A DNA stretch of 64,000 nt, taken from assembly GCF_000293805.1 (NCBI RefSeq), contig NZ_AMBZ01000001.1, forward strand, positions 1,330,001 through 1,394,000, read 5' to 3'. A model generated the notes under the pieces. That model did not search any database. It saw only the letters and a list, made by a program, of their open reading frames with translations, and was not told the DNA's origin. This DNA comes from Paenibacillus alvei DSM 29. Its GTDB lineage: Bacteria; Bacillota; Bacilli; Paenibacillales; Paenibacillaceae. Shown here in pieces: positions 1 through 64,000 of the stretch; the first letter of the stretch is position 1, and the number at the start of each line of letters is the position of its first letter. A program made the translations under genes and the position numbers.

Positions 1-113
1 ATAAACCATGGAACACATGGCTCCCATAATCAGCAGGACAGGAGGATGAGTTGGATTGCCGAAACTCTCTGTGCATATATCAATTCCATTGATTTTTTTA
101 TCTTTTCACTCAT
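1..113 (-). pseudogene. 5' end of alpha/beta hydrolase gene, frameshifted
   Basis: The gene runs off the left edge of the window. A good ribosome site (GAGGAG) precedes the ATG at 113. The first codons read MSEKIKK. After a run of seven A (plus-strand T at 93-99) the frame changes, and the next frame reads INGIDICTESFGNP followed by PPVLLIMGAMCSMVY, which is the typical N-terminus of RdmC-like alpha/beta-fold hydrolases, including the oxyanion-loop region. One extra A in the run would restore a continuous start. This could be true decay, phase variation or a sequencing error; only 37 codons are visible, so the substrate cannot be guessed. Confidence 0.6.
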
Positions 114-290
114 GAGATACTCCTCATTTCATTCGAATTTGTTAATGATAAAAACACACTCAAATAAACCCATACATTTTTCAAAAAAATGATGAGAGTA
201 GTTGAACTGTGCTTCAAATTAACGTAGACGAATGAATTTAATAATCATGAGAAGACCTCTCCTTCAAAACACAAAATTAGGGGTTCACCC

Positions 291-404
291 CATACCCATC
301 AACTTAAGAAATTAATTGTTCCCCAAAACGAAAAAAGTGAACTAAATTCCCATGGACACCTATGAAAAGATGAAATTTTCGTTTCTGTTAGGTTGATGGG
401 CATG
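291..404. mobile_element. 114-bp MITE with IS231-like terminal inverted repeats
   Basis: The left end reads CATACCCATCAACTTAAGAA and the right end, read inwards on the minus strand, begins CATGCCCATCAACCTAA. As I remember them, IS231 (IS4 family) ends are CATGCCCATCAACTTAAG. No open frame lies between them, so this is a non-autonomous derivative or an internally deleted copy. The base stretch just left of it, GGGGTTCACCC at 280-290, fits the GGG-N5-CCC target preference known for IS231A, but the right flank does not repeat it. Confidence 0.55.
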
Positions 405-694
405 GGATACCGCTCAACATTTTAACAAAATATATACTAAGCAAATTTCAGCATAAAGTAAACCACTTTTTCTTAAAATTGTTTCTTCCCTTTCTCGGCG
501 AAAACCAGCAATAATCCAAACAAATAATAAATGATACTTACCGTAATAACACCATAATCAACCTTATCTTCAGGAAACTTATGTATGTTTCAAAGAGACT
601 CCGCCTTTTCAACGTACAATGAACTTCAACAATTACTAGCTACTTCCTAAACATTGTTCTTCATTTACCAACCTGTTTATGCTTTTTTCAAACT
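405..694. other. AT-rich non-coding stretch
   Basis: Between the MITE and the IS3 remnant I see no convincing gene, start site or terminator. The segment is AT-rich, with stops in all frames. Confidence 0.4.
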
Positions 695-772
695 TTGCAA
701 CAGAACCAGTTTAACCATCATCATGTTCATGGAACTTTAGGTTATTTAAGTCCAGTTGAGTTCAGAAAATGA
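695..772 (+). pseudogene. IS3-family OrfB C-terminal remnant
   Basis: The reading frame gives LQQNQFNHHHVHGTLGYLSP and then VEFRK before TGA at 770-772. This is the conserved last block of IS3-family OrfB transposases (N-x-x-R/V-H-x-x-L-x-Y-x-x-P-x-E-F/Y). Nothing upstream continues the frame, so only the tail of the transposase survives. It marks an old insertion next to the TetR/reductase locus. Confidence 0.7.
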
Positions 773-840
773 GTCCTTAAAAAAGCAGTCTGAATTTGTG
801 TTGACAATCCACACCTCCATCAATACTATCAAAAGAACCT

Positions 841-2667
841 TTATACTGTTACAGCTTGAGAAATCCACTGAGCAGTTAGTTCAGGAAATTCAACAGGAAA
901 CTGATGACCGTACTGAATACGTGTAATATCCAAGTGTTCAAACTGCTTTGGGACATGATGATCTTTGTCCAAAGCTCCCCATAGTATCTTAATTTTCCTC
1001 TTATCCCATGTCTCGGGATTTAACTGAATGGATTTTGATATAGTTAAGCAAGACATGACCGTAGCGTTAGTTTTGCGAATACGAGGGGATTTTAAATCAC
1101 GGACCACAGAATGAGCGTAATTACTCAATAACTGACTCGATGTTCTGAAGCTATTGGCTTGAAGTAGCTCTTTTTCCAAACGGGCGGGCTCCATATATTT
1201 TAGAACGAAACTTGTAATACGTCGAAATCTATATTTAGGTTGGATAGGATGCAGTACTGGCTGCAATAAAATGAGTTGTTTGATCAGTGAGGGCAGCCGT
1301 TCCATCACTTGAGCCGCAATCAATCCGCCAAATGAATGCCCCACTAATATAACGGGTCTGTTCAACTCAGTGATCATAGTGGAAATGCTCTCTACATAGC
1401 CTTCTAGCACAGAAGGATTATGGTGATAAGGGGTACGCCCAAATCCAGGTAAATCTACGAACCAAGTATTTAAACTGCTTAAAAATTGTGAGAGGGGCAA
1501 AAGGGCATCGGCATTGCTGAACGTCCCATGAAGAAAAATAATAGGCGTTTCATTCCTATCTTTCTCTAGCGAAACTAAGTTAGCCCTTCTTCGTTGACTA
1601 AAATCTTTCTGCTCATTTTGATTCAGGCCTAAATGATTTAACCGATAATCCAAATCACTAATGATAAAAGGGAGCGTGGACGGAACTACGAATGAATTTC
1701 TGCCGTTCCTTTGTTCTATTTCTAATTTACTGTAAACAGGGAATTCCGACTTAACAAGAAAACTCATGGATTCTTTAGGAATACCAAGCATCTTACCAGC
1801 ACCCATTCTAAGCACAGTTTTCAATAACGGAAGCGGTATAGTTCCTAACGGCTTTGTTGTCTGCAATTCGTGTGCCATGAGTTTGATGACAGTTCGGATC
1901 GACGGACTCTCTTGCTTAGAATCTAAAAGATAGTAGGTATTGCTTGATAACCCTTCTGTATTAGCAAGTTTTGAAATAAACGAAGCCACATGATCAATAT
2001 GAACCATCGGTAACCAATAATCGTCGCCGCCTGGAACAAGTGGCATAAGATTTCGCCTTACGGCATCGACTAAGATACTAAGGCCTCCAATCTGTTCTGT
2101 TTTCCCTGAGAAGGAGTCTCCGACGATTACACTAGGATTAACAGTAGATAAGGGAATGCTCATGTTATGAAGAGATTTTCGTATATAAGAGTCGGCTAAA
2201 AACTTCATTTTTTCATAAGGCGGTTGATTGTCCAGCAAATGATCTAGATCCAACAATGCATTTTGTTCATGATAGGGACTCATAAAGCCTACGACATGGA
2301 TAAAATGCTTTAATTCTTTTGCAGCGTGGATATCCTGTGCTAGCCGAGCAAGGGATTTTGCAGGAGCGAGGAAAGACTGCTCAGCTTCACTGAGGTTCAA
2401 CTCAATATTCATTGGACCTCCTGCATGAATAATTAGATCAGTTGCAAGTAATTGCTTGTAGCTGTCATCACTTAAACCTAATCGAGGCTGCGTTAGATCA
2501 CCGATAACAGGAACAATGTTGTTCTGTTGATCGGGTGACAGTTGATTGATGATGGTAAGAAGACGATTTTTTTGACGTACAAGTGCATAAATCTGATGCT
2601 GAGAAGCTAACTCAGCGATTAAATGACGTCCAATATAACCAGTTCCGCCGGTCATGAAGATATTCAT
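841..2667 (-). CDS. Two-domain protein: NAD(P)-dependent extended SDR/thioester-reductase-like domain fused to alpha/beta hydrolase
   Basis: A 608-residue protein. Residues 6-13 are TGGTGYIG, the dinucleotide-binding turn of extended SDRs. The GDLTQPRLGLS stretch near 57-66 and a YxxxK pair (Y151, K155) resemble male-sterility/thioester-reductase type enzymes, which act on thioesters or activated fatty acyls. From about residue 373 a second, complete alpha/beta hydrolase starts: oxyanion HG at 380-381, nucleophile S445 in GHSFGG, and a late GHQFP that could supply the histidine. The ATG at 2667 has GGAG about 10 nt upstream. The gene follows the TetR gene on the same strand with a 59-nt gap that holds an AGTACT-AACT-AGTACT operator, so the regulator very probably controls it. 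The substrate is unknown; a role in handling a lipid or toxic acyl compound is inference. Confidence 0.8.
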   Translation of the reverse strand: MNIFMTGGTGYIGRHLIAELASQHQIYALVRQKNRLLTIINQLSPDQQNNIVPVIGDLTQPRLGLSDDSYKQLLATDLIIHAGGPMNIELNLSEAEQSFLAPAKSLARLAQDIHAAKELKHFIHVVGFMSPYHEQNALLDLDHLLDNQPPYEKMKFLADSYIRKSLHNMSIPLSTVNPSVIVGDSFSGKTEQIGGLSILVDAVRRNLMPLVPGGDDYWLPMVHIDHVASFISKLANTEGLSSNTYYLLDSKQESPSIRTVIKLMAHELQTTKPLGTIPLPLLKTVLRMGAGKMLGIPKESMSFLVKSEFPVYSKLEIEQRNGRNSFVVPSTLPFIISDLDYRLNHLGLNQNEQKDFSQRRRANLVSLEKDRNETPIIFLHGTFSNADALLPLSQFLSSLNTWFVDLPGFGRTPYHHNPSVLEGYVESISTMITELNRPVILVGHSFGGLIAAQVMERLPSLIKQLILLQPVLHPIQPKYRFRRITSFVLKYMEPARLEKELLQANSFRTSSQLLSNYAHSVVRDLKSPRIRKTNATVMSCLTISKSIQLNPETWDKRKIKILWGALDKDHHVPKQFEHLDITRIQYGHQFPVEFPELTAQWISQAVTV

Positions 2668-2694
2668 AATAAAAACACTCCTTTATTATTTTAT

Positions 2695-2710
2695 AGTACT
2701 AACTAGTACT
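2695..2710. promoter_or_regulatory. Candidate TetR operator, copy A
   Basis: AGTACT-AACT-AGTACT: two AGTACT half-sites separated by 4 nt, 28-43 nt before the start of the reductase-hydrolase gene. The same arrangement, half-site and spacing alike, occurs before the TetR gene at 3315-3330. Confidence 0.65.
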
Positions 2711-2726
2711 AATATATCTAAAAATA

Positions 2727-3311
2727 TTACTTTAGCATGGAAGCTAAAGCAGGAAATAAATTTTTGATCATATCTTGGTTGTTAGAAGCTTGAGCCAAGA
2801 AGAGAGCACCCTCAATAGAGGAGACAATCAACATAGCTGTTTGTTTAACAGGCAGCTCTTCCTTTAGTTCTTGTCGTGCAATCCCTTGGGCTAAAATCAA
2901 TTCAACACCATGCAGCTGTTTTTCAAAAAAACTCTTGATTCTATCTCTAATTTCAACCGCGTCAATAGGCGTCTGTGTATACAGAGTCAGGAAAGGACAA
3001 CCGCCAAGGTAGTTATTTTGTTCAATAGTATCGCTTAAAATGTGGAGTACCGCTTCTAATTTCTCCTGAACGGTGAGCTCAGTTTGAGACACAATATAAT
3101 TAATTCGCTGCTCGTAATGTGCTATCAACTGATTAACAATAGCGAGCAGCAGCTCCTCCTTGCTCTTAAAATAATAATAAATGTTCGTTTTTGAAACTTT
3201 GCTACGTGCGACTATGTCGTCCATGCTTGTTGCCAGAAAACCTTTAGTAAGAAACAATGTAAAAGCGGATTGCAGAGCAATATCTTTATTACTAAGTGTA
3301 TTTTTTTTCAT
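2727..3311 (-). CDS. TetR/AcrR-family transcriptional regulator
   Basis: A 194-residue regulator starting MKKNTLSNKDIALQSAFTLF. The N-terminal helix-turn-helix is plain: SMDDIVARSKVSKTNIYYYF, then KSKEELLLAIV, the classic TetR recognition region. The rest is a helical ligand-binding and dimerisation domain. An upstream in-frame ATG at 3368 would add 19 residues, but those codons cover the promoter and operator, so 3311 is preferred. There is no Shine-Dalgarno sequence before it; the promoter geometry predicts a transcript beginning at or next to the ATG (leaderless). It lies directly upstream of the reductase-hydrolase gene and probably represses both genes in response to a small molecule; the ligand is not predictable. 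Confidence 0.85.
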   Translation of the reverse strand: MKKNTLSNKDIALQSAFTLFLTKGFLATSMDDIVARSKVSKTNIYYYFKSKEELLLAIVNQLIAHYEQRINYIVSQTELTVQEKLEAVLHILSDTIEQNNYLGGCPFLTLYTQTPIDAVEIRDRIKSFFEKQLHGVELILAQGIARQELKEELPVKQTAMLIVSSIEGALFLAQASNNQDMIKNLFPALASMLK

Positions 3312-3314
3312 ATT

Positions 3315-3330
3315 AGTACTATACAGTACT
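3315..3330. promoter_or_regulatory. Candidate TetR operator, copy B (autoregulation)
   Basis: AGTACT-ATAC-AGTACT, the same half-sites and 4-nt spacing as at 2695-2710. It covers the -10 element and part of the spacer of the TetR promoter and ends 4 nt before the ATG, so bound repressor would block RNA polymerase. Confidence 0.65.
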
Positions 3331-3346
3331 ACAAATGGAGAGTCAA
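3318..3346 (-). promoter_or_regulatory. Sigma-A-type promoter of the TetR gene
   Basis: On the minus strand, -35 TTGACT (3346-3341), a 17-nt spacer and -10 TATAGT (3323-3318). The ATG at 3311 lies seven bases after the -10 element, about where transcription should begin, so the mRNA would have almost no leader. Confidence 0.6.
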
Positions 3347-3693
3347 GGGAATGATTGATGAAATGCATAGGGGTTCGATCGAGATATGTGTAAAAATAGG
3401 TTGTAGGCTTTCCACTTATTTATCAATCTTTGCAAAAAGATATCCAAGGATAACAAAGTGATTGTTTCGTCTGTTCAATTTCTTACAGAAAAACGGACGA
3501 AAATCCCATAGGTATGAGAAAAAAACAGCCTTTGATATCTTAGGCATCGTATACAATTTTTCTATTTCTCACAATCATGTAGCGTAATCTAAAAATTTGA
3601 ACCCCGATAGGGTTTATTTGGTATGCAATTTTATTACTCAAATGGATTGAATTCGAAACAGATTATCTATACGAAGTCAATCTGTTCGTCAGC
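3347..3693. other. Intergenic stretch with one hairpin
   Basis: No gene is supported here. A hairpin TTCGTCTGTT / AACGGACGAA lies at 3466-3501 (9 of 10 pairs) but lacks a T run on either side, so it is at best a weak terminator behind the DinB-like gene. Confidence 0.35.
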
Positions 3694-4260
3694 CTAACCA
3701 CTTTGCATTTGTAAGAAAGCGTCCAGCCGCTCCTTCTGAAGAAGATGGTGGCGGTAATGCATCTCCACCATTGCGAACCATTCGACCGCGTTTAACGCGC
3801 CGAAGGCTACAGCCGGATGAATCGCTTTCCGCTGCAGCCGCTCTGAATCTATGCTCTGCAGCAACGTCCCAATCTCATGCATGCGGCGCCTTGCTTCCTC
3901 CAGCTTGGCAACAAGCTGCTCCTTGCTCTCCGGCTGAGGAGGCGTATACTGCAAGTCGGCCGGTACCTGAATACGAACCGGCGGGAAGCTCCCTTGCTCA
4001 AACACGGCATGGCCAGCCTCCGTTTTCCCGCCTGCCTCCTCGCTGCCGCCACCAGGCGCCATACACTGCTCCGCAAGACGGAGCTGCAAGTTCAGCGTGG
4101 AATGGGGCAGATGCAGATACATTTGTCCCAGCGACCATTCGTTCTCGCTTGGCTTGCGCCACAGTTCCGTCAGACAATACTCGTCCAGCTCCTGAACATA
4201 ATGCTTCGATATCTCGTCGAACCGTACTAAAATATCCGCAATCCTCATGTTCTTGTTCAT
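3694..4260 (-). CDS. DinB-like (four-helix bundle) protein
   Basis: A 188-residue protein of the DinB/YfiT-like superfamily: RFDEISKHYVQELDEYCLTE and WSLGQMYLHLPHS near the N-terminus, and HYRHHLLQKERLDAFL near the C-terminus. The histidines in LHLPHS and HYRHH are where this family binds a divalent metal. Members include thiol transferases and stress proteins, so the reaction cannot be named. The first ATG (4269) sits right on the GAGGAG ribosome site; the ATG at 4260 has it 9 nt away and is preferred. The gene appears monocistronic. The middle carries a Gly/Glu-rich insertion (PGGGSEEAGGK). Confidence 0.75.
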   Translation of the reverse strand: MNKNMRIADILVRFDEISKHYVQELDEYCLTELWRKPSENEWSLGQMYLHLPHSTLNLQLRLAEQCMAPGGGSEEAGGKTEAGHAVFEQGSFPPVRIQVPADLQYTPPQPESKEQLVAKLEEARRRMHEIGTLLQSIDSERLQRKAIHPAVAFGALNAVEWFAMVEMHYRHHLLQKERLDAFLQMQSG

Positions 4261-4433
4261 CAAGATCATCTCCTCGAATACAGAAGTACTCTCATCGTAT
4301 GAGAGGGTTCAAGAAAAAAGCATATTCGTAGTTTATATCTTTAATTCTAAACCTTCGTTGAAAATCCTGCCCGATAAATGAATGCCATTCCCGCTCCAAT
4401 CCTGTTTTTTCTCAGATTACAATTTTGGAAATA

Positions 4434-4476
4434 AGAAAAGAAAACAGCCGATTTCACCTCTAAGGAAATCGGCTGT
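4434..4476 (-). terminator. Rho-independent terminator of the HxlR gene
   Basis: Stem ACAGCCGATTTC (4444-4455) with GAAATCGGCTGT (4465-4476). On the minus strand it is followed by TTTTCTTTTCTT. Confidence 0.8.
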
Positions 4477-4533
4477 ATTATCTGTATTACGATTCATGTC
4501 CCGGAAGAAATGGGAATGAGGTATACACATCCC

Positions 4534-4905
4534 CTACTTAAGCTGTTCATTCAACACACTATCTTCTAACACAGAAAATTTATCCCCATATACTTTCGTT
4601 AAATGTTTCTCCCCCCATGTACATAATGAACTTAAAATCCCTTCTAAGCTTCGTCCATATTCACTAAGCTCGTATTCTACTCTTGGTGGAACTTGATTGT
4701 ACACGATTCGATTGATAACCCCATCCTCTTCAAGCTCGCGCAGCTGTTGGGTAAGCATTTTTTGCGTAATACTTGGCATGAGCCGCTTTAATTCGCTTGT
4801 CCGTTTTTTTCCGTGAGTCAAATGGCAAAGAATCACACACTTCCACTTTCCACCTATAACTTCTAATGTCGCTTCAACAGAGATATTGTATTTCTTCTTT
4901 TGCAT
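4534..4905 (-). CDS. ytcD: HxlR/MarR-type winged-helix regulator, YtcD-like
   Basis: A 123-residue HxlR-family protein: VEATLEVIGGKWKCVILCHL, then SELKRLMPSITQKMLTQQLR (recognition helix) and the wing VPPRVEYELSEYG. The family typically senses electrophiles or redox-active compounds and acts as a dimer. The ATG at 4905 has AAGGAGGAG 7 nt upstream; the GTG 9 codons earlier is part of that ribosome site and is rejected. It diverges from the MFS-aldo/keto reductase pair, the arrangement of ytcD-ytbD-ytbE in B. subtilis, so it very likely represses that pair. Only one cysteine is near the N-terminus (in KWKCVILC there are two, closely spaced), which could be the sensing residues; this is inference. 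Confidence 0.85.
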   Translation of the reverse strand: MQKKKYNISVEATLEVIGGKWKCVILCHLTHGKKRTSELKRLMPSITQKMLTQQLRELEEDGVINRIVYNQVPPRVEYELSEYGRSLEGILSSLCTWGEKHLTKVYGDKFSVLEDSVLNEQLK

Positions 4906-4941
4906 CGTGATTCTCCTCCTTCTTATAGGCACTAAAAAGTA

Positions 4942-5075
4942 CCTATATTACTTTCTGGTTCCTATATAACTTTCAAGTGCGTACTTTCATTTAAGAACGA
5001 TATATTTCATAATAACATTTGTCGGTTGAGAAATACTATACTTTCTTCAATTTCACAATAACATTTTGAGGTTGA
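4942..5075. promoter_or_regulatory. Divergent control region with two sets of direct repeats
   Basis: Two 14-bp copies, CCTATATTACTTTC (4942-4955) and CCTATATAACTTTC (4961-4974), lie 19 nt apart, followed by a third partial GTACTTTC at 4981. Further on, a 24-nt segment at 5006-5029 (TTCATAATAACATTT...) returns at 5052-5075 (TTCACAATAACATTT...). Both sets sit between divergent ytcD and ytbD, where the HxlR dimer would be expected to bind. Confidence 0.5.
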
Positions 5076-5144
5076 TACCCTTCAAATTTTATTATTCGCT
5101 GAAAAGAAAGTTCCCATTTATATAACAGAAAAGGAGGAGACAAT

Positions 5145-6338
5145 ATGGAACTAAATAAAAAGCAAAGCATGTTAGCATTGCTTGCCTTAGCAGTAAGTGC
5201 TTTTGCAATCGGAACGACTGAATTCATCAGTGTCGGATTGCTGCCTCTTATTGCAAATGATTTAGGTATTCCAGTTACCACGGCAGGATTAACAGTGTCC
5301 CTATATGCATTAGGAGCAACGTTTGGAGCTCCGATTTTGACAGCTTTGACATCAAGTATGTCACGTAAGAAATTATTACTTTGGATCATGATTGTCTTTA
5401 TTATTGGCAATACTGTTGCTGCAATCTCAACGACAATCGGGTTATTGCTAGTCGCACGAGTGATATCAGCATTCTCACATGGGGTCTTCATGTCAATTGG
5501 ATCGACAATTGCAGCCGATTTAGTTCCAGAAGACCGCAGAGCTAGTGCGATTTCCATTATGTTTACCGGTCTTACCGTAGCTACAGTAACGGGTGTTCCA
5601 TTCGGAACCTTTATTGGGCAGCAGTTAGGATGGAGAACCGCCTTTATTGCCATTGTTATCATTGGTGTTATTGCATTACTTGCAAATAGCATACTTGTTC
5701 CATCTCAATTGCGAAAAGGAGTAAAAACTACTTTTCGTGATCAGCTTAAACTTGTAACAAATGGTCGGTTATTGCTATTATTCATCATTACAGCATTAGG
5801 ATATGGCGGAACATTTGTCGTGTTTACCTACTTATCACCATTGCTTCAAGACATCACTGGGTTTAAAGAAGGAACGGTAGCTGTCATTCTGTTAGCTTAC
5901 GGTATCGCGATTGCGATTGGGAATATGATTGGAGGTAAGTTATCGAATCGAAACCCAATTGGTGCATTGTTCTATATGTTTATAGTACAAGCAATCGTCT
6001 TATTTATTTTGATGTTTACAGCACCATTTAAAGTTGCTGGGTTGATAACCATCCTGTTGATGGGGCTGTTGGCATTTATGAATGTGCCGGGCTTGCAAGT
6101 ATATGTTTTGATACTGGCTGAGCGCTTTGTTCCTAGTGCGGTTGATGTGGCATCGGCAATCAATATTGCTGCATTTAATGCCGGAATTGCGATAGGCTCC
6201 TTTGTAGGCGGTCTAGTTACTGACTCGATAGGACTAATCCATACGACTTGGATTGGAGCACTTATGGTAGTAGTCGCTACAATCTTAACTGGATTTAGCA
6301 GAGCTATGGAACGAAAAGATCAAGTAAGCAAAAAATAA
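5145..6338 (+). CDS. ytbD: MFS drug/metabolite efflux transporter (DHA1 type), YtbD-like
   Basis: A 397-residue, strongly hydrophobic protein with about 12 membrane segments. It starts MELNKKQSMLALLALAVSAF and contains TTEFISVGLLP in the first segment and a basic loop SRKKLLL between helices 2 and 3, both usual for the AraJ/YdhP/YtbD group of proton-driven exporters. AGGAGGAG precedes the ATG by 5 nt. The aldo/keto reductase gene follows 20 nt later, and an HxlR regulator diverges from it. The shared cassette suggests export plus reduction of reactive carbonyls or quinones; the real substrate is not known. Confidence 0.88.
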   Translation: MELNKKQSMLALLALAVSAFAIGTTEFISVGLLPLIANDLGIPVTTAGLTVSLYALGATFGAPILTALTSSMSRKKLLLWIMIVFIIGNTVAAISTTIGLLLVARVISAFSHGVFMSIGSTIAADLVPEDRRASAISIMFTGLTVATVTGVPFGTFIGQQLGWRTAFIAIVIIGVIALLANSILVPSQLRKGVKTTFRDQLKLVTNGRLLLLFIITALGYGGTFVVFTYLSPLLQDITGFKEGTVAVILLAYGIAIAIGNMIGGKLSNRNPIGALFYMFIVQAIVLFILMFTAPFKVAGLITILLMGLLAFMNVPGLQVYVLILAERFVPSAVDVASAINIAAFNAGIAIGSFVGGLVTDSIGLIHTTWIGALMVVVATILTGFSRAMERKDQVSKK

Positions 6339-6358
6339 AAAATTTGGAGGTTTTAATT

Positions 6359-7204
6359 ATGATGGCAAAAAATTTGCAAGATACAACAACTTTGAATAAT
6401 GGCGTGAAAATGCCTTGGTTTGGACTTGGAGTTTTCAAAGTCGAAGAAGGCCCTGAATTGGTGAATGCAGTCAAAACAGCGATTAAACATGGATACCGCA
6501 GCGTGGATACCGCAGCGATTTATGGGAATGAAGAAGGTGTTGGCCAAGGGATCCGAGAAGGCTTGAAGGAAGCGGGCATTTCAAGAGAAGAGTTATTTGT
6601 CACTTCTAAGGTTTGGAACGCGGATTTGGGATATGAATCTACGATTGCTGCTTATGAAACAAGCTTGAAGAAACTGGGCTTAGAATATTTGGATTTGTAT
6701 TTGATTCATTGGCCGGTTGAAGGAAAATATAAAGATGCTTGGAGAGCGTTGGAAACTCTTTATAAAGAAGGCCGCGTAAAAGCAATTGGCGTAAGTAATT
6801 TCCAAATCCATCATTTGCAAGACTTGATGAAGGACGCTGAAATTAAGCCGATGATCAACCAAGTAGAATACCATCCACGATTGACTCAAAAAGAGCTGCA
6901 AGCATTTTGCCAAGACAACGGTATTCAGTTTGAAGCATGGTCACCACTCATGCAAGGTCAATTGCTTGACAACGAAGTTATTCAGGAAATTGCGAACAAG
7001 CATAATAAATCTGTTGCCCAAGTTATTTTGCGTTGGGACTTGCAGAACGGAGTGGTTACCATTCCAAAATCAACAAAAGAGCATCGAATTGTTGAAAATG
7101 CGAATGTGTTTGACTTTGAACTGACAAAAGAAGAAATGGAAATCATTGATGGATTAAATCAAAACCATCGTGTAGGTCCAGACCCAGATAACTTTGATTT
7201 TTAA
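6359..7204 (+). CDS. ytbE: Aldo/keto reductase, YtbE-like
   Basis: A 281-residue AKR (TIM barrel, NADPH-dependent). It begins MMAKNLQDTTTLNNG and shows the full tetrad: D50 and Y55 in SVDTAAIYGNE, K84 in VTSKVW, H117 in LIHWP. The cofactor-binding end IPKSTKEHRI is present. The family reduces aldehydes and ketones such as methylglyoxal to alcohols. GGAGG lies 8 nt before the ATG at 6359; the upstream TTG at 6344 overlaps that ribosome site and is rejected. It is probably co-transcribed with the upstream MFS gene and ends at a strong terminator. Confidence 0.92.
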   Translation: MMAKNLQDTTTLNNGVKMPWFGLGVFKVEEGPELVNAVKTAIKHGYRSVDTAAIYGNEEGVGQGIREGLKEAGISREELFVTSKVWNADLGYESTIAAYETSLKKLGLEYLDLYLIHWPVEGKYKDAWRALETLYKEGRVKAIGVSNFQIHHLQDLMKDAEIKPMINQVEYHPRLTQKELQAFCQDNGIQFEAWSPLMQGQLLDNEVIQEIANKHNKSVAQVILRWDLQNGVVTIPKSTKEHRIVENANVFDFELTKEEMEIIDGLNQNHRVGPDPDNFDF

Positions 7205-7232
7205 TAAAAAACTCGGGCTGCGAGTTCTCAGC

Positions 7233-7269
7233 GTGTAGAGAAAGAGCTATTCTTTCTCTACACTTTTTT
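7233..7269 (+). terminator. Rho-independent terminator after ytbE
   Basis: Perfect 13-bp stem GTGTAGAGAAAGA / TCTTTCTCTACAC with a 5-nt loop, followed by TTTTTT. Confidence 0.9.
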
Positions 7270-7325
7270 ATGTTGAAACAACGACAATCTAGAGCTATAT
7301 TTCCTGCTGACAGTAGCGCTCCAGC

Positions 7326-8321
7326 TTAAGGCGTAAGAGAAAAGGAATAAAATTCTCCTTTCTTGTTGATCTTGCCCACGATTGTAGGTTGTTTGTCCTT
7401 CTTAAATGTATATTCGTTCAATTTAACAGTCACTTTATATCCGGCCAAATTGACATTGAATATTGATTTAACTTTGCCGCTTGCTGCAGAAATCGCTTGT
7501 TTTGGGGTATATTTGGGTTTGGCAAAGGATTTGGCAAAATCTTTGTCGCTCGTCCAATCCGTATAAATCGTATCGACTTCCAACACTTGATTAGTTATTG
7601 CGTCAATCTTGACGCTATGATGATCGTAGTGATCTCTAAAATGCCAAAAATAGCTGCCGGCGACTTCATCCTTTACCCGCTCCGCGCGAACAAGATTTAC
7701 TTTTTCTTTCCTTAATTGATTAATTGCGTTAACAGCTTTATTCAACAATTTTTTATCTACTTGGGCTGAGGAATAGCTTTGTCTGGCGATGATTTTGTTC
7801 CCTTTGTCGAGATCGATATCCAGCGATGCTGTCCCCCAGAATACCCAGTAATTTCGCGGCTCATTATCTTGATATGGCGATTTTACTCTCCATAATGCGT
7901 TGAACGTTAATGGATATTTCTTATCCTCGAACTTCGCGATGAAAGCATTCACCTTCTTAAGAACGGCTGACTCCAACGCAAGATCCTTATCTTTGATTTG
8001 ATAATAGACGGTTGCATTATTCACTCGTTGTTTTTTCTTGTCGTAACCAACAGTAAACCTTGCTGCAGGCTGGGACAGCTCCCCTTCTAGATCAATATTG
8101 TCACTATTATTCGCCATTACTTTGAGATCCGATTTCATCTCATTGCCTTTTGCAATATCCCCAAGAGCGGCTTTGACCTTCTCTAAAACAGTTGAATCGA
8201 GCTGTGATTTAGCCGTACTTTCAATAACTTCTGTGTGCGTTTCTGCCTGTACAGGTCCATTAAAAAAGCTGCATGTCAATAAGGCGGCCATAACGGTAAG
8301 TAGAGCGATTCTTCTTCGCAT
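7326..8321 (-). CDS. Secreted protein of unknown function
   Basis: A 331-residue protein with a Sec signal peptide: MRRR, then a hydrophobic stretch IALLTVMAALLTCSFF and an A-x-A-like site at PVQA. The ATG at 8321 has GAAGGAAGGG 5 nt upstream; the 34 codons before it are not signal-like and are rejected. The mature part is rich in Lys/Asp and contains at least two repeats of a strand-helix pattern (VFWGTASLDIDLDKGNKIIARQ and HSVKIDAITNQVLEVDTIYT), which recalls PepSY/YcdB-like domains of Bacillales surface proteins, but the match is loose. It seems to stand alone. Function not assigned. Confidence 0.7.
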   Translation of the reverse strand: MRRRIALLTVMAALLTCSFFNGPVQAETHTEVIESTAKSQLDSTVLEKVKAALGDIAKGNEMKSDLKVMANNSDNIDLEGELSQPAARFTVGYDKKKQRVNNATVYYQIKDKDLALESAVLKKVNAFIAKFEDKKYPLTFNALWRVKSPYQDNEPRNYWVFWGTASLDIDLDKGNKIIARQSYSSAQVDKKLLNKAVNAINQLRKEKVNLVRAERVKDEVAGSYFWHFRDHYDHHSVKIDAITNQVLEVDTIYTDWTSDKDFAKSFAKPKYTPKQAISAASGKVKSIFNVNLAGYKVTVKLNEYTFKKDKQPTIVGKINKKGEFYSFSLTP

Positions 8322-8443
8322 ATAAACCCTTCCTTCATTATGGAAAAATGTAACTTCATTTTTTAGATTCATTTCCTTTTTAAAAGGTTGCACCTTTACA
8401 GACATTAGAATAGTAAACATCATTCCAATAAATTTTCTTATTC

Positions 8444-8498
8444 AACAAAAAACAGGCGTCTTTTACACCGCTTACCTGTGCAAAGAACACCTGTTTGT
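8444..8498 (-). terminator. Terminator behind the MFS carrier gene
   Basis: On the minus strand AAACAGGTGTTCTTT pairs with AAAAGACGCCTGTTT (one bulge, one mismatch) and TTTTTTG follows. It separates the MFS gene from the secreted-protein gene. Confidence 0.65.
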
Positions 8499-8553
8499 TT
8501 TTGGTAACACTCTTTTGAGTAGCCTTTCCTATCAATCTGAGGTTCCACTGCGT

Positions 8554-9831
8554 TTATCCCACATTGTAATGTGGTTTTAGCACAACTTCTTGGTTCACTT
8601 CTGGTTTCGCTTCTTGGTTCTTCTTCGACTGATTACGTTGGCTAGGTACGGAGATAAAGATCGCAATCAAGAAAGAGAGCATACACAAGACCGCAATGAC
8701 GGTAAAGGTAATTTGGAAACCACCGAACAAAGCACTAAGGAACGAACCAGCCAAGGCACCTAACCCGAATCCTTGATAAATGATTCCATAGTTCTTGCTT
8801 TGGTTCTTCAAGCCGAAATAGTCTGCCACAATCGCCGGGAAGACCGTGATATTACCGCCAAAGCAGAATGCGATCACCGCGACACAGGTGAAGAAGATGC
8901 CCAGATTCAGAGGTACAAAGTTCAAGGCCATGACGGACAATGCCGTCGCAAAAAGCGCTCCCGCTACAACTTTCATACGTCCTACTTTATCAGACAATGC
9001 ACCGAGAATGATTCGACCGGCTGTATTGAAAATCGCCACCATAGCTACCGCATTCGCTGCTGTGCTGATATCAAGACCGGCTAGCTGCACACCGATGTCT
9101 TTGACGATACCAATCAGGTACAATCCACTCATACAAGCTGTGAATAGAATAAGGAAGAGCATATACGCTTCTTTCGTACGCAGCATTTCTTTCACTGTAT
9201 AATTCCGCCCACTCTGCGACTCCGCAGTTGCGTCTGCAGGTGTTTCCGTAATTACGGCTTCTTTGATTAACAACGAACCGGCAATCACCATGACCATCAC
9301 AATCAATCCCCAGACCAGAAATGCATAGGAGACCCCCATCGTATTGATGAAATTCACATTAATATATTTGAAAACCAAGCTGCCTGTCCCAAAAGCTCCC
9401 ACCGAGATCCCCGATATTAATCCTTTGCGTTCAGGAAACCATTTCATTAAATTCGATAGCGATGTGATGTAGGCCGTACCATCCGCAAAACCAACAACCA
9501 CACCAGCAAGCAAGTACAACATCCACAACGATGAAACCTGTGAGCTAGCGATAAGCCCTGCACCGAGAACAACACCTGCAATCATCGTCATACGCCGAAT
9601 TCCGATGCGATCCTGAATTTTTCCGGCGAACAATGTCGAGAAAGCCAGTGCAAAACTGGTGATGGAAAATGTAATCGATACGGAGCTGAGCTCCCATCCA
9701 AATTTGTCGGCTAACGGCTGATTGAATAAACTCCACGTATATATGGTTCCTAATCCCATTTGTACAATGATTGTTCCAAGGACGATCAGCCAGCGATTTA
9801 CCTGCGACCCAGTTGCTTGATGCGTTCTCAT
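8554..9831 (-). CDS. MFS carboxylate transporter, oxalate/formate antiporter (OxlT/YhjX) family
   Basis: A 425-residue, 12-segment MFS protein beginning MRTHQATGSQVNRWLIVLGT. The first segment MGLGTIYTWSLFNQPLADKFGW is the family signature (G-x-x-Y-x-W-S-L/V-F). The loop GKIQDRIGIRRM and the central loop ending in VKEMLRTKEAYMLF also fit. Relatives exchange oxalate/formate or carry lactate or pyruvate. It lies next to a LytTR regulator and a LytS kinase; in E. coli the relative YhjX is induced by pyruvate through the YpdA/YpdB pair, which belongs to the same regulator family, so a pyruvate- or lactate-responsive carrier is a reasonable inference. AGAGGGG precedes the ATG by 8 nt. The C-terminus is a short hydrophilic Gln/Lys/Glu tail. 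Confidence 0.85.
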   Translation of the reverse strand: MRTHQATGSQVNRWLIVLGTIIVQMGLGTIYTWSLFNQPLADKFGWELSSVSITFSITSFALAFSTLFAGKIQDRIGIRRMTMIAGVVLGAGLIASSQVSSLWMLYLLAGVVVGFADGTAYITSLSNLMKWFPERKGLISGISVGAFGTGSLVFKYINVNFINTMGVSYAFLVWGLIVMVMVIAGSLLIKEAVITETPADATAESQSGRNYTVKEMLRTKEAYMLFLILFTACMSGLYLIGIVKDIGVQLAGLDISTAANAVAMVAIFNTAGRIILGALSDKVGRMKVVAGALFATALSVMALNFVPLNLGIFFTCVAVIAFCFGGNITVFPAIVADYFGLKNQSKNYGIIYQGFGLGALAGSFLSALFGGFQITFTVIAVLCMLSFLIAIFISVPSQRNQSKKNQEAKPEVNQEVVLKPHYNVG

Positions 9832-9919
9832 AATAGATCCCCTCTTTCCATTCTGCTATGATCAAGAGTTGTGTTTTATCAGTAGGGAGTGAAAGCTCTT
9901 ACGCTTTGCTTTTACACCC

Positions 9920-9935
9920 TTATCTTACAAGATAA
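9920..9935. promoter_or_regulatory. Palindrome upstream of the MFS carrier gene
   Basis: TTATCTT-AC-AAGATAA is a perfect 7+2+7 palindrome located 89-104 nt before the MFS start codon, in the gap behind the LytTR gene. It is a candidate operator; the protein that would bind it is unknown. Confidence 0.4.
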
Positions 9936-9992
9936 AACGCTTTCTTAAGCCATAAGCGGCATGAAATGACGGGATTGCGGAATGAACTGCAT

Positions 9993-10739
9993 TTATATAT
10001 GCATCAACTGCCTGAATTCTTTGACTTTACTTCTGCTGACGGGCACTTCGGCATCCATATCACGCAGACGCAGCAAGTAAGTATTGTTGAACCATGGAAC
10101 GATTTCATGGATTTGAGACAAATTGACGGTATAGGAACGATGACAACGATAGAATCGATCTTGAGGCAGCATAGCATGAAAGTCCGAAATACTCATCGGC
10201 ATCGTATAAGTACCACTCTTCGTGAATACGTTCGTTACCTTCTCTTGTGCTTCCGCATAGTAGATGTCATCGCTATCCGTAACGATATACTTATCATTTT
10301 TCAGCAGATTAATGCGTTTCTCCTCAGATTTTGGCCTGTTGTCCGCAGGATTGGAACTTCCACCTTGCTGCACATCCCGTTCGAAGGCGGTCTCCAGCTT
10401 ACGCAGCATCGCGGCAATCCGGTTCTCGTCGTAGGGCTTCAAGATATAATCAAAAGCCTCCAGTTCAAAAGCTTGAGCGGCATGCTCCTTATAAGCGGTT
10501 GTAAAAATAACATACGGTTTATGCGCGAACTTACTAATATTCGTCGCTAGCAGCATCCCGTCCAGGGATGGAATGTTGATATCGAGAAAAATCGCATCGA
10601 CTTCCTTCTCCTGCAGAAATTTAAGCACATCAAGGCCATCCTCAAATCGCTCCACGATTTCAATGCGGCTATGTTTGGTAATCAAATATTCCAGCTCTTC
10701 ACTGGCCAATACTTCATCTTCCACAATTATCGCTCTCAT
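9993..10739 (-). CDS. LytTR-family response regulator
   Basis: A 248-residue regulator. The receiver domain occupies residues 1-120, with acidic pocket E7/D8, phospho-acceptor D53 in AIFLDINIP, the TTAYK switch near 80 and the late lysine in DYILKPYD. The C-terminal LytTR DNA-binding domain covers about 140-245 ([20 protein letters not shown] through [15 protein letters not shown], to [15 protein letters not shown]). Such regulators bind direct repeats near promoters. The ATG overlaps the end of the upstream kinase gene by 4 nt, so the two are translationally coupled. The adjacent MFS carrier is the likely target. Confidence 0.92.
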
Positions 10740-12378
10740 CGTGTCTCCTTCTGTATGTCAAAAAAGATATTCGTTCCTTGATCTAGTCGCTCCACTGTAA
10801 CACCATGCCCGAAAATGAGCTTCACACGCTTATGCACATTAAATAGACCAATATGGTTCGGCGGAACACGCTCCTCCATCACCTGTTTTATGATATCTTC
10901 ACGGATGCCCACGCCAGTATCCTGGACACCAATTCGAATGTAATCGTCTGTATCTTTAACATAGATGGTGACCGTTCCAGGCCCTTTCACCTTCAATATA
11001 CCGTGGACAATCGCATTCTCCACTAACGGTTGAATGATGAGACTCGGAATCTTCACGGCGACTTCATCCACATCATAAACGACATGCAGCCGATTTCCAA
11101 AGCGTGCCTTTTCAATTTCTACATAATTCCGAACCTGCTCCAACTCCTTATGGATATCGATCAAATCATCCGTTAACTCCAAATTGTAACGCAAATATCC
11201 GGATAAATTGACGATCAGTTCCCTCGCTTGGTCCGGTCTGGTTCGGATCGAGGATCCAATCGCGTTCAATGCATTGAACAAAAAATGAGGCTGAATGGTT
11301 GTCTGCAGCGCTTTGAGCTCCGCTTTATTCGCCATTTCCTTAATCTCTTCCACACGAGAAACTTCCATTAATGTCGAAATAATCTGGGATAAACCGACGG
11401 CCATAGTCTGCAGCGGATAGGTAATTTTATGGGCTTTCCGATAATAAATCTTCAAGGTCCCCGTCACTTCTTCCCGCTCTTTCAGTGGAATAATGAGCAA
11501 GGATTGAATGCCGGGCATCGCATCGTCCAACGCATGGTTGCTTATCATGAATTCCCCGCTTCGTATCGTCTGTTTGGTCATATCACTGATGATCTCATGC
11601 CGGAATTGATAGCGGTCTTCCCCAAAACCGACGTAAGCGAGCACGCTCGAGGCATCCGTAATCGCCACTGCATCGGCTTGAATATCTTCTTTAATAATGG
11701 AACAGATCTTGTGCAAGGATTCGGTATTGATAGAGCGGAAATAGGGCAATGTCTTATTCGCAATGTCCAACGCTAACTTCGCTTGCTGCGCAGCGATTCC
11801 TTCCCGCTCACTTTCTACATTCTGAATTAATAAAATGATCAATCCCACATTCAATTGCCCTAGAATCATCGGTGTTGCTATTCTGGATACAATTTCATTG
11901 CCTAAGGTTGTAGGCTGCGCCATGAATATGATCAACAGCATCGTTAAAGCCTCGCAAGCCATCCCGGCAACAATCCCGATAAACCAACGCTTCGATTTCG
12001 GCGTTCGAAGATGAATATAGCCAGATACCAGCCCCGCAATAATACTTGTGATGAGACATGGAATCGAGGTCACCCCGCCGATATCGATCAAATAACGATG
12101 GATTCCGGACACCACGCCCACGACTAGACCGACCCAAGGCCCGAATAAGATGCCTCCTGCCATAATCACGATAATCCGTACGTTGACCAGCGAGCCTTCC
12201 ACATCAATGCCTGAGTAGGTGCCAAATAGTGCAAAGGTACAGAACAGAATCGTAACAACGGCGAACTCCTTCGTGGTCAGCGATTCCTTTTGCAGAATCT
12301 GCTTAAAGCTCGGAATACGAGTTAAGAAAACAAAATAATGAGCAATAATGCAGCCCGCTCAAAGAGCTGAAGCAGCAT
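10736..12378 (-). pseudogene. LytS-type sensor histidine kinase, frameshifted near its N-terminus
   Basis: An intact frame from 12202 encodes several membrane segments (5TMR-LYT sensor module: [20 protein letters not shown]), a GAF-like domain, the phospho-acceptor motif [15 protein letters not shown] and an HATPase ([15 protein letters not shown]). The expected start lies further up: ATG at 12378 with GGAG 8 nt before it reads [17 protein letters not shown] and then hits a stop. Adding one base to the A run at 12327-12330 joins this to [20 protein letters not shown] and the rest, giving a full-length LytS of about 547 residues. No ATG, GTG or TTG start exists between the frame break and 12202. 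Either the kinase is inactive or one base is missing from the sequence. It pairs with the LytTR regulator just downstream. Confidence 0.75.
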
Positions 12379-12480
12379 CGTGAAATCTCCGTCTATGGAA
12401 ACTACCTCCCGTTAACACAAGCTGTTTTTGTGTTTATTTTATCAAAGTTTGCTCTGTTTTCACGTTCCAATTCCATACAT

Positions 12481-12524
12481 AAAAAAGAGCGTGTTTTGAA
12501 AAAGATTGTTCAAAACACGCTCTT
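12481..12524 (-). terminator. Terminator of the pentose phosphate operon
   Basis: Perfect 16-bp stem AAGAGCGTGTTTTGAA / TTCAAAACACGCTCTT with an 8-nt loop. On the minus strand a TTTTTT run follows. It lies 66 nt behind the gnd stop. Confidence 0.88.
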
Positions 12525-12589
12525 AACCTATTCTATTGAATTATACTTTTAATAAGGTTTGAAGGATTGCGCCACAATATTAATATTAT

Positions 12590-14012
<1,423 letters not shown>

Positions 14013-14093
14013 TGCAATTCCCTCCCAGTCATTTCTATCTATAGGCACGCCTCCATCAACGGGAGCATGCCGCGTGCCTTCTTGTTCACTTCA

Positions 14094-14765
14094 TCACTTA
14101 AAGCTCGGCTGTTTTTTCCAATCGGCAGCGAATTTGTCCATGCCTTGATCCGTTAAGGGATGCTTGGAAATTTGTTCGATCACCGCAAATGGAATCGTTG
14201 CAATATGCGCGCCTGCCATCGCTACGCGCGTCACGTGATCCGGATGGCGGACGGATGCCGCGATAATTTGCGTGTCCAGGTTATGCACTCGGAACAATTC
14301 AGCAACTTTCGTGACGAGCTGGACGCCGTCTTCCGATATATCATCCAAGCGGCCAAGGAACGGCGAGACATAGGTTGCGCCTGCACGAGCGGCCAGTAAA
14401 GCTTGGTTCACGGTGAAAATCAGCGTCACGTTCGTTTTCACGCCTTTGTCGCTCAAATAGCGGCAAGCTTCAAGTCCGGCGAGCGTCATCGGAAGCTTGA
14501 TCGTGATGTTTTTGTCATTATTATTGATTTTAATTAGTTCGTTCGCTTGCGCGATCATGTCTTCAGCTGTCACCGCATCAGGCGTTACTTCGGCAGAAAC
14601 CGATTCAACTCCGGGTACTTCCCGCAAAATCTCGGCGATTCGATCTTCAAATTTCACACCTTCCTTGGCGACCAACGACGGATTCGTCGTAACACCGGAT
14701 AAGATACCGATTTTATACGCTTTTTTGATGTCTTCTACATTTGCCGTATCGATAAAAAATTTCAT
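14094..14765 (-). CDS. tal: Transaldolase (small, MipB/TalC type)
   Basis: A 223-residue (beta/alpha)8 enzyme of the short transaldolase/fructose-6-phosphate aldolase group. It starts [20 protein letters not shown] and has the [10 protein letters not shown] loop. The Schiff-base lysine is K90 in ITIKLPMT; the preceding INNNDKN is somewhat longer than in the B. subtilis enzyme. [20 protein letters not shown] and ASVRHPDHV follow as usual. It moves a dihydroxyacetone unit between sugar phosphates in the non-oxidative pentose phosphate branch. It lies 39 nt behind tkt in the operon. ASVRHP at this position (rather than ASIRN/ASF) is a small variation. Confidence 0.93.
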
Positions 14766-14804
14766 AGGTAAGTACCTCCATTATTTTATTGGACACATTT
14801 ATTA

Positions 14805-16799
14805 TTACTTCAGTAATTCCTTCGTCAGGCGAACCACTTGATTTACGGAGAATCCAAAGTATTCCATAACCTCCGTACCAGCGCCAGAGGCGCCAAATGT
14901 ATCGATCGACAGTACTTTTCCGCCTTGTCCCGTATAACGATCCCAGCCTAACGAAATGCCAGCTTCAATGGCCACCCGCTTCGTAACGGAATTAGGAAGG
15001 ACACTCTGCTTGTACTCTTCGGGTTGACGATCGAACAACTCTCTGCTTGGCATAGCAACGACGCGTACGGAAATGTTGTCCCGCTCCAACTCCTCCTTAG
15101 CATTCATGGCCATAGAAACCTCTGATCCGGTTCCAATAAGGATGACATCCGGCTGGCCGCCTGTTTCGCTCAAGACATAAGCTCCTTTGGCTACCCCTTC
15201 AACATTGGCCTTAGTGGCTTCATATACAGGGAGATTTTGTCTGCTAAGCACCAGAGCTACTGGGCCTTCATTTTGCTGCAGAGCATACGCCCATGCGCTT
15301 GCCGTTTCATTGGCATCGGTCGGACGTATGACCGTAAGTCCCGGAATGGTGCGCAGCGCAGCCAAGTGCTCAACGGGTTCATGGGTAGGTCCATCTTCCC
15401 CAACAGCAATGGAATCATGGGTAAATACATAAGTCACAGGCAGTTTTTGCAGCGCAGCCAAACGAATAGACGGGCGCAAATAGTCGCTGAATACGAAGAA
15501 GGTGCTTACGAATGGCTTTACACCTCCATGCAAGGCCATGCCATTGCCGGCTGCACCCATAGCATGCTCACGGACGCCAAAGTAAATATTGCGTCCCGAG
15601 TAGGACTCCACAGCAAACTTTTGCTCTCCTTTGATGTCCGTCATCGTCGAATGCGATAAATCGGCACTTCCTCCAAAAATCGAAGGTACAGTTTTTACGT
15701 AATGATTTATCGCTTCGCCGCTTGCTACACGGGTAGAAATCGTTTTGGAATCGTCGAACGTTAGGATGTCCGCTGCCTCAATCGATACGGAACCGTCGAT
15801 GACTTGCTCAAGCTCCTTACCCTGCATAGGATATTGCGCTTTATAGGCCGCGACCAATTTGTTCCACTCTTCTTCTTTGGCCTCGCCCTTACGTTTCAGC
15901 TGCTCGAAATGCGCATTGACTTCTTCCGGAACGGTGAACTCTTCCTCATACTTCCAGCCGTAAATTTCCTTGGTCGCCTTCGCTTCTTCCTTGCCGAGCG
16001 GATTGCCGTGTACTTTGTTCGTTCCCGCTGCCTTGCTTCCGTAACCAATAATCGTCCGAATTTCGATAAGCGTCGGCTGGGCATCGTTATGCTTGGCTGC
16101 GGCGATCGCTTCTGTAATCTTGGAAATGTCATTGCCGTCCTCGACCCGGATATATTCCCAATTGGCCGATTCCGCTCTTTTTTGCATATTTTCGCCGAAG
16201 GAAAGGTTGAGCCCTCCATCCAACGAGATGTCGTTGGAATCATACAATACGATTAATTTTCCAAGCTTCATATGTCCTGCCATGGACATCGCCTCGTAAG
16301 AGATTCCTTCCATTAAGCAGCCGTCTCCGACAAGCGCATACGTATAATGATCGATTACCGGGAAACCGTCTTGATTGAATTTCGAGGCCAAATGAGCTTC
16401 GGCCATCGCCATCCCGACTGCCATCGCCAACCCTTGTCCCAGAGGTCCAGTTGTCGCTTCTACGCCATCCGTGTGCCCATATTCGGGATGCCCCGGCGTT
16501 TTGCTGTTCAGCTTGCGAAACTGTTTTAAATCATCAAGCGATACCTGATATCCAGACAAGTGCAGCAGGCTGTAGAGCAAGGCTGATCCGTGACCCGCAG
16601 AAAGAACGAAGCGGTCGCGGTTAAACCATTTGGCATGTCCGGGATTGTGATTTAATAGTCTGGACCAAAGAGCGTATGCCATCGGCGCCGCTCCCATCGG
16701 CAGCCCCGGATGACCGGAATTGGCGCGGTTGATAGTATCGATAGACAATGTTCGGATCGTATCGACAGCTAATTGATCAATGGTTTCCTTGGTAAGCAT
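14805..16799 (-). CDS. tkt: Transketolase
   Basis: A 664-residue thiamine-diphosphate enzyme. The ATG at 16799 ([20 protein letters not shown]) has GAAGGAG 6 nt upstream and overlaps the 3' end of zwf by 23 nt; an upstream extension of 65 residues is just zwf in another frame. Visible motifs: [48 protein letters not shown], the cofactor motif [14 protein letters not shown] through [10 protein letters not shown], and the pyrimidine-domain stretch [14 protein letters not shown] with [20 protein letters not shown]. It transfers two-carbon ketol units in the pentose phosphate pathway in the cytoplasm. Confidence 0.97.
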
Positions 16800-18300
16800 A
16801 TTGTTCTCCTTCTTCCGTTTTAATATGTTGTTCTGGTTTGTCATCGAACCACCAATGGTAGCCGTCCTTCGCCAATAACGCATCGGACTCGGCAGGACCG
16901 TAAGTGCCCGCTTCATACCGATGAAGCGGAACCAGATTCTCCTCGAATGCTTCCAGGATCGGTTGAACCCATTTCCAGGACAATTCGACCTCATCCCAAT
17001 GTGCGAAGAACGTAGGATCTCCTTGCATAGCGTCGTAAATCAAATTTTCGTAAGCCTCGGGAACATCGCCCTTGCTCTCATGAAAATTCATTTGAAGGGG
17101 CTTGAACTCCCCTTTATGCAAAGGATCTCTTGTATTTAATTGCAGCGTAATGCCTTCATTAGGACTAATTTCAAATACCAGAAGGTTAGGCGATTTTCTT
17201 TCAGTACTTTTCTGAGAGGACATCTTTAACTGTTCCTTGAACTCAATTACAATCCGCGTTGATTTCTCTTTCATTCGTTTGCCTGTTCGGATATAAAAAG
17301 GTACGCCGCGCCAAAAGAAATCATTGATCTGCAATTTAGCGGCAATAAACGTATCGTTCATGGAAGTAGAAGCGATCCCTGGTTCGGAGATATAGCCGAT
17401 TACCGGCTTTCCTTGAACGGTTCCTGCTTTGTATTGACCACGGATAATGCTCGCGCTCACTTCCTCTTTATGCAGCGGCTCGAGGGCTTCCATTACCTTT
17501 TTCTTCTTAAAGCGCACCATTTCCGAGTCGCTGTTGATTGGAAGATGACTCGTCAGCATCATCAATAATTGCAGCATATGGTTTTGGAACATGTCTCTTA
17601 CGGCGCCTACGTGATCGTAATAACCCGCTCTTTCTTCTACGCCGACAGTCTCGTTTGCTGTAATTTGCACGTTGGCAATATAACGATTCGTCCATAAGGC
17701 ATTAAGGACCGGATTTTGCTGCAAAATCTCAAGCTTCTGAATCAGCGGCTTGCCGAGATAATGATCGATTCGGTAAATTTCATGATCCGCAAAAGCTTGG
17801 CTCAGCTTCTGATTTAAATCGCGAGCAGATTTCAAATCATGGCCGAAAGGCTTCTCGATCACGAGACGCTTCCAGCCATTCGCGGAACCGAGCCCGCTTT
17901 CCTTAATGCTCGCTGTGATCGTTTCAAAAAACTCCGGTCCGACAGATAAATAAAACAGGCGATTCGGCGGAATGTTCAGCTCTTCTTCTCTCTGTTCAAT
18001 CAGTTGAAGCAGCTTCCTATAATCTTCTTTGCGATCTATATGAAGAACGCTGTAACGGAATAAGCTCACAAAATCTTTGATTAACGAAGAATTGTTCGCT
18101 TCGCGTCTGGAAAAAGTACGGATAGACTGCTCGACATTTGCCTGAAACGATTCATCAGACAGTTCTCTTCTCCCAAGACCAAATAAGGAGAATGATTGCG
18201 GCAGCTTCCGATCGATATACAAGTTGTAGAGGGCAGGGTATATTTTTCTTTTGGCTAAATCCCCAGTCGCTCCAAACAAAACAAAAGTGGTCGGCTCCAT
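16777..18300 (-). CDS. zwf: Glucose-6-phosphate 1-dehydrogenase
   Basis: A 507-residue enzyme that oxidises glucose 6-phosphate to the lactone and makes NADPH, the entry to the pentose phosphate pathway. The start [20 protein letters not shown] carries the GATGDLA nucleotide turn; VIEKPFGHD and the active-site RIDHYLGK are intact, as is [16 protein letters not shown]. The ATG at 18300 has GAAGGAG 8 nt upstream; 21 further upstream codons lack a ribosome site and are dropped. It heads the zwf-tkt-tal-gnd operon and diverges from a LysR gene, with 126 nt between the two start codons. Confidence 0.97.
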
Positions 18301-18426
18301 GTTTCTCTCTCCTTCAAGCAGCGCTCTATTAAACAAGCTCTGGTTTCTATTTCGTAGTTCCACTATAATACGAATATCATCTATACAAGTAATAAATATA
18401 TTTCACAGGAGCTATAGACCACATCT

Positions 18427-19359
18427 ATGAGTATAAATTACGAATTGTACAAGGTTTTTTATTGGGCTGCGAAGACAGGCAGCTTGACTCAGGCTGCCAA
18501 GGCCTTATACCTAACCCAACCTAGCGTCAGCCACGCCATCAAACAGCTCGAAAACAGCTTCGGCATCTCTTTGTTCTACCGGAATTCCAAAGGCGTTGGG
18601 CTGACAAGAGAGGGCGCCATGCTGTATTCCTATATTGAGCAGTCACAGATCTTAATATCTCTGGCCGAAGAAAAAATGGAGGCACTTAAAAATCTGGACA
18701 GCGGCGAGCTGCGGATCGGCGGAAGCGATTCGCTGTTCAAGCATTATTTGCTCCCGTACTTGGAGGACTTTCATGAGAAGCATCCCGGGATCAGACTACA
18801 CCTGAATCATGGTACAACGCCGGAAATCATTTCCTTCTTAAAAGAAGGAAAAATTGATTTAGGCGTCATCCGTATGCCTATCGTCGATAGCCAGCTTGAA
18901 GTGAGGGAGACTTTTCAGCTGCAGGAATGCTTTGTAGCGGGGACACGTTATGCCGAGCTCAAGGATGCGGTTTTAACGCTGGATATGCTGCTCCAGTACC
19001 CAATTATCCTGTTCTCGCGCAATAGCAGGGCACGAATGACCATTACGGAATTATTTCAAAGCTACGGATATAAACTCACACCTAAAATTGAGGTCGGAAG
19101 CGTGGATCTTCTCATCGAGTTTGCTAGGAAAGGACTCGGAATTTCTTACGTGACGAGGGAATTTGTTTCGAAAGAGCTGGAAGAGGGCACCCTCTTCGAG
19201 ATTCAATTGGACGTGCGGCTGCCGCCTTCTCACGTGGGGATTATGATTATGCGCAACATGCCGCTTTCCATGGCAGCATGCGGGTTTATCGAGATGATTC
19301 AAACGTGTCCGCTATCAAAGCAGGCACGTTCAGGAGCTGCTTTTCCATTGAAAGAATAG
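18427..19359 (+). CDS. LysR-family transcriptional regulator
   Basis: A 310-residue regulator. The N-terminal winged helix reads FYWAAKTGSLTQAAKALYLT, then QPSVSHAIKQLENSFGISLF, a textbook LysR recognition helix. Residues from about 90 form the two-lobed effector domain (GELRIGGSDSLFKHYLLPYL and so on). LysR proteins usually act on a divergent neighbour, which here is zwf, head of the pentose phosphate operon, so a link to NADPH supply or sugar flux is plausible but unproven. The AGGAG at 18408-18412 is about 14 nt from the ATG, longer than usual. Confidence 0.9.
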   Translation: MSINYELYKVFYWAAKTGSLTQAAKALYLTQPSVSHAIKQLENSFGISLFYRNSKGVGLTREGAMLYSYIEQSQILISLAEEKMEALKNLDSGELRIGGSDSLFKHYLLPYLEDFHEKHPGIRLHLNHGTTPEIISFLKEGKIDLGVIRMPIVDSQLEVRETFQLQECFVAGTRYAELKDAVLTLDMLLQYPIILFSRNSRARMTITELFQSYGYKLTPKIEVGSVDLLIEFARKGLGISYVTREFVSKELEEGTLFEIQLDVRLPPSHVGIMIMRNMPLSMAACGFIEMIQTCPLSKQARSGAAFPLKE

Positions 19360-19730
19360 TTCGATTTACCCATGGCATAGGGGACAAGAAAACGTAAAAC
19401 TTCAAAAGGCAAAAAAACTACTGATGAATTCAGTAGCAAAAAAGCTGTTTATAGCATTTTTTAGTATCATCATAATCATTTCCTACGATGCTGAACCAAT
19501 TGTTCAGTAAAAAATAAAGGATTAGACCGGAACCTCTTATGGTACAAGAAGTCCCGGTCTTCCCTGGATATTTGAAAATTAGTTTTCTACTCAACGTCAG
19601 AATGAAGCATGGATCTAAACTGAATAATAAAGTTATAAACTGCCTCATTGAACTATCTCCCCCGTTAGTTTAACAAAGTTCACGGCTGAAAAAAGAGTCA
19701 GACAGTATTATGGAATTAGTTCATGTATCA
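19360..19730. other. Intergenic stretch with two hairpins
   Basis: No gene is supported. A short hairpin CTACTGA / TCAGTAG lies at 19418-19436, preceded by a seven-A run, so it could end minus-strand transcripts. A longer imperfect one (AGACCGGAACCTCTT with AAGAAGTCCCGGTCT) lies near 19523-19561. Both look like remnants of terminators in a decaying region. Confidence 0.35.
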
Positions 19731-20067
19731 CTATCTGCGATCAAAGGCAAGACTCGCAGCAAGACCTGTCAAATAGCAATTTTGGGGTTCAGTAAATTTG
19801 TTATCAATCCCGTCAAAAATAACTTTTTCGGCGGTTCAATAGAAAGACCATCAGGCTTGAGAATTGAAGCAGCGCCTGGTTTGACTGCATTCCAAGCGAG
19901 CCAGAGCAGGTAAACAGCCCCGGCCCACTTGACTGATTCGTAAATGAACGGAACCGTTATGAAAAGAGCTGAGAGACCGAACATGGTTGCGATCATGTAA
20001 ATCACGAATCCAAGTATTACACCAAGAAGCGAGATGACTCCAACTGTGCGACCTTGCGAAATAGTAG
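19731..20067 (-). pseudogene. LysE/RhtB-type amino-acid exporter, truncated and internally deleted
   Basis: One frame reads SPTISQGRTVGVISLLGVIL, then GFVIYMIATMFGLSALFITV and WAGAVYLLWLAWNAVKPG up to GLITNLLNPKIAI, the typical first half of LysE/RhtB exporters. A TAA sits just before SPTIS, so the first membrane segment is gone. After NPKIAI the frame stops; one frame over, LTGLAASLAFDRR ends at a stop at 19731, which looks like the usual C-terminus. The middle of the protein, about 60-70 residues, is missing. This is a dead gene. Confidence 0.7.
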
Positions 20068-20071
20068 GAGA

Positions 20072-20290
20072 TTAGGTAAATCTCCATAGTTCATCAACGT
20101 TAGAAATCATTATATATCCGAAGCCTAGTTTTGGTGGCATTTTTTGTAAGAAGTATGTAAATTTGCTGTTTTTAATTGGTTCAATCTCTACGGTCTGGTA
20201 ATCAATGATGTTCAAACCTTCAGCCCGGAATTTTTGTGAATCTGGAATACTTTCCTCTCCTTTTGTACGTGGTGAGTGGTACTTCCACAC
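20072..20290 (-). CDS. Small open frame or gene fragment, unknown
   Basis: 72 codons from a GTG without a ribosome site: VWKYHSPRTKGEESIPDSQK, later FTYFLQKMPPKLGFGYIMIS and ending DELWRFT. The open frame continues upstream of the GTG (KRNYSF), so this may be the C-terminal piece of a longer lost gene. Composition is protein-like, but I do not recognise a family. It sits among pseudogenes, which favours a fragment. Confidence 0.3.
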   Translation of the reverse strand: MWKYHSPRTKGEESIPDSQKFRAEGLNIIDYQTVEIEPIKNSKFTYFLQKMPPKLGFGYIMISNVDELWRFT

Positions 20291-20322
20291 AAAAGAATAG
20301 TTTCTTTTTGTTTTCTTGACAT

Positions 20323-20373
20323 AAAAAGGGGCAATCCCTTTGCCAATTTTTCCATAGCTTTTGGGACAGCCCC
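20323..20373 (-). terminator. Terminator of the DUF2785 gene
   Basis: On the minus strand GGGGCTGTCCC pairs with GGGATTGCCCC (9 of 11 pairs), followed by TTTTTATG. Confidence 0.7.
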
Positions 20374-20382
20374 TCTAATCCT

Positions 20383-21228
20383 TTAACGGATAGAAAACCT
20401 GTTCAATTTTGCCTCAGTACCAAGCATGACAGTGTTAAGCTCATTCCCTCGGCTATCTTGTCCCCTTCTGAAATAGAGACTGCGTAAAAAATTCTTGCTG
20501 TTCACACGAGCAATCACCTGACTGCGGCTTCTCGGCAAATTGCAGCATTGCGCTAAACCGCTAATCCAATCAGCGATTTCTTGATGTGGAAGCAACTCCT
20601 TATCAATCATCGTATCCACGATGTTTACCAACCGCTCATCATCCTCATCGCTAAAGATGTGTTTACCATTATGAAGCTTGCCAGAAATAGCGACAAGAAC
20701 CTCACGCAGCATTGCTACGCTGCTCTCCTCGCACTGCACCAGCTCGACAAAAACATCCGCACCGTGAGACGCGCTGTGAGCCCAGCCTCCTACCGAAAGG
20801 TAACCTCGCAGATCCTTCTCCTCTTTATAATAACAGAGCATTGTATGCATTAATTGCTCAATTTCAGCTTGATTAAAAAATGGATTCTGTCTGTGGCGTT
20901 GCACAATCAAAGCGATAGGCAAAGCAGAGAACGTTCTTGTAAAAACTGACTGATCATCCTCGCTGCCAATATTATAGAACAAATGGTTCTCATCAGTCAG
21001 AATAGTTAAGAGGCTACGCAACTCCTCTCCACTGAACCTATTCTCTTCCTTAATCCACATATAGAACATCGGATAAATCAGGTTATCCCGTAATTCTGGC
21101 TGAGGATCGCCAATATATTGAAGTAACAAAGGTAAGAAATCTTGATGCTGCTCACCTTCGCGTAACTGATACTCATCCTTCTCAATTCTTTGCAAATCCA
21201 GCATCAATTTTGTCCTTGTATCGGTCAT
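20383..21228 (-). CDS. DUF2785 family protein
   Basis: A 281-residue soluble, alpha-helical protein: MTDTRTKLMLDLQRIEKDEY, then LLLQYIGDPQPELRDNLIYP, LSVGGWAHSASHGADVFVEL and CNLPRSRSQVIARV. These blocks are characteristic of the DUF2785 family in Bacillales, which has no assigned reaction. It looks complete and has its own terminator. The region around it is decayed, so it is one of few intact genes between 19 and 24 kb. No ribosome site stands out clearly before the ATG at 21228. Confidence 0.8.
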   Translation of the reverse strand: MTDTRTKLMLDLQRIEKDEYQLREGEQHQDFLPLLLQYIGDPQPELRDNLIYPMFYMWIKEENRFSGEELRSLLTILTDENHLFYNIGSEDDQSVFTRTFSALPIALIVQRHRQNPFFNQAEIEQLMHTMLCYYKEEKDLRGYLSVGGWAHSASHGADVFVELVQCEESSVAMLREVLVAISGKLHNGKHIFSDEDDERLVNIVDTMIDKELLPHQEIADWISGLAQCCNLPRSRSQVIARVNSKNFLRSLYFRRGQDSRGNELNTVMLGTEAKLNRFSIR

Positions 21229-21720
21229 TTTCCCATCCCTCTCATCATTCGTTCACTCGCCTCGCCGAGATCATGAGTCAGCGGAATTTCTGCTTGTTCC
21301 TATTCCTATCCCTTGGATGCAATTAACATCAATCACATTATTGTAGCACAGCCAAAACCAATGATTTTATCGCTAATTAATTAGTTGTTGAGTTGTGGAT
21401 GTAAAGTAAGCTCCTCGAAGTGCCATTTGAGCAACATGATTTTTTACACTCTTATGCGCCCTCCGTAATTCATAGTTTTTCCATACAGCAATTCCAATCC
21501 CAACAACGGATTCTGCCCGTTAGCAAAGCGGCTGCCGAACCATGCCGGCAGCCGCTTTATAGTTATTAATTAAGCTTATTGTAACCTTTAGCATTATGGT
21601 TGATAGATCGCTTCAAATTGTTACCCAACCAACTTTCCTTTAACTCTCCTCTCCTTCTATTATTCTATTGTTTTCAAGCCGCACTTTATAAGACTCCCCC
21701 CAAGCTTTCATAGAAATAAA
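21229..21720. other. Intergenic region with a membrane-protein C-terminal fragment
   Basis: No intact gene. On the minus strand, roughly 21522-21373, an open stretch without a start codon reads ESVVGIGIAVWKNYELRRAH and ends ALRGAYFTSTTQQLIN, resembling a membrane segment plus cytoplasmic tail, probably the end of a lost gene. The rest shows no signal apart from the hairpin at 21525-21558. Confidence 0.35.
21525..21558. terminator. Strong hairpin, likely terminator
   Basis: AAAGCGGCTGCCG pairs with CGGCAGCCGCTTT around an 8-nt loop; the A/T ends are short, so direction is unclear. Confidence 0.5.
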
Positions 21721-22425
21721 CGAATTGTAGGAAATATGCCTAAAAGTTTGGATTTCTCAGAGGCAGCCGCATTACCGCTTACCTCAATAACTGCATGGGA
21801 GGGCCTATTTGATCGTCTAGGAATTAGTCTAAACGCAAATAAAAACAAAAACATACTTATTATCGGAGCAGCCGGAGGAGTGGGCTCGATGGCCGTTCAA
21901 CTTGCTAAATTTGCAGGGTTGACCGTCATCGGCACTGCTTCGCGTCCAGAGTCGACTCAATGGGTCAAAAGTCTGGGGGCGGATATTATTATAAATCACA
22001 ACAATCCTTTTCAACCTCAACTCAAGGCTATGGGTATAGACACCATAGATTATATCTTTTGCTTGAATGATACTGTACAACATATGGCGAATATGGCGGA
22101 GGTCATAGCCCCCCAAGGTATCATTTGCTGTATTGTTCCTGCAGATAAAGATTCCTGGGCAGGAAACTTGAACGTGGACTTGCTTTTTTCTAAAAGTGTA
22201 ACGTTTGTATGGGAGTTCATGTTTACACGATCCTTATTCCATACGAAAGACATGATTGAACAACACAAATTACTGAATAACCTGGCGGATTTAATTGATG
22301 ACGGAAAATTAAAAACGACGCTAACTGAACGACTAGAACCCATTAATGCGGCAAATCTGCGTTTAGCACATGAGAAGTTGGAAACCGGTCGATCCATTGG
22401 GAAGATTGTTTTAGAAAACTTCTGA
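21721..22425 (+). pseudogene. 5'-truncated medium-chain (zinc-type) dehydrogenase/quinone reductase
   Basis: The frame reads RIVGNMPKSLDFSEAAALPL, then TSITAWEGLFDRLGI, the coenzyme turn IIGAAGGVGSMAVQLAKFAG and the C-terminus GRSIGKIVLENF, all typical of MDR-superfamily NADPH:quinone reductases. The homologous part begins before the ATG at 21736 (RIVG) and no start or ribosome site exists upstream, so the N-terminal GroES-like catalytic domain, about 120 residues, is missing. The remaining 229 codons are intact, including the nucleotide-binding fold. Not expected to be active. Confidence 0.75.
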
Positions 22426-22568
22426 TACTACGTAGAAGGCACGTTTAGTGTATAACGCTATGATCCGGCGAAACAAAATGTAACTAAAATGAAAACTCAG
22501 TTTGGTTCACTTTTATCTGTCTAATTTCTCGAATTCACCCCTAACATTGAATACAGCTCCTTCATCAT

Positions 22569-22612
22569 AAAAAAGTCCCGATGACCAAACAAAGCATCAT
22601 CGGGACTTTTTT
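22569..22612 (+). terminator. Rho-independent terminator
   Basis: AAAAAGTCCCGATGA pairs with TCATCGGGACTTTTTT around a 12-nt loop; usable on both strands. A close relative is at 24986-25020. Confidence 0.85.
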
Positions 22613-22619
22613 ACGAGCT

Positions 22620-22673
22620 CCAGACTTTTTTACTGGTTCCACAGTTTTTTACTGGTCCAGACTTTTTTATCAT
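22620..22673. repeat. Three imperfect tandem copies of an 18-19 nt unit
   Basis: Units CCAGACTTTTTTACTGGTT, CCACAGTTTTTTACTGGT and CCAGACTTTTTTATCAT follow each other directly behind the terminator. Each full unit begins CCA(GA/CA) and ends CTGG, so a unit can also fold on itself. Confidence 0.55.
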
Positions 22674-22795
22674 CAGACAGCTTCTGACTTGCAATAAGGA
22701 TTGTTGTTTGCTAATCCTTATGCAACAATTGTTGTTGATTAACTCTTGCACGTTTGCTTTGTGCTTCAAAAACAACACCGGTTCATATCACTACC
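22674..22795. other. Rest of the 22426-22795 gap
   Basis: Apart from the terminator and tandem units just described, a hairpin GCAATAAGGATT / AATCCTTATGC lies near 22692-22723, without a T run. No gene is visible; in a working lasso cluster an export ATPase gene would be expected hereabouts and is absent. Confidence 0.35.
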
Positions 22796-23269
22796 TTACT
22801 TAAGTTCTTTAGATTTTAGATTGTTATTTTCCGTTTTTTCTGTAATTTCCTCACCATAACTAGGTACACTTATAACTTTAGAATATAAACTTATTTCATC
22901 CGGCTCTCCAACTGGAATACCTTTTAATTCAACCCATGCATGTGCCCTAAATGGCTCTAGGGCGTATCCAGTACACCAACTAACAGATCTTCGTTTTAAC
23001 CACGTTGCTACTACAACCGCAAGTGAACGTCTCAAACAACCCTCTTGACTTCGACATCTCTTACTTACTGTACATACTGCATCACGAATAACCTGAACTT
23101 GTTCCTTCGAAGCCGATGGATATCTTCTCGTTAAACAAGATAATATCTTTTCTATCATACTTGGAGGGAGCCAATTCAGAGGTGCTGATAGAAGTATAGC
23201 TAGTCTGGCATGCCATTTTGCCCCATTTGATACTTGTTCTGGACGCTCTGGAAAAAGTGGTATGTCCAT
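22796..23269 (-). CDS. Lasso peptide leader protease, B2 protein (transglutaminase-like)
   Basis: A 157-residue protein of the lasso-peptide B2 family, cysteine proteases that remove the leader peptide from the precursor. The core blocks are present: C78 in SQEGCLRRSLAVVVATW, the GYALEPFRAHAWVELKG block with H110, and EPDEIS with D124 as a possible third residue. The ATG at 23269 has GAGGAGG about 9 nt upstream and shares one base with the TAA of the B1 fragment (TAATG), the usual coupled B1-B2 order seen in Paenibacillus lasso clusters. The precursor, cyclase (C) and exporter (D) genes are not nearby, so the enzyme is probably orphaned. Confidence 0.85.
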   Translation of the reverse strand: MDIPLFPERPEQVSNGAKWHARLAILLSAPLNWLPPSMIEKILSCLTRRYPSASKEQVQVIRDAVCTVSKRCRSQEGCLRRSLAVVVATWLKRRSVSWCTGYALEPFRAHAWVELKGIPVGEPDEISLYSKVISVPSYGEEITEKTENNNLKSKELK

Positions 23270-23435
23270 TATGCTAGTCCCTCCTCTCTAAGCATGGAAA
23301 GAAATTCATTAACATCATTCTCTGCATTAGCACTCTCTAAACCAAAAGTCTTTTCTAATTCAGCCACTAATTCATTCCTAGTTTTTCCTTCACCTAATCC
23401 TTGAATTAAAAGTCTTCCAACGTGATTTACTTGGG
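23269..23435 (-). pseudogene. Lasso peptide B1 (PqqD-like recognition element), 5' truncated
   Basis: The frame reads QVNHVGRLLIQGLGEGKTRN, then ELVAELEKTFGLESA and ENDVNEFLSMLREEGLA before TAA. This is the second half of a RiPP recognition element (PqqD fold; TRNELVAELEKTFG is the usual helix), the partner that delivers the precursor to B2. The N-terminal strands are lost; at about 23433 the sequence changes to the IS3 OrfB remnant (VWVKDITYP in the next frame), so the gene was cut exactly at that join. Confidence 0.75.
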
Positions 23436-23965
23436 TACGTTATATCCTTAACCCATACCTTATTTGAGGCATTTGTTTTAAATTTTTGTTGACAGTATGT
23501 TGGGTGATATCGGATTGAATGAGCTGGAGTTGATAGTTTGTTCATTGAATTTTTTTACGGTACAGGAGCGTAGATGGTTCTCTATCATGATACGTTTGAC
23601 GGTTCTATCCGTCGTAGAATACCTTCTGCATGCAGCTTATGTGTAAGCTTACGCACCATAACTTCCTTGCGTGTCTTGATGATGGAAATGGATTCGACAA
23701 GTTTTATTCTTTTATGTCGCTTAGATCTTTCCGAATCTTTCGAATTCAGCCACTTGTAAAATCCGCTCCGTGATACACTCCGCCACCACCAAAAGCCCCA
23801 TCTCTAAATTGCCGGTCTTGTCCTGCCCATTTTTGAAGAGTACCGACAGGAATGTTAAGTTCCCCAGCAATATCAATGTGTTTTTCGACTTGCCTGTACA
23901 TACTTCACAGTCTCTTCTTTAAATTTATTATTGTAACGTTGACTTTGTTCGCTCAAATTGTTGTT
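23434..23965 (-). mobile_element. IS3-family remnant (OrfA + part of OrfB, several frameshifts)
   Basis: OrfA pieces: NNNLSEQSQRYNNKFKEETV, then, one frame over, HIDIAGELNIPVGTLQKWAG, a helix-turn-helix. OrfB pieces: WRSVSRSGFYKWLNSKDSER, RKEVMVRKLTHKLHAEGI and, at the far end, QQKFKTNASNKVWVKDITYP, which holds the first catalytic Asp of the DDE motif (WVxDITY). The rest of OrfB, including the second D and the E, is missing where the lasso B1 fragment begins. No right-end repeat was found. Confidence 0.75.
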
Positions 23966-24019
23966 TATGACATGATGGTGCATCATAGCTACACTTACCA
24001 TTATTAAAGGAGTGAAACG

Positions 24020-24733
24020 ATGGTAATAAAAGTTGCTATTTGTGATGATGTTCCTGTTTTTGCAAAAGCTATCGAAGATTTAATGTTAGAATATAACTCC
24101 TCGTTATTTGAAATTGATATATATTACAATCCATTTCGTTTAATTGAATTACTTAAAAGAAATACATATGATTTGTTTATTTTAGATATTGAGTTTCCTA
24201 ATGTATCAGGAATAGAGATTGCCGAGATCATTAGAAAGAATAATTATACTTGTCCAATTATTTTTATTACAAGTTTCAAAGAATATATGGAAAAGGCTTT
24301 TAAGGTTAACACTTTTGATTACATTTTAAAACCAGCAACAAAAGACAAACTATATCCTACCTTGAATCGCGCTATAAAATATTTAGATTTAGATGATTCA
24401 AAATTTATGTTTACATTTAATAAAGTTTTTTACAGTCTTTCTTTTAGTGAAATTATTTACTTTGAAAAAAATAAAAGGAGCGTACTTATTCACACACCCT
24501 CTGATATATATGAAACGCTTCATCAAACAAGAGCCCTTTTATCCAAAGTTAATGATAATTTTGTGCAAATCCACACCTCGTTTATTGTTAATGTTAGATA
24601 TGTAAAACAAATTGGAAATAATTGTGTTGTTACCAATTTAAATGATAAGCAAACTGTTGAAATACCAATCAGTCGTAAATTTATAGATAGTGCCAGAAAA
24701 CAAATTTTGATGAAGTTAAGAGACTTAATATAA
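24020..24733 (+). CDS. LytTR-family response regulator (AgrA/ComE-like), orphan
   Basis: A 237-residue regulator. Receiver: AICDDVPVF acidic pocket, D56 in LFILDIEFP, then FITSFKEY and DYILKPATKDK. LytTR DNA-binding domain from about 130: FNKVFYSLSFSEIIYFEKNK, NDNFVQIHTSFIVNVRYVKQ and VEIPISRKF. It is much more AT-rich than its neighbours. AAAGGAG lies about 8 nt before the ATG. No sensor kinase is adjacent; the IS3 remnant lies upstream and a 33-codon hydrophobic frame starts 4 nt after its stop. Such regulators often control bacteriocin or RiPP operons, so it may once have served the lasso locus; this is inference. Confidence 0.88.
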   Translation: MVIKVAICDDVPVFAKAIEDLMLEYNSSLFEIDIYYNPFRLIELLKRNTYDLFILDIEFPNVSGIEIAEIIRKNNYTCPIIFITSFKEYMEKAFKVNTFDYILKPATKDKLYPTLNRAIKYLDLDDSKFMFTFNKVFYSLSFSEIIYFEKNKRSVLIHTPSDIYETLHQTRALLSKVNDNFVQIHTSFIVNVRYVKQIGNNCVVTNLNDKQTVEIPISRKFIDSARKQILMKLRDLI

Positions 24734-24736
24734 TGA

Positions 24737-24838
24737 ATGATACTATTGTTGCATTATTCCTTTGTTGTTAATTTAGTGTTGGCTAATCGTTTTTTCAAAA
24801 TAACTCCATCAATAAAACGTTCTCTAAAGAAAACTTAG
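24737..24838 (+). CDS. Possible 33-residue hydrophobic basic peptide
   Basis: MILLLHYSFVVNLVLANRFF followed by KITPSIKRSLKKT: a hydrophobic half and a strongly basic half. It starts 4 nt after the LytTR stop. An overlapping ATG (24733, TAATG) in another frame gives MNDTIVALFLCC only; with one base less it would join the same tail. It could be a small membrane peptide, a signal peptide precursor, or the start of a lost kinase. The ribosome site is poor. Confidence 0.25.
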   Translation: MILLLHYSFVVNLVLANRFFKITPSIKRSLKKT

Positions 24839-25087
24839 TAATTACATCCTTGACTTTTTTCTTACCGAGATTCCGTTTCGTTTTTATTACGAAGCGGTTA
24901 TCGCTATCAAAAAGTTATGATTCAAAATCCGGAAACGATCACCTAAAGAAGCTTGCATCTTATTCCTCTCCTTAAAGAGTAATAAAAAGTCCCGATAGAA
25001 ATTTATTATCGGGACTTTTTAAAGGAATCATCATTTAGAACAAGTCTTTATTGTATAGAAATTCGTTAGAACAACAATTTATTATTT
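24839..25087. other. Rest of the gap before the IS30 element
   Basis: AT-rich, no gene. Contains the terminator at 24986-25020. Confidence 0.35.
24986..25020. terminator. Bidirectional rho-independent terminator
   Basis: AAAAAGTCCCGATA pairs with TATCGGGACTTTTT around a 9-nt loop. The stem shares AAAAAGTCCCGAT with the terminator at 22569. Confidence 0.85.
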
Positions 25088-26161
25088 GACGGATTGTAAT
25101 ATGAAGTGACACCTAAAATACAAAAAGGCCCATGTTAGTTTCGTGTAAAATGGAAGTCACCACAACAAACCATTTTCTACAGGAGAAATCTAACATGAGC
25201 TACTCCCTTCTTAGCATAATTGAACGAGGACAACTAGAGGCCCTGCACCGACTAGGGTGGTCAATCCGTAAGATTGGACATGAATTAGGCTGCCATCCCC
25301 CCACCATCGCACGAGAGCTTAAGCGTGGAAGCGAGGTGCGAGGCTACTTTGCCCAGTCTGCTCAGGTTGCCTATTACGAGCGAAGGGCTTCATCTGTACC
25401 TGTCGGCAAGTATACGCCTGAACTTGCAAACGAGCTGACCGAGAAGCTCATTCAGACTTGGTCACCGGAACAGATAGCAGAGAAACGTCGGCTCGAGAGC
25501 AAGACCTTCGTCTGCTTCAAAACCATCTATCGGTGGATATACGAAGGACGGTTGGCAAGCGGTGATGTACAGGCATTACGGCATAAAGGCAAGCGTCAGA
25601 AGCCTGTGGAAACTCGAGGTTGGTTCTTGGTAGGTACACCGATTAGCAAGCGCCCCAAAGAGATTCGCAAGCGTGAAACCTTCGGTCACTGGGAACTGGA
25701 TACCGTTGTCTCAAGCCGTGGCAAAAGCAAGGCTTGTGTAGCCACTTTTATTGAGCGTAAGACACGGCACTACTTAGCCTTGAAAATACCCGATCGTACC
25801 GCCTATTCGATGGAGGTTTGACTTTGGTGTGGTTGCCAGCCAATTTCCTCAAGCCGCCTTTCAAACCGCTACCGTAGATCGCGGGAAAGAGTTTGCTTGT
25901 TATGCCAACCTTGAGAACTTTCATAATCTCAAGGTTTACTTTGCAGATCCGTATTCATCCTGGCAGCGAGGCTCAAATGAAAACGGAAATGGTCTTCTTC
26001 GAGAATTCTTTCCAAAGGGCCATGATTTTGCTTTGGTCACCGATGAAGATTTGGCCAAGGCTATCTCTCTCATTAATAATCGTCCCCGTAAATGTCTCGG
26101 TTGGATGTCTGCTCACGAAGCTTTCATGGATGAACTGTCGCACTTAGCTTGACACTCCGTC
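25088..26161 (+). mobile_element. IS30-family insertion sequence
   Basis: About 1.07 kb, the usual IS30 size. The left end starts GACGGATTGTAATATGAAGT (25088-25108). The right end, read inwards on the minus strand from 26161, starts GACGGAGTGTCAAGCTAAGT; 15 of the 21 outermost bases match. The right repeat overlaps the transposase stop codon. No clear target duplication is seen. The element ends 2 nt before the T run of the pmxE terminator. Confidence 0.75.
25195..26152 (+). pseudogene. IS30-family transposase, frameshifted
   Basis: From ATG 25195 (AGGAG 9 nt upstream) the first part has the helix-turn-helix LHRLGWSIRKIGHELGCHPP with TIARELKRG and the first DDE residue in FGHWELDTVVSS. The frame stops at 25821 after RTAYSMEV. 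The rest, VASQFPQAAFQTATVDRGKE then DPYSSWQRGSNENGNGLLRE with the second D and the E, and NRPRKCLGWMSAHEAF, is in another frame from 25829. Dropping one T in GGTTTGAC (about 25816-25818) rejoins them into roughly 318 residues. As given the transposase is split; a sequencing slip cannot be excluded. Confidence 0.85.
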
Positions 26162-26162
26162 T

Positions 26163-26220
26163 AAAAAAACACCCGGCAGGATGCGTACCGAGAGAAATAC
26201 GGCATACACCCAAGCCGGGT
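26163..26220 (-). terminator. Terminator of pmxE / the pmx genes
   Basis: On the minus strand ACCCGGC (26220-26214) pairs with GCCGGGT (26177-26171) around a 36-nt loop that has its own small stem, followed by GTTTTTTT. It begins 6 nt behind the pmxE stop. Confidence 0.75.
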
Positions 26221-26226
26221 AAGGGA

Positions 26227-29200
26227 TTAGAAAATAATATCAATGACCTCTAGCACATCTTGCTCCTGTTCGTATTGCCCGTTCAGGGAAATATCCTTCA
26301 ACAGCACCGAAGGCTGTTCGCAAATTTGAGTGATGATTACGAGCAGGTTCTGAGCGAAATTGTCGATCAGATTGCGTGTGAACAACTTGGTGGCATATTC
26401 AAACTGCCCGTTCATTCCCTCATCCAGCAACGAAATGACCAAGGTAAGATCAAATTGGGAAACCGTATGCGTTTCCGGATAAGATTCGATCTTGATATCC
26501 CCGAAGTTTTGAACGTTATCTTCCTTGGTTTCCAGAGCAAACACGACATCGAATACAGGATTGCGGCTTTGATCTCGCGGAACCTGCAGCTTTTTCACAA
26601 GCTCCTCGAACGGATAATCCTGGTGGTCGTAGGCCCCCAGCATCGTTTCCTTGACTTCGTTCAAGTAAGCGAGGAACGTCTTCTCCCCGGACGGATAATG
26701 GCGAATCGCCAAAGTGTTGACAAACATTCCGATGAGCGGCTCCAGGTCGGCATGTGTGCGGCCCGAAACCGGCGTGCCTACAATGAAGTCTTCTTGTCCC
26801 GAGTACTTGCTGAGCAGGATTGAATATGCCGCCGATAACACCATATAAAGGGTGGCACCGTTCTCATCGGCGATGCGCTGCAAGCTGTCGGTCATCTGCT
26901 TGTCGATGCTGAAAGGCACCACATCTCCCTTAAAGCTGCGAGCGGCAGGTCTGACAAAGTCCGTAGGCAGTTCAAGCGTCGGCAGTTCGCCTTCCAACAC
27001 GTCCAGCCAGTAGGCTTCCTGACGTTTCAGCCGCTCTTTTACAGGTTCGGACTGCTGCCAAGCGGCGAATTCCTTGTATTGAATCCGAAGCGGTTCCAGC
27101 GTCTCGCCGTTATACAGGCGCAGCAGCTCTTCGACGAAAATGCCCATCGACATGCCATCCGTGACGATATGATGAATGTCCAGCATAAGCAGATGCCGTT
27201 CCGCTTCCCATTCGACTAAGCCCACACGCAGCAGCGGCGGCCGCTCCAAATCAAAGACACGTACAAAGCCGTCTACGATGCTCTTCGTTTCACTTTCCGT
27301 CACTTTCGTATACTCGACGGCAAACTTCAAGTCCGGATAAATCCGTTGTACCGGTACGCCGTCGACCATTTCGAAGCCGGTTCGCAAAATTTCGTGACGA
27401 GCGATCAATCCTTTGAGCGCCGCCTCGAATTGATTTCGTTCCAAGCGCCCGACGAGAACCGTCATGCCGGACATGTTGTAGCTAAGCTCGGCGCCTTCCA
27501 TCTGCTGCTGGATGTACAGCCGTTTTTGCACGGAGGAAAGCGGATAGTAATCCCTCTTCTCCAGAACCGGAATGGAGAGGTGTTCCTGTCGCTCCAATTG
27601 GCTGATCGCTTCGGCCATCGCTTCGATGGTCGAGTGCCGGAACACATCGCGCAGCGGCAGGTCCACGCTCAGCTCCTTGTGCACCTTGCTGACCAGCGTC
27701 GTCGCCCGCAGGGAGTGCCCGCCGAGATCGAAGAAGTTGTCCGTCACGCCAATCGTGACCGGCCCGAGCACGTCCTGCCAGATAGCGACCAGTTTCGCCT
27801 CCAGTTCGGTGCGCGGCGCCACGTATTCGCGGCCTGCGCTTGCTCCCCCTTCCGGCGTCGGCAGCGCCTTCCGGTCAATTTTCCCGTTCGGCGTCAGAGG
27901 CAGGCGCTCCAGCTCCACGAAGTACGACGGGATCATGTAACCCGGCAGCTCGCTCGAGATCGCCCGTTTCAGATCTGCCGCCGTCAGTTCGCCATCCGTT
28001 GTGTAGTACGCGCACAGCGCTTTCTGCCCGTTCGCGTCACTTCGAACCAGCACCACCGCTTCGCGCACGCCTTCCACCCGCAGCAGCTGCGACTCGATCT
28101 CGCCCGTCTCGATCCGGTAGCCTCGGATTTTCGCCTGGTTGTCGATCCGGCCGATGAAGTCCACATTGCCGTCCTCCATCCACCGCGCCAAGTCTCCCGT
28201 GCGGTACAGCCGCTCGCCCGCGGAGAACGGACTGTCTACGAACTTCTCTTCCGTCAGGTCCGGACGGTTCAAGTACCCGCGTGCTACCCCGACTCCGCCA
28301 ATGACCAGCTCGCCCAGCACCCCGACCGGCACCGGGTTCAGATGCGCGTCCACGATGAAGAATTTCGCATTCAGCCACGCTTTGCCGATCGGCACATGGC
28401 CTGTCTGCGGCAGCTTCGTCAGCGGCTCGTCGTAGAAACTGGAGTCGATCGCCGCTTCCGTCACGCCGTATGCGTTGATGATCCGGAACAACGAGCCGAA
28501 GCGTTCCTGCAAGGTCCGGTAATCCGCCACGCTGCAGCTGTCCGAGCTCGTGATCAACAGCTCCATCCCGCTCATATCCAGCCGCTGCTCGTGCACGTAC
28601 TCCATGAACGGCACGATCAGCGCCGGCGTCGATTCGAAGATGGTGACACGCTCCCGCTCCATCCAGTAGTGCAGACGAGACGGATCGATCCGGTCGTCCT
28701 TCGGCACAATCACCATCGTGCCTCCGTTATACAGCGTCCGCGCGATATCGCCCACGAACACGTCAAACGAAAAGCTTGCGAGTTGCAGCAGCCGCACCGG
28801 GAACTGATCCAACCGGTATTCCCGCCGGTAGCCCGCCGCCGTGTTCACCAGGCTGCGGTGCTCGATCATCACGCCCTTCGGCTTGCCCGTCGTTCCCGAC
28901 GTGTAGATCACGTACGCCAGATCCTCCGGACGGGCATCATGGAAGCTGCCCATGTCAACATTCGGATGGCTCTCATCTCCGTCATCCACAGCATCCGTCA
29001 GCTTGCCGGAGCCAATCGCCGCATTCGCCCGCTCCTCGCTGTACGACGCTTCGTCGTCGAGGTACAGCACCGCCGCCAGCGCCCGCTCCTCTTCGCCAAG
29101 CCAGGCTTCGGCGCGCTCTCGCAGCGGCATTTGCGTCAACAGTACCTTCGCTCCGCTGTCTTCAAGCATGAACCGCAGGCGGTCCGCCGGATAATCCGGG

Positions 29201-32200
29201 TCGAGCGGCACATACGCCCCGCCCGCTTTCCAGACGGCCAGTACGGCCACCAGCAAGTCCACCGAACGCTCGGCGAGAATGCCGACGATCGTCTCCCGGC
29301 CGATGCCGCTTGCGCGCAGCGTGGCCGCCAAGCGGTTCGCCCGCTCGTTCAGCTCCGCATACGTCAGCCGGTCGTTCTCGTACACGACGGCCTCCGCTTC
29401 CGGCGTGCGCTCCGCCTGTTCCTCGAACAGCCGGTGGAACGCGGCCGCAGGAGCCGCTTCCGGCTGCGCCGGGTTGAACGCGCCAAGAATTTGCTCTTTT
29501 TCCGCCGGTGTCAAAATGCCCAGCTCGGCAATAGTCGCCGACGGGTTGCGGAGAATGGATTCAAGCAGCTGCAAGTAATGAGCGGCCAATTTCTCCACCG
29601 TTTCGGTTTTATAAAGAGCAGTGGCGTATTCAAACAGATACTCCAAGCCTTCCTCGATCTCCGTGACGTCCAAGCTGAGATCGAATTTAGAAACAATTTC
29701 TTCGCTGGCATACGTCGACAAATGGAGTCCGGGAAGCTGGATTTCCAAATTCTCTGTATTCTGCAAAGCAAACATCGTATCGAACAGCGGATTGCGGCTT
29801 AAATCACGAGCTACGTTTACCTTATCGACCAGTTCCTCAAACGGATAATTCTGATGTTCAAAAGCGCCCAGCGTCGTCTCCTTGATTTCCTTCAAGTAGT
29901 CAAGGAACGTCTTACCGGCAGCCGGATAACTGCGGATGGCCAGAGTATTGACGAACATTCCGATCAGCGGCTGAACGTCGCTGTGATTTCTTCCCGCAAT
30001 CGGCGTACCGACCACCACGTCTTCTTGTCTTGTATATTTATGCAATAATATTGTATAACCAGCAAGCAGAACCATGTAAAGCGTTGCGCCGTTCTCGGCT
30101 GCAAGCCGTTTCAGACCCTCGCTTTTCTCCTTATTCATAAACAATTGCAGTGTGCGGCCCTCGTAGCTCTGCATAGCCGGGCGCGGGTAGTCCGTCGGCA
30201 ATTCCAAAACCGGCAGTTCTCCGCGGAACATGTCGAGCCAGTAGGCTTCCTGCTTGGCAAGCTGAGCTTTCTGCTCGTCCGATTGCTGCCATACCGCATA
30301 ATCTTTGTACTGAATGCGGAGCGGCTCCAACGGCTCCCCGCTGTACAAGCGGACGAACTCTTCGATCAGTACATCCATCGAAACGCCGTCAGATACGATA
30401 TGATGCGTATCGAACATCAGAATGTGCCGGTCCGGCGCCAGTTCGGCAAGGCCTACACGCAGAAGCGGCGGCTTCGCCAGATCAAACGGACGAACGAATT
30501 GGCGCACCGTTTCTTCCGCCTGCTCCCCGCTGATCTGCACATATTCCACCTGGAAGGCGGCTTCTTCGTAAATCCGCTGAACCGCTTCGCCTTTTACCAT
30601 CTCAAAGCCGGTACGCAGCGTTTCATGACGAGCTACGAGCCCGCAGAACGCTTCTGCAAACCGCTGCCGGTCGAGCTCCCCTTCGAGCAGCATAGCTCCC
30701 GGTATGTTGTAGCTCAGCTCGCCTCCTTCCAACTGGTTCAAGATATAGAGACGTTTCTGAGCGGAAGATAGCGGATAATACTCGCTAGGTTCCGCAGCCG
30801 GAATAGCTGTGAACGAGCCGATCTCCAGCCGCTCCATAGCCGCGGCCATTTCCTCAACCGTCGAGTAGCGGAATACGTCGCGAAGCGGGAATTCAATGCC
30901 TAGCTCCTTATGCATTTTGCTGACCAGCGTCGTCGCCCGCAGGGAGTGTCCGCCGAGGTCAAAGAAGTTGTCCGTTACGCCTACCGCCTTCTCCCGAACA
31001 AGCACCTCCTGCCAAATGGCGGCCAGCTTCGCCTCCAGTTCGGTGCGCGGCGCCACATATTCGCGGCCTCCGCCTGCTCCCCCTTCCGGCGCCGGCAGCG
31101 CCTTCCGGTCGATCTTTCCGTTCGGCGTCAAAGGCAGACGCTCCAGCTCCACGAAGTACGACGGGATCATGTACCCCGGCAACTCGCTGGAAATCGCACG
31201 CTTCAGGTCAGCCGCTGTCAAGCCTTCTTCCGCTGTATAATAAGCGCACAAAGCTTTCTGACCTTCTTGATCTTCCCTGACGACAACGACCGCTTCCTTC
31301 ACGCCACCTACACTCAGCATCTTCGCTTCGACTTCGCCCGTCTCAATCCGGTAGCCCCGGATTTTCGCCTGGTTGTCGATCCGGCCGATGAAGTCCACAT
31401 TGCCGTCCTCCATCCACCGCGCCAAGTCTCCCGTGCGGTACAGCCGCTCGCCCGCGGCGAACGGACTGTCTACGAACTTCTCTTCCGTCAGCTCCGGACG
31501 GTTCAAGTACCCGCGTGCTACGCCGACTCCGCCAATGACCAGCTCGCCCAGCACCCCGACCGGCACCGGGTTCAGATGCGCGTCCACGATGTAGAATTTC
31601 GCATTCAGCCACGCTTTGCCGATCGGCACATGCCCTGTCTGCGGCAGCTTCGTCAACTCCTCGTCGTAGAAGCTGGAGTCGATCGCCGCTTCCGTCACGC
31701 CGTAGGCGTTGATGATCCGGAACAACGAGCCGAAGCGTTCCTGCAAGGTCCGGTAATCCGCCACGCTGCAGCTGTCCGAGCTCGTGATCAACAGCTCCAT
31801 CCCGCTCATATCCAGCCGCTGATCGTGCACGTACTCCATGAACGGCACGATCAGCGCCGGCGTCGATTCGAAGATTGTCACTTGCTGCTGGCTGATCCAG
31901 TAGTGCAGACGAGACGGATCGATCCGGTCATCCTTCGGCACAATCACCATCGTGCCTCCGTTGTACAGCGTCCGCGCGATATCTCCCACGAACACGTCGA
32001 ACGAGAAGCTGGCGAGCTGCAGCAGCCGCACCGGGAACTGATCCAACCGGTATTCCCGCCGATAGCCCGCCGCCGTGTTCACCAGGCTGCGGTGCTCGAT
32101 CATCACGCCTTTCGGCTTGCCCGTCGTTCCCGACGTGTAGATCACGTACGCCAGATCCTCCGGACGGGCTTCATGGAAGCTGCCAATGCCAATATTCGGA

Positions 32201-35200
32201 TGGCTCTCATCGCCGTCATCCACAGCATCCGTCAGCTTGCCGGAGACCATGCCGAAACCAATCGCCGCATTCCCCCGCTCCTCGCTGTACGACGCTTCGT
32301 CGTCGAGGTACAGCACCGCCGCCAGCGCCAGCTCCTCTTCGCCGAGCCAGGCTTCGGCGCGTTCTCGCAGCGGCGTTTGCGTCAGCAGCACCTTCGCTCC
32401 ACTGTCTTCAAGCATGAACCGCACGCGGTCCGCCGGATAATCCGGGTCGAGCGGCACATACGCCCCGCCCGCTTTCCAGACGGCCAGCACGGACACCAGC
32501 AGATCCATCGAACGCTCGGCGAGAATGCCGACGATCGTCTCCCGGCCGATGCCGCTTGCGCGCAGCGTGGCCGCCAAGCGGTTCGCCCGCTCGTTCAGCT
32601 CCGCATACGTCAGCCGGTCGTCCTCGTACACGACGGCCTCCGCTTCCGGCGTGCGCTCCGCCTGTTCCTCGAACAGCCGGTGGAACGCGGCCGCAGGAGC
32701 CGCTTCCGGCTGCGCCGGGTTAAACACACCGAGAATTTGGTCTTTTTCCGCCGCCGTCAAAAGCTCCAACTGATTCACGCGGATATTCGGGTTAGCCGCA
32801 ACCTTCTCCAGTGCCTGGGCAAAATGACCGTGGATCAGCCTGATGTCTTCCTCTCTGTACGTCAGCGCATTGTACGTAAACCGCAGCAAAATATGCTCTT
32901 CCGGAATGACGGTAATGTCCAGGTCGTAGTTCGTTTGCTCCGGCGACTGGATATTAGCGATTTTCAGCGCTTCTTTGTCACCGCCGACAACCTGCTCAAT
33001 TTGTTCTTCCATCGGATAATTTTCAAAGACCATGATATGGTTGATCAAGTCGCGCTTTTGTTCGCTCAGCGACTGAATTTCGAACAGCGGGAACGTTTCG
33101 TAAGCTCCCGATGCCAGCGCTTGATCCTGGGTTTTTCTCAAGATATCGGCTACCGTCTCCTCGGCTTTGCCTTGAATACGAACCGGAATCGTATTGATAA
33201 ACAGGCCGATCATGCTTTCGATGCCCGGAATTTCCGCTGGACGCCCGGATACTACGGAGCCGAATACGACATCCTCGCTGTTGTTGTATACCTGCAGAAC
33301 CAGTCCCCATACGGTCTGCATGAACGTATTGAGCGTCACCTGCTGCTGGCGCGCCACCCGCTCGATTTGCCCGGTCAGTTCCTTGCTAAGTTCCACATCG
33401 ATTTCGGCCGCTTCAAAAGCGCCCTGCTTCAGCTGCGTTTTCTCCTGAGGCAGCTTGGTCTGCTGATCGTAACCCGCCAAATACTCGGACCAGTAACGCG
33501 AAGCTTTCGCGGCATCCTGAGCTTCCAGCCATTCGATATACCGGGAGTACGAGGTAACCGGAGGAAGCTCCAGCGTCCGCTTCTCTTGGAACGCGAAGTA
33601 GGTGTCGAACACTTCCTTGATCATGAAGGACATGCACCAGCCGTCCATCAAAATGTGATGGTGACTCCAGATCACATGGTAGGACTCGTCGCCCGTGCGC
33701 AAAACGGTCACGCGCATAAGAGAGCCTTGAGCCAAATCGAACTTGTTCGCTTTATCCGCGCTGACGAAATCGGCTATCGTCTTCTCCGGGTCTTCATCGA
33801 TTGCCGAGCGAATATCTTCGAAGTACACTTCACACTTCCGCTCGCGGAATACCACTTGAATCGGCTCGTCTCTCCAGCCGGTAATAAAGTTGGTCCGCAG
33901 CGCCTCATTCCGCTGCACCAGCGTATCCAATCCTTGGGTGAAGGCTTCGACATTCAGGCTTCCATACAGATCGAAGGTCACCTGTTCGAAGTAAGCTTCC
34001 GAATCGGCATCCAGCAGGCTGTGGAACAACATCCCTTTTTGCAGCGGAGTCAGGGTGTAAACATTCTCCAGTTCGCCGAGCGCCGCCGTATGTTCAGCCA
34101 ACCGCTCCAGTTCCTCCACCGTCACATCTTGAAGCAGAACGTCGCTAGGCGTAAGCTCCGGCCGCTCTTTCGATACGCAATGGCTGATGACTTCACGCAA
34201 GCTCGAATGAAGCAGGGTGCCCAGGCGCTCTACCGTTTCCCGTTTATACTGGGTTTCCCCATAACGGATTGTGAGTTCCAGCACTCCTTCCGACACCATA
34301 CCGTTGATATCTAGGGCAAAATCTATCACTGCATTCGGGCTTGAATCGGAGCCCGGGCTGAACGGAGACGGCTGCGAGCCGCTGCTTTCGTAATCCTGGT
34401 CGAACTGACCCAAATAGTTAAAGCTGATCTCCGGCTCCAAAGCGAAGCGCTCGCCGTCACGCGGCGCCGACAAATAACGCAGGATGCCGTAGCCGATTCC
34501 TTTGTTCGGAATGCGGCGCAAGCTTTCTTTCACCTGTTTCACCTGATGACCGAACGCCTGGGCGTGACCCGGCTCCAGAACGATAGGGAATTGGCTTGTA
34601 AACCAGCCTACCGTGCGCGTAATGTCCACATCCGGCAAAATATCTTCCCGGCCGTGGCCTTCGAGATTCACCAGCACGCGTTCCCGGCCGCTCCAAGCTT
34701 GTACCGCGAGGCCGAGCGCGGCAAGCAGCAAATCGTTCATTTCTGTACGGTAAGCACGGTGTGCCTGCTTCAGCAGCTGTTCGGTTTCCTCCGCCGTCCA
34801 GCGAACGGTCACGAGCCCGCTGTCCTTCAGCTTGGATCTGCCTTGTTCAAAATCTTTCGGAAGCGGCTCATAGGTCAATTGCTCGATATGCTGCCAATAC
34901 TCTCTCTCGCTTTCCAGCGCCGGATCGTTCGCATAACCGTTCGCATAATCAGCGAGCTGTTTCGCCCACGTTTGGAATGAATCCGTTTTGAGCGGCAGAC
35001 GGATCGGCTGCCCTTGCAGCGCCTGCTCATAGCCGGCAGCAAAATCTTCAAGCAGAATCCGCCATGATACGCCGTCTACGACCAAGTGATGGATCGCGAT
35101 GAGCAGGTGGTCGCCGTCGTCGCAGCGGAACAAGCCGAGCTTCACCAGCGGGCCGTTTTCCAGATCGATACTCGCTTGAATATCATTCGCCTTAGCCTCT

Positions 35201-38200
35201 ACCGCGCCTTTCACGTCGCAGACTCCCCTGAAATCTACAACTTCCAGATCGAACAGCGCTTCGTTCTCACCGGTGCCTCGGTTCCAGGCGGTATAGCCGC
35301 TCTCGGTTTGGCGGTAAACCGTACGGAGAGCATCGTGATGCACGATAAGTTGACGCACCGCTTGGCGTAAAGCTTCTTCGTCGAAGCCTTGCTTGGAGAA
35401 CTGCATGAATGCCTGGTTGCTGTGATGCACGTCGGCCGGATTTTGTTCAAAGAACCAGCGCTGAATCGGGGTCAAGATGACCTCTCCCGTCACTTCGGCC
35501 TGGCTTGCCGTTCTCTCCGCCGTTTGCAACTGCAAACTAAGGGCGGAAATCGTCGGATAATGGAACAAATCTTTCATGACCAGCTTGTACCCCGTTTGCA
35601 AAAGACGGGACGATACCTGCAAGGCCTTGATCGAATCGCCGCCGAGCGCAAAGAAATTGTCCATCGTGCCGACCTGATCCACGCCCAGCACTGACTGCCA
35701 GACCAACGCAAGTGCTTGCTCAGCAGGAGTACGAGGCGCCGTGTATGCAGCCTCGGCACGAATGCTTCCTTCCGGCACAGGCAGCCCTTTACGGTCGATC
35801 TTCCCGTTCGGCGTAAGCGGCATTTGATCCAGGCGCATGATACGCGAAGGCACCATATGGGAAGGCAGTGCAGCGTCCAGATGGGCCACAAGCCCTTCCA
35901 GATCGAAGCTGGAACCCGCTACAACATACCCGCACAAATATTTCTGCCCCCGTTCGTCCGTCCGAGCAATAACAAGCGCTTGACGCACGCCGGCAAAATT
36001 TTGCATGATCGCTTCAATTTCACCAAGCTCGATCCGATAGCCGCGAATTTTTACCTGGTTGTCGATCCGGCCGATGAAGTCCACGTTGCCGTCCGGCATC
36101 CAGCGCGCCAGGTCGCCCGTCCGGTACAGCCGCTCCCCAGCGGCGAACGGGCTGTCTACGAATTTCTCCGCCGTCAAATCCGGGCGGTTCAAGTAACCGC
36201 GGGCCACACCCGCTCCGCCGATAACCAGCTCGCCCAACACCCCGATCGGCACCGGCTTCAGACTCGCATCCACGATGTAGAACTTGGCGTTCAGCCATGC
36301 TTTCCCGATCGGCACGCTGCCCGTCTTAGGCAGCTTCTCCAGCGGCTCGTCATAGAAGCTGGAGTCAATCGCCGCTTCCGTTACGCCGTAGCTGTTAATA
36401 ATACGGAACTGCGAGCCGAAGCGCTCCTGCAAGGTGCGGTAATCCGCTACGCTGCACGCATCCGAGCTTGTGACCAGCAACTGCATCGAGCTGAGATCCA
36501 GACCCTCGGCATACACATGCTCCATGAACGGCACGATCAGCGCCGGAGTCGATTCGAACACCGTCACGGCGTAGTCGCGAATCCAGCCGTAGAGGCGGGT
36601 TGGATCAATCCGGTCGTCCTTCGGCACGATGACCATAGTGCCGCCGTTGTACAGCGTCCGCGCAATGTCGCCGACGAACACGTCGAACGAGAAGCTGGCG
36701 AGTTGCAGCAGCCGGATCGGGAACTGATCCAGGCGGTAGTCCCGCCGGTAGCCCGCCGCCGTGTTCACCAGGCTGCGGTGTTCCACCGCCACGCCCTTCG
36801 GACGACCAGTCGTACCGGAGGTGTAGATGACGTAAGCCAAATCGCGCGGCTTGTTCACATTCGCCGGATTCGATGCAAGATCCGCTGCCAGTACGTTCTG
36901 CTCGGCTTCTGCCGTGGCGGACGTTTCGGCAGAAGCCGTTTCCGCTTGCGCCAAAGCCTCCGCCTCTGCGCCTTCTTCGCCCAAAGCTTGTACGCCTGCA
37001 GCCACTTCCGCCGCTCCGAGGCTGTACGTCGCAGCGTCATCAAGTGCAAGCACCGTTTGCAGCGCTAGAGCTCCGTCGCTGCGCCAAACTTCCGCCTGCT
37101 CCAGCAGGCGGGTCTGCGTGAGCAGAACCGACGCCCCGCTGTCCGTGAGCATATACTCGATCCGCTCCGCCGGATAATCCGGATCAAGCGGCACATAAGC
37201 GCCGCCCGCTTTCCATACGGCGAGCACCCCGATCAACAGCTCCGCCGAACGGCCGGCCAGAATGCCGACCACCTGCTCCGGCTTCACTCCGCGCGCCCGC
37301 AGTGCATACGCCAGACGATTCGCTTTGGCGTTAAGCTCCGCATACGTCAGCTTGCTGTCTTCGTAGACAACCGCCAGCGCTCCAGGAGTGCGCTCCGCCT
37401 GCTCCTCGAACAGCTCGTGGAACGTCCTCTCTCTCCACGACTCATCCGCTTCCAAACCTGTACCCTCTGCGGCGGATTGCTTCGCAAGAGCCGAAGACGA
37501 CACGTCAAACCCGACCAGCAAATCATGCTTTTCGCTGTCCGTCAATATGTCCAAATCCGAAATCCGCGCACCCGGCTGATCCAGGATCGACGCTAAAAGC
37601 TGCTCGTAATGACCCGCCAGCCGTACCATCGTTTCCTGTCTAAACAACGAGGTAGCGTACTCGATCTTGCAAACCAGTTCGTTATCGGCTTCCACGATAT
37701 CTAAGCTAAGATCAAACTTTGCCGTCTTTTCCTCGATGTCAAACAGCGACCATTGCAAGCCTTCCAGGGTTAAATCCAAGCTTTCGTGCTTTTGCAAAGA
37801 AAACATGGTGTCAAACAGCGGATTCCGGCTTAAATCCCGGCTCACCTGAAGAGCTTCCACCAGCTCCTCAAACGGATAGTCCTGGTGCTCGTAGGCTCCA
37901 AGCGTCGTTTCCTTCACTTCCTGCAAGTAATCCAGGAACGTCCGTTCCGCCGCCGGACTCAAGCGAAGGGCCAGTGTATTGACGAACATGCCGATAATCG
38001 GATGCAGGTCGGCGTGAGAACGGGCGGCAATCGGAGTGCCGACCACGATATCTTCCTGTCCCGCGTATTTATGAAGCAATACGGAGTACGCAGCCAGCAA
38101 AAGCATGTAAAGCGTCACTCCCGAATCGCCGGCAAGCCGTTTGAGAGCTTCGCTTTTCTCTGCATCCAGCGTAAACGTGAGCGTTCGACCGTCAAACTGC

Positions 38201-41200
38201 TGGACGGCCGGGCGGGAGAAGTCGAGAGGCAACTCAAGAACCGGAAGCTCGGAGCTGAATACCCCGCGCCAGTATTCCTCCTGCTGTTTGATACGCTGGC
38301 GCTGTTCCTCGGATTGCTGCCAAACGGCGTAATCCTTGTATTGAATCCGCAGCTCCGGCAATTCTTCGCCATTGTAAAGCCCCACGAATTCGCGCAGCAG
38401 CACGTCCATGGAAAGGCCGTCGGAACCAATATGATGAATATCCAGCGCAAGCAGGAATTTCTCTTTCTCCAGTTCGATCAGCAGGGCGCGCAGCAAAGGC
38501 GGCTGGGTTAAGTCAAAAGGCTGAATAAAGTCTTCAAGAATGGCCCTAACCTGATCTTCACTTGCTTGAAGCTTCTCGACCTTGAAAGCTGCGAGCGGAT
38601 GAATACGCTGTACTGGCTCCCCATTCACGATTTCAAAACCGGTGCGCAGCATATCGTGCCGGGCTACCAAAGCAGTGAGCGCCTTTTCCACTTTGGCCTC
38701 GTTCAAAGCCCCTTCCAATTGCAATGCGCTTGGGAGGTTGTAATTCAGCTCCGAGCCATCCAACTGGTGCAGGACGTACAACCTTTTTTGAGCGGAGGAA
38801 ACGGGATAGTACGCTCTCTCTTCCGCTTTCGGAATCGAGCTGTGCTGCGTTTCCTCCAAGCTGGCAATAGCCCCGGCCATCGACTCTACCGTCATATAGC
38901 GGAACACATCGCGCAGCGGAAGTTCGACGTTCATATCCTTCCGAATCTTGCTGACAAGGTTCGTTGCTCGCAAGGAGTGGCCTCCAAGCTCGAAGAAATT
39001 GTCCAGGACTCCAATGCCGAAGTAACCCAGCACTTCCTCCCAGATCTTCACAAGCTGGGACTCCGTCCGGTTACGCGGCGCTACATATTCGACGCCCGTT
39101 TGCAAGCCGCCTTGCGGCTCCGGCAGCGCTTTGCGATCCACTTTGCCGTTGGACGTCAGCGGCATTCGCTCCAGCTGCACGAAGTACGACGGGATCATGT
39201 ACCCCGGCATTCCCTGGGCCAGCGAGGTTCTCATTTCGCTGACCGTCAGCGTCCGATCCGCCACAAAGTAGGCGACAAGCGCCTTCTCGCCTCCGCCATC
39301 CTGACGGGCGAGCACCACCGCTTCTTCCACGCCCTCGACGTTCAGAAGCTGCGTCTCGATTTCGTCCATCTCGATCCGGTACCCGCGGATTTTGACCTGG
39401 TGGTCGATCCGGCCCAGGTATTCAATGTTGCCGTCCGGCAGCCAAGCCGCCAAGTCGCCCGAGCGGTACAGTTTGTCCCCCTCCGCAAACGGGGAATCGA
39501 CAAACTTCTCCGCCGTCAGATCCGGACGGTTCAGGTATCCTCTCGCAAGGCCTTCCCCGGACACATACATTTCGCCCGCTACGCCGATCGGCACAGGGCG
39601 GCGGTTTTCATCCAAGACATACACCCTCAGCGTCGGGATCGGCTTGCCGATATTGCTCTTCGCCGCCTCAATCTCGACCCACGTAATTTCCTTATACGTC
39701 ACGTGAACTGTCGTCTCGGTAATACCGTACATATTGATCAGCTTCGTCTCCGGGTACTTCGTCTTGAAGCCCTTGAGCAGCAGCGGACTCAGCGCTTCGC
39801 CCCCGAAGATGACGTTGCGAATCCGCAGATCGTACGGATGGTCCGCCAAGACCTCACGCAGCAGCTGGTAGAAGTACGTTGGCGTCTGATTCAAAATCGT
39901 GACCTCTTCGCGGCCCAGCAGCGCCAGGAACTCGGCCGGATTTTTCGCCGTGAGCGGCGGTACGATGACCAGCTTGCCTCCGTACAGCAGCGCTCCGTAC
40001 ATTTCCCAGACGGAGAAATCGAAGCAGAACGAGTGGAACAGCGTCCACGTGTCGGATGGCCCGAAGTCGAACAGGTTCTTGTCGTTGAACAGGAGGCGCA
40101 CGACGTTCTTATGCTCGATCAGCGTTCCTTTCGGTCTGCCGGTCGTTCCCGACGTGTAGATGACATAAGCCAGGTTGTCCGGCCCGGAAATCGGCTCCAG
40201 GTTCGAAGCACCCAGCGCACCTTCGGAGTCCGCCCCTCTGTCGCCCCAAACGAAATCATCCAATTCGAGACGCGTTCCTGCGAAGTCGGTCTTCTCGTGC
40301 AGATGCTTTTGAATCAGCAATAACGGCGCGCCCGAATCCTCGACCATGAAGCGGATGCGCTCCTCCGGGTAGTCGGGATCGACAGGCACGTAGGCTCCGC
40401 CCGCTTTGAGAATCGCCAGAATGCCGACGACCATATCGAGCGAGCGTTCGGCCAGAATCGCTACCAGTTGGTCCGCTTCTACTCCCGTCTCCCGCAGCTT
40501 CCGCGCAAGGCGGTTGGATCGCTCGTTCAGCTCGCGGTAGGTCAACTGCCGCTCGTTCATGACGGCGGCCACGTTGTCCGGGTAAAGCTCCGCCTGCTCT
40601 TCGAACAAGCCGTGAATCGTCTGCTGCCGCGGGTAGTCCGCCACCGAATCGTTGAAACCGCACACCAGTTCGCGGATTTCCTCCTCCGTGAGCATTTCCA
40701 GCGAGGCAATATCCCCGTCTGGCGCTGCTGCGATGGTTTCTAACAGCTTGTCATAATGTTTGGCGAACCGTTCCGCGGTCTCCTGTTTATACAAAGCCGT
40801 AGCGTACTCCAACCGGCATTCGAGCTGACCATCCAGCTCCGAAATATCCAAGAGCAGCTCGAACTTGGATGTTTGGTTTTCCAGCGGATAAAATGATTGC
40901 TCCAGCCCCTCAATGACAATTTGCTCGTTCTCCGTATTTTGCAGGGAGAAGAACGTATCAAAGAGCGGATTTCGCCCGGTCGCGCGCGGAATGTGAAGAC
41001 TTTCCACCAAGTCTTCGAACAAATAATTTTGGTGTTCGAAAGCCCCGAGCGTGATGTCCTTGATTTCTTCCAGGTACGAAAGGTATGGCTTGGAACGCTC
41101 CGGACGACTGCGAATGGCCAGCGTATTGATAAACATTCCTACGATCGGCTGCACTTCTTCCTGCGTTCTTCCGGCAATCGGCGTTCCGACGATCAGATCT

Positions 41201-44200
41201 TCCTGACCCGAATATTTATGCATAAGGATGGAGTAAGCCGACAGCAGCACCATGTACAGGGTCGTCCCCGTCCGTGCCGCCAGCTCCTTCAGCTTCTTCG
41301 TCCGCTCTTTCCCGATATAAAACTTCACGGTTCGCCCATCAAAGCTTTGCACCGCTGGCCGCGGGAAGTCCGTCGGCAGCTCCAAGATCGGCAGCTCGCC
41401 TGACAACTGTTCCAACCAGTACTCCTTCTGCGGCTGGAGCATCTGCCCGTAAGCTTCGGAATGCTGCCAAACGGCATAATCTTTGTATTGAATGCGCAGC
41501 GGTGCCAGCTCCTCGCCCCGATACAGGCGGCTGAACTCGTCGAAGAGCAGCGCTGTCGATATGCCGTCCGAGACGATATGGTGCATATCGAACAGCAGAA
41601 TGTGGCGATCCTCGGCGACTTCGATCAGACCGATTCGGAAAAGTGGCGGCTTGGTCAGATCAAACGGGCGATAGTAAGCTTCCACCACTTGATCCACTTC
41701 CCGCTCGCTCGCCTGGAAATAATCAACAGAAAACTCCACCTCGTCATAGATGCGCTGCACAAGCTCGCCTTGAACCTGCTCAATCCCGGTACGCAGCGTC
41801 TCATGGCGCTGAATCAGCGCCCGGAATGCGTGCTCTACGCGCGTGCGATCCAGCTTACCTTCGAGAACAAGCGCCGCCGACATATTGTAGCTGCGCTCTG
41901 CCCCGTCAAGCTGGCGCAGTACGTACAGACGCTTTTGCTCGGATGAAACCGGATAGTACTCGGCCTCAGCCGCCTTTGTAATTTCATACGTCTCCTGCTG
42001 CTTTAAACCGCCGATTCTTTGGGCCAGCTGTTTGATCGTGGTGTAGCGGAAAACGTCCCGCAGCGGAACCTCGACTTGCAGCTCTTTCCGAATCTTGGAA
42101 ACCAGCGTGGAGGCTCGCAAGGAATGACCACCCAGGTCAAAGAAATCGTCTTCGACTCCAACTCGCGCAATACCCAGCACCTGCTGCCAAATGAGAGCAA
42201 GTCTTGTTTCCAGCGTTGTGCGAGGAGCCACATACTCACGGCCTGCTTCTACCTCTCCGGTCGGTTCAGGCAGCGCTTTACGATCAATTTTGCCGTTCGG
42301 AGTAAGTGGAAGCTTATCAAGAGACACCAGCCGGGCCGGGACCATATGGGTCGGCAGCTCTTGCTTCAATTGGGACAGCAGATCGCTCAGCTGCAAGGAA
42401 GTATCCGCCGCCACGTAGCCGCACAAATACTTTTGCCCCTGCTCATCCGTACGGTCGGTCACCACAGCCTGCTTGACGCCCGGGAAACGCAGCAGGGCCG
42501 TTTCAATTTCACCGAGTTCAATCCGGAACCCGCGAATTTTCACCTGATAGTCGATCCGGCCGATGAAGTCGACGTTGCCGTCTTCCAGCCAGCGGGCCAA
42601 ATCGCCTGTCCGGTACAGACGTTCGCCCGGCACAAACGGGCTGTCCGCAAATTTCTCGGCGGTTAGGTCCGGACGGTTCCAGTACCCGCGCGCCACCCCG
42701 GCGCCGCCGATGACAAGCTCGCCCGGAACCCCTACAGGAACCGGATTTAACGCGGCATCGACAATGTAAAACCGGGCGTTCAGCCAAGCTTTGCCGATCG
42801 GCACATGACCCGACGGCGGCAGCTTATCCAGCGGCTCACTGTAAAAGCTGCTGTCAATGGCCGCTTCGGTAACGCCATAGCTATTGATGATGCGGAATTG
42901 TCCGCCGAATCTTTCCTGCAGCAATCGGTAATCGTTGACACTGCAAGCATCCGAGCTGGTAATCAGCAACTGCATGGAGCTAACGTCCAGCCCTTCTTCA
43001 TAAATATGCTGCATGAATGGCAGGATGAGCGCAGGCGTCGATTCGAATACCGTAATGTTTTGCTCCCGAATCCAGCCGTATAAGCGGTTCGGGTCAATCC
43101 GGTCATCCTTCGGCACAATCACCATCGTACCTCCGTTATACAGCGTCCGCGCGATGTCTCCGACAAACACGTCAAACGAAAAGCTGGCCAACTGCAGCAG
43201 CCGCACCGGGAACTGATCCAACCGGTACTCGCGACGGTACGCATCCGCCGTATTCACGAGACTACCGTGCTCGATCATGACGCCTTTCGGGCGTCCCGTC
43301 GTACCCGAGGTGTAAATCACATAAGCCAAGTCTTGCGGGGCACTATCGGCAGATTCAAATTCCACGGCTAAGGCATCCCTGTTATAAATCTGTTCATCGT
43401 CCATGGCATAGACAGCTTGAAGTTTCAGCCGGTCATCGGCCAACCAACCTCCGGCCCGCTCCAACAGATGACGCTGCGTAAGCAGTACCGATGCACCGCT
43501 ATCGCTGAGCATGTATTCAATCCGCTCCGCCGGATAATCGGGATCCAGCGGTACATAGGCTCCGCCGGCTTTCCAAACTGCGAGCACCCCGACCAGCAGG
43601 TCCACCGAACGCTCCGCCCAGATCCCCGTAATCGTCTCCCTTCCCACGCCCTGTTCGCGAAGGAGAGAAGCCAGCCGCTCGGCGCGTTCGTTCAATTCGC
43701 CGTAGGTCAGCTGCTTGTCCATGTAGACGACTGCCGGATGATCCGGAATTTCCCGGGCAAACTTTTCAACATACCGATGAAATGCTTCTCCCTCGTTCAG
43801 CTCTGTCATCGGCGGGTTAAAAACGCCCAGAATGCGGTGTCTCTCCTCATCGCTCAGCAGAGAAATCTCGCGTACCGGCAGTTCGGGAGTCTGAAGAAAC
43901 TGGTCCAGAACGGTTATATACTGTTCCATAATCCGATCAATCTCGGCCGTCTCGAACAGGCCGGTACGATAGGAAGCATGGAGAATGACATGACCTTCAT
44001 TTAGCATATGGTCGAAGCGCAGCAGCAAATCGTCCATCTCATGCCTAGCGAAGTGAGTCTCCAAGCGTACTTTGATTTCTTCGTACTCCACGATTTTCAA
44101 AGGCAGATATTCCAGAGACGTACGGAACAGCCCCGAAAGATCGTTGCGGCCGTGTTGTTCGCGTAAATCCTGGATCAATTGGTTATAAGGGTATTTCTGA

Positions 44201-45165
44201 TACCGCAAATCCGCCGTATTTTCCTTGGAAACCGTTTGGATCAAGGAGAGCACGTGCCCGTCTGGATTCAGACGAATCCGCGTGGCCACGGTACTGACGA
44301 ACATGCCGATCGTTTCTTTTTCCTTCTTGCTGGTGCGATTGGCGAAAACCGTGCCGACCGGAATATCGGTGCTATCGGTCAGCTTGTACAATAAGGTGTA
44401 CATGGCGGACAGAAATAACGTATATATGCTGACCTGATATTGTTCGCTGAAGGCCAGAATGCGTTCATACCGGGAACCGTCCAAAGTGATGGCCCGTTTA
44501 TTGGATTCACTGCCGATCGCGAATGGCGGATACGATTTAATGCCGGTCGTTTCTGGCAAAGTGTTGTACTTCGTCAGCCAGTATTCCTTGCCTTTTTGAT
44601 AACGCTCCGATTGCTCATATTCACACTCCGCGGAAATATAATCCAGATAGGATGGGGCCTGATAACTGCTGGAGATGCCTTTGCGCAGTTCCAGGTATTT
44701 TTCCATCACCGCATGCAGCAAAGCATTGACGGACAAGCCGTCGGCGATAATATGATTTACCGTCAAATTGAGCCATACATGGCCGTTCGCAAAATGGATA
44801 ATCGTAAATTGGTGGAGGTGTTCGTCGAACACGCTGGCCGGTTTTTCGCTTACTTCTTTCACCCAAGCATAGAATTGTTCGGTTGTGCCTATTTCGAGGC
44901 GGCTTATCCTAGCTTGGACATTCTCCGGCTCTTCGAACCACTGCGTTGGATTTTGCAAATCTCCGCTAATACGGATTCGGAAAGCGTCATAGGTTTTGAC
45001 GATCTCCGCCGCAGCTTGCTCCAGAAGCTGTGTGTCGATCTGGCCCGTAATCTGGTAGGTCGCGGAAAGCATCGTGATGGACGTTCCCGGATTCATAATT
45101 TCCATGAACCATATTCGACGCTGGGCTTGCGTTAATCCGTATTGCTCGTTGGTATTCTCTCTCAC
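26227..45165 (-). CDS. pmxE: Polymyxin synthetase PmxE: NRPS modules 1-5 (Dab, Thr, D-Dab, Dab, Dab)
   Basis: A 6312-residue non-ribosomal peptide synthetase. Domain order with approximate positions: starter C (45120-43860), A1-T1 (43850-42030), C2 (41990-40700), A2-T2 (40650-38880), C3 (38820-37560), A3-T3 (37430-35530), E3 (35490-34130), C4 (34080-32750), A4-T4 (32690-30830), C5 (30780-29510), A5-T5 (29450-27600) and a final C (27560-26260) that hands the chain to PmxA. Pocket residues: A1 D-V-G-E-I-S-S-I-D, A3 the same with V for I, A4 and A5 D-V-G-E-I-S-A-I-D, all 2,4-diaminobutyrate; A2 D-F-W-N-I-G-M-V-H, threonine. T3 has GGDSIKA, normal before an E domain; E3 has HHLVVDGVSW, so residue 3 should be D. 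The starter C has NHIIADG and should attach the fatty acid. The GTG at 45165 with GGGAG 9 nt upstream is preferred over a GTG-independent in-frame ATG at 45258, whose extra 31 codons come largely from a repeat element. Confidence 0.95.
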   Translation of the reverse strand: MRENTNEQYGLTQAQRRIWFMEIMNPGTSITMLSATYQITGQIDTQLLEQAAAEIVKTYDAFRIRISGDLQNPTQWFEEPENVQARISRLEIGTTEQFYAWVKEVSEKPASVFDEHLHQFTIIHFANGHVWLNLTVNHIIADGLSVNALLHAVMEKYLELRKGISSSYQAPSYLDYISAECEYEQSERYQKGKEYWLTKYNTLPETTGIKSYPPFAIGSESNKRAITLDGSRYERILAFSEQYQVSIYTLFLSAMYTLLYKLTDSTDIPVGTVFANRTSKKEKETIGMFVSTVATRIRLNPDGHVLSLIQTVSKENTADLRYQKYPYNQLIQDLREQHGRNDLSGLFRTSLEYLPLKIVEYEEIKVRLETHFARHEMDDLLLRFDHMLNEGHVILHASYRTGLFETAEIDRIMEQYITVLDQFLQTPELPVREISLLSDEERHRILGVFNPPMTELNEGEAFHRYVEKFAREIPDHPAVVYMDKQLTYGELNERAERLASLLREQGVGRETITGIWAERSVDLLVGVLAVWKAGGAYVPLDPDYPAERIEYMLSDSGASVLLTQRHLLERAGGWLADDRLKLQAVYAMDDEQIYNRDALAVEFESADSAPQDLAYVIYTSGTTGRPKGVMIEHGSLVNTADAYRREYRLDQFPVRLLQLASFSFDVFVGDIARTLYNGGTMVIVPKDDRIDPNRLYGWIREQNITVFESTPALILPFMQHIYEEGLDVSSMQLLITSSDACSVNDYRLLQERFGGQFRIINSYGVTEAAIDSSFYSEPLDKLPPSGHVPIGKAWLNARFYIVDAALNPVPVGVPGELVIGGAGVARGYWNRPDLTAEKFADSPFVPGERLYRTGDLARWLEDGNVDFIGRIDYQVKIRGFRIELGEIETALLRFPGVKQAVVTDRTDEQGQKYLCGYVAADTSLQLSDLLSQLKQELPTHMVPARLVSLDKLPLTPNGKIDRKALPEPTGEVEAGREYVAPRTTLETRLALIWQQVLGIARVGVEDDFFDLGGHSLRASTLVSKIRKELQVEVPLRDVFRYTTIKQLAQRIGGLKQQETYEITKAAEAEYYPVSSEQKRLYVLRQLDGAERSYNMSAALVLEGKLDRTRVEHAFRALIQRHETLRTGIEQVQGELVQRIYDEVEFSVDYFQASEREVDQVVEAYYRPFDLTKPPLFRIGLIEVAEDRHILLFDMHHIVSDGISTALLFDEFSRLYRGEELAPLRIQYKDYAVWQHSEAYGQMLQPQKEYWLEQLSGELPILELPTDFPRPAVQSFDGRTVKFYIGKERTKKLKELAARTGTTLYMVLLSAYSILMHKYSGQEDLIVGTPIAGRTQEEVQPIVGMFINTLAIRSRPERSKPYLSYLEEIKDITLGAFEHQNYLFEDLVESLHIPRATGRNPLFDTFFSLQNTENEQIVIEGLEQSFYPLENQTSKFELLLDISELDGQLECRLEYATALYKQETAERFAKHYDKLLETIAAAPDGDIASLEMLTEEEIRELVCGFNDSVADYPRQQTIHGLFEEQAELYPDNVAAVMNERQLTYRELNERSNRLARKLRETGVEADQLVAILAERSLDMVVGILAILKAGGAYVPVDPDYPEERIRFMVEDSGAPLLLIQKHLHEKTDFAGTRLELDDFVWGDRGADSEGALGASNLEPISGPDNLAYVIYTSGTTGRPKGTLIEHKNVVRLLFNDKNLFDFGPSDTWTLFHSFCFDFSVWEMYGALLYGGKLVIVPPLTAKNPAEFLALLGREEVTILNQTPTYFYQLLREVLADHPYDLRIRNVIFGGEALSPLLLKGFKTKYPETKLINMYGITETTVHVTYKEITWVEIEAAKSNIGKPIPTLRVYVLDENRRPVPIGVAGEMYVSGEGLARGYLNRPDLTAEKFVDSPFAEGDKLYRSGDLAAWLPDGNIEYLGRIDHQVKIRGYRIEMDEIETQLLNVEGVEEAVVLARQDGGGEKALVAYFVADRTLTVSEMRTSLAQGMPGYMIPSYFVQLERMPLTSNGKVDRKALPEPQGGLQTGVEYVAPRNRTESQLVKIWEEVLGYFGIGVLDNFFELGGHSLRATNLVSKIRKDMNVELPLRDVFRYMTVESMAGAIASLEETQHSSIPKAEERAYYPVSSAQKRLYVLHQLDGSELNYNLPSALQLEGALNEAKVEKALTALVARHDMLRTGFEIVNGEPVQRIHPLAAFKVEKLQASEDQVRAILEDFIQPFDLTQPPLLRALLIELEKEKFLLALDIHHIGSDGLSMDVLLREFVGLYNGEELPELRIQYKDYAVWQQSEEQRQRIKQQEEYWRGVFSSELPVLELPLDFSRPAVQQFDGRTLTFTLDAEKSEALKRLAGDSGVTLYMLLLAAYSVLLHKYAGQEDIVVGTPIAARSHADLHPIIGMFVNTLALRLSPAAERTFLDYLQEVKETTLGAYEHQDYPFEELVEALQVSRDLSRNPLFDTMFSLQKHESLDLTLEGLQWSLFDIEEKTAKFDLSLDIVEADNELVCKIEYATSLFRQETMVRLAGHYEQLLASILDQPGARISDLDILTDSEKHDLLVGFDVSSSALAKQSAAEGTGLEADESWRERTFHELFEEQAERTPGALAVVYEDSKLTYAELNAKANRLAYALRARGVKPEQVVGILAGRSAELLIGVLAVWKAGGAYVPLDPDYPAERIEYMLTDSGASVLLTQTRLLEQAEVWRSDGALALQTVLALDDAATYSLGAAEVAAGVQALGEEGAEAEALAQAETASAETSATAEAEQNVLAADLASNPANVNKPRDLAYVIYTSGTTGRPKGVAVEHRSLVNTAAGYRRDYRLDQFPIRLLQLASFSFDVFVGDIARTLYNGGTMVIVPKDDRIDPTRLYGWIRDYAVTVFESTPALIVPFMEHVYAEGLDLSSMQLLVTSSDACSVADYRTLQERFGSQFRIINSYGVTEAAIDSSFYDEPLEKLPKTGSVPIGKAWLNAKFYIVDASLKPVPIGVLGELVIGGAGVARGYLNRPDLTAEKFVDSPFAAGERLYRTGDLARWMPDGNVDFIGRIDNQVKIRGYRIELGEIEAIMQNFAGVRQALVIARTDERGQKYLCGYVVAGSSFDLEGLVAHLDAALPSHMVPSRIMRLDQMPLTPNGKIDRKGLPVPEGSIRAEAAYTAPRTPAEQALALVWQSVLGVDQVGTMDNFFALGGDSIKALQVSSRLLQTGYKLVMKDLFHYPTISALSLQLQTAERTASQAEVTGEVILTPIQRWFFEQNPADVHHSNQAFMQFSKQGFDEEALRQAVRQLIVHHDALRTVYRQTESGYTAWNRGTGENEALFDLEVVDFRGVCDVKGAVEAKANDIQASIDLENGPLVKLGLFRCDDGDHLLIAIHHLVVDGVSWRILLEDFAAGYEQALQGQPIRLPLKTDSFQTWAKQLADYANGYANDPALESEREYWQHIEQLTYEPLPKDFEQGRSKLKDSGLVTVRWTAEETEQLLKQAHRAYRTEMNDLLLAALGLAVQAWSGRERVLVNLEGHGREDILPDVDITRTVGWFTSQFPIVLEPGHAQAFGHQVKQVKESLRRIPNKGIGYGILRYLSAPRDGERFALEPEISFNYLGQFDQDYESSGSQPSPFSPGSDSSPNAVIDFALDINGMVSEGVLELTIRYGETQYKRETVERLGTLLHSSLREVISHCVSKERPELTPSDVLLQDVTVEELERLAEHTAALGELENVYTLTPLQKGMLFHSLLDADSEAYFEQVTFDLYGSLNVEAFTQGLDTLVQRNEALRTNFITGWRDEPIQVVFRERKCEVYFEDIRSAIDEDPEKTIADFVSADKANKFDLAQGSLMRVTVLRTGDESYHVIWSHHHILMDGWCMSFMIKEVFDTYFAFQEKRTLELPPVTSYSRYIEWLEAQDAAKASRYWSEYLAGYDQQTKLPQEKTQLKQGAFEAAEIDVELSKELTGQIERVARQQQVTLNTFMQTVWGLVLQVYNNSEDVVFGSVVSGRPAEIPGIESMIGLFINTIPVRIQGKAEETVADILRKTQDQALASGAYETFPLFEIQSLSEQKRDLINHIMVFENYPMEEQIEQVVGGDKEALKIANIQSPEQTNYDLDITVIPEEHILLRFTYNALTYREEDIRLIHGHFAQALEKVAANPNIRVNQLELLTAAEKDQILGVFNPAQPEAAPAAAFHRLFEEQAERTPEAEAVVYEDDRLTYAELNERANRLAATLRASGIGRETIVGILAERSMDLLVSVLAVWKAGGAYVPLDPDYPADRVRFMLEDSGAKVLLTQTPLRERAEAWLGEEELALAAVLYLDDEASYSEERGNAAIGFGMVSGKLTDAVDDGDESHPNIGIGSFHEARPEDLAYVIYTSGTTGKPKGVMIEHRSLVNTAAGYRREYRLDQFPVRLLQLASFSFDVFVGDIARTLYNGGTMVIVPKDDRIDPSRLHYWISQQQVTIFESTPALIVPFMEYVHDQRLDMSGMELLITSSDSCSVADYRTLQERFGSLFRIINAYGVTEAAIDSSFYDEELTKLPQTGHVPIGKAWLNAKFYIVDAHLNPVPVGVLGELVIGGVGVARGYLNRPELTEEKFVDSPFAAGERLYRTGDLARWMEDGNVDFIGRIDNQAKIRGYRIETGEVEAKMLSVGGVKEAVVVVREDQEGQKALCAYYTAEEGLTAADLKRAISSELPGYMIPSYFVELERLPLTPNGKIDRKALPAPEGGAGGGREYVAPRTELEAKLAAIWQEVLVREKAVGVTDNFFDLGGHSLRATTLVSKMHKELGIEFPLRDVFRYSTVEEMAAAMERLEIGSFTAIPAAEPSEYYPLSSAQKRLYILNQLEGGELSYNIPGAMLLEGELDRQRFAEAFCGLVARHETLRTGFEMVKGEAVQRIYEEAAFQVEYVQISGEQAEETVRQFVRPFDLAKPPLLRVGLAELAPDRHILMFDTHHIVSDGVSMDVLIEEFVRLYSGEPLEPLRIQYKDYAVWQQSDEQKAQLAKQEAYWLDMFRGELPVLELPTDYPRPAMQSYEGRTLQLFMNKEKSEGLKRLAAENGATLYMVLLAGYTILLHKYTRQEDVVVGTPIAGRNHSDVQPLIGMFVNTLAIRSYPAAGKTFLDYLKEIKETTLGAFEHQNYPFEELVDKVNVARDLSRNPLFDTMFALQNTENLEIQLPGLHLSTYASEEIVSKFDLSLDVTEIEEGLEYLFEYATALYKTETVEKLAAHYLQLLESILRNPSATIAELGILTPAEKEQILGAFNPAQPEAAPAAAFHRLFEEQAERTPEAEAVVYENDRLTYAELNERANRLAATLRASGIGRETIVGILAERSVDLLVAVLAVWKAGGAYVPLDPDYPADRLRFMLEDSGAKVLLTQMPLRERAEAWLGEEERALAAVLYLDDEASYSEERANAAIGSGKLTDAVDDGDESHPNVDMGSFHDARPEDLAYVIYTSGTTGKPKGVMIEHRSLVNTAAGYRREYRLDQFPVRLLQLASFSFDVFVGDIARTLYNGGTMVIVPKDDRIDPSRLHYWMERERVTIFESTPALIVPFMEYVHEQRLDMSGMELLITSSDSCSVADYRTLQERFGSLFRIINAYGVTEAAIDSSFYDEPLTKLPQTGHVPIGKAWLNAKFFIVDAHLNPVPVGVLGELVIGGVGVARGYLNRPDLTEEKFVDSPFSAGERLYRTGDLARWMEDGNVDFIGRIDNQAKIRGYRIETGEIESQLLRVEGVREAVVLVRSDANGQKALCAYYTTDGELTAADLKRAISSELPGYMIPSYFVELERLPLTPNGKIDRKALPTPEGGASAGREYVAPRTELEAKLVAIWQDVLGPVTIGVTDNFFDLGGHSLRATTLVSKVHKELSVDLPLRDVFRHSTIEAMAEAISQLERQEHLSIPVLEKRDYYPLSSVQKRLYIQQQMEGAELSYNMSGMTVLVGRLERNQFEAALKGLIARHEILRTGFEMVDGVPVQRIYPDLKFAVEYTKVTESETKSIVDGFVRVFDLERPPLLRVGLVEWEAERHLLMLDIHHIVTDGMSMGIFVEELLRLYNGETLEPLRIQYKEFAAWQQSEPVKERLKRQEAYWLDVLEGELPTLELPTDFVRPAARSFKGDVVPFSIDKQMTDSLQRIADENGATLYMVLSAAYSILLSKYSGQEDFIVGTPVSGRTHADLEPLIGMFVNTLAIRHYPSGEKTFLAYLNEVKETMLGAYDHQDYPFEELVKKLQVPRDQSRNPVFDVVFALETKEDNVQNFGDIKIESYPETHTVSQFDLTLVISLLDEGMNGQFEYATKLFTRNLIDNFAQNLLVIITQICEQPSVLLKDISLNGQYEQEQDVLEVIDIIF
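28050..29470 (-). repeat. Near-identical diaminobutyrate adenylation block, copy 1 of 4
   Basis: The A5 block of pmxE is nearly identical to A4 (about 31340-32715) and to A9 and A8 of pmxA (about 54560-55960 and 57800-59205). A1 and A3 encode the same specificity but are clearly more diverged. Among the four copies the main length differences fall in the linker before the YTSGTTGKPKG motif. Confidence 0.85.
36849..37022 (-). other. Ala/Glu-rich insertion in the PmxE module-3 adenylation domain
   Basis: Just before the core motif LAYVIYTSGTTGRPKGV of A3 lies a stretch of roughly 55 residues such as GEEGAEAEALAQAETASAET and then SATAEAEQNVLAADLAS. The other modules have a shorter, unrelated linker at this place. 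It is in frame and low in complexity. Confidence 0.7.
39361..40625 (-). repeat. Near-identical threonine adenylation block, copy 1 of 3
   Basis: The DNA of the Thr A domain in PmxE module 2 recurs almost base for base in pmxB (about 50209-51475) and pmxA (about 61070-62330). Differences are scattered single bases. The flanking C and T domains are much less alike, so the copies are A-domain sized. Confidence 0.85.
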
Positions 45166-45180
45166 ATCGACACACTCCCG
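45165..45180 (-). promoter_or_regulatory. Ribosome binding site that decides the pmxE start
   Basis: On the minus strand CGGGAG (45180-45175) lies 9 nt before a GTG at 45165. The upstream ATG at 45258 has no comparable site and lies inside the R1 repeat. Confidence 0.6.
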
Positions 45181-45197
45181 TTTTAGAGATTCTTTAA

Positions 45198-45383
45198 AGA
45201 GGTTGTTCAAAAAAGTCATGTTTTGATCACGAAGTGTCACAGGAAGTTTATTCGACATCGAATCTTGCGTTCACCCTCGAAGTCCGTTGCTCATGTAGTT
45301 TTGCCTACACTCCGCTACTCCTTCTTCGGGTTCTCACAACCTTTTCGGTGCTGAAAATCTGACTTTTTGAACACGCACTTATA
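45198..45383. repeat. Intergenic palindromic repeat R1 (pmxD/pmxE gap)
   Basis: About 186 bp. Ends: GAGGTTGTTCAAAAAAGTC on the left and GACTTTTTGAACACGCACTT on the right, inverted to each other. Inside it shares with R2 the blocks TTTTGATCACGAAGT, CATCGAATCTTG, GCTCATGTA, ACTCCGCTACT (CGCTCCGCTCCT in R2) and TTCGGTGCTGAAAA. The right end overlaps the pmxD stop codon; the left end stops about 20 nt before the pmxE ribosome site. Confidence 0.8.
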
Positions 45384-47142
45384 AATAGGATTTGTACCTA
45401 GGAATCCGCACGCCGTACAGCCGGGCGTAATACCCCCCGAGCGCCAGCAGATCCTGATGGCAGCCCCGCTCGACGACCGTCCCTTGGTCCATGACGGTAA
45501 TCAAATCCGCATGTTCCACGGTGCTGAGACGGTGCGCGATCAGAATGGTGGTGCGCCCCTTCATCAATACATTCAGGGCCTGCTGTACCCAATGCTGGGA
45601 TTCGTTATCCAGCGCGGAAGTCGCTTCGTCCAGCAGCAGAATCGGGGCGTTTTTGAGAATCGCCCGGGCAATCGCAATTCGCTGCCTTTGTCCGCCCGAC
45701 AACGACGCTCCTCGCTCTCCCACTGGCGTTTTATACTGTTCAGGAAGTTCCTGAATGAAACGGTGAGCGTACGCCGCTTTGGCTGCTTCGATCACTTCTT
45801 CATCCGTTGCATCCGGGTTGCCGTAGCGGATATTTTCCTCAATCGTGCCGGTAAACAAGAACGGCTCCTGCGGAACGTATGCAATCTTCCTGCGGATTTC
45901 ATCAAGCGTGTAATGGCCGAACGGTTTCCCTTGGAGCAGGATTTCTCCGCTGTCCACAGGATAAAAGCCGAGCAGCAGCTTGATCAGCGTACTTTTGCCG
46001 CTGCCGCTGGCCCCCACGATAGCAGCGACCTGGCCGGGAAACACCTGCATGGACATGTCGACAAGCACCTTTTTATCCGCCTGATAGGAAAACTCCACAT
46101 CGCGAAACTCCACCGCAGCCTCCGACACAAGCTCGCTGTGAGGAGATCCCAAACGCTCCGGTTCCTCTTCCTCTCTTAGTACCTCCTGAATCCGGTGAGC
46201 GCCCGCGAGCGAATTTTGGGTCATCGACAGAACCACGCCTAAGTTCAACAAGGCGTGCGTCAGATTCACTTGCAGAACCGCAAGGGCGGCGACGCTTCCC
46301 ATTCCCATCAGTCCGTAGGCATAAAGAAGACTGCCGATGACGATGATGCCGCAGAACGTGACGTAGCTGATAAAATGGTTCACCGCAGCCTGCATGCCGT
46401 TCTTCTGCGCGGTTTGCCGAAGCGTCTGCGTCATTTGTTCGTTCAACGCCTCGAACTGGCCGTAAATCGTGCGGATGCGGAACAGCTTCACAATTTGAAT
46501 ACCGCCCATAAAATCTTTGAATTTCTCGGTCATTTTACCGAGCGTTTGCAAGCCTTGTTCGGACAAGGCGCGAATATCCCGCGCAAATTTCAGGCTGACC
46601 ACGGAGGACAGCAGCAGAATGACGAAGGATACGCCGGCAAACCGCCAATCGATCAACACCATGGAGACAATGGAGCCGATGCAAAACACAACTTGAAGCA
46701 GCAAAACGAAGTAAACCTGCGAGAATGTAAACTCAACGGTCGTTACGTCGTTGTTCACCCGCGACAGCAAGTCCCCATGGTGCGTCTGCTCCAGGAATCT
46801 CAGCCGCACCCGGCACAGCTTGTCATAAAGACGTTTGCGTATATTCAGCACAGTCAGTTCGACACTGCGCTGGTATAAGTAAATGAACCAGGGAGAAATC
46901 ACATTTTCCAGGAACAGCACCGCGCCCAAAATAATAAAGGCTTCCACCATTAGGGACGTATCTCGGGACACGGCGAAATCAACCAAGTTATGTACGACCA
47001 AACTGAAGGCGATCAGGAACAATGTCTGGGAGAGCGCCGTCACGGCCAGGCCAATGGCGTACTGGGTTTTGCGCTTGCGGTTCATAAAGGTCAGCAAGTA
47101 TCCGAGTTCTTTCACTTGCGAGAGCCATCCGCCCTTTTTCAT
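45379..47142 (-). CDS. pmxD: ABC half-transporter PmxD (membrane domain + ATPase)
   Basis: A 587-residue exporter of the ABCB type: N-terminal membrane domain with about six segments (residues 25-310) and a C-terminal ATPase with Walker A GASGSGKST at 377-385, signature LSGGQ at 481-485 and Walker B ILLLDEA around 501-507. The ATG at 47142 has GGGAGG 9 nt upstream and overlaps the pmxC stop as ATGA, so the two are translated together. With PmxC it probably forms a heterodimer in the membrane that exports the finished polymyxin and so protects the producer. The stop codon lies within the R1 repeat end. Confidence 0.93.
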   Translation of the reverse strand: MKKGGWLSQVKELGYLLTFMNRKRKTQYAIGLAVTALSQTLFLIAFSLVVHNLVDFAVSRDTSLMVEAFIILGAVLFLENVISPWFIYLYQRSVELTVLNIRKRLYDKLCRVRLRFLEQTHHGDLLSRVNNDVTTVEFTFSQVYFVLLLQVVFCIGSIVSMVLIDWRFAGVSFVILLLSSVVSLKFARDIRALSEQGLQTLGKMTEKFKDFMGGIQIVKLFRIRTIYGQFEALNEQMTQTLRQTAQKNGMQAAVNHFISYVTFCGIIVIGSLLYAYGLMGMGSVAALAVLQVNLTHALLNLGVVLSMTQNSLAGAHRIQEVLREEEEPERLGSPHSELVSEAAVEFRDVEFSYQADKKVLVDMSMQVFPGQVAAIVGASGSGKSTLIKLLLGFYPVDSGEILLQGKPFGHYTLDEIRRKIAYVPQEPFLFTGTIEENIRYGNPDATDEEVIEAAKAAYAHRFIQELPEQYKTPVGERGASLSGGQRQRIAIARAILKNAPILLLDEATSALDNESQHWVQQALNVLMKGRTTILIAHRLSTVEHADLITVMDQGTVVERGCHQDLLALGGYYARLYGVRIPRYKSYL

Positions 47143-48965
47143 GTGTACGCCACCTCCCTGCATTCGGCAGACTCGGTAAATTCCTGGTAGTACGACTGGG
47201 CGTATAGTCCCTTCCTCTCCAGCAATTGTTCATGAGTGCCCTTTTCCACAATATTTCCTTGTTCCATGACCCAAATTTCGTCGGCGTTTTGTACTGTAGA
47301 AAGCCGGTGGGCAATAACCATGGTCGTTCTATTCTTCATCAATACGCCCAGCGCTTCCTGAACCGCGCTTTCCGACTCCGGATCAAGAGCCGACGTTGGC
47401 TCGTCCAGCAGCAGAACGGGAGCATCCTTCAGAAAAGCCCGGGCCATTGCAATGCGCTGGCGCTGCCCGCCGGACAAAAAGCCTCCGCGCTCTCCGACAT
47501 ACGTCTGGTATCCGCCCTCAAGCTGCATAATGAAGGAATGCGCCTGAGCGGCTTTGGCGGCTTCGATAATCTCGTCCATCGACGCTTCTTCCCGCCCGTA
47601 GCCGATATTTTCGGCGATCGTGCCGCTAAACAAATATGAATCCTGGGTTACCACGGAAAAATGCGACCGAAGCTGCTCCGGATCGGCGCCGTCGATCCGG
47701 CTGCCGAACACGCGGATCTCACCCTGATCCTCCGGAAGCGGATAAAATCCGCATACAAGCTTAATCACCGTGCTCTTCCCTCCGCCGCTCGCTCCGACAA
47801 GCGCGATCGTCTTCCCTTCCGGCACCGAGAAGCTAACATTCCGAAGGATCGGGGAGCTCTCCTCATACCCGAAGGTTACGTTCTGAAACTCGATGGGGGC
47901 GGTGCTCGCTTTCGGCAGCGAACGGCCATTTTCCGTTTCGGTCGGCTGCTCGACGATTTCGGAGACCCTTCTCAGGGCACCGGCCATTTCGAACGTCCGC
48001 GTGATGAGCTCGGGTATATGCTCCAGAGGCTCCAGACACAGATTCAGCAAGTACAGGAAGGCGATCAGCGCTCCCGCGCCTAGCTGCCCGTTGTAGATCA
48101 AATAGCTTCCGTAACTGACGGCAAAAATGATCGGGCTGATCATCAGCGTGGAAAGCAGGGGGTTGACCCAGGCTTCCCGCTTTTTCACAGCCAGCTTTTT
48201 TTGGGCCGTCAATTGCAGCATCACTTGGTAGGAGCGAGATAACATGCCGGATAGCAGGTAGCTTTTCACAATAGGCATACCCCCAAGCGTATCCTGGAGG
48301 TTAACGTTCATTCGGCCCATGTTTGCCTGGGCTTCCTCCGTCAACCGCTCCAACTGCTTGCCAATCCATTGGGAAACCAACAGCGCCACGGGAAACAACA
48401 GCAGGCTGGACAGCATCAGCTCCCATTGGAGGTAGATCAAATAAGCAAAACAGCCGATGAACAATAGCGGATGATAAAACCACTGGGCAAGGTCCCGAAT
48501 CATAAACTGCTGGATAAGCTGCAGGTCGTTGTTGATCCGCGACAACACGTCGCCCGAGTGCTGCTTTTCCAAATAGGAGACCGGGAGTTTGCCGATATGA
48601 CGCATGACGTGGTTGCGGATATCCTGCACCGCAGAGGCGCTGCTTCGCTCCACACCGAAGCTCATGAAAAACTTCGCCGGTACACCGATCAAGATGACCA
48701 CAAAGACCGTGTATACGATTTGCAGAACGAGTGGCCCTGCCCCCTTCTCGGCCTGGGTGGTCAGCTGCTCGATCAAACTTCCCGTCCATATCTCAATAAC
48801 GGCGGCGGCAATTGCGGACAAGGTACCGACGATCATCCAGCCTTTGTGACGGCTTACATAGGACATCAGCCAGCGGAACGCTTTCCAGGTGGCGTAAGCG
48901 GTTTGGCGCTTGGAAGGCGCCGCTGTGCCTTGTTCTTGAACAAACGGCTGTCGGTCAGCTTCCAT
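47139..48965 (-). CDS. pmxC: ABC half-transporter PmxC (membrane domain + ATPase)
   Basis: A 608-residue ABCB-type exporter subunit. Membrane segments lie between about 40 and 320. ATPase motifs: Walker A GASGGGKST at 391-399, signature LSGGQ at 497-501, Walker B VLLLDEP ending near 523, and the IAHRLSTV switch. The ATG overlaps the end of pmxB by 11 nt and the stop overlaps the pmxD start, so pmxB, pmxC and pmxD form one translationally coupled set. Both ATPases look complete, with E after the Walker B D in each. Proposed role: export of polymyxin with PmxD. Confidence 0.93.
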   Translation of the reverse strand: MEADRQPFVQEQGTAAPSKRQTAYATWKAFRWLMSYVSRHKGWMIVGTLSAIAAAVIEIWTGSLIEQLTTQAEKGAGPLVLQIVYTVFVVILIGVPAKFFMSFGVERSSASAVQDIRNHVMRHIGKLPVSYLEKQHSGDVLSRINNDLQLIQQFMIRDLAQWFYHPLLFIGCFAYLIYLQWELMLSSLLLFPVALLVSQWIGKQLERLTEEAQANMGRMNVNLQDTLGGMPIVKSYLLSGMLSRSYQVMLQLTAQKKLAVKKREAWVNPLLSTLMISPIIFAVSYGSYLIYNGQLGAGALIAFLYLLNLCLEPLEHIPELITRTFEMAGALRRVSEIVEQPTETENGRSLPKASTAPIEFQNVTFGYEESSPILRNVSFSVPEGKTIALVGASGGGKSTVIKLVCGFYPLPEDQGEIRVFGSRIDGADPEQLRSHFSVVTQDSYLFSGTIAENIGYGREEASMDEIIEAAKAAQAHSFIMQLEGGYQTYVGERGGFLSGGQRQRIAMARAFLKDAPVLLLDEPTSALDPESESAVQEALGVLMKNRTTMVIAHRLSTVQNADEIWVMEQGNIVEKGTHEQLLERKGLYAQSYYQEFTESAECREVAYT

Positions 48966-51900
48966 GCAGTACCCCGGCCTCCGCTTCGATCTGCCGCTTG
49001 ACTTGCTCTAAGATATCCCGGATGACAACGGCCGTTTCGTCCACGCGCGCGAGTTCCAGCAATTCCTCGTGCGCGCCCTCCAGCCGGTAATCGGCGTAAG
49101 CTTGCGTCGTTGCCCCCCGCCAGGATGGCAATTGGTGCTCCAAGCGGAACGCTTCGCTGTCCTTCGCAATCAGTTCGTAAATCCGGGCCGGGATCGTGCC
49201 GGAGTTAATAAGCTGCGCTTCGTACGCCAAAGTCGCTTTGACCTTCTGATGAACCCGCTCCCGCACAAGCGGGTTGCTCATTAATTCCTTCTCTTCTTCG
49301 TCGAAATCGGCAAGCATTTCTTCAAGCTCTTTCTCTGACGTTTCGGATGGCGTCAGCATGTCCTTAATCCACGAGTCCACCATGAGTACGTCCGTTACGG
49401 AATACCCTCTTTTCTCCATCGTTTTGGCTACCTCGAAAGTCAGGTTGCCCCCGAAGCAGTAGCCGAGCAGCACGTAAGGTCCTTCGGGCTGGATGCGGAC
49501 GATCTCGTCCACATAACGGTTCAGCATGGTCTCGTAATCAGCGGCATCGTCGATAAAATCAATGCCGTAAAGCACGAATCGGCCGTCGAGCCTGCTTGCG
49601 AGCTCCCGGTAACCGATGCCGAAGCCGCTGCCCGGAGGAAAGCAGAACACGTTCAGATCTCCCGCTTTATTCAGCTTAATGAAGGAGTCTCCCCCTTTAT
49701 CCAGGCCCAGATCCCCCTCTCCGAAAGCCATGGCTTCAACGGTTACATGATGGAATTGGCGGTTCAGCGGTATCTCAATGCCCGTTTCATCGTAAACGGC
49801 TTGAACGAGCCTCATCAGACTTAACGAATTGCCGCCCAACTCAAAAAAGTTATCCTTTACGCCGACCTGCGGAACACCAAGCGTATCCTGCCAGACGCGG
49901 GCGATCTTCATTTCGAGCAGCGTTCTCGGCGCAACATATTCCGCTCCTCTGCCCGCGGCTTCCTCCGGCGCGGGCAGCGCTTTGCGGTCGATTTTCCCGT
50001 TGGGGGTCAGCGGCATCCGCGAAAGCTGCACGAGGTGCGAAGGAATCATATACCCTGGAAGCTGCTTGGCGAGCTCCTCCTTGAGTTCATACGCCGCCAG
50101 CCTCGTTTCCGCGACGTAGTAAGCGACAAGCTGCTTTTGACCGTTCGCGTCGTCACGGTCGAGCACCTTGGCTTCTTGCACGGCGGCGATCTTCAGCAGC
50201 TGCGTCTCGATTTCGTCCAGTTCGATCCGGTACCCGCGGATTTTCACTTGGTGGTCAATCCGGCCCAGGTATTCAATGTTGCCGTCCGGCAGCCAAGCCG
50301 CCAAGTCGCCCGAGCGGTACAGCTTCTCCCCCTCCGCAAACGGGGAATCGACGAACTTCTCCGCCGTCAGATCCGGACGGTTCAGGTATCCTCTCGCAAG
50401 GCCTTCCCCGGCCACGTACATTTCGCCTGCTACGCCGATCGGCACTGGGCGGCGGTTTTCATCCAGGACGTACACCCTCAGCGTCGGGATCGGCTTGCCG
50501 ATATTGCTCTTCGCCGCCTCCATTTCGACCCACGTAATTTCCTTATACGTCACGTGAACCGTCGTCTCGGTAATGCCGTACATATTGATCAGCTTCGTCT
50601 CCGGGTACTTCGTCTTGAAGCCCTTGAGCAGCAGCGGACTCAGCGCTTCGCCCCCGAAGATGACGTTGCGAATCCGCAGATCGTACGGATGGTCCGCCAA
50701 GACCTTACGCAGCAGCTGGTAGAAGTACGTTGGCGTCTGGTTCAAAATCGTGACCTGTTCGCGGCCCAGCAGCGCCAGGAAATCAGCCGGATTTTTCGCC
50801 GTGAGCGGCGGTACGATAACCAGCGTGCCTCCGTACAGCAGCGCTCCGTACATTTCCCAGACGGAGAAATCGAAGCAGAACGAGTGGAACAGCGTCCACG
50901 TGTCGGACGGCCCGAAGTTGAACAGGTTCTTGTCGTTGAACAAAAGGCGCACGACGTTCTTATGCTCGATCAGCGTTCCTTTCGGTCTGCCGGTCGTTCC
51001 CGACGTGTAGATGACATAAGCCAGGTTGCTCGGCCCGGAAATCGGCTCCAGGTTCGAAGCGTCCAGCGCACCTTCGGAGTCCGTACCTCTGTCGCCCCAA
51101 ACGAAATCATCCAATTCGAGGCGCGTTCCTGCGAAGTCGGTCTTCTCGTGCAGATGCTTTTGAATCAGCAATAACGGCGCGCCCGAATCCTCAATCATGA
51201 AGCGGATGCGCTCCTCCGGGTAGTCGGGATCAACAGGCACGTAGGCTCCGCCCGCTTTAAGAATCGCCAGAATGCCGATGACCATATCGAGCGAGCGTTC
51301 AGCCAGAATCGCTACCAGTTGATCCGCTTCTACTCCCGTCTCCCGCAGCTTCCGCGCAAGGCGGTTGGATCGCTCGTTCAGCTCACGGTAGGTCAACTGC
51401 CGCTCGTTCATGACGGCGGCCACGTTGTCCGGGTAAAGCTCCGCCTGCTCTTCGAACAAGCCATGAATCGTTTTCCCCCGCTCGAACCCGGTTTCGGTGT
51501 CATTAAATCGCTTCAGCAGCTTCTCCCTCTCGTCTGGGGACAGCACATCGGCTTGTCCAAGCTCCAGATCCGGCTGAAATAAAAGCAAGGACAGTAGCCG
51601 AACAAGATGGTCGGCCGCCTGTTCCACAAATGCCCGCTCGTACCGCTGCCCGTCAAAGCTTATTTCCAGCTCGATGGAGTGGTTTTGGCGATCGAAGCGA
51701 AAAACCGTATCGGCCGCCACCCGGTTACCCAGCGGTACCGGATGAATCGGGGCGAAAGATGCGACGGTGTTGACGACCGAGAGGCCGTCCACCGTATAGT
51801 CCAGATGGAGCGGCTCCACCATTTTTGGAAAAGGCAGATGCTGATGCTCCAGCGCCTCGCCGATGGAAGCTTTGATGCCCCCGAGCAGCGTTTTCAGCGT

Positions 51901-52263
51901 AGTCTGATGGCTTACGGACGTCTTGATCACCAAGATGTCATGCGGCGGCGGAGTCCCGTCGGGGTCTGCGCTATAAGAAGGCATGCCGACCAGCACTTGG
52001 TTCTGCCCGGTATATTTGAAAAGCAGGCTTTTTACTCCTGCCAAAACAATCATGTACAAAGCCAAATCCGAACCGTTGGCGAGGCGAATGATTCTCTCCG
52101 AGAGTTCGCTCGGCAGAGTACGGTGAAGCAAGCCCGGTTCGGCCGCAGCTTCCCCGTCGGCGGATAATTTGGAGGATTGACTGTAGGGAAGGAAGCTCAG
52201 GCTGTCATCAGCGTCAAACTTGCCGCTCCAGTACCGTTCTTCCTTTTCAAATAAAGATTTCAT
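48955..52263 (-). CDS. pmxB: Polymyxin synthetase PmxB: Thr10 module with cyclising thioesterase
   Basis: A 1102-residue NRPS. Residues 1-240 are only the C-terminal half of a condensation domain (DLALYMIVLAGVKSLLFKYT, then GQNQVLVGMP); the HHxxxDG half is absent and is instead at the end of PmxA. The A domain has pocket D-F-W-N-I-G-M-V-H, threonine, matching Thr10 of all polymyxins. The carrier site is GGNSLSLM. The last 240 residues are a thioesterase that releases the chain and closes the ring to the Dab4 side chain. Its nucleophile elbow reads GYCFGG with Cys936 (codon TGC at 49458-49456) instead of the usual Ser. GGGGAGG stands 5 nt before the ATG. Its stop overlaps pmxC. Confidence 0.95.
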   Translation of the reverse strand: MKSLFEKEERYWSGKFDADDSLSFLPYSQSSKLSADGEAAAEPGLLHRTLPSELSERIIRLANGSDLALYMIVLAGVKSLLFKYTGQNQVLVGMPSYSADPDGTPPPHDILVIKTSVSHQTTLKTLLGGIKASIGEALEHQHLPFPKMVEPLHLDYTVDGLSVVNTVASFAPIHPVPLGNRVAADTVFRFDRQNHSIELEISFDGQRYERAFVEQAADHLVRLLSLLLFQPDLELGQADVLSPDEREKLLKRFNDTETGFERGKTIHGLFEEQAELYPDNVAAVMNERQLTYRELNERSNRLARKLRETGVEADQLVAILAERSLDMVIGILAILKAGGAYVPVDPDYPEERIRFMIEDSGAPLLLIQKHLHEKTDFAGTRLELDDFVWGDRGTDSEGALDASNLEPISGPSNLAYVIYTSGTTGRPKGTLIEHKNVVRLLFNDKNLFNFGPSDTWTLFHSFCFDFSVWEMYGALLYGGTLVIVPPLTAKNPADFLALLGREQVTILNQTPTYFYQLLRKVLADHPYDLRIRNVIFGGEALSPLLLKGFKTKYPETKLINMYGITETTVHVTYKEITWVEMEAAKSNIGKPIPTLRVYVLDENRRPVPIGVAGEMYVAGEGLARGYLNRPDLTAEKFVDSPFAEGEKLYRSGDLAAWLPDGNIEYLGRIDHQVKIRGYRIELDEIETQLLKIAAVQEAKVLDRDDANGQKQLVAYYVAETRLAAYELKEELAKQLPGYMIPSHLVQLSRMPLTPNGKIDRKALPAPEEAAGRGAEYVAPRTLLEMKIARVWQDTLGVPQVGVKDNFFELGGNSLSLMRLVQAVYDETGIEIPLNRQFHHVTVEAMAFGEGDLGLDKGGDSFIKLNKAGDLNVFCFPPGSGFGIGYRELASRLDGRFVLYGIDFIDDAADYETMLNRYVDEIVRIQPEGPYVLLGYCFGGNLTFEVAKTMEKRGYSVTDVLMVDSWIKDMLTPSETSEKELEEMLADFDEEEKELMSNPLVRERVHQKVKATLAYEAQLINSGTIPARIYELIAKDSEAFRLEHQLPSWRGATTQAYADYRLEGAHEELLELARVDETAVVIRDILEQVKRQIEAEAGVLHGS

Positions 52264-52409
52264 CCGTACCTCCCCTAAAAATGAAGTAACCCCTTGCCCC
52301 GGCGCAGGTCCGAAAAAGCTTGCTTTCGGCCTGCGCGTTTACGGGCTTGGATGTTGTTCGCCGTCTTCCTTGGGATGCGCGCCGCTTTCTCTTGACGGCG
52401 GAGGCGCGC
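52264..52409 (-). promoter_or_regulatory. Structured leader in front of pmxB
   Basis: Two strong hairpins: GCGCGCC / GGCGCGC (about 52377-52409), and CGCAGG-CCGAAA with TTTCGG-CCTGCG (about 52303-52339, one mismatch). Neither has a T run on the minus strand. They could slow or pause polymerase, or protect the 5' end of a processed mRNA. Confidence 0.45.
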
Positions 52410-52675
52410 TTATAGAGGTTGTTCAAAAAGGTCCGCTTTTGATCACGAAGTAAATCATGAAGTGGACTCGGCATCGAATCTTGAATTCAGCCGGGCCTAA
52501 GCAGATGCTTACGAAGTATGTTTCCTGCGGAAACATCTCAGGTGCTCATGTATCCAAAACGTACGCTCCGCTCCTCAGGCCCTAGCTTCATCCAACTGAA
52601 GCGTTTTGAAAAAACGCACATCGGTAGCATAAGCTTCGGTGCTGAAAACCGACCTTTTTGAACACGCACTTATAG
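52410..52675. repeat. Intergenic palindromic repeat R2 (pmxA/pmxB gap)
   Basis: About 265 bp, with ends TATAGAGGTTGTTCAAAAAG and, inverted, TATAAGTGCGTGTTCAAAAA; the inner 13 bases GTTCAAAAAGGTC match perfectly. It contains the same blocks as R1 plus about 80 extra bp, including a small hairpin ATGTTTCC-TGC-GGAAACAT. Its right end lies 2 nt behind the pmxA stop. No transposase is encoded. Confidence 0.8.
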
Positions 52676-52677
52676 GA

Positions 52678-55600
52678 TTAGAAGGCAAATTCGATCGTAT
52701 CGACGGCACTTTTTGCGCCTGCCGACGGTTTTTGATATTCAATCCGGCTTAGCTCGAGTTGCGGATTTTCCACAATTTGTGACAGTACCCGCAGGTAATC
52801 CTCGGTCAAGGTACGGATCGTCGCTTCTTTGAACAGCTTAGTGGCGTAGAAGAAGCCCCCGCTCAGCGCCCCGTTGTTTTCATACATAAACAGCGTCAGA
52901 TCGAACTTCGCTTCTTCCAAATTGTCAAGCTCGTAAGTCTTTAGGCTGATCCCTTCCAGCTCGACGTCTCGTTCTTCGATATTTTGCAAGTCGAAAACGG
53001 CATCGAACAGCGGGAAGCGGCCCGGCTCCCGCTTCACATTCAAACGTTCCACGAGCTCCTCGAATGGATAATCCTGGTTCTCGAAAGCACCCAAAGCCGT
53101 TTCCTTCACTTCTTCCAGGTAGGACAAAAACGTTTTGTCGCCCGACGGATGATTGCGGAGCGCCAGTGTATTGACAAACATTCCGATGACCGGTTCCAAA
53201 TCGGCGTTCGTTCTTCCCGCCACCGGGGTGCCCACGACCAAGTCCTCCTGCCCGCTGTATTTGGACAGCAGCACGGTATAAGCCGCAAGCAGCACCATGA
53301 ACAGCGTGCTTTCACGCTCGGCCGCCAATTCACGCAGCCGCGTAGAGAGAGAAGCTTCGACGTCAAACTCCAGATGTGCACCTTCGTAGCTGCGAGCCGC
53401 AGACCGTTTGTAGTCCATCGGCAGGTTCGCCGTCGGCAGCTCGCCTTTGAAGGTTTGCAGCCAGTACGCTTCCTGCCGCCCGATCCGTTCTCGGTGGGCC
53501 TTCGACAGCTGCCAAACGACATAATCCTTGTATTGAATGCGCAGTGACGGCAGCTCTTCCCCGGCGTAGAAACTCGAGAACTCATCGATCACAATCGCCA
53601 TTGATACGCCGTCGGACACCATATGGTGCATGTCGAAAATGAGAATATACAGGTTCGGCTCCAGCTCGATGACCCCGGCGCGCAGCAGCGGCGGCTTGCC
53701 GAGATCAAATGGACGAACGAAGCTGCGGACGATCTGCTCGATTTGAGCCGCATCCTCTTTATCCGCTTGATGATGCTCGACAGCAAAATCGACCTGCGGG
53801 TAAATCCGCTGAACCGCTTTGCCCTTCACGATTTCAAAACCGGTGCGCAGCGATTCATGCCGTGTTATCAATTTCCGCAAGGCGACTTCCAACCGGTCTA
53901 AATCAAGCTCGCCTTCCACCTGCACCAGTTCCGGCATGTTGTAAAGCTGATCCGCTCCATCCAGCGTGTGCTGAATGAACAGCCGTTTCTGCGCGGAGGA
54001 CAGAGGGTAGTACTCTCTCTCCTCCGCTTGAGGAATGGCCTCGTGCTCCTGCCGTTCCATCCGGGCGATCGCCTTGGCCATTGCCGCAATCGTCGAGTGA
54101 CGGAATACGTCGCGCAGCGGCAGATTGACGTTTAATTCCTTAAATACCTTGCCCGCCAGCGTTGTCGCCCGCAGGGAGTGGCCGCCGATGTCGAAGAAGT
54201 TGTCATGAACGCCAATCTCCTTCGCAAGCCCCAGCACCTCCTGCCAAATCGCCGCCAGCTTCGTTTCCAGCTCATTGCGCGGTGCGACGTACTCCGTTCC
54301 GCTTCCCGCTTCTCCTTCCGGCGCTGGCAGCGCCTTCCGGTCAATCTTTCCGTTCGGCGTCAGAGGCAGGCGCTCCAGCTCCACGAAGTACGACGGGATC
54401 ATGTAGCCCGGCAGCTCCTGCGCCAGCGCGCTGCGCAAATCGTTCACCGCCAGCTCCGCTCCGGTATCCGGCGTGTAATACGCGCATAGCGCCTTCTGCC
54501 CGTTTGCGTCACTTCGAACCAGCACCACCGCTTCGCGCACGCCTTCCACCCGCAGCAGCTGCGACTCGATTTCGCCCGTCTCAATCCGATAGCCCCGGAT
54601 TTTCGCCTGGTTGTCGATCCGGCCGATGAAGTCCACGTTCCCGTCCTCCATCCACCGCGCCAAGTCTCCCGTGCGGTACAGCCGCTCGCCCGCGGCGAAC
54701 GGGCTGTCTACAAACTTCTCTTCTGTCAGCTCCGGACGGTTCAAGTACCCGCGCGCCACGCCGACTCCGCCGATGACCAGCTCACCCAGCACCCCGACCG
54801 GCACCGGGGTCAGATTCGCGTCCACGATGTAGAATTTCGCATTCAGCCACGCTTTTCCGATCGGCACATGGCCTGTCTGCGGCAGCTTCGCCAGCGGCTC
54901 GTCGTAGAAGCTGGAGTCGATCGCCGCTTCCGTCACGCCGTAGGCGTTGATGATCCGGAACAACGAGCCGAAGCGTTCCTGCAAGGTCCGGTAATCCGCC
55001 ACGCTGCAGCTGTCCGAGCTCGTGATCAACAGCTCCATCCCGCTCATATCCAGCCCCTGCTCGTGCACATACTCCATGAACGGCACGATCAGCGCCGGCG
55101 TCGATTCGAAAATGGTGACCCGCTCCCGCTCCATCCAGTGGTGCAGACGAGACGGATCGATCCGGTCGTCCTTCGGCACAATCACCATCGTGCCTCCGTT
55201 ATACAGCGTCCGCGCGATATCTCCCACGAACACGTCAAACGAAAAGCTTGCGAGCTGCAGCAGGCGCACCGGGAACTGATCCAACCGGTATTCCCGCCGG
55301 TAGCCCGCCGCCGTGTTCACCAGGCTGCGGTGCTCGATCATGACGCCCTTCGGCTTGCCCGTCGTTCCCGACGTATAGATCACATACGCCAGATCCTCCG
55401 GACGGGCATCATGGAAGCTGCCCATGTCAACATTCGCATGGCTCTCATCGCCGTCATCCACAGCATCCGTCAGCTTGCCGGAGACCATGCCGGAACCAAT
55501 CGGCGCATTCGCCCGCTCCTCGCTGTACGACGCTTCGTCGTCGAGGTACAGCACCGCCGCCAGCGCCAGCTCCTCTTCGCCGAGCCAGGCTTCGGCGCGT

Positions 55601-58600
55601 TCTCGCAGCGCCGTTTGCGTCAACAGTACCTTCGCTCCGCTGTCTTCGAGCATGAAGCGCACGCGGTCCGCCGGATAATCCGGGTCGAGCGGCACATACG
55701 CCCCGCCCGCTTTCCAGACGGCCAGCACGGCCACCAGCAAGTCCACCGAACGCTCGGCGAGAATGCCGACGATCGTCTCCCGGCCGATGCCGCTTGCGCG
55801 CAGCGTGGCCGCCAAGCGGTTCGCCCGTTCGTTCAGCTCCGCATACGTCAGCCGGTCGTTCTCGTACACGACGGCCTCCGCTTCCGGCGTGCGCTCCGCC
55901 TGTTCCTCGAACAGCCGGTGGAACGCCGCCGCAGGAGCCGCTTCCGGCTGCGCCGGGTGAAACGCGTCGAGAATTTGGTCTTTTTCCTCTGCCGTCAACA
56001 AGTTCAGCTCGGCAATCTTCGCATCCGGACGGCTTACGATCGCTACGAGCAGCTGCTCGTAATGTTTCGCCAGCCGTTCGATCGTCTCCCTTTTGTAAAG
56101 AGACGTCGCATATTCGAAGCTGTAATCCAAGCCGCCGTTCTCCTCGCCCACATCCAAGCTGATATCAAACTTTGCGGTATCCAGTGCGCTCGGATAAGGA
56201 ATCAGGCGAAGCCCTTCCAGCTCAAATTCCTCGTCCTCCGTATTCTGCATCGTAAACAGCGTGTCGAAGAGCGGATTGCGGCTTAAATCACGGGTGACTT
56301 GCACCTTGTCCACCAATTCTTCGAACGGATAGTTTTGATGCTCGAAGGCGTGGAGGGTCGTTTCTTTGACTTCGTTCAGGTATGACAGGAATGTCTTCTC
56401 CGAAGCCGGATAACTGCGGATTGCCAGCGTGTTTAAGAACATCCCGATTAACGGCTGCACATCTCCATGATTCCTTCCGGCAATCGGCGTACCAACGATC
56501 ACATCTTCCTGACCTGAATATTTATGCAGAAGGACGTTATATGCCGCAAGCAGCACCATAAACAGCGTCGTGCCCGTTTCCGAGGCCAGTTGCCTTAGGC
56601 CGTCAGTTTTCGAAGCGTCGAAGAAAAACTCCAGCGTTTGGCCTTCGTAGCTCTGTACGGCCGGACGCGGATAGTCGGTTGGCATTTCCAGCACCGGAAG
56701 CTCGCCTTGGAACATGTTCAGCCAGTACGCCTCCTGAAGCTGAAGCCGTTCTTTCTGCTCCTGCGAATGCTGCCAAACGGTGTAGTCTTTGTACTGAATG
56801 CGCAGAGGCTCCAATTGCTCGCCGCCGTATAAGCGGACGAATTCTTCAACAAAGATTTCCATGGAGACACCGTCGGAAATAATATGATGCATGTCGTACA
56901 TTAGAATATGGCGTTCCGGAGCCAGCTCGACAAGGCCTACCCTCAGCAGCGGAGGCTTCGCCAAGTCAAACGGACGGACAAAACGGCGAACCGTCTCTTC
57001 GGCCTCTTGCTCATCTACTCGATAGAACTCCACGGCAAAATTCAAGTCCTGGTAAACCCGCTGCGATGCTTCGCCATCCACCATTTCGAATCCGGTTCGC
57101 AGCATTTCATGCCGCGCCATGAGCTTACGGAACGCTTCTTCGAACCTTGCCCGGTCCAAAGCCCCCTCCAGCAGCATCGCCTCCGGCATGTTGTAGCTAA
57201 GCTCCGCGTCTTCCAGTTGATTCAGGATAAAGAGACGTTTTTGAGCAAAAGATTGCGGGTACACCTCCCGGTCATCCGCCACCGGAATGGCAACGAATGT
57301 CTGCTCATCCAGCCGGGAAATGGCGGCCGCCATGCTCTCGATCGTGGAATGGCGGAACACGTCGCGCAGCGGCAGATCCACGCTCAGTTCCTTGTGCAAC
57401 TTGCTGACCAGCGTCGTCGCCCGCAGGGAGTGGCCGCCGATGTCGAAGAAGTTGTCGTGAACGCCAATCTCCTTCGCAAGCCCCAGCACCTCCTGCCAAA
57501 TCGCCGCCAGCTTCGTTTCCAGCTCATTGCGCGGTGCGACGTACTCCGTTCCGCTTCCCGCTTCTCCTTCCGGCGCTGGCAGCGCTTTCCGGTCAATCTT
57601 TCCGTTCGGCGTCAGAGGCAGGCGCTCCAGCTCCACGAAGTACGACGGGATCATGTACCCTGGCAGCTCCTGCGCCAGCACGCTGCGCAGAACATTCACT
57701 GCCAACTCCGCTCCGGTATCCGGCGTGTAATACGCGCATAACGCCTTCTGCCCGTTTGCGTCACTTCGAACCAGCACCACCGCTTCGCGCACGCCTTCCA
57801 CCCGCAGCAGCTGCGACTCGATCTCGCCCGTCTCAATCCGGTAGCCCCGGATTTTCGCCTGATTGTCGATCCGGCCGATGAAGTCCACGTTCCCGTCCTC
57901 CATCCACCGCGCCAAGTCTCCCGTGCGGTACAGCCGCTCGCCCGCGGCGAACGGGCTGTCTATGAACTTCTCTTCCGTCAGTTCCGGACGGTTCAAGTAT
58001 CCTCGCGCCACGCCGACTCCGCCGATGACCAGTTCACCCAGCACCCCGACCGGCACCGGGTTCAGATGCGCGTCCACGATGTAGAATTTCGCATTCAGCC
58101 ACGCTTTGCCGATCGGCACATGGCCTGTCTGCGGCAGCTTCGTCTGCTCCTCGTCGTAGAAGCTGGAGTCGATCGCCGCTTCCGTCACGCCATAAGCATT
58201 GATGATCCGGAACAACGAGCCGAAGCGTTCCTGCAAAGTCCGGTAATCCGCCACGCTGCAGCTGTCCGAGCTCGTGATCAACAGCTCCATCCCGCTCATA
58301 TCCAGCCGCTGCTCGTGCACGTACTCCATGAACGGCACGATCAGCGCCGGCGTCGATTCGAAGATCGTCACTTGCTGCTGGCTGATCCAGTAGTGCAGAC
58401 GAGACGGATCGATCCGGTCATCCTTCGGCACAATCACCATCGTGCCTCCGTTATACAGCGTCCGCGCGATATCTCCCACGAACACGTCAAACGAAAAGCT
58501 TGCGAGCTGCAGCAGTCGCACCGGGAACTGATCCAACCGGTATTCCCGCCGGTAGCCCGCCGCCGTGTTCACCAGGCTGCGGTGCTCGATCATCACGCCC

Positions 58601-61600
58601 TTCGGCTTGCCCGTCGTCCCCGACGTGTAGATCACGTACGCCAGATCCTCCGGACGGGCTTCATGGAAGCTGCCCATGTCAATATTCGGATGGCTCTCAT
58701 CGCTGGCATCCACAGCATCCGTCAGCTTGCCGGAGACCATGCCGGAGCCAATCGGCGCATTCGCCCGCTCCTCGCTGTACGACGCTTCGTCGTCGAGGTA
58801 CAGCACCGCCGCCAGCGCCAGCTCCTCTTCGCCGAGCCAGGCTTCGGCACGCTCTCGCAGCACCGTTTGCGTCAGCAGTACCTTCGCTCCGCTGTCTTCA
58901 AGCATGAACCGCAAGCGGTCTGCCGGATAATCCGGGTCGAGCGGCACATACGCCCCGCCCGCTTTCCAGACGGCCAGCACAGCCACCAGCAAATCCACCG
59001 AACGCTCGGCGAGAATGCCGACGATCGTCTCCCGGCCGATGCCGCTTGCGCGCAGCGTGGCCGCCAAGCGGTTCGCCCGCTCGTTCAGCTCCGCATACGC
59101 CAGCCGGTCGTTCTCGTACACGACGGCCTCCGCTTCCGGCGTGCGCTCCGCCTGTTCCTCGAACAGCCGGTGGAACGCTGCCGCAGGAGCCGCTCCCGGT
59201 TGCGCCGGGTTAAACGCGCCGAGAATTTGCTCTTTTTCCTCTGCCGTCAACAAGTTCAGCTCGGCGATCTTCGCATCCGGACGGCTTACGATCGCTGCAA
59301 GCAAATGTCCGAAATGAGTCGACAGCCGCCGGATCGTACTTTCTTTATAAAGAGCCGTTGCGAATTCAAAGCTGCACTCCAGGCCGCCGTTTTCTTCCGT
59401 AACATCCACACTCAGGTCGAACTTGGCCGTGCCGTATTCGCTAGGGTACTGGGACAATTTCAGCCCTTCCAGCTCAAACTCTTTATCCTCCAAGTTTTGC
59501 AGGGAGAACATCGTGTCAAACAGCGGGTTGCGGCTCAAATCCCGGCTGACCTGCACTTTATCGACGAGCTCTTCGAACGGATAATTCTGATGCTCGTAAG
59601 CGCCTAAGGTCGTTTCTTTCACTTCTTCCAGATACGACAGGAAGGTCTTCTCCGAAGCCGGATAATTGCGGAGCGCCAGCGTATTGACGAACATTCCGAT
59701 CAAAGGCTGCGTGTCTCCGTGCGTTCTGCCCGCAATCGACGTTCCGACGATCAAATCGTCCTGACCTGTGTATTTATGCAAAAGTACGGTATATGCCGCA
59801 AGCAGCACCATATACAGCGTCGTTCCTCTTTGAGCGGCCAGTTGCTTTAAGCCTTCGTTCGTTGCCTCGTCCACGAAGGATGTCAGCGTTTGTCCCTCAA
59901 AGCTCTGCACGGCAGGACGCGGATAGTCCGTCGGCATTTCCAGAACCGGCAGCTCGCCCCGGTAACGATCCAGCCAGTAAGCTTCCTCGCGTTTCAACTG
60001 CACTTTTTGCTCGTCCGACTGCTGCCATACCGCATAGTCCTTGTATTGAATGCGCAAAGGCTCTAATGACTCGCCGCCGTACAGACGAACGAGTTCCTCG
60101 ACTAACACGTCCATCGAAACCCCGTCGGAGACGATATGATGCATGTCGAACATCAGCAAATAACGTTCGGCTGCCAGCTCTACGAGCTCCGCCCGCAGCA
60201 GTGGAGGCTTCGCCAAGTCGAAAGGCCGGATGAAGGCCTGCACGACTTCAGGCGCTTCTTCCTCGCTCGCATGACGGTACTCGACGGCAAAGTCGACGCT
60301 CTCGTAAATGCGCTGTACTGCTTCGCCTTGTACGATCTCAAAGCCGGTTCGCAGCGTTTCGTGCCGTGCGATCAGTCCACGGAAAGCCTTCTCCAGCAGG
60401 CTCCGGTCAATCGATCCTTCCAGCAGCAGCACGCCCGGCATGTTGTAGCTCTGATCGGCCCCTTCCAGCTGATTCAGGATAAACAGCCGCTTCTGAGCTG
60501 AGGAAAGCGGATAGTATACTCTTGCACCTGCCAGCGGAATCGACGAGAACGACTGCTCTCCGATCCGGGAGATGGCGAGAGCCATCTCTTCGATCGTCGA
60601 GTAGCGGAATACGTCGCGCAGCGGAAGTTCGACGTTCATTTCCTTCTGAATCTTGCTGACAAGGTTCGTCGCCCGCAAGGAGTGGCCTCCGAGCTCGAAG
60701 AAATTGTCCAGGACTCCAATGCCGGAGTAGCCCAGCACTTCCTCCCAGATCTTCACAAGCTGGGACTCCGTCCGGTTACGCGGCGCTACATATTCGACGC
60801 CCGTTTGTATGCCGCCTTGCGGCTCCGGCAGCGCTTTGCGGTCCACTTTGCCGTTGGTCGTCAGCGGCATGCGCTCCAGTTGCACGAAGTACGACGGGAT
60901 CATGTACCCCGGCATTCCCTGGGCCAGCGAGGTTCTCATTTCACTGACCGTCAGCATTCGGTTCGCCACAAAGTAGGCGACAAGCGCCTTCTCGCCCCCG
61001 CCGTCCTGACGGGCGAGCACCACCGCTTCTTCCACGCCCTCGACGTTCAGAAGCTGCGTCTCGATTTCGTCCAGCTCGATCCGGTACCCGCGGATTTTGA
61101 CCTGGTCGTCGATCCGGCCCAGGTATTCGATGTTGCCGTCCGGCAGCCAAGCCGCCAAGTCGCCCGAGCGGTACAGTTTCTCTCCCTCCGCAAACGGGGA
61201 ATCGACGAACTTCTCCGCCGTCAGATCCGGACGGTTCAGGTATCCTCTCGCAAGGCCTTCCCCAGCCACGTACATTTCACCCGTTACACCAATCGGCACA
61301 GGGCGGCGGTTTTCATCCAGGACGTACACGCTTAGCGTCGGGATCGGCTTGCCGATATTGCTCTTCGCCGCCTCCATTTCGACCCACGTTATTTCCTTAT
61401 ACGTCACGTGTACCGTCGTCTCGGTAATGCCGTACATATTAATCAGCTTCGTTTCCGGGTACTTCGTCTTGAAGCCCTTGAGCAGCAGCGGACTCAGCGC
61501 TTCGCCCCCGAAGATGACGTTGCGAATCCGCAGATCGTACGGATGGTCCGCCAAGACCTCACGCAGCAGCTGGTAGAAGTACGTTGGCGTCTGGTTCAAA

Positions 61601-64000
61601 ATCGTGACCTGTTCGCGGCCCAGCAGTGCTAGGAACTCGGCCGGATTTTTCGCCGTGAGCGGCGGTACGATGACCAGCTTGCCTCCGTACAACAGCGCTC
61701 CGTACATTTCCCAGACGGAGAAATCGAAGCAGAACGAGTGGAACAGCGTCCACGTGTCGGACGGCCCGAAGTCGAACAGGTTCTTGTCGTTGAACAGGAG
61801 GCGCACGACGTTCTTATGCTCGATCAGCGTTCCTTTCGGTCTGCCGGTCGTTCCCGACGTGTAGATGACATAAGCCAGGTTGCCCGGCCCGGAAATCGGC
61901 TCCAGGTTCGAAGCGTCCAGCGCACCTTCGGAGTCCGCCCCTCTGTCGCCCCAAACGAAATCGTCCAATTCGAGGCGCGTTCCTGCGAAGTCGGTCTTCT
62001 CGTGCAGATGCTTTTGAATCAGCAATAACGGCGCGCCCGAATCCTCGATCATGAAGCGGATACGCTCCTCCGGGTAGTCGGGATCGACAGGCACGTAGGC
62101 TCCGCCCGCTTTAAGAATCGCCAGAATGCCGACGACCATATCGAGCGAGCGTTCGGCCAGAATCGCTACCAGTTGGTCCGCTTCTACTCCCGTCTCCCGC
62201 AGCTTCCGCGCAAGGCGGTTGGATCGCTCGTTCAGCTCGCGGTAGGTCAGCTGCCGCTCGTTCATGACGGCGGCCACGTTGTCCGGGTAAAGCTCCGCCT
62301 GCTCTTCGAACAATTGATTGAGCGTCTTCCGGCGCGGAAATTCCGTAGTGGTGTCGTTAAAACGTCCGAGAAGGTCGGCCTTTTCGGCCTCCGTCACAAG
62401 TTCCAGCTCACCCACGGTAATTTCCGGGTTATCCGTCACCTGCTCCAGCAGATGGACGAGATGCCCCTTGAGCCGTTCGATGCTGTCTTTATCGAACACT
62501 TCGGCGTTAAAGTCGAACCGAATTTCGATCTCGGCTCCCGGCACCACGGTCACGTTGAAGTTATAGTTCGTCTGCTCCTCCATCTGAACGTCAGTGATCG
62601 TCAGGTCGCCATGCTGCTGGTCGCCCGCCTGCTCCATCTGCTCATCCACCGGATAGTTCTCAAAAGCGATGATATGGTTGATCAGGTTTTGCTTTTGCAT
62701 GCTACGGGCTTGAATTTCATACAGCGGATAGTGATCATAACGCCCGGACTCCAGCGCCCGCTCTTGGAGCTTCGCCATCAGGTCGGCGAACACGGTGTCC
62801 CCTTCGCTCGTGACGCGGACCGGCACCGTATTGATGAACAGCCCGATCATGGACTCAATGCCCGGGATTTCCGCCGGTCTTCCGGCCACGACGCTGCCGA
62901 ATACGGCATCGTTTGTTCCGTTATATTTTTGCAGCATCACGCCCCAAGCGGCTTGCAGCAGCGTATTGACCGTAACCAGACGCTCTTTCGCCACCCGGTC
63001 CATCCGCTCGCTCAAGTCCTTGCCCAGCTCGGCGGTGACGTGATCAGCCGTAAATCTGCCGTTCGGCTGCGCTTCCTTTTGCCCCGGGAGTACGGTTTGC
63101 CCTTCGTAACCTGCCAGGAACGCCGTCCAATAGCCGGATGCCGCCTGATCGTCCTGTTTCTCTAACCATTCGATATAAGCGCCATAATCCGATCCCTTAT
63201 CTCCCACTGGCTGCTTGCCGGATGCCAAGGCCGAATACGTCTCAAACAGCTCCTGCGTCAGTTGCGGCAGGCACCAGCCGTCCATCAAAATATGCTGGAA
63301 ACTCCACAGCACATGATAGCTCTGCTCTTCGGTGCGCAGGATCGTAACCCGAACGAGTGCGTCATGTTCCATGTCGAAGCCGCGAAGCTTGTCATCCTCG
63401 GCCTTTTTATCCAAATACGCTTGTTTCTCGTCCGGCTGCAAGTGAAGCAGCTCTTCATATTCAAAACCGACCGGCTTGTCGCGGTATATGATTTGCAGCG
63501 GCTCGCCCGCTGGTCCTTTCACAAAATTCGCCCGCAGTACCAGATGACGTTTCGCAAGCTCCATCCAGCTCCTCTCGAAAAGCTGGACGTCAAGCGCTCC
63601 CCGCATCGTAAACCGCGTCTGCTCGAAGTAAGCGGCCGTTTGCCGGTCAAGCGCGCTGTGGAACCACATGCCCTTCTGCATCGGCGTAAGCGAGTAAATA
63701 TTTTCGATTTCCCCGACATGGCCCGAGCGCTGGCCGATTTGCTCCAATTCCGCGATGGTCAAGCCTTTAAATTGCACATCGCTCGGCGTCAATTCGGTGT
63801 GTTCTTTGCCTGCGCAGTGGGTAATGAGCTCTCGGAGACTTTGCTCAAGCCGCTGAGCGAAGGCTTCCATCGTTTCCTTGCGATACTGCTTCCGGCTGTA
63901 GCTAAGATCGAGCGATAGAGCGCCGTCCAGCACCATGCCGTTGATATCCAGCACAAAGCTGCGGGCCTGCCGGTCGCTGGTCGGGCTGCCGCTGGAATAA
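52678..64000 (-). CDS. pmxA: Polymyxin synthetase PmxA (partial, 5' end beyond window): end of module 6, modules 7-9 and final C domain
   Basis: The frame is open to the window edge; 3773 residues are visible. It begins inside an epimerisation domain (FVLDINGMVLDGALSLDLSY), so residue 6 is D. Then C7 (63710-62400), A7-T7 (62370-60570), C8 (60530-59240), A8-T8 (59190-57310), C9 (57270-55980), A9-T9 (55950-54070) and a complete terminal C10 (54020-52720, HHMVSDG). Pockets: A7 D-F-W-N-I-G-M-V-H = Thr; A8 and A9 D-V-G-E-I-S-A-I-D = 2,4-diaminobutyrate. C7 is of the type that follows an E domain (LTPMQKGMWFHS), with QHILMDGW: the first His of HHxxxDG is Gln, the catalytic second His is kept. Thr at position 7 excludes polymyxins B and E. 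The gene leads the cluster; R2 follows its stop. Confidence 0.95.
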   Translation of the reverse strand, partial: YSSGSPTSDRQARSFVLDINGMVLDGALSLDLSYSRKQYRKETMEAFAQRLEQSLRELITHCAGKEHTELTPSDVQFKGLTIAELEQIGQRSGHVGEIENIYSLTPMQKGMWFHSALDRQTAAYFEQTRFTMRGALDVQLFERSWMELAKRHLVLRANFVKGPAGEPLQIIYRDKPVGFEYEELLHLQPDEKQAYLDKKAEDDKLRGFDMEHDALVRVTILRTEEQSYHVLWSFQHILMDGWCLPQLTQELFETYSALASGKQPVGDKGSDYGAYIEWLEKQDDQAASGYWTAFLAGYEGQTVLPGQKEAQPNGRFTADHVTAELGKDLSERMDRVAKERLVTVNTLLQAAWGVMLQKYNGTNDAVFGSVVAGRPAEIPGIESMIGLFINTVPVRVTSEGDTVFADLMAKLQERALESGRYDHYPLYEIQARSMQKQNLINHIIAFENYPVDEQMEQAGDQQHGDLTITDVQMEEQTNYNFNVTVVPGAEIEIRFDFNAEVFDKDSIERLKGHLVHLLEQVTDNPEITVGELELVTEAEKADLLGRFNDTTTEFPRRKTLNQLFEEQAELYPDNVAAVMNERQLTYRELNERSNRLARKLRETGVEADQLVAILAERSLDMVVGILAILKAGGAYVPVDPDYPEERIRFMIEDSGAPLLLIQKHLHEKTDFAGTRLELDDFVWGDRGADSEGALDASNLEPISGPGNLAYVIYTSGTTGRPKGTLIEHKNVVRLLFNDKNLFDFGPSDTWTLFHSFCFDFSVWEMYGALLYGGKLVIVPPLTAKNPAEFLALLGREQVTILNQTPTYFYQLLREVLADHPYDLRIRNVIFGGEALSPLLLKGFKTKYPETKLINMYGITETTVHVTYKEITWVEMEAAKSNIGKPIPTLSVYVLDENRRPVPIGVTGEMYVAGEGLARGYLNRPDLTAEKFVDSPFAEGEKLYRSGDLAAWLPDGNIEYLGRIDDQVKIRGYRIELDEIETQLLNVEGVEEAVVLARQDGGGEKALVAYFVANRMLTVSEMRTSLAQGMPGYMIPSYFVQLERMPLTTNGKVDRKALPEPQGGIQTGVEYVAPRNRTESQLVKIWEEVLGYSGIGVLDNFFELGGHSLRATNLVSKIQKEMNVELPLRDVFRYSTIEEMALAISRIGEQSFSSIPLAGARVYYPLSSAQKRLFILNQLEGADQSYNMPGVLLLEGSIDRSLLEKAFRGLIARHETLRTGFEIVQGEAVQRIYESVDFAVEYRHASEEEAPEVVQAFIRPFDLAKPPLLRAELVELAAERYLLMFDMHHIVSDGVSMDVLVEELVRLYGGESLEPLRIQYKDYAVWQQSDEQKVQLKREEAYWLDRYRGELPVLEMPTDYPRPAVQSFEGQTLTSFVDEATNEGLKQLAAQRGTTLYMVLLAAYTVLLHKYTGQDDLIVGTSIAGRTHGDTQPLIGMFVNTLALRNYPASEKTFLSYLEEVKETTLGAYEHQNYPFEELVDKVQVSRDLSRNPLFDTMFSLQNLEDKEFELEGLKLSQYPSEYGTAKFDLSVDVTEENGGLECSFEFATALYKESTIRRLSTHFGHLLAAIVSRPDAKIAELNLLTAEEKEQILGAFNPAQPGAAPAAAFHRLFEEQAERTPEAEAVVYENDRLAYAELNERANRLAATLRASGIGRETIVGILAERSVDLLVAVLAVWKAGGAYVPLDPDYPADRLRFMLEDSGAKVLLTQTVLRERAEAWLGEEELALAAVLYLDDEASYSEERANAPIGSGMVSGKLTDAVDASDESHPNIDMGSFHEARPEDLAYVIYTSGTTGKPKGVMIEHRSLVNTAAGYRREYRLDQFPVRLLQLASFSFDVFVGDIARTLYNGGTMVIVPKDDRIDPSRLHYWISQQQVTIFESTPALIVPFMEYVHEQRLDMSGMELLITSSDSCSVADYRTLQERFGSLFRIINAYGVTEAAIDSSFYDEEQTKLPQTGHVPIGKAWLNAKFYIVDAHLNPVPVGVLGELVIGGVGVARGYLNRPELTEEKFIDSPFAAGERLYRTGDLARWMEDGNVDFIGRIDNQAKIRGYRIETGEIESQLLRVEGVREAVVLVRSDANGQKALCAYYTPDTGAELAVNVLRSVLAQELPGYMIPSYFVELERLPLTPNGKIDRKALPAPEGEAGSGTEYVAPRNELETKLAAIWQEVLGLAKEIGVHDNFFDIGGHSLRATTLVSKLHKELSVDLPLRDVFRHSTIESMAAAISRLDEQTFVAIPVADDREVYPQSFAQKRLFILNQLEDAELSYNMPEAMLLEGALDRARFEEAFRKLMARHEMLRTGFEMVDGEASQRVYQDLNFAVEFYRVDEQEAEETVRRFVRPFDLAKPPLLRVGLVELAPERHILMYDMHHIISDGVSMEIFVEEFVRLYGGEQLEPLRIQYKDYTVWQHSQEQKERLQLQEAYWLNMFQGELPVLEMPTDYPRPAVQSYEGQTLEFFFDASKTDGLRQLASETGTTLFMVLLAAYNVLLHKYSGQEDVIVGTPIAGRNHGDVQPLIGMFLNTLAIRSYPASEKTFLSYLNEVKETTLHAFEHQNYPFEELVDKVQVTRDLSRNPLFDTLFTMQNTEDEEFELEGLRLIPYPSALDTAKFDISLDVGEENGGLDYSFEYATSLYKRETIERLAKHYEQLLVAIVSRPDAKIAELNLLTAEEKDQILDAFHPAQPEAAPAAAFHRLFEEQAERTPEAEAVVYENDRLTYAELNERANRLAATLRASGIGRETIVGILAERSVDLLVAVLAVWKAGGAYVPLDPDYPADRVRFMLEDSGAKVLLTQTALRERAEAWLGEEELALAAVLYLDDEASYSEERANAPIGSGMVSGKLTDAVDDGDESHANVDMGSFHDARPEDLAYVIYTSGTTGKPKGVMIEHRSLVNTAAGYRREYRLDQFPVRLLQLASFSFDVFVGDIARTLYNGGTMVIVPKDDRIDPSRLHHWMERERVTIFESTPALIVPFMEYVHEQGLDMSGMELLITSSDSCSVADYRTLQERFGSLFRIINAYGVTEAAIDSSFYDEPLAKLPQTGHVPIGKAWLNAKFYIVDANLTPVPVGVLGELVIGGVGVARGYLNRPELTEEKFVDSPFAAGERLYRTGDLARWMEDGNVDFIGRIDNQAKIRGYRIETGEIESQLLRVEGVREAVVLVRSDANGQKALCAYYTPDTGAELAVNDLRSALAQELPGYMIPSYFVELERLPLTPNGKIDRKALPAPEGEAGSGTEYVAPRNELETKLAAIWQEVLGLAKEIGVHDNFFDIGGHSLRATTLAGKVFKELNVNLPLRDVFRHSTIAAMAKAIARMERQEHEAIPQAEEREYYPLSSAQKRLFIQHTLDGADQLYNMPELVQVEGELDLDRLEVALRKLITRHESLRTGFEIVKGKAVQRIYPQVDFAVEHHQADKEDAAQIEQIVRSFVRPFDLGKPPLLRAGVIELEPNLYILIFDMHHMVSDGVSMAIVIDEFSSFYAGEELPSLRIQYKDYVVWQLSKAHRERIGRQEAYWLQTFKGELPTANLPMDYKRSAARSYEGAHLEFDVEASLSTRLRELAAERESTLFMVLLAAYTVLLSKYSGQEDLVVGTPVAGRTNADLEPVIGMFVNTLALRNHPSGDKTFLSYLEEVKETALGAFENQDYPFEELVERLNVKREPGRFPLFDAVFDLQNIEERDVELEGISLKTYELDNLEEAKFDLTLFMYENNGALSGGFFYATKLFKEATIRTLTEDYLRVLSQIVENPQLELSRIEYQKPSAGAKSAVDTIEFAF

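Follow-up and report, generated by a model that had tools for sequence, protein, structure and literature searches.

The 64 000-nucleotide stretch of DNA analyzed here (the window; C5:1330001-1394000) carries, with a short continuation on the same contig, what is very probably a complete polymyxin synthetase specifying polymyxin A. The predicted residues are Dab-Thr-D-Dab-Dab-Dab-D-Leu-Thr-Dab-Dab-Thr, and the prediction of polymyxin A stems from the Leu pocket of module 6, the Thr at residue 7, and the expected D-Dab3 and D-Leu6. A preliminary description of the window had predicted polymyxin A or P; the pocket DAWIVGAI in module 6 narrows this to A.

Layout of the gene cluster

The pmx gene set consists of three NRPS genes, with five, four and one modules, respectively, and two ABC transporter genes, in a genome of 6.83 Mb that contains 111 Condensation-domain matches. 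The minus-strand open frames in 26227-64000 are pmxE (26227-45258), the two transporter genes of the PmxC/PmxD type (45379-47163, 594 aa, and 47139-48965, 608 aa, both with PF00664 and PF00005), pmxB (48955-52263) and most of pmxA (52678-64000). The whole of pmxA encodes 5010 aa and extends to C5:1397710, 3710 bases past the window edge on the same contig. All five reading frames are open, and the pmxA-E gene set recognized in the preliminary description thus stands, with pmxA now completed. The full-length condensation (C) domains of the cluster give Pfam Condensation matches of up to 460.7 bits, which do not arise by chance.

PmxE (6343 aa) comprises five modules that, after a putative starter C domain, are predicted to incorporate Dab1-Thr2-D-Dab3-Dab4-Dab5, and ends with a complete C domain followed by the tail LEVIDIIF. 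The starter domain (43855-45195, minus strand; C5:1373855-1375195) is distinct from the other C domains: its first motif is NHIIADG, it forms a long branch of its own, and 36 other genomes have a first C domain homologous to it. Its putative fatty-acylating role is carried over from PmxE of Paenibacillus polymyxa M-1, for which the first C domain is described as the starter (PMC3708778). The in-window part of PmxA contains modules 7-9, the C domain C7 and the end of the module-6 epimerization (E) domain, and the whole gene would specify D-Leu6-Thr7-Dab8-Dab9. PmxB (1102 aa) consists of a half C domain, an adenylation domain for Thr10, a T domain and a terminal thioesterase (PF00975, E 4.6e-29).

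The surroundings of the cluster show several features of their own. An IS30-family transposase fragment (25132-25821, plus strand; NF033563, 151.6 bits) adjoins the end of pmxE. Further to the left, a 6-phosphogluconate dehydrogenase frame (12885-14048, minus strand, 387 aa) is grouped with genes for zwf, transketolase and transaldolase; it aligns with a 476-position model over positions 1-373 only and is possibly truncated. The G+C content is 52-59% in the synthetase genes (28001-64000) vs 39-48% in the left flank (1-24000).

Adenylation pockets and the predicted peptide

By motif scan, PmxE has five A3 motifs, PmxA four and PmxB one. The ten pockets were read by one rule, for which the published Dab and Thr codes (PMC3708778, Table 2) served to calibrate the positions. 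In PmxE, the pockets are DVGEISSI (module 1), DFWNIGMV (module 2), DVGEVSSI (module 3) and DVGEISAI (modules 4 and 5); in PmxA, DAWIVGAI (module 6), DFWNIGMV (module 7) and DVGEISAI (modules 8 and 9); and in PmxB, DFWNIGMV (module 10). Re-reading leaves unchanged all the calls of the preliminary description, that is, Dab1-Thr2-Dab3-Dab4-Dab5, Thr7-Dab8-Dab9 and Thr10, and adds module 6, which lies past position 64000 and has a Leu-like pocket.

The Dab pockets at positions 1, 3, 4, 5, 8 and 9 and the Thr pocket at position 2 are those expected of a polymyxin synthetase, and the combination of Leu6 and Thr7 is that of polymyxin A; the Phe6 of polymyxin P and the Leu7 of polymyxins B and E are absent. 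The ten pockets coincide with the P. polymyxa E681 rows of Table 2 in PMC3708778 except for module 3, where Val replaces an Ile that is found in the three published codes and in all 11 relatives in which this pocket was read; this substitution is counted as a point against the polymyxin A reading. Single-letter variants aside, the ten-pocket set is present in four of the nine same-genus clusters compared.

Polymyxin P, with D-Phe6, is a very improbable product. P-type clusters that combine E3 with Thr7 do exist (G141 and G142, with DAWTIAAI in module 6), and module 6 was outside the view of the preliminary description. However, the same Table 2 gives DAWTIAAI as the code of the Phe module and DAWIVGAI as the D-Leu6 code of E681 pmxA1, and it is the latter that is found here; on this pocket, polymyxin P was rejected.

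For polymyxin A, the order of synthesis, along with fatty acylation, cyclization and export, is inferred from published polymyxin systems. The starter C domain of PmxE would load the fatty acid, after which PmxE would add Dab1, Thr2, Dab3 (converted to D by E3), Dab4 and Dab5; PmxA would add Leu6 (converted to D by E6), Thr7, Dab8 and Dab9; and PmxB would add Thr10, with its thioesterase releasing and cyclizing the peptide. The two ABC proteins are probable exporters of the peptide.

Comparison with published polymyxin clusters

The closest counterpart among the known systems, judged by published codes and lengths, is the polymyxin A cluster of E681. It agrees in gene set, number of modules, amino-acid calls, the presence of E3 and E6, and PmxB length (1102 aa), but differs in the Ile of module 3 (Val here), in PmxE (6312 aa, compared with 6343 here) and in PmxA (4953 aa, compared with 5010 here). 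LC-MS of the wild type and of a strain with pmxE knocked out confirmed that E681 makes polymyxin A (PMC6429003). By description, like clusters yield polymyxin A in P. dendritiformis PV3-16 (PMC6265310) and polymyxin A1, with a mass of about 1156.7 Da, in P. thiaminolyticus SY20 (PMC9701815). The polymyxin P cluster of M-1 shares the gene set, E3, Thr7 and the lengths of PmxA (5010 aa) and PmxB (1102 aa), but has a Phe pocket in module 6 (DAWTIAAI; PMC3708778). The colistin cluster of P. polymyxa P4 is alike in overall architecture but lacks E3 and has Leu7, whereas the earlier published polymyxin clusters have E3, according to PMC8532632; among the genomes compared, G139 matches the P4 cluster in both of these features.

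Epimerization domains and the configuration of residue 3

Modules 3 and 6 each have an E domain after the carrier domain; the preliminary description had noted one after module 3 and the end of another before module 7. Both keep the HHxxxDG and EGHGRE motifs. The first, E3 (34177-35481, minus strand; C5:1364177-1365481), has HHLVVDG and EGHGRE; the second, of which only the end (63769-64000) is in the window, occupies C5:1393769-1395109 on the minus strand and has HHAVVDG and EGHGRE. The domain next to each is a DCL-like C domain, C4 after E3 (32731-34068; C5:1362731-1364068) and C7 after E6 (62368-63705; C5:1392368-1393705), both on the minus strand. A tree was built from 24 C and E domains, taken from this cluster and a single relative; in it, C4 and C7 form their own clade (support 100/99) apart from the other C domains, with a long-branch warning at the E, DCL-like and starter clades. 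DCL domains accept a D residue, and a separate clade of C4 and C7 is the pattern predicted if they do so here. D-Dab3 and D-Leu6 are therefore the expected residues, as had been predicted, and the sequence gives no sign of an inactive E3 or of a Leu at residue 7: the E3 motifs are kept, a DCL-like C domain comes next, and module 7 has a Thr pocket.

A product with L-Dab3, that is, polymyxin M made with a silent E3, has very little probability. Dab3 is the sole difference between polymyxins A and M (PMC6265310), and two complete relatives without E3 show that epimerization at residue 3 is dispensable in evolution. However, the absence of epimerization at module 3 that would mark an M-type cluster is not what is found: E3 is present with intact motifs, between a GGDS-type carrier and the DCL-like C4, whereas the two relatives without E3 (G139 and G140) also have a different carrier motif and a different motif in the next C domain. 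In P. dendritiformis, an E3-bearing cluster made polymyxin A, with L and D Dab at a ratio of ~5:1 by Marfey analysis (PMC6265310).

In the family, 394 genomes were searched for the PmxE starter domain and E3. The starter domain is present in 37 genomes, 34 of which have E3; the exceptions are G139, G140 and G160. The last, apparently the BJ-4 genome by its contig number and matching positions, cannot be judged for E3, given that its contig shows no more than an open frame of 1401 residues containing module 1. Pockets of both module 6 and module 7 were obtained from 30 of the 37 genomes, the others (G118, G120, G132, G143, G158, G160 and G302) being interrupted by a contig end or not fetched. 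Pockets of the DGFFLG kind were taken to be specific for Ile. For the pocket DGFLLGLV, Leu is given in Table 2 of PMC3708778. Among the 30 clusters, Leu6 is combined with Thr7 in 5 (the present one and four close relatives) and with a Leu/Ile-type residue 7 in 20, and Phe6 with Thr7 in 2 and with a Leu/Ile-type residue 7 in 3. E3 accompanies all 7 Thr7 clusters and 21 of the 23 Leu/Ile7 clusters; in 19 of the 20 Leu6-Leu/Ile7 clusters, its presence predicts a D residue at position 3. Module 3 was read in 11 relatives, and elsewhere E3 tells only the D configuration of residue 3, which in macolacin of P. xylanexedens is D-Ser (PMC11019560).

E3 was thus rejected as a marker of types A and P. 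The preliminary description had taken D-Dab3 together with Thr7 to disagree with polymyxins B, E and M, and the conclusion holds with its grounds divided: Thr7 excludes B and E, and E3 separates A from M, but E3 alone cannot exclude B or E because most Leu/Ile7 clusters have it and because a D-Dab3 polymyxin B has been published, as named in PMC8532632.

The complete clusters without E3 are those of G140 (Phe6, Leu7, Thr10) and G139 (Leu6, Leu7, Thr10), an architecture that is expected, from sequence, for the classical L-Dab3 forms of B and E. Both have a GGHS-type carrier, and their next C domain has the ordinary motif of elongation domains; given that the carrier and the next C motif differ too, the carrier-E-C block changed as a unit. 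In both genomes (loci L196 and L197), a carrier-LCL-like block stands in place of the carrier-E-DCL block. In this survey, epimerization at residue 3 is set by a separate exchange (carrier-E-DCL vs carrier-LCL), independent of residues 6 and 7.

Two further observations come from the survey. The PmxE frame of G139 is broken into parts of 4235 and 1685 residues. In six genomes (G004, G005, G182, G183, G147 and G120), module 10 of PmxB has the Leu pocket DAWIVGAI instead of a Thr pocket, so that Leu10 polymyxins are predicted; three of these Leu10 clusters (G182, G183 and G147) have the pocket DGFFLGVI at module 7.

Exchange of the module-7 adenylation segment

When PmxA is compared with three Leu/Ile7 relatives, identity is 84-98% before residue 1800 (in the bins printed), falls to 26-74% in the 50-residue bins of residues 1801-2350, and returns to 86-100% from residue 2351 to 2650. 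The exchanged segment (approximately 60631-62313, minus strand) is of the Thr type here and of the Leu/Ile type in the relatives compared. Judged by these profiles, module 7 is exchanged as a clean adenylation block. The module-7 segment of the present cluster is 95.3% identical at the protein level to its own module 2, and in G015 (L116-L118) the A2 and A7 segments are 99.9% identical in DNA, a sign of recent gene conversion between Thr modules; both likenesses fit copying between Thr modules. The corresponding exchange of A7 between polymyxins A and E has been made by engineers (PMC6429003).

Tails and half C domains at the subunit junctions

PmxE and PmxA both end with a complete C domain (26260-27555 in PmxE and 52732-54015 in PmxA, minus strand, recognized by Pfam Condensation and motifs) followed by a conserved tail that ends in IDIIF or IEFAF, the full PmxA tail being VDTIEFAF. 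PmxA and PmxB, in turn, start with half C domains, which match Pfam Condensation at positions 190-456 and 189-456 only, respectively, and have no catalytic motif (in PmxB, 51514-52257, minus strand, E 7.6e-16, with no HHxxxDG). PmxE, the last gene of the set, is tailed all the same, and PmxA, the first gene, nevertheless opens with a half C domain. The placement of tails and half C domains thus matches the order in which the subunits would act (E to A to B) and not that in which their genes lie (A, B, then E).

The tail motif, a hydrophobic residue, a mostly acidic one, a hydrophobic one, any residue and Phe, occurs in 46 of the 48 NRPS genes that precede a half C domain, a count that is partly circular because the motif was defined after part of the tails had been viewed, compared with 1 of the 23 that precede another NRPS start, a control class that was not inspected beforehand. 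The junction loci overlap and are related, with 26 distinct nine-residue tails among the 46, and 120 of the 129 candidates are covered, most of them lacking an upstream gene in the locus. The one gene of the control class that has the motif, L059, is adjoined by a half-C fragment, and at the two half-C junctions that lack it the upstream genes end in ADKDGDFDI and ELGLIEISI. Among the 90 genes that have no NRPS neighbor in the locus, 15 carry the tail; of the five endings that they show, four are shared with PmxE or PmxA. Another NRPS cluster of the same genome (contig C12) has the half C domain and the tail at two junctions (EEEIDFAF and DSIEFAF), and the pair is present also in Bacillus and Brevibacillus loci.

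The tail and the half C domain, which corresponds to the C-terminal lobe, might form a docking pair of NRPS subunits in their own right, common to the Bacillus, Brevibacillus and Paenibacillus loci, a proposal that is put forward tentatively. The half C domain was modeled with low confidence (mean pLDDT of 54); the model has 554 PDB matches at E up to 10, and the 50 listed are NRPS proteins or single condensation-type domains, so that the resemblance of the model to C domains lends weak support. No description of such a pair was found in the literature searched, including the portions of PMC9113145, PMC3039948, PMC11546977, PMC8949500 and PMC11186497 that were covered; an N-terminal truncated C domain is mentioned for the thermoactinoamide synthetase (PMC7253712).

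Supply of Dab

Polymyxin production by the strain is uncertain, in contrast to the specification, which is firmly predicted. Beyond the window, 690 bases upstream of pmxA and on the same strand, lies an ectB-like L-Dab transaminase gene (C5:1398400-1399578, minus strand; NF006733, 571.7 bits), the product of which lacks 38 residues that are present in the 14 relatives aligned over the full length. The deletion, 114 bases and in frame, is seen in all six DNA comparisons, and in five of these six relatives it is bounded by an 8-base direct repeat. A search of the genome with the ectB model found no second gene of that grade, the next match scoring 193.1 bits; this model also gives weak matches in each of the 14 control genomes. 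Production is doubtful because the ectB-like gene looks damaged and has no second copy of that grade by this model, so that Dab may run short.

It is quite conceivable, if short of probable, that the intact cluster yields little or no polymyxin unless Dab is fed, and B. subtilis carrying pmx indeed needs added L-Dab or ectB (PMC6429003). On the other side, an error in the assembly could account for the deletion, the shortened protein could retain activity, or another aminotransferase, outside the reach of a search with the ectB model, could supply Dab. Such a shortage would concern supply and is compatible with the specification of polymyxin A.

Implications

Polymyxin A synthetases have already been published from E681, P. 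dendritiformis and P. thiaminolyticus, and the present cluster adds one more. More useful than the type call are the independence of E3 from the polymyxin type, the clean exchange of the A7 block, and the pairing of tails with half C domains. E3 by itself is no basis for assigning a polymyxin type. If the tail and the half C domain do dock subunits, the assembly of the synthetase against the gene order would be explained, and the pair would offer a handle for re-engineering.
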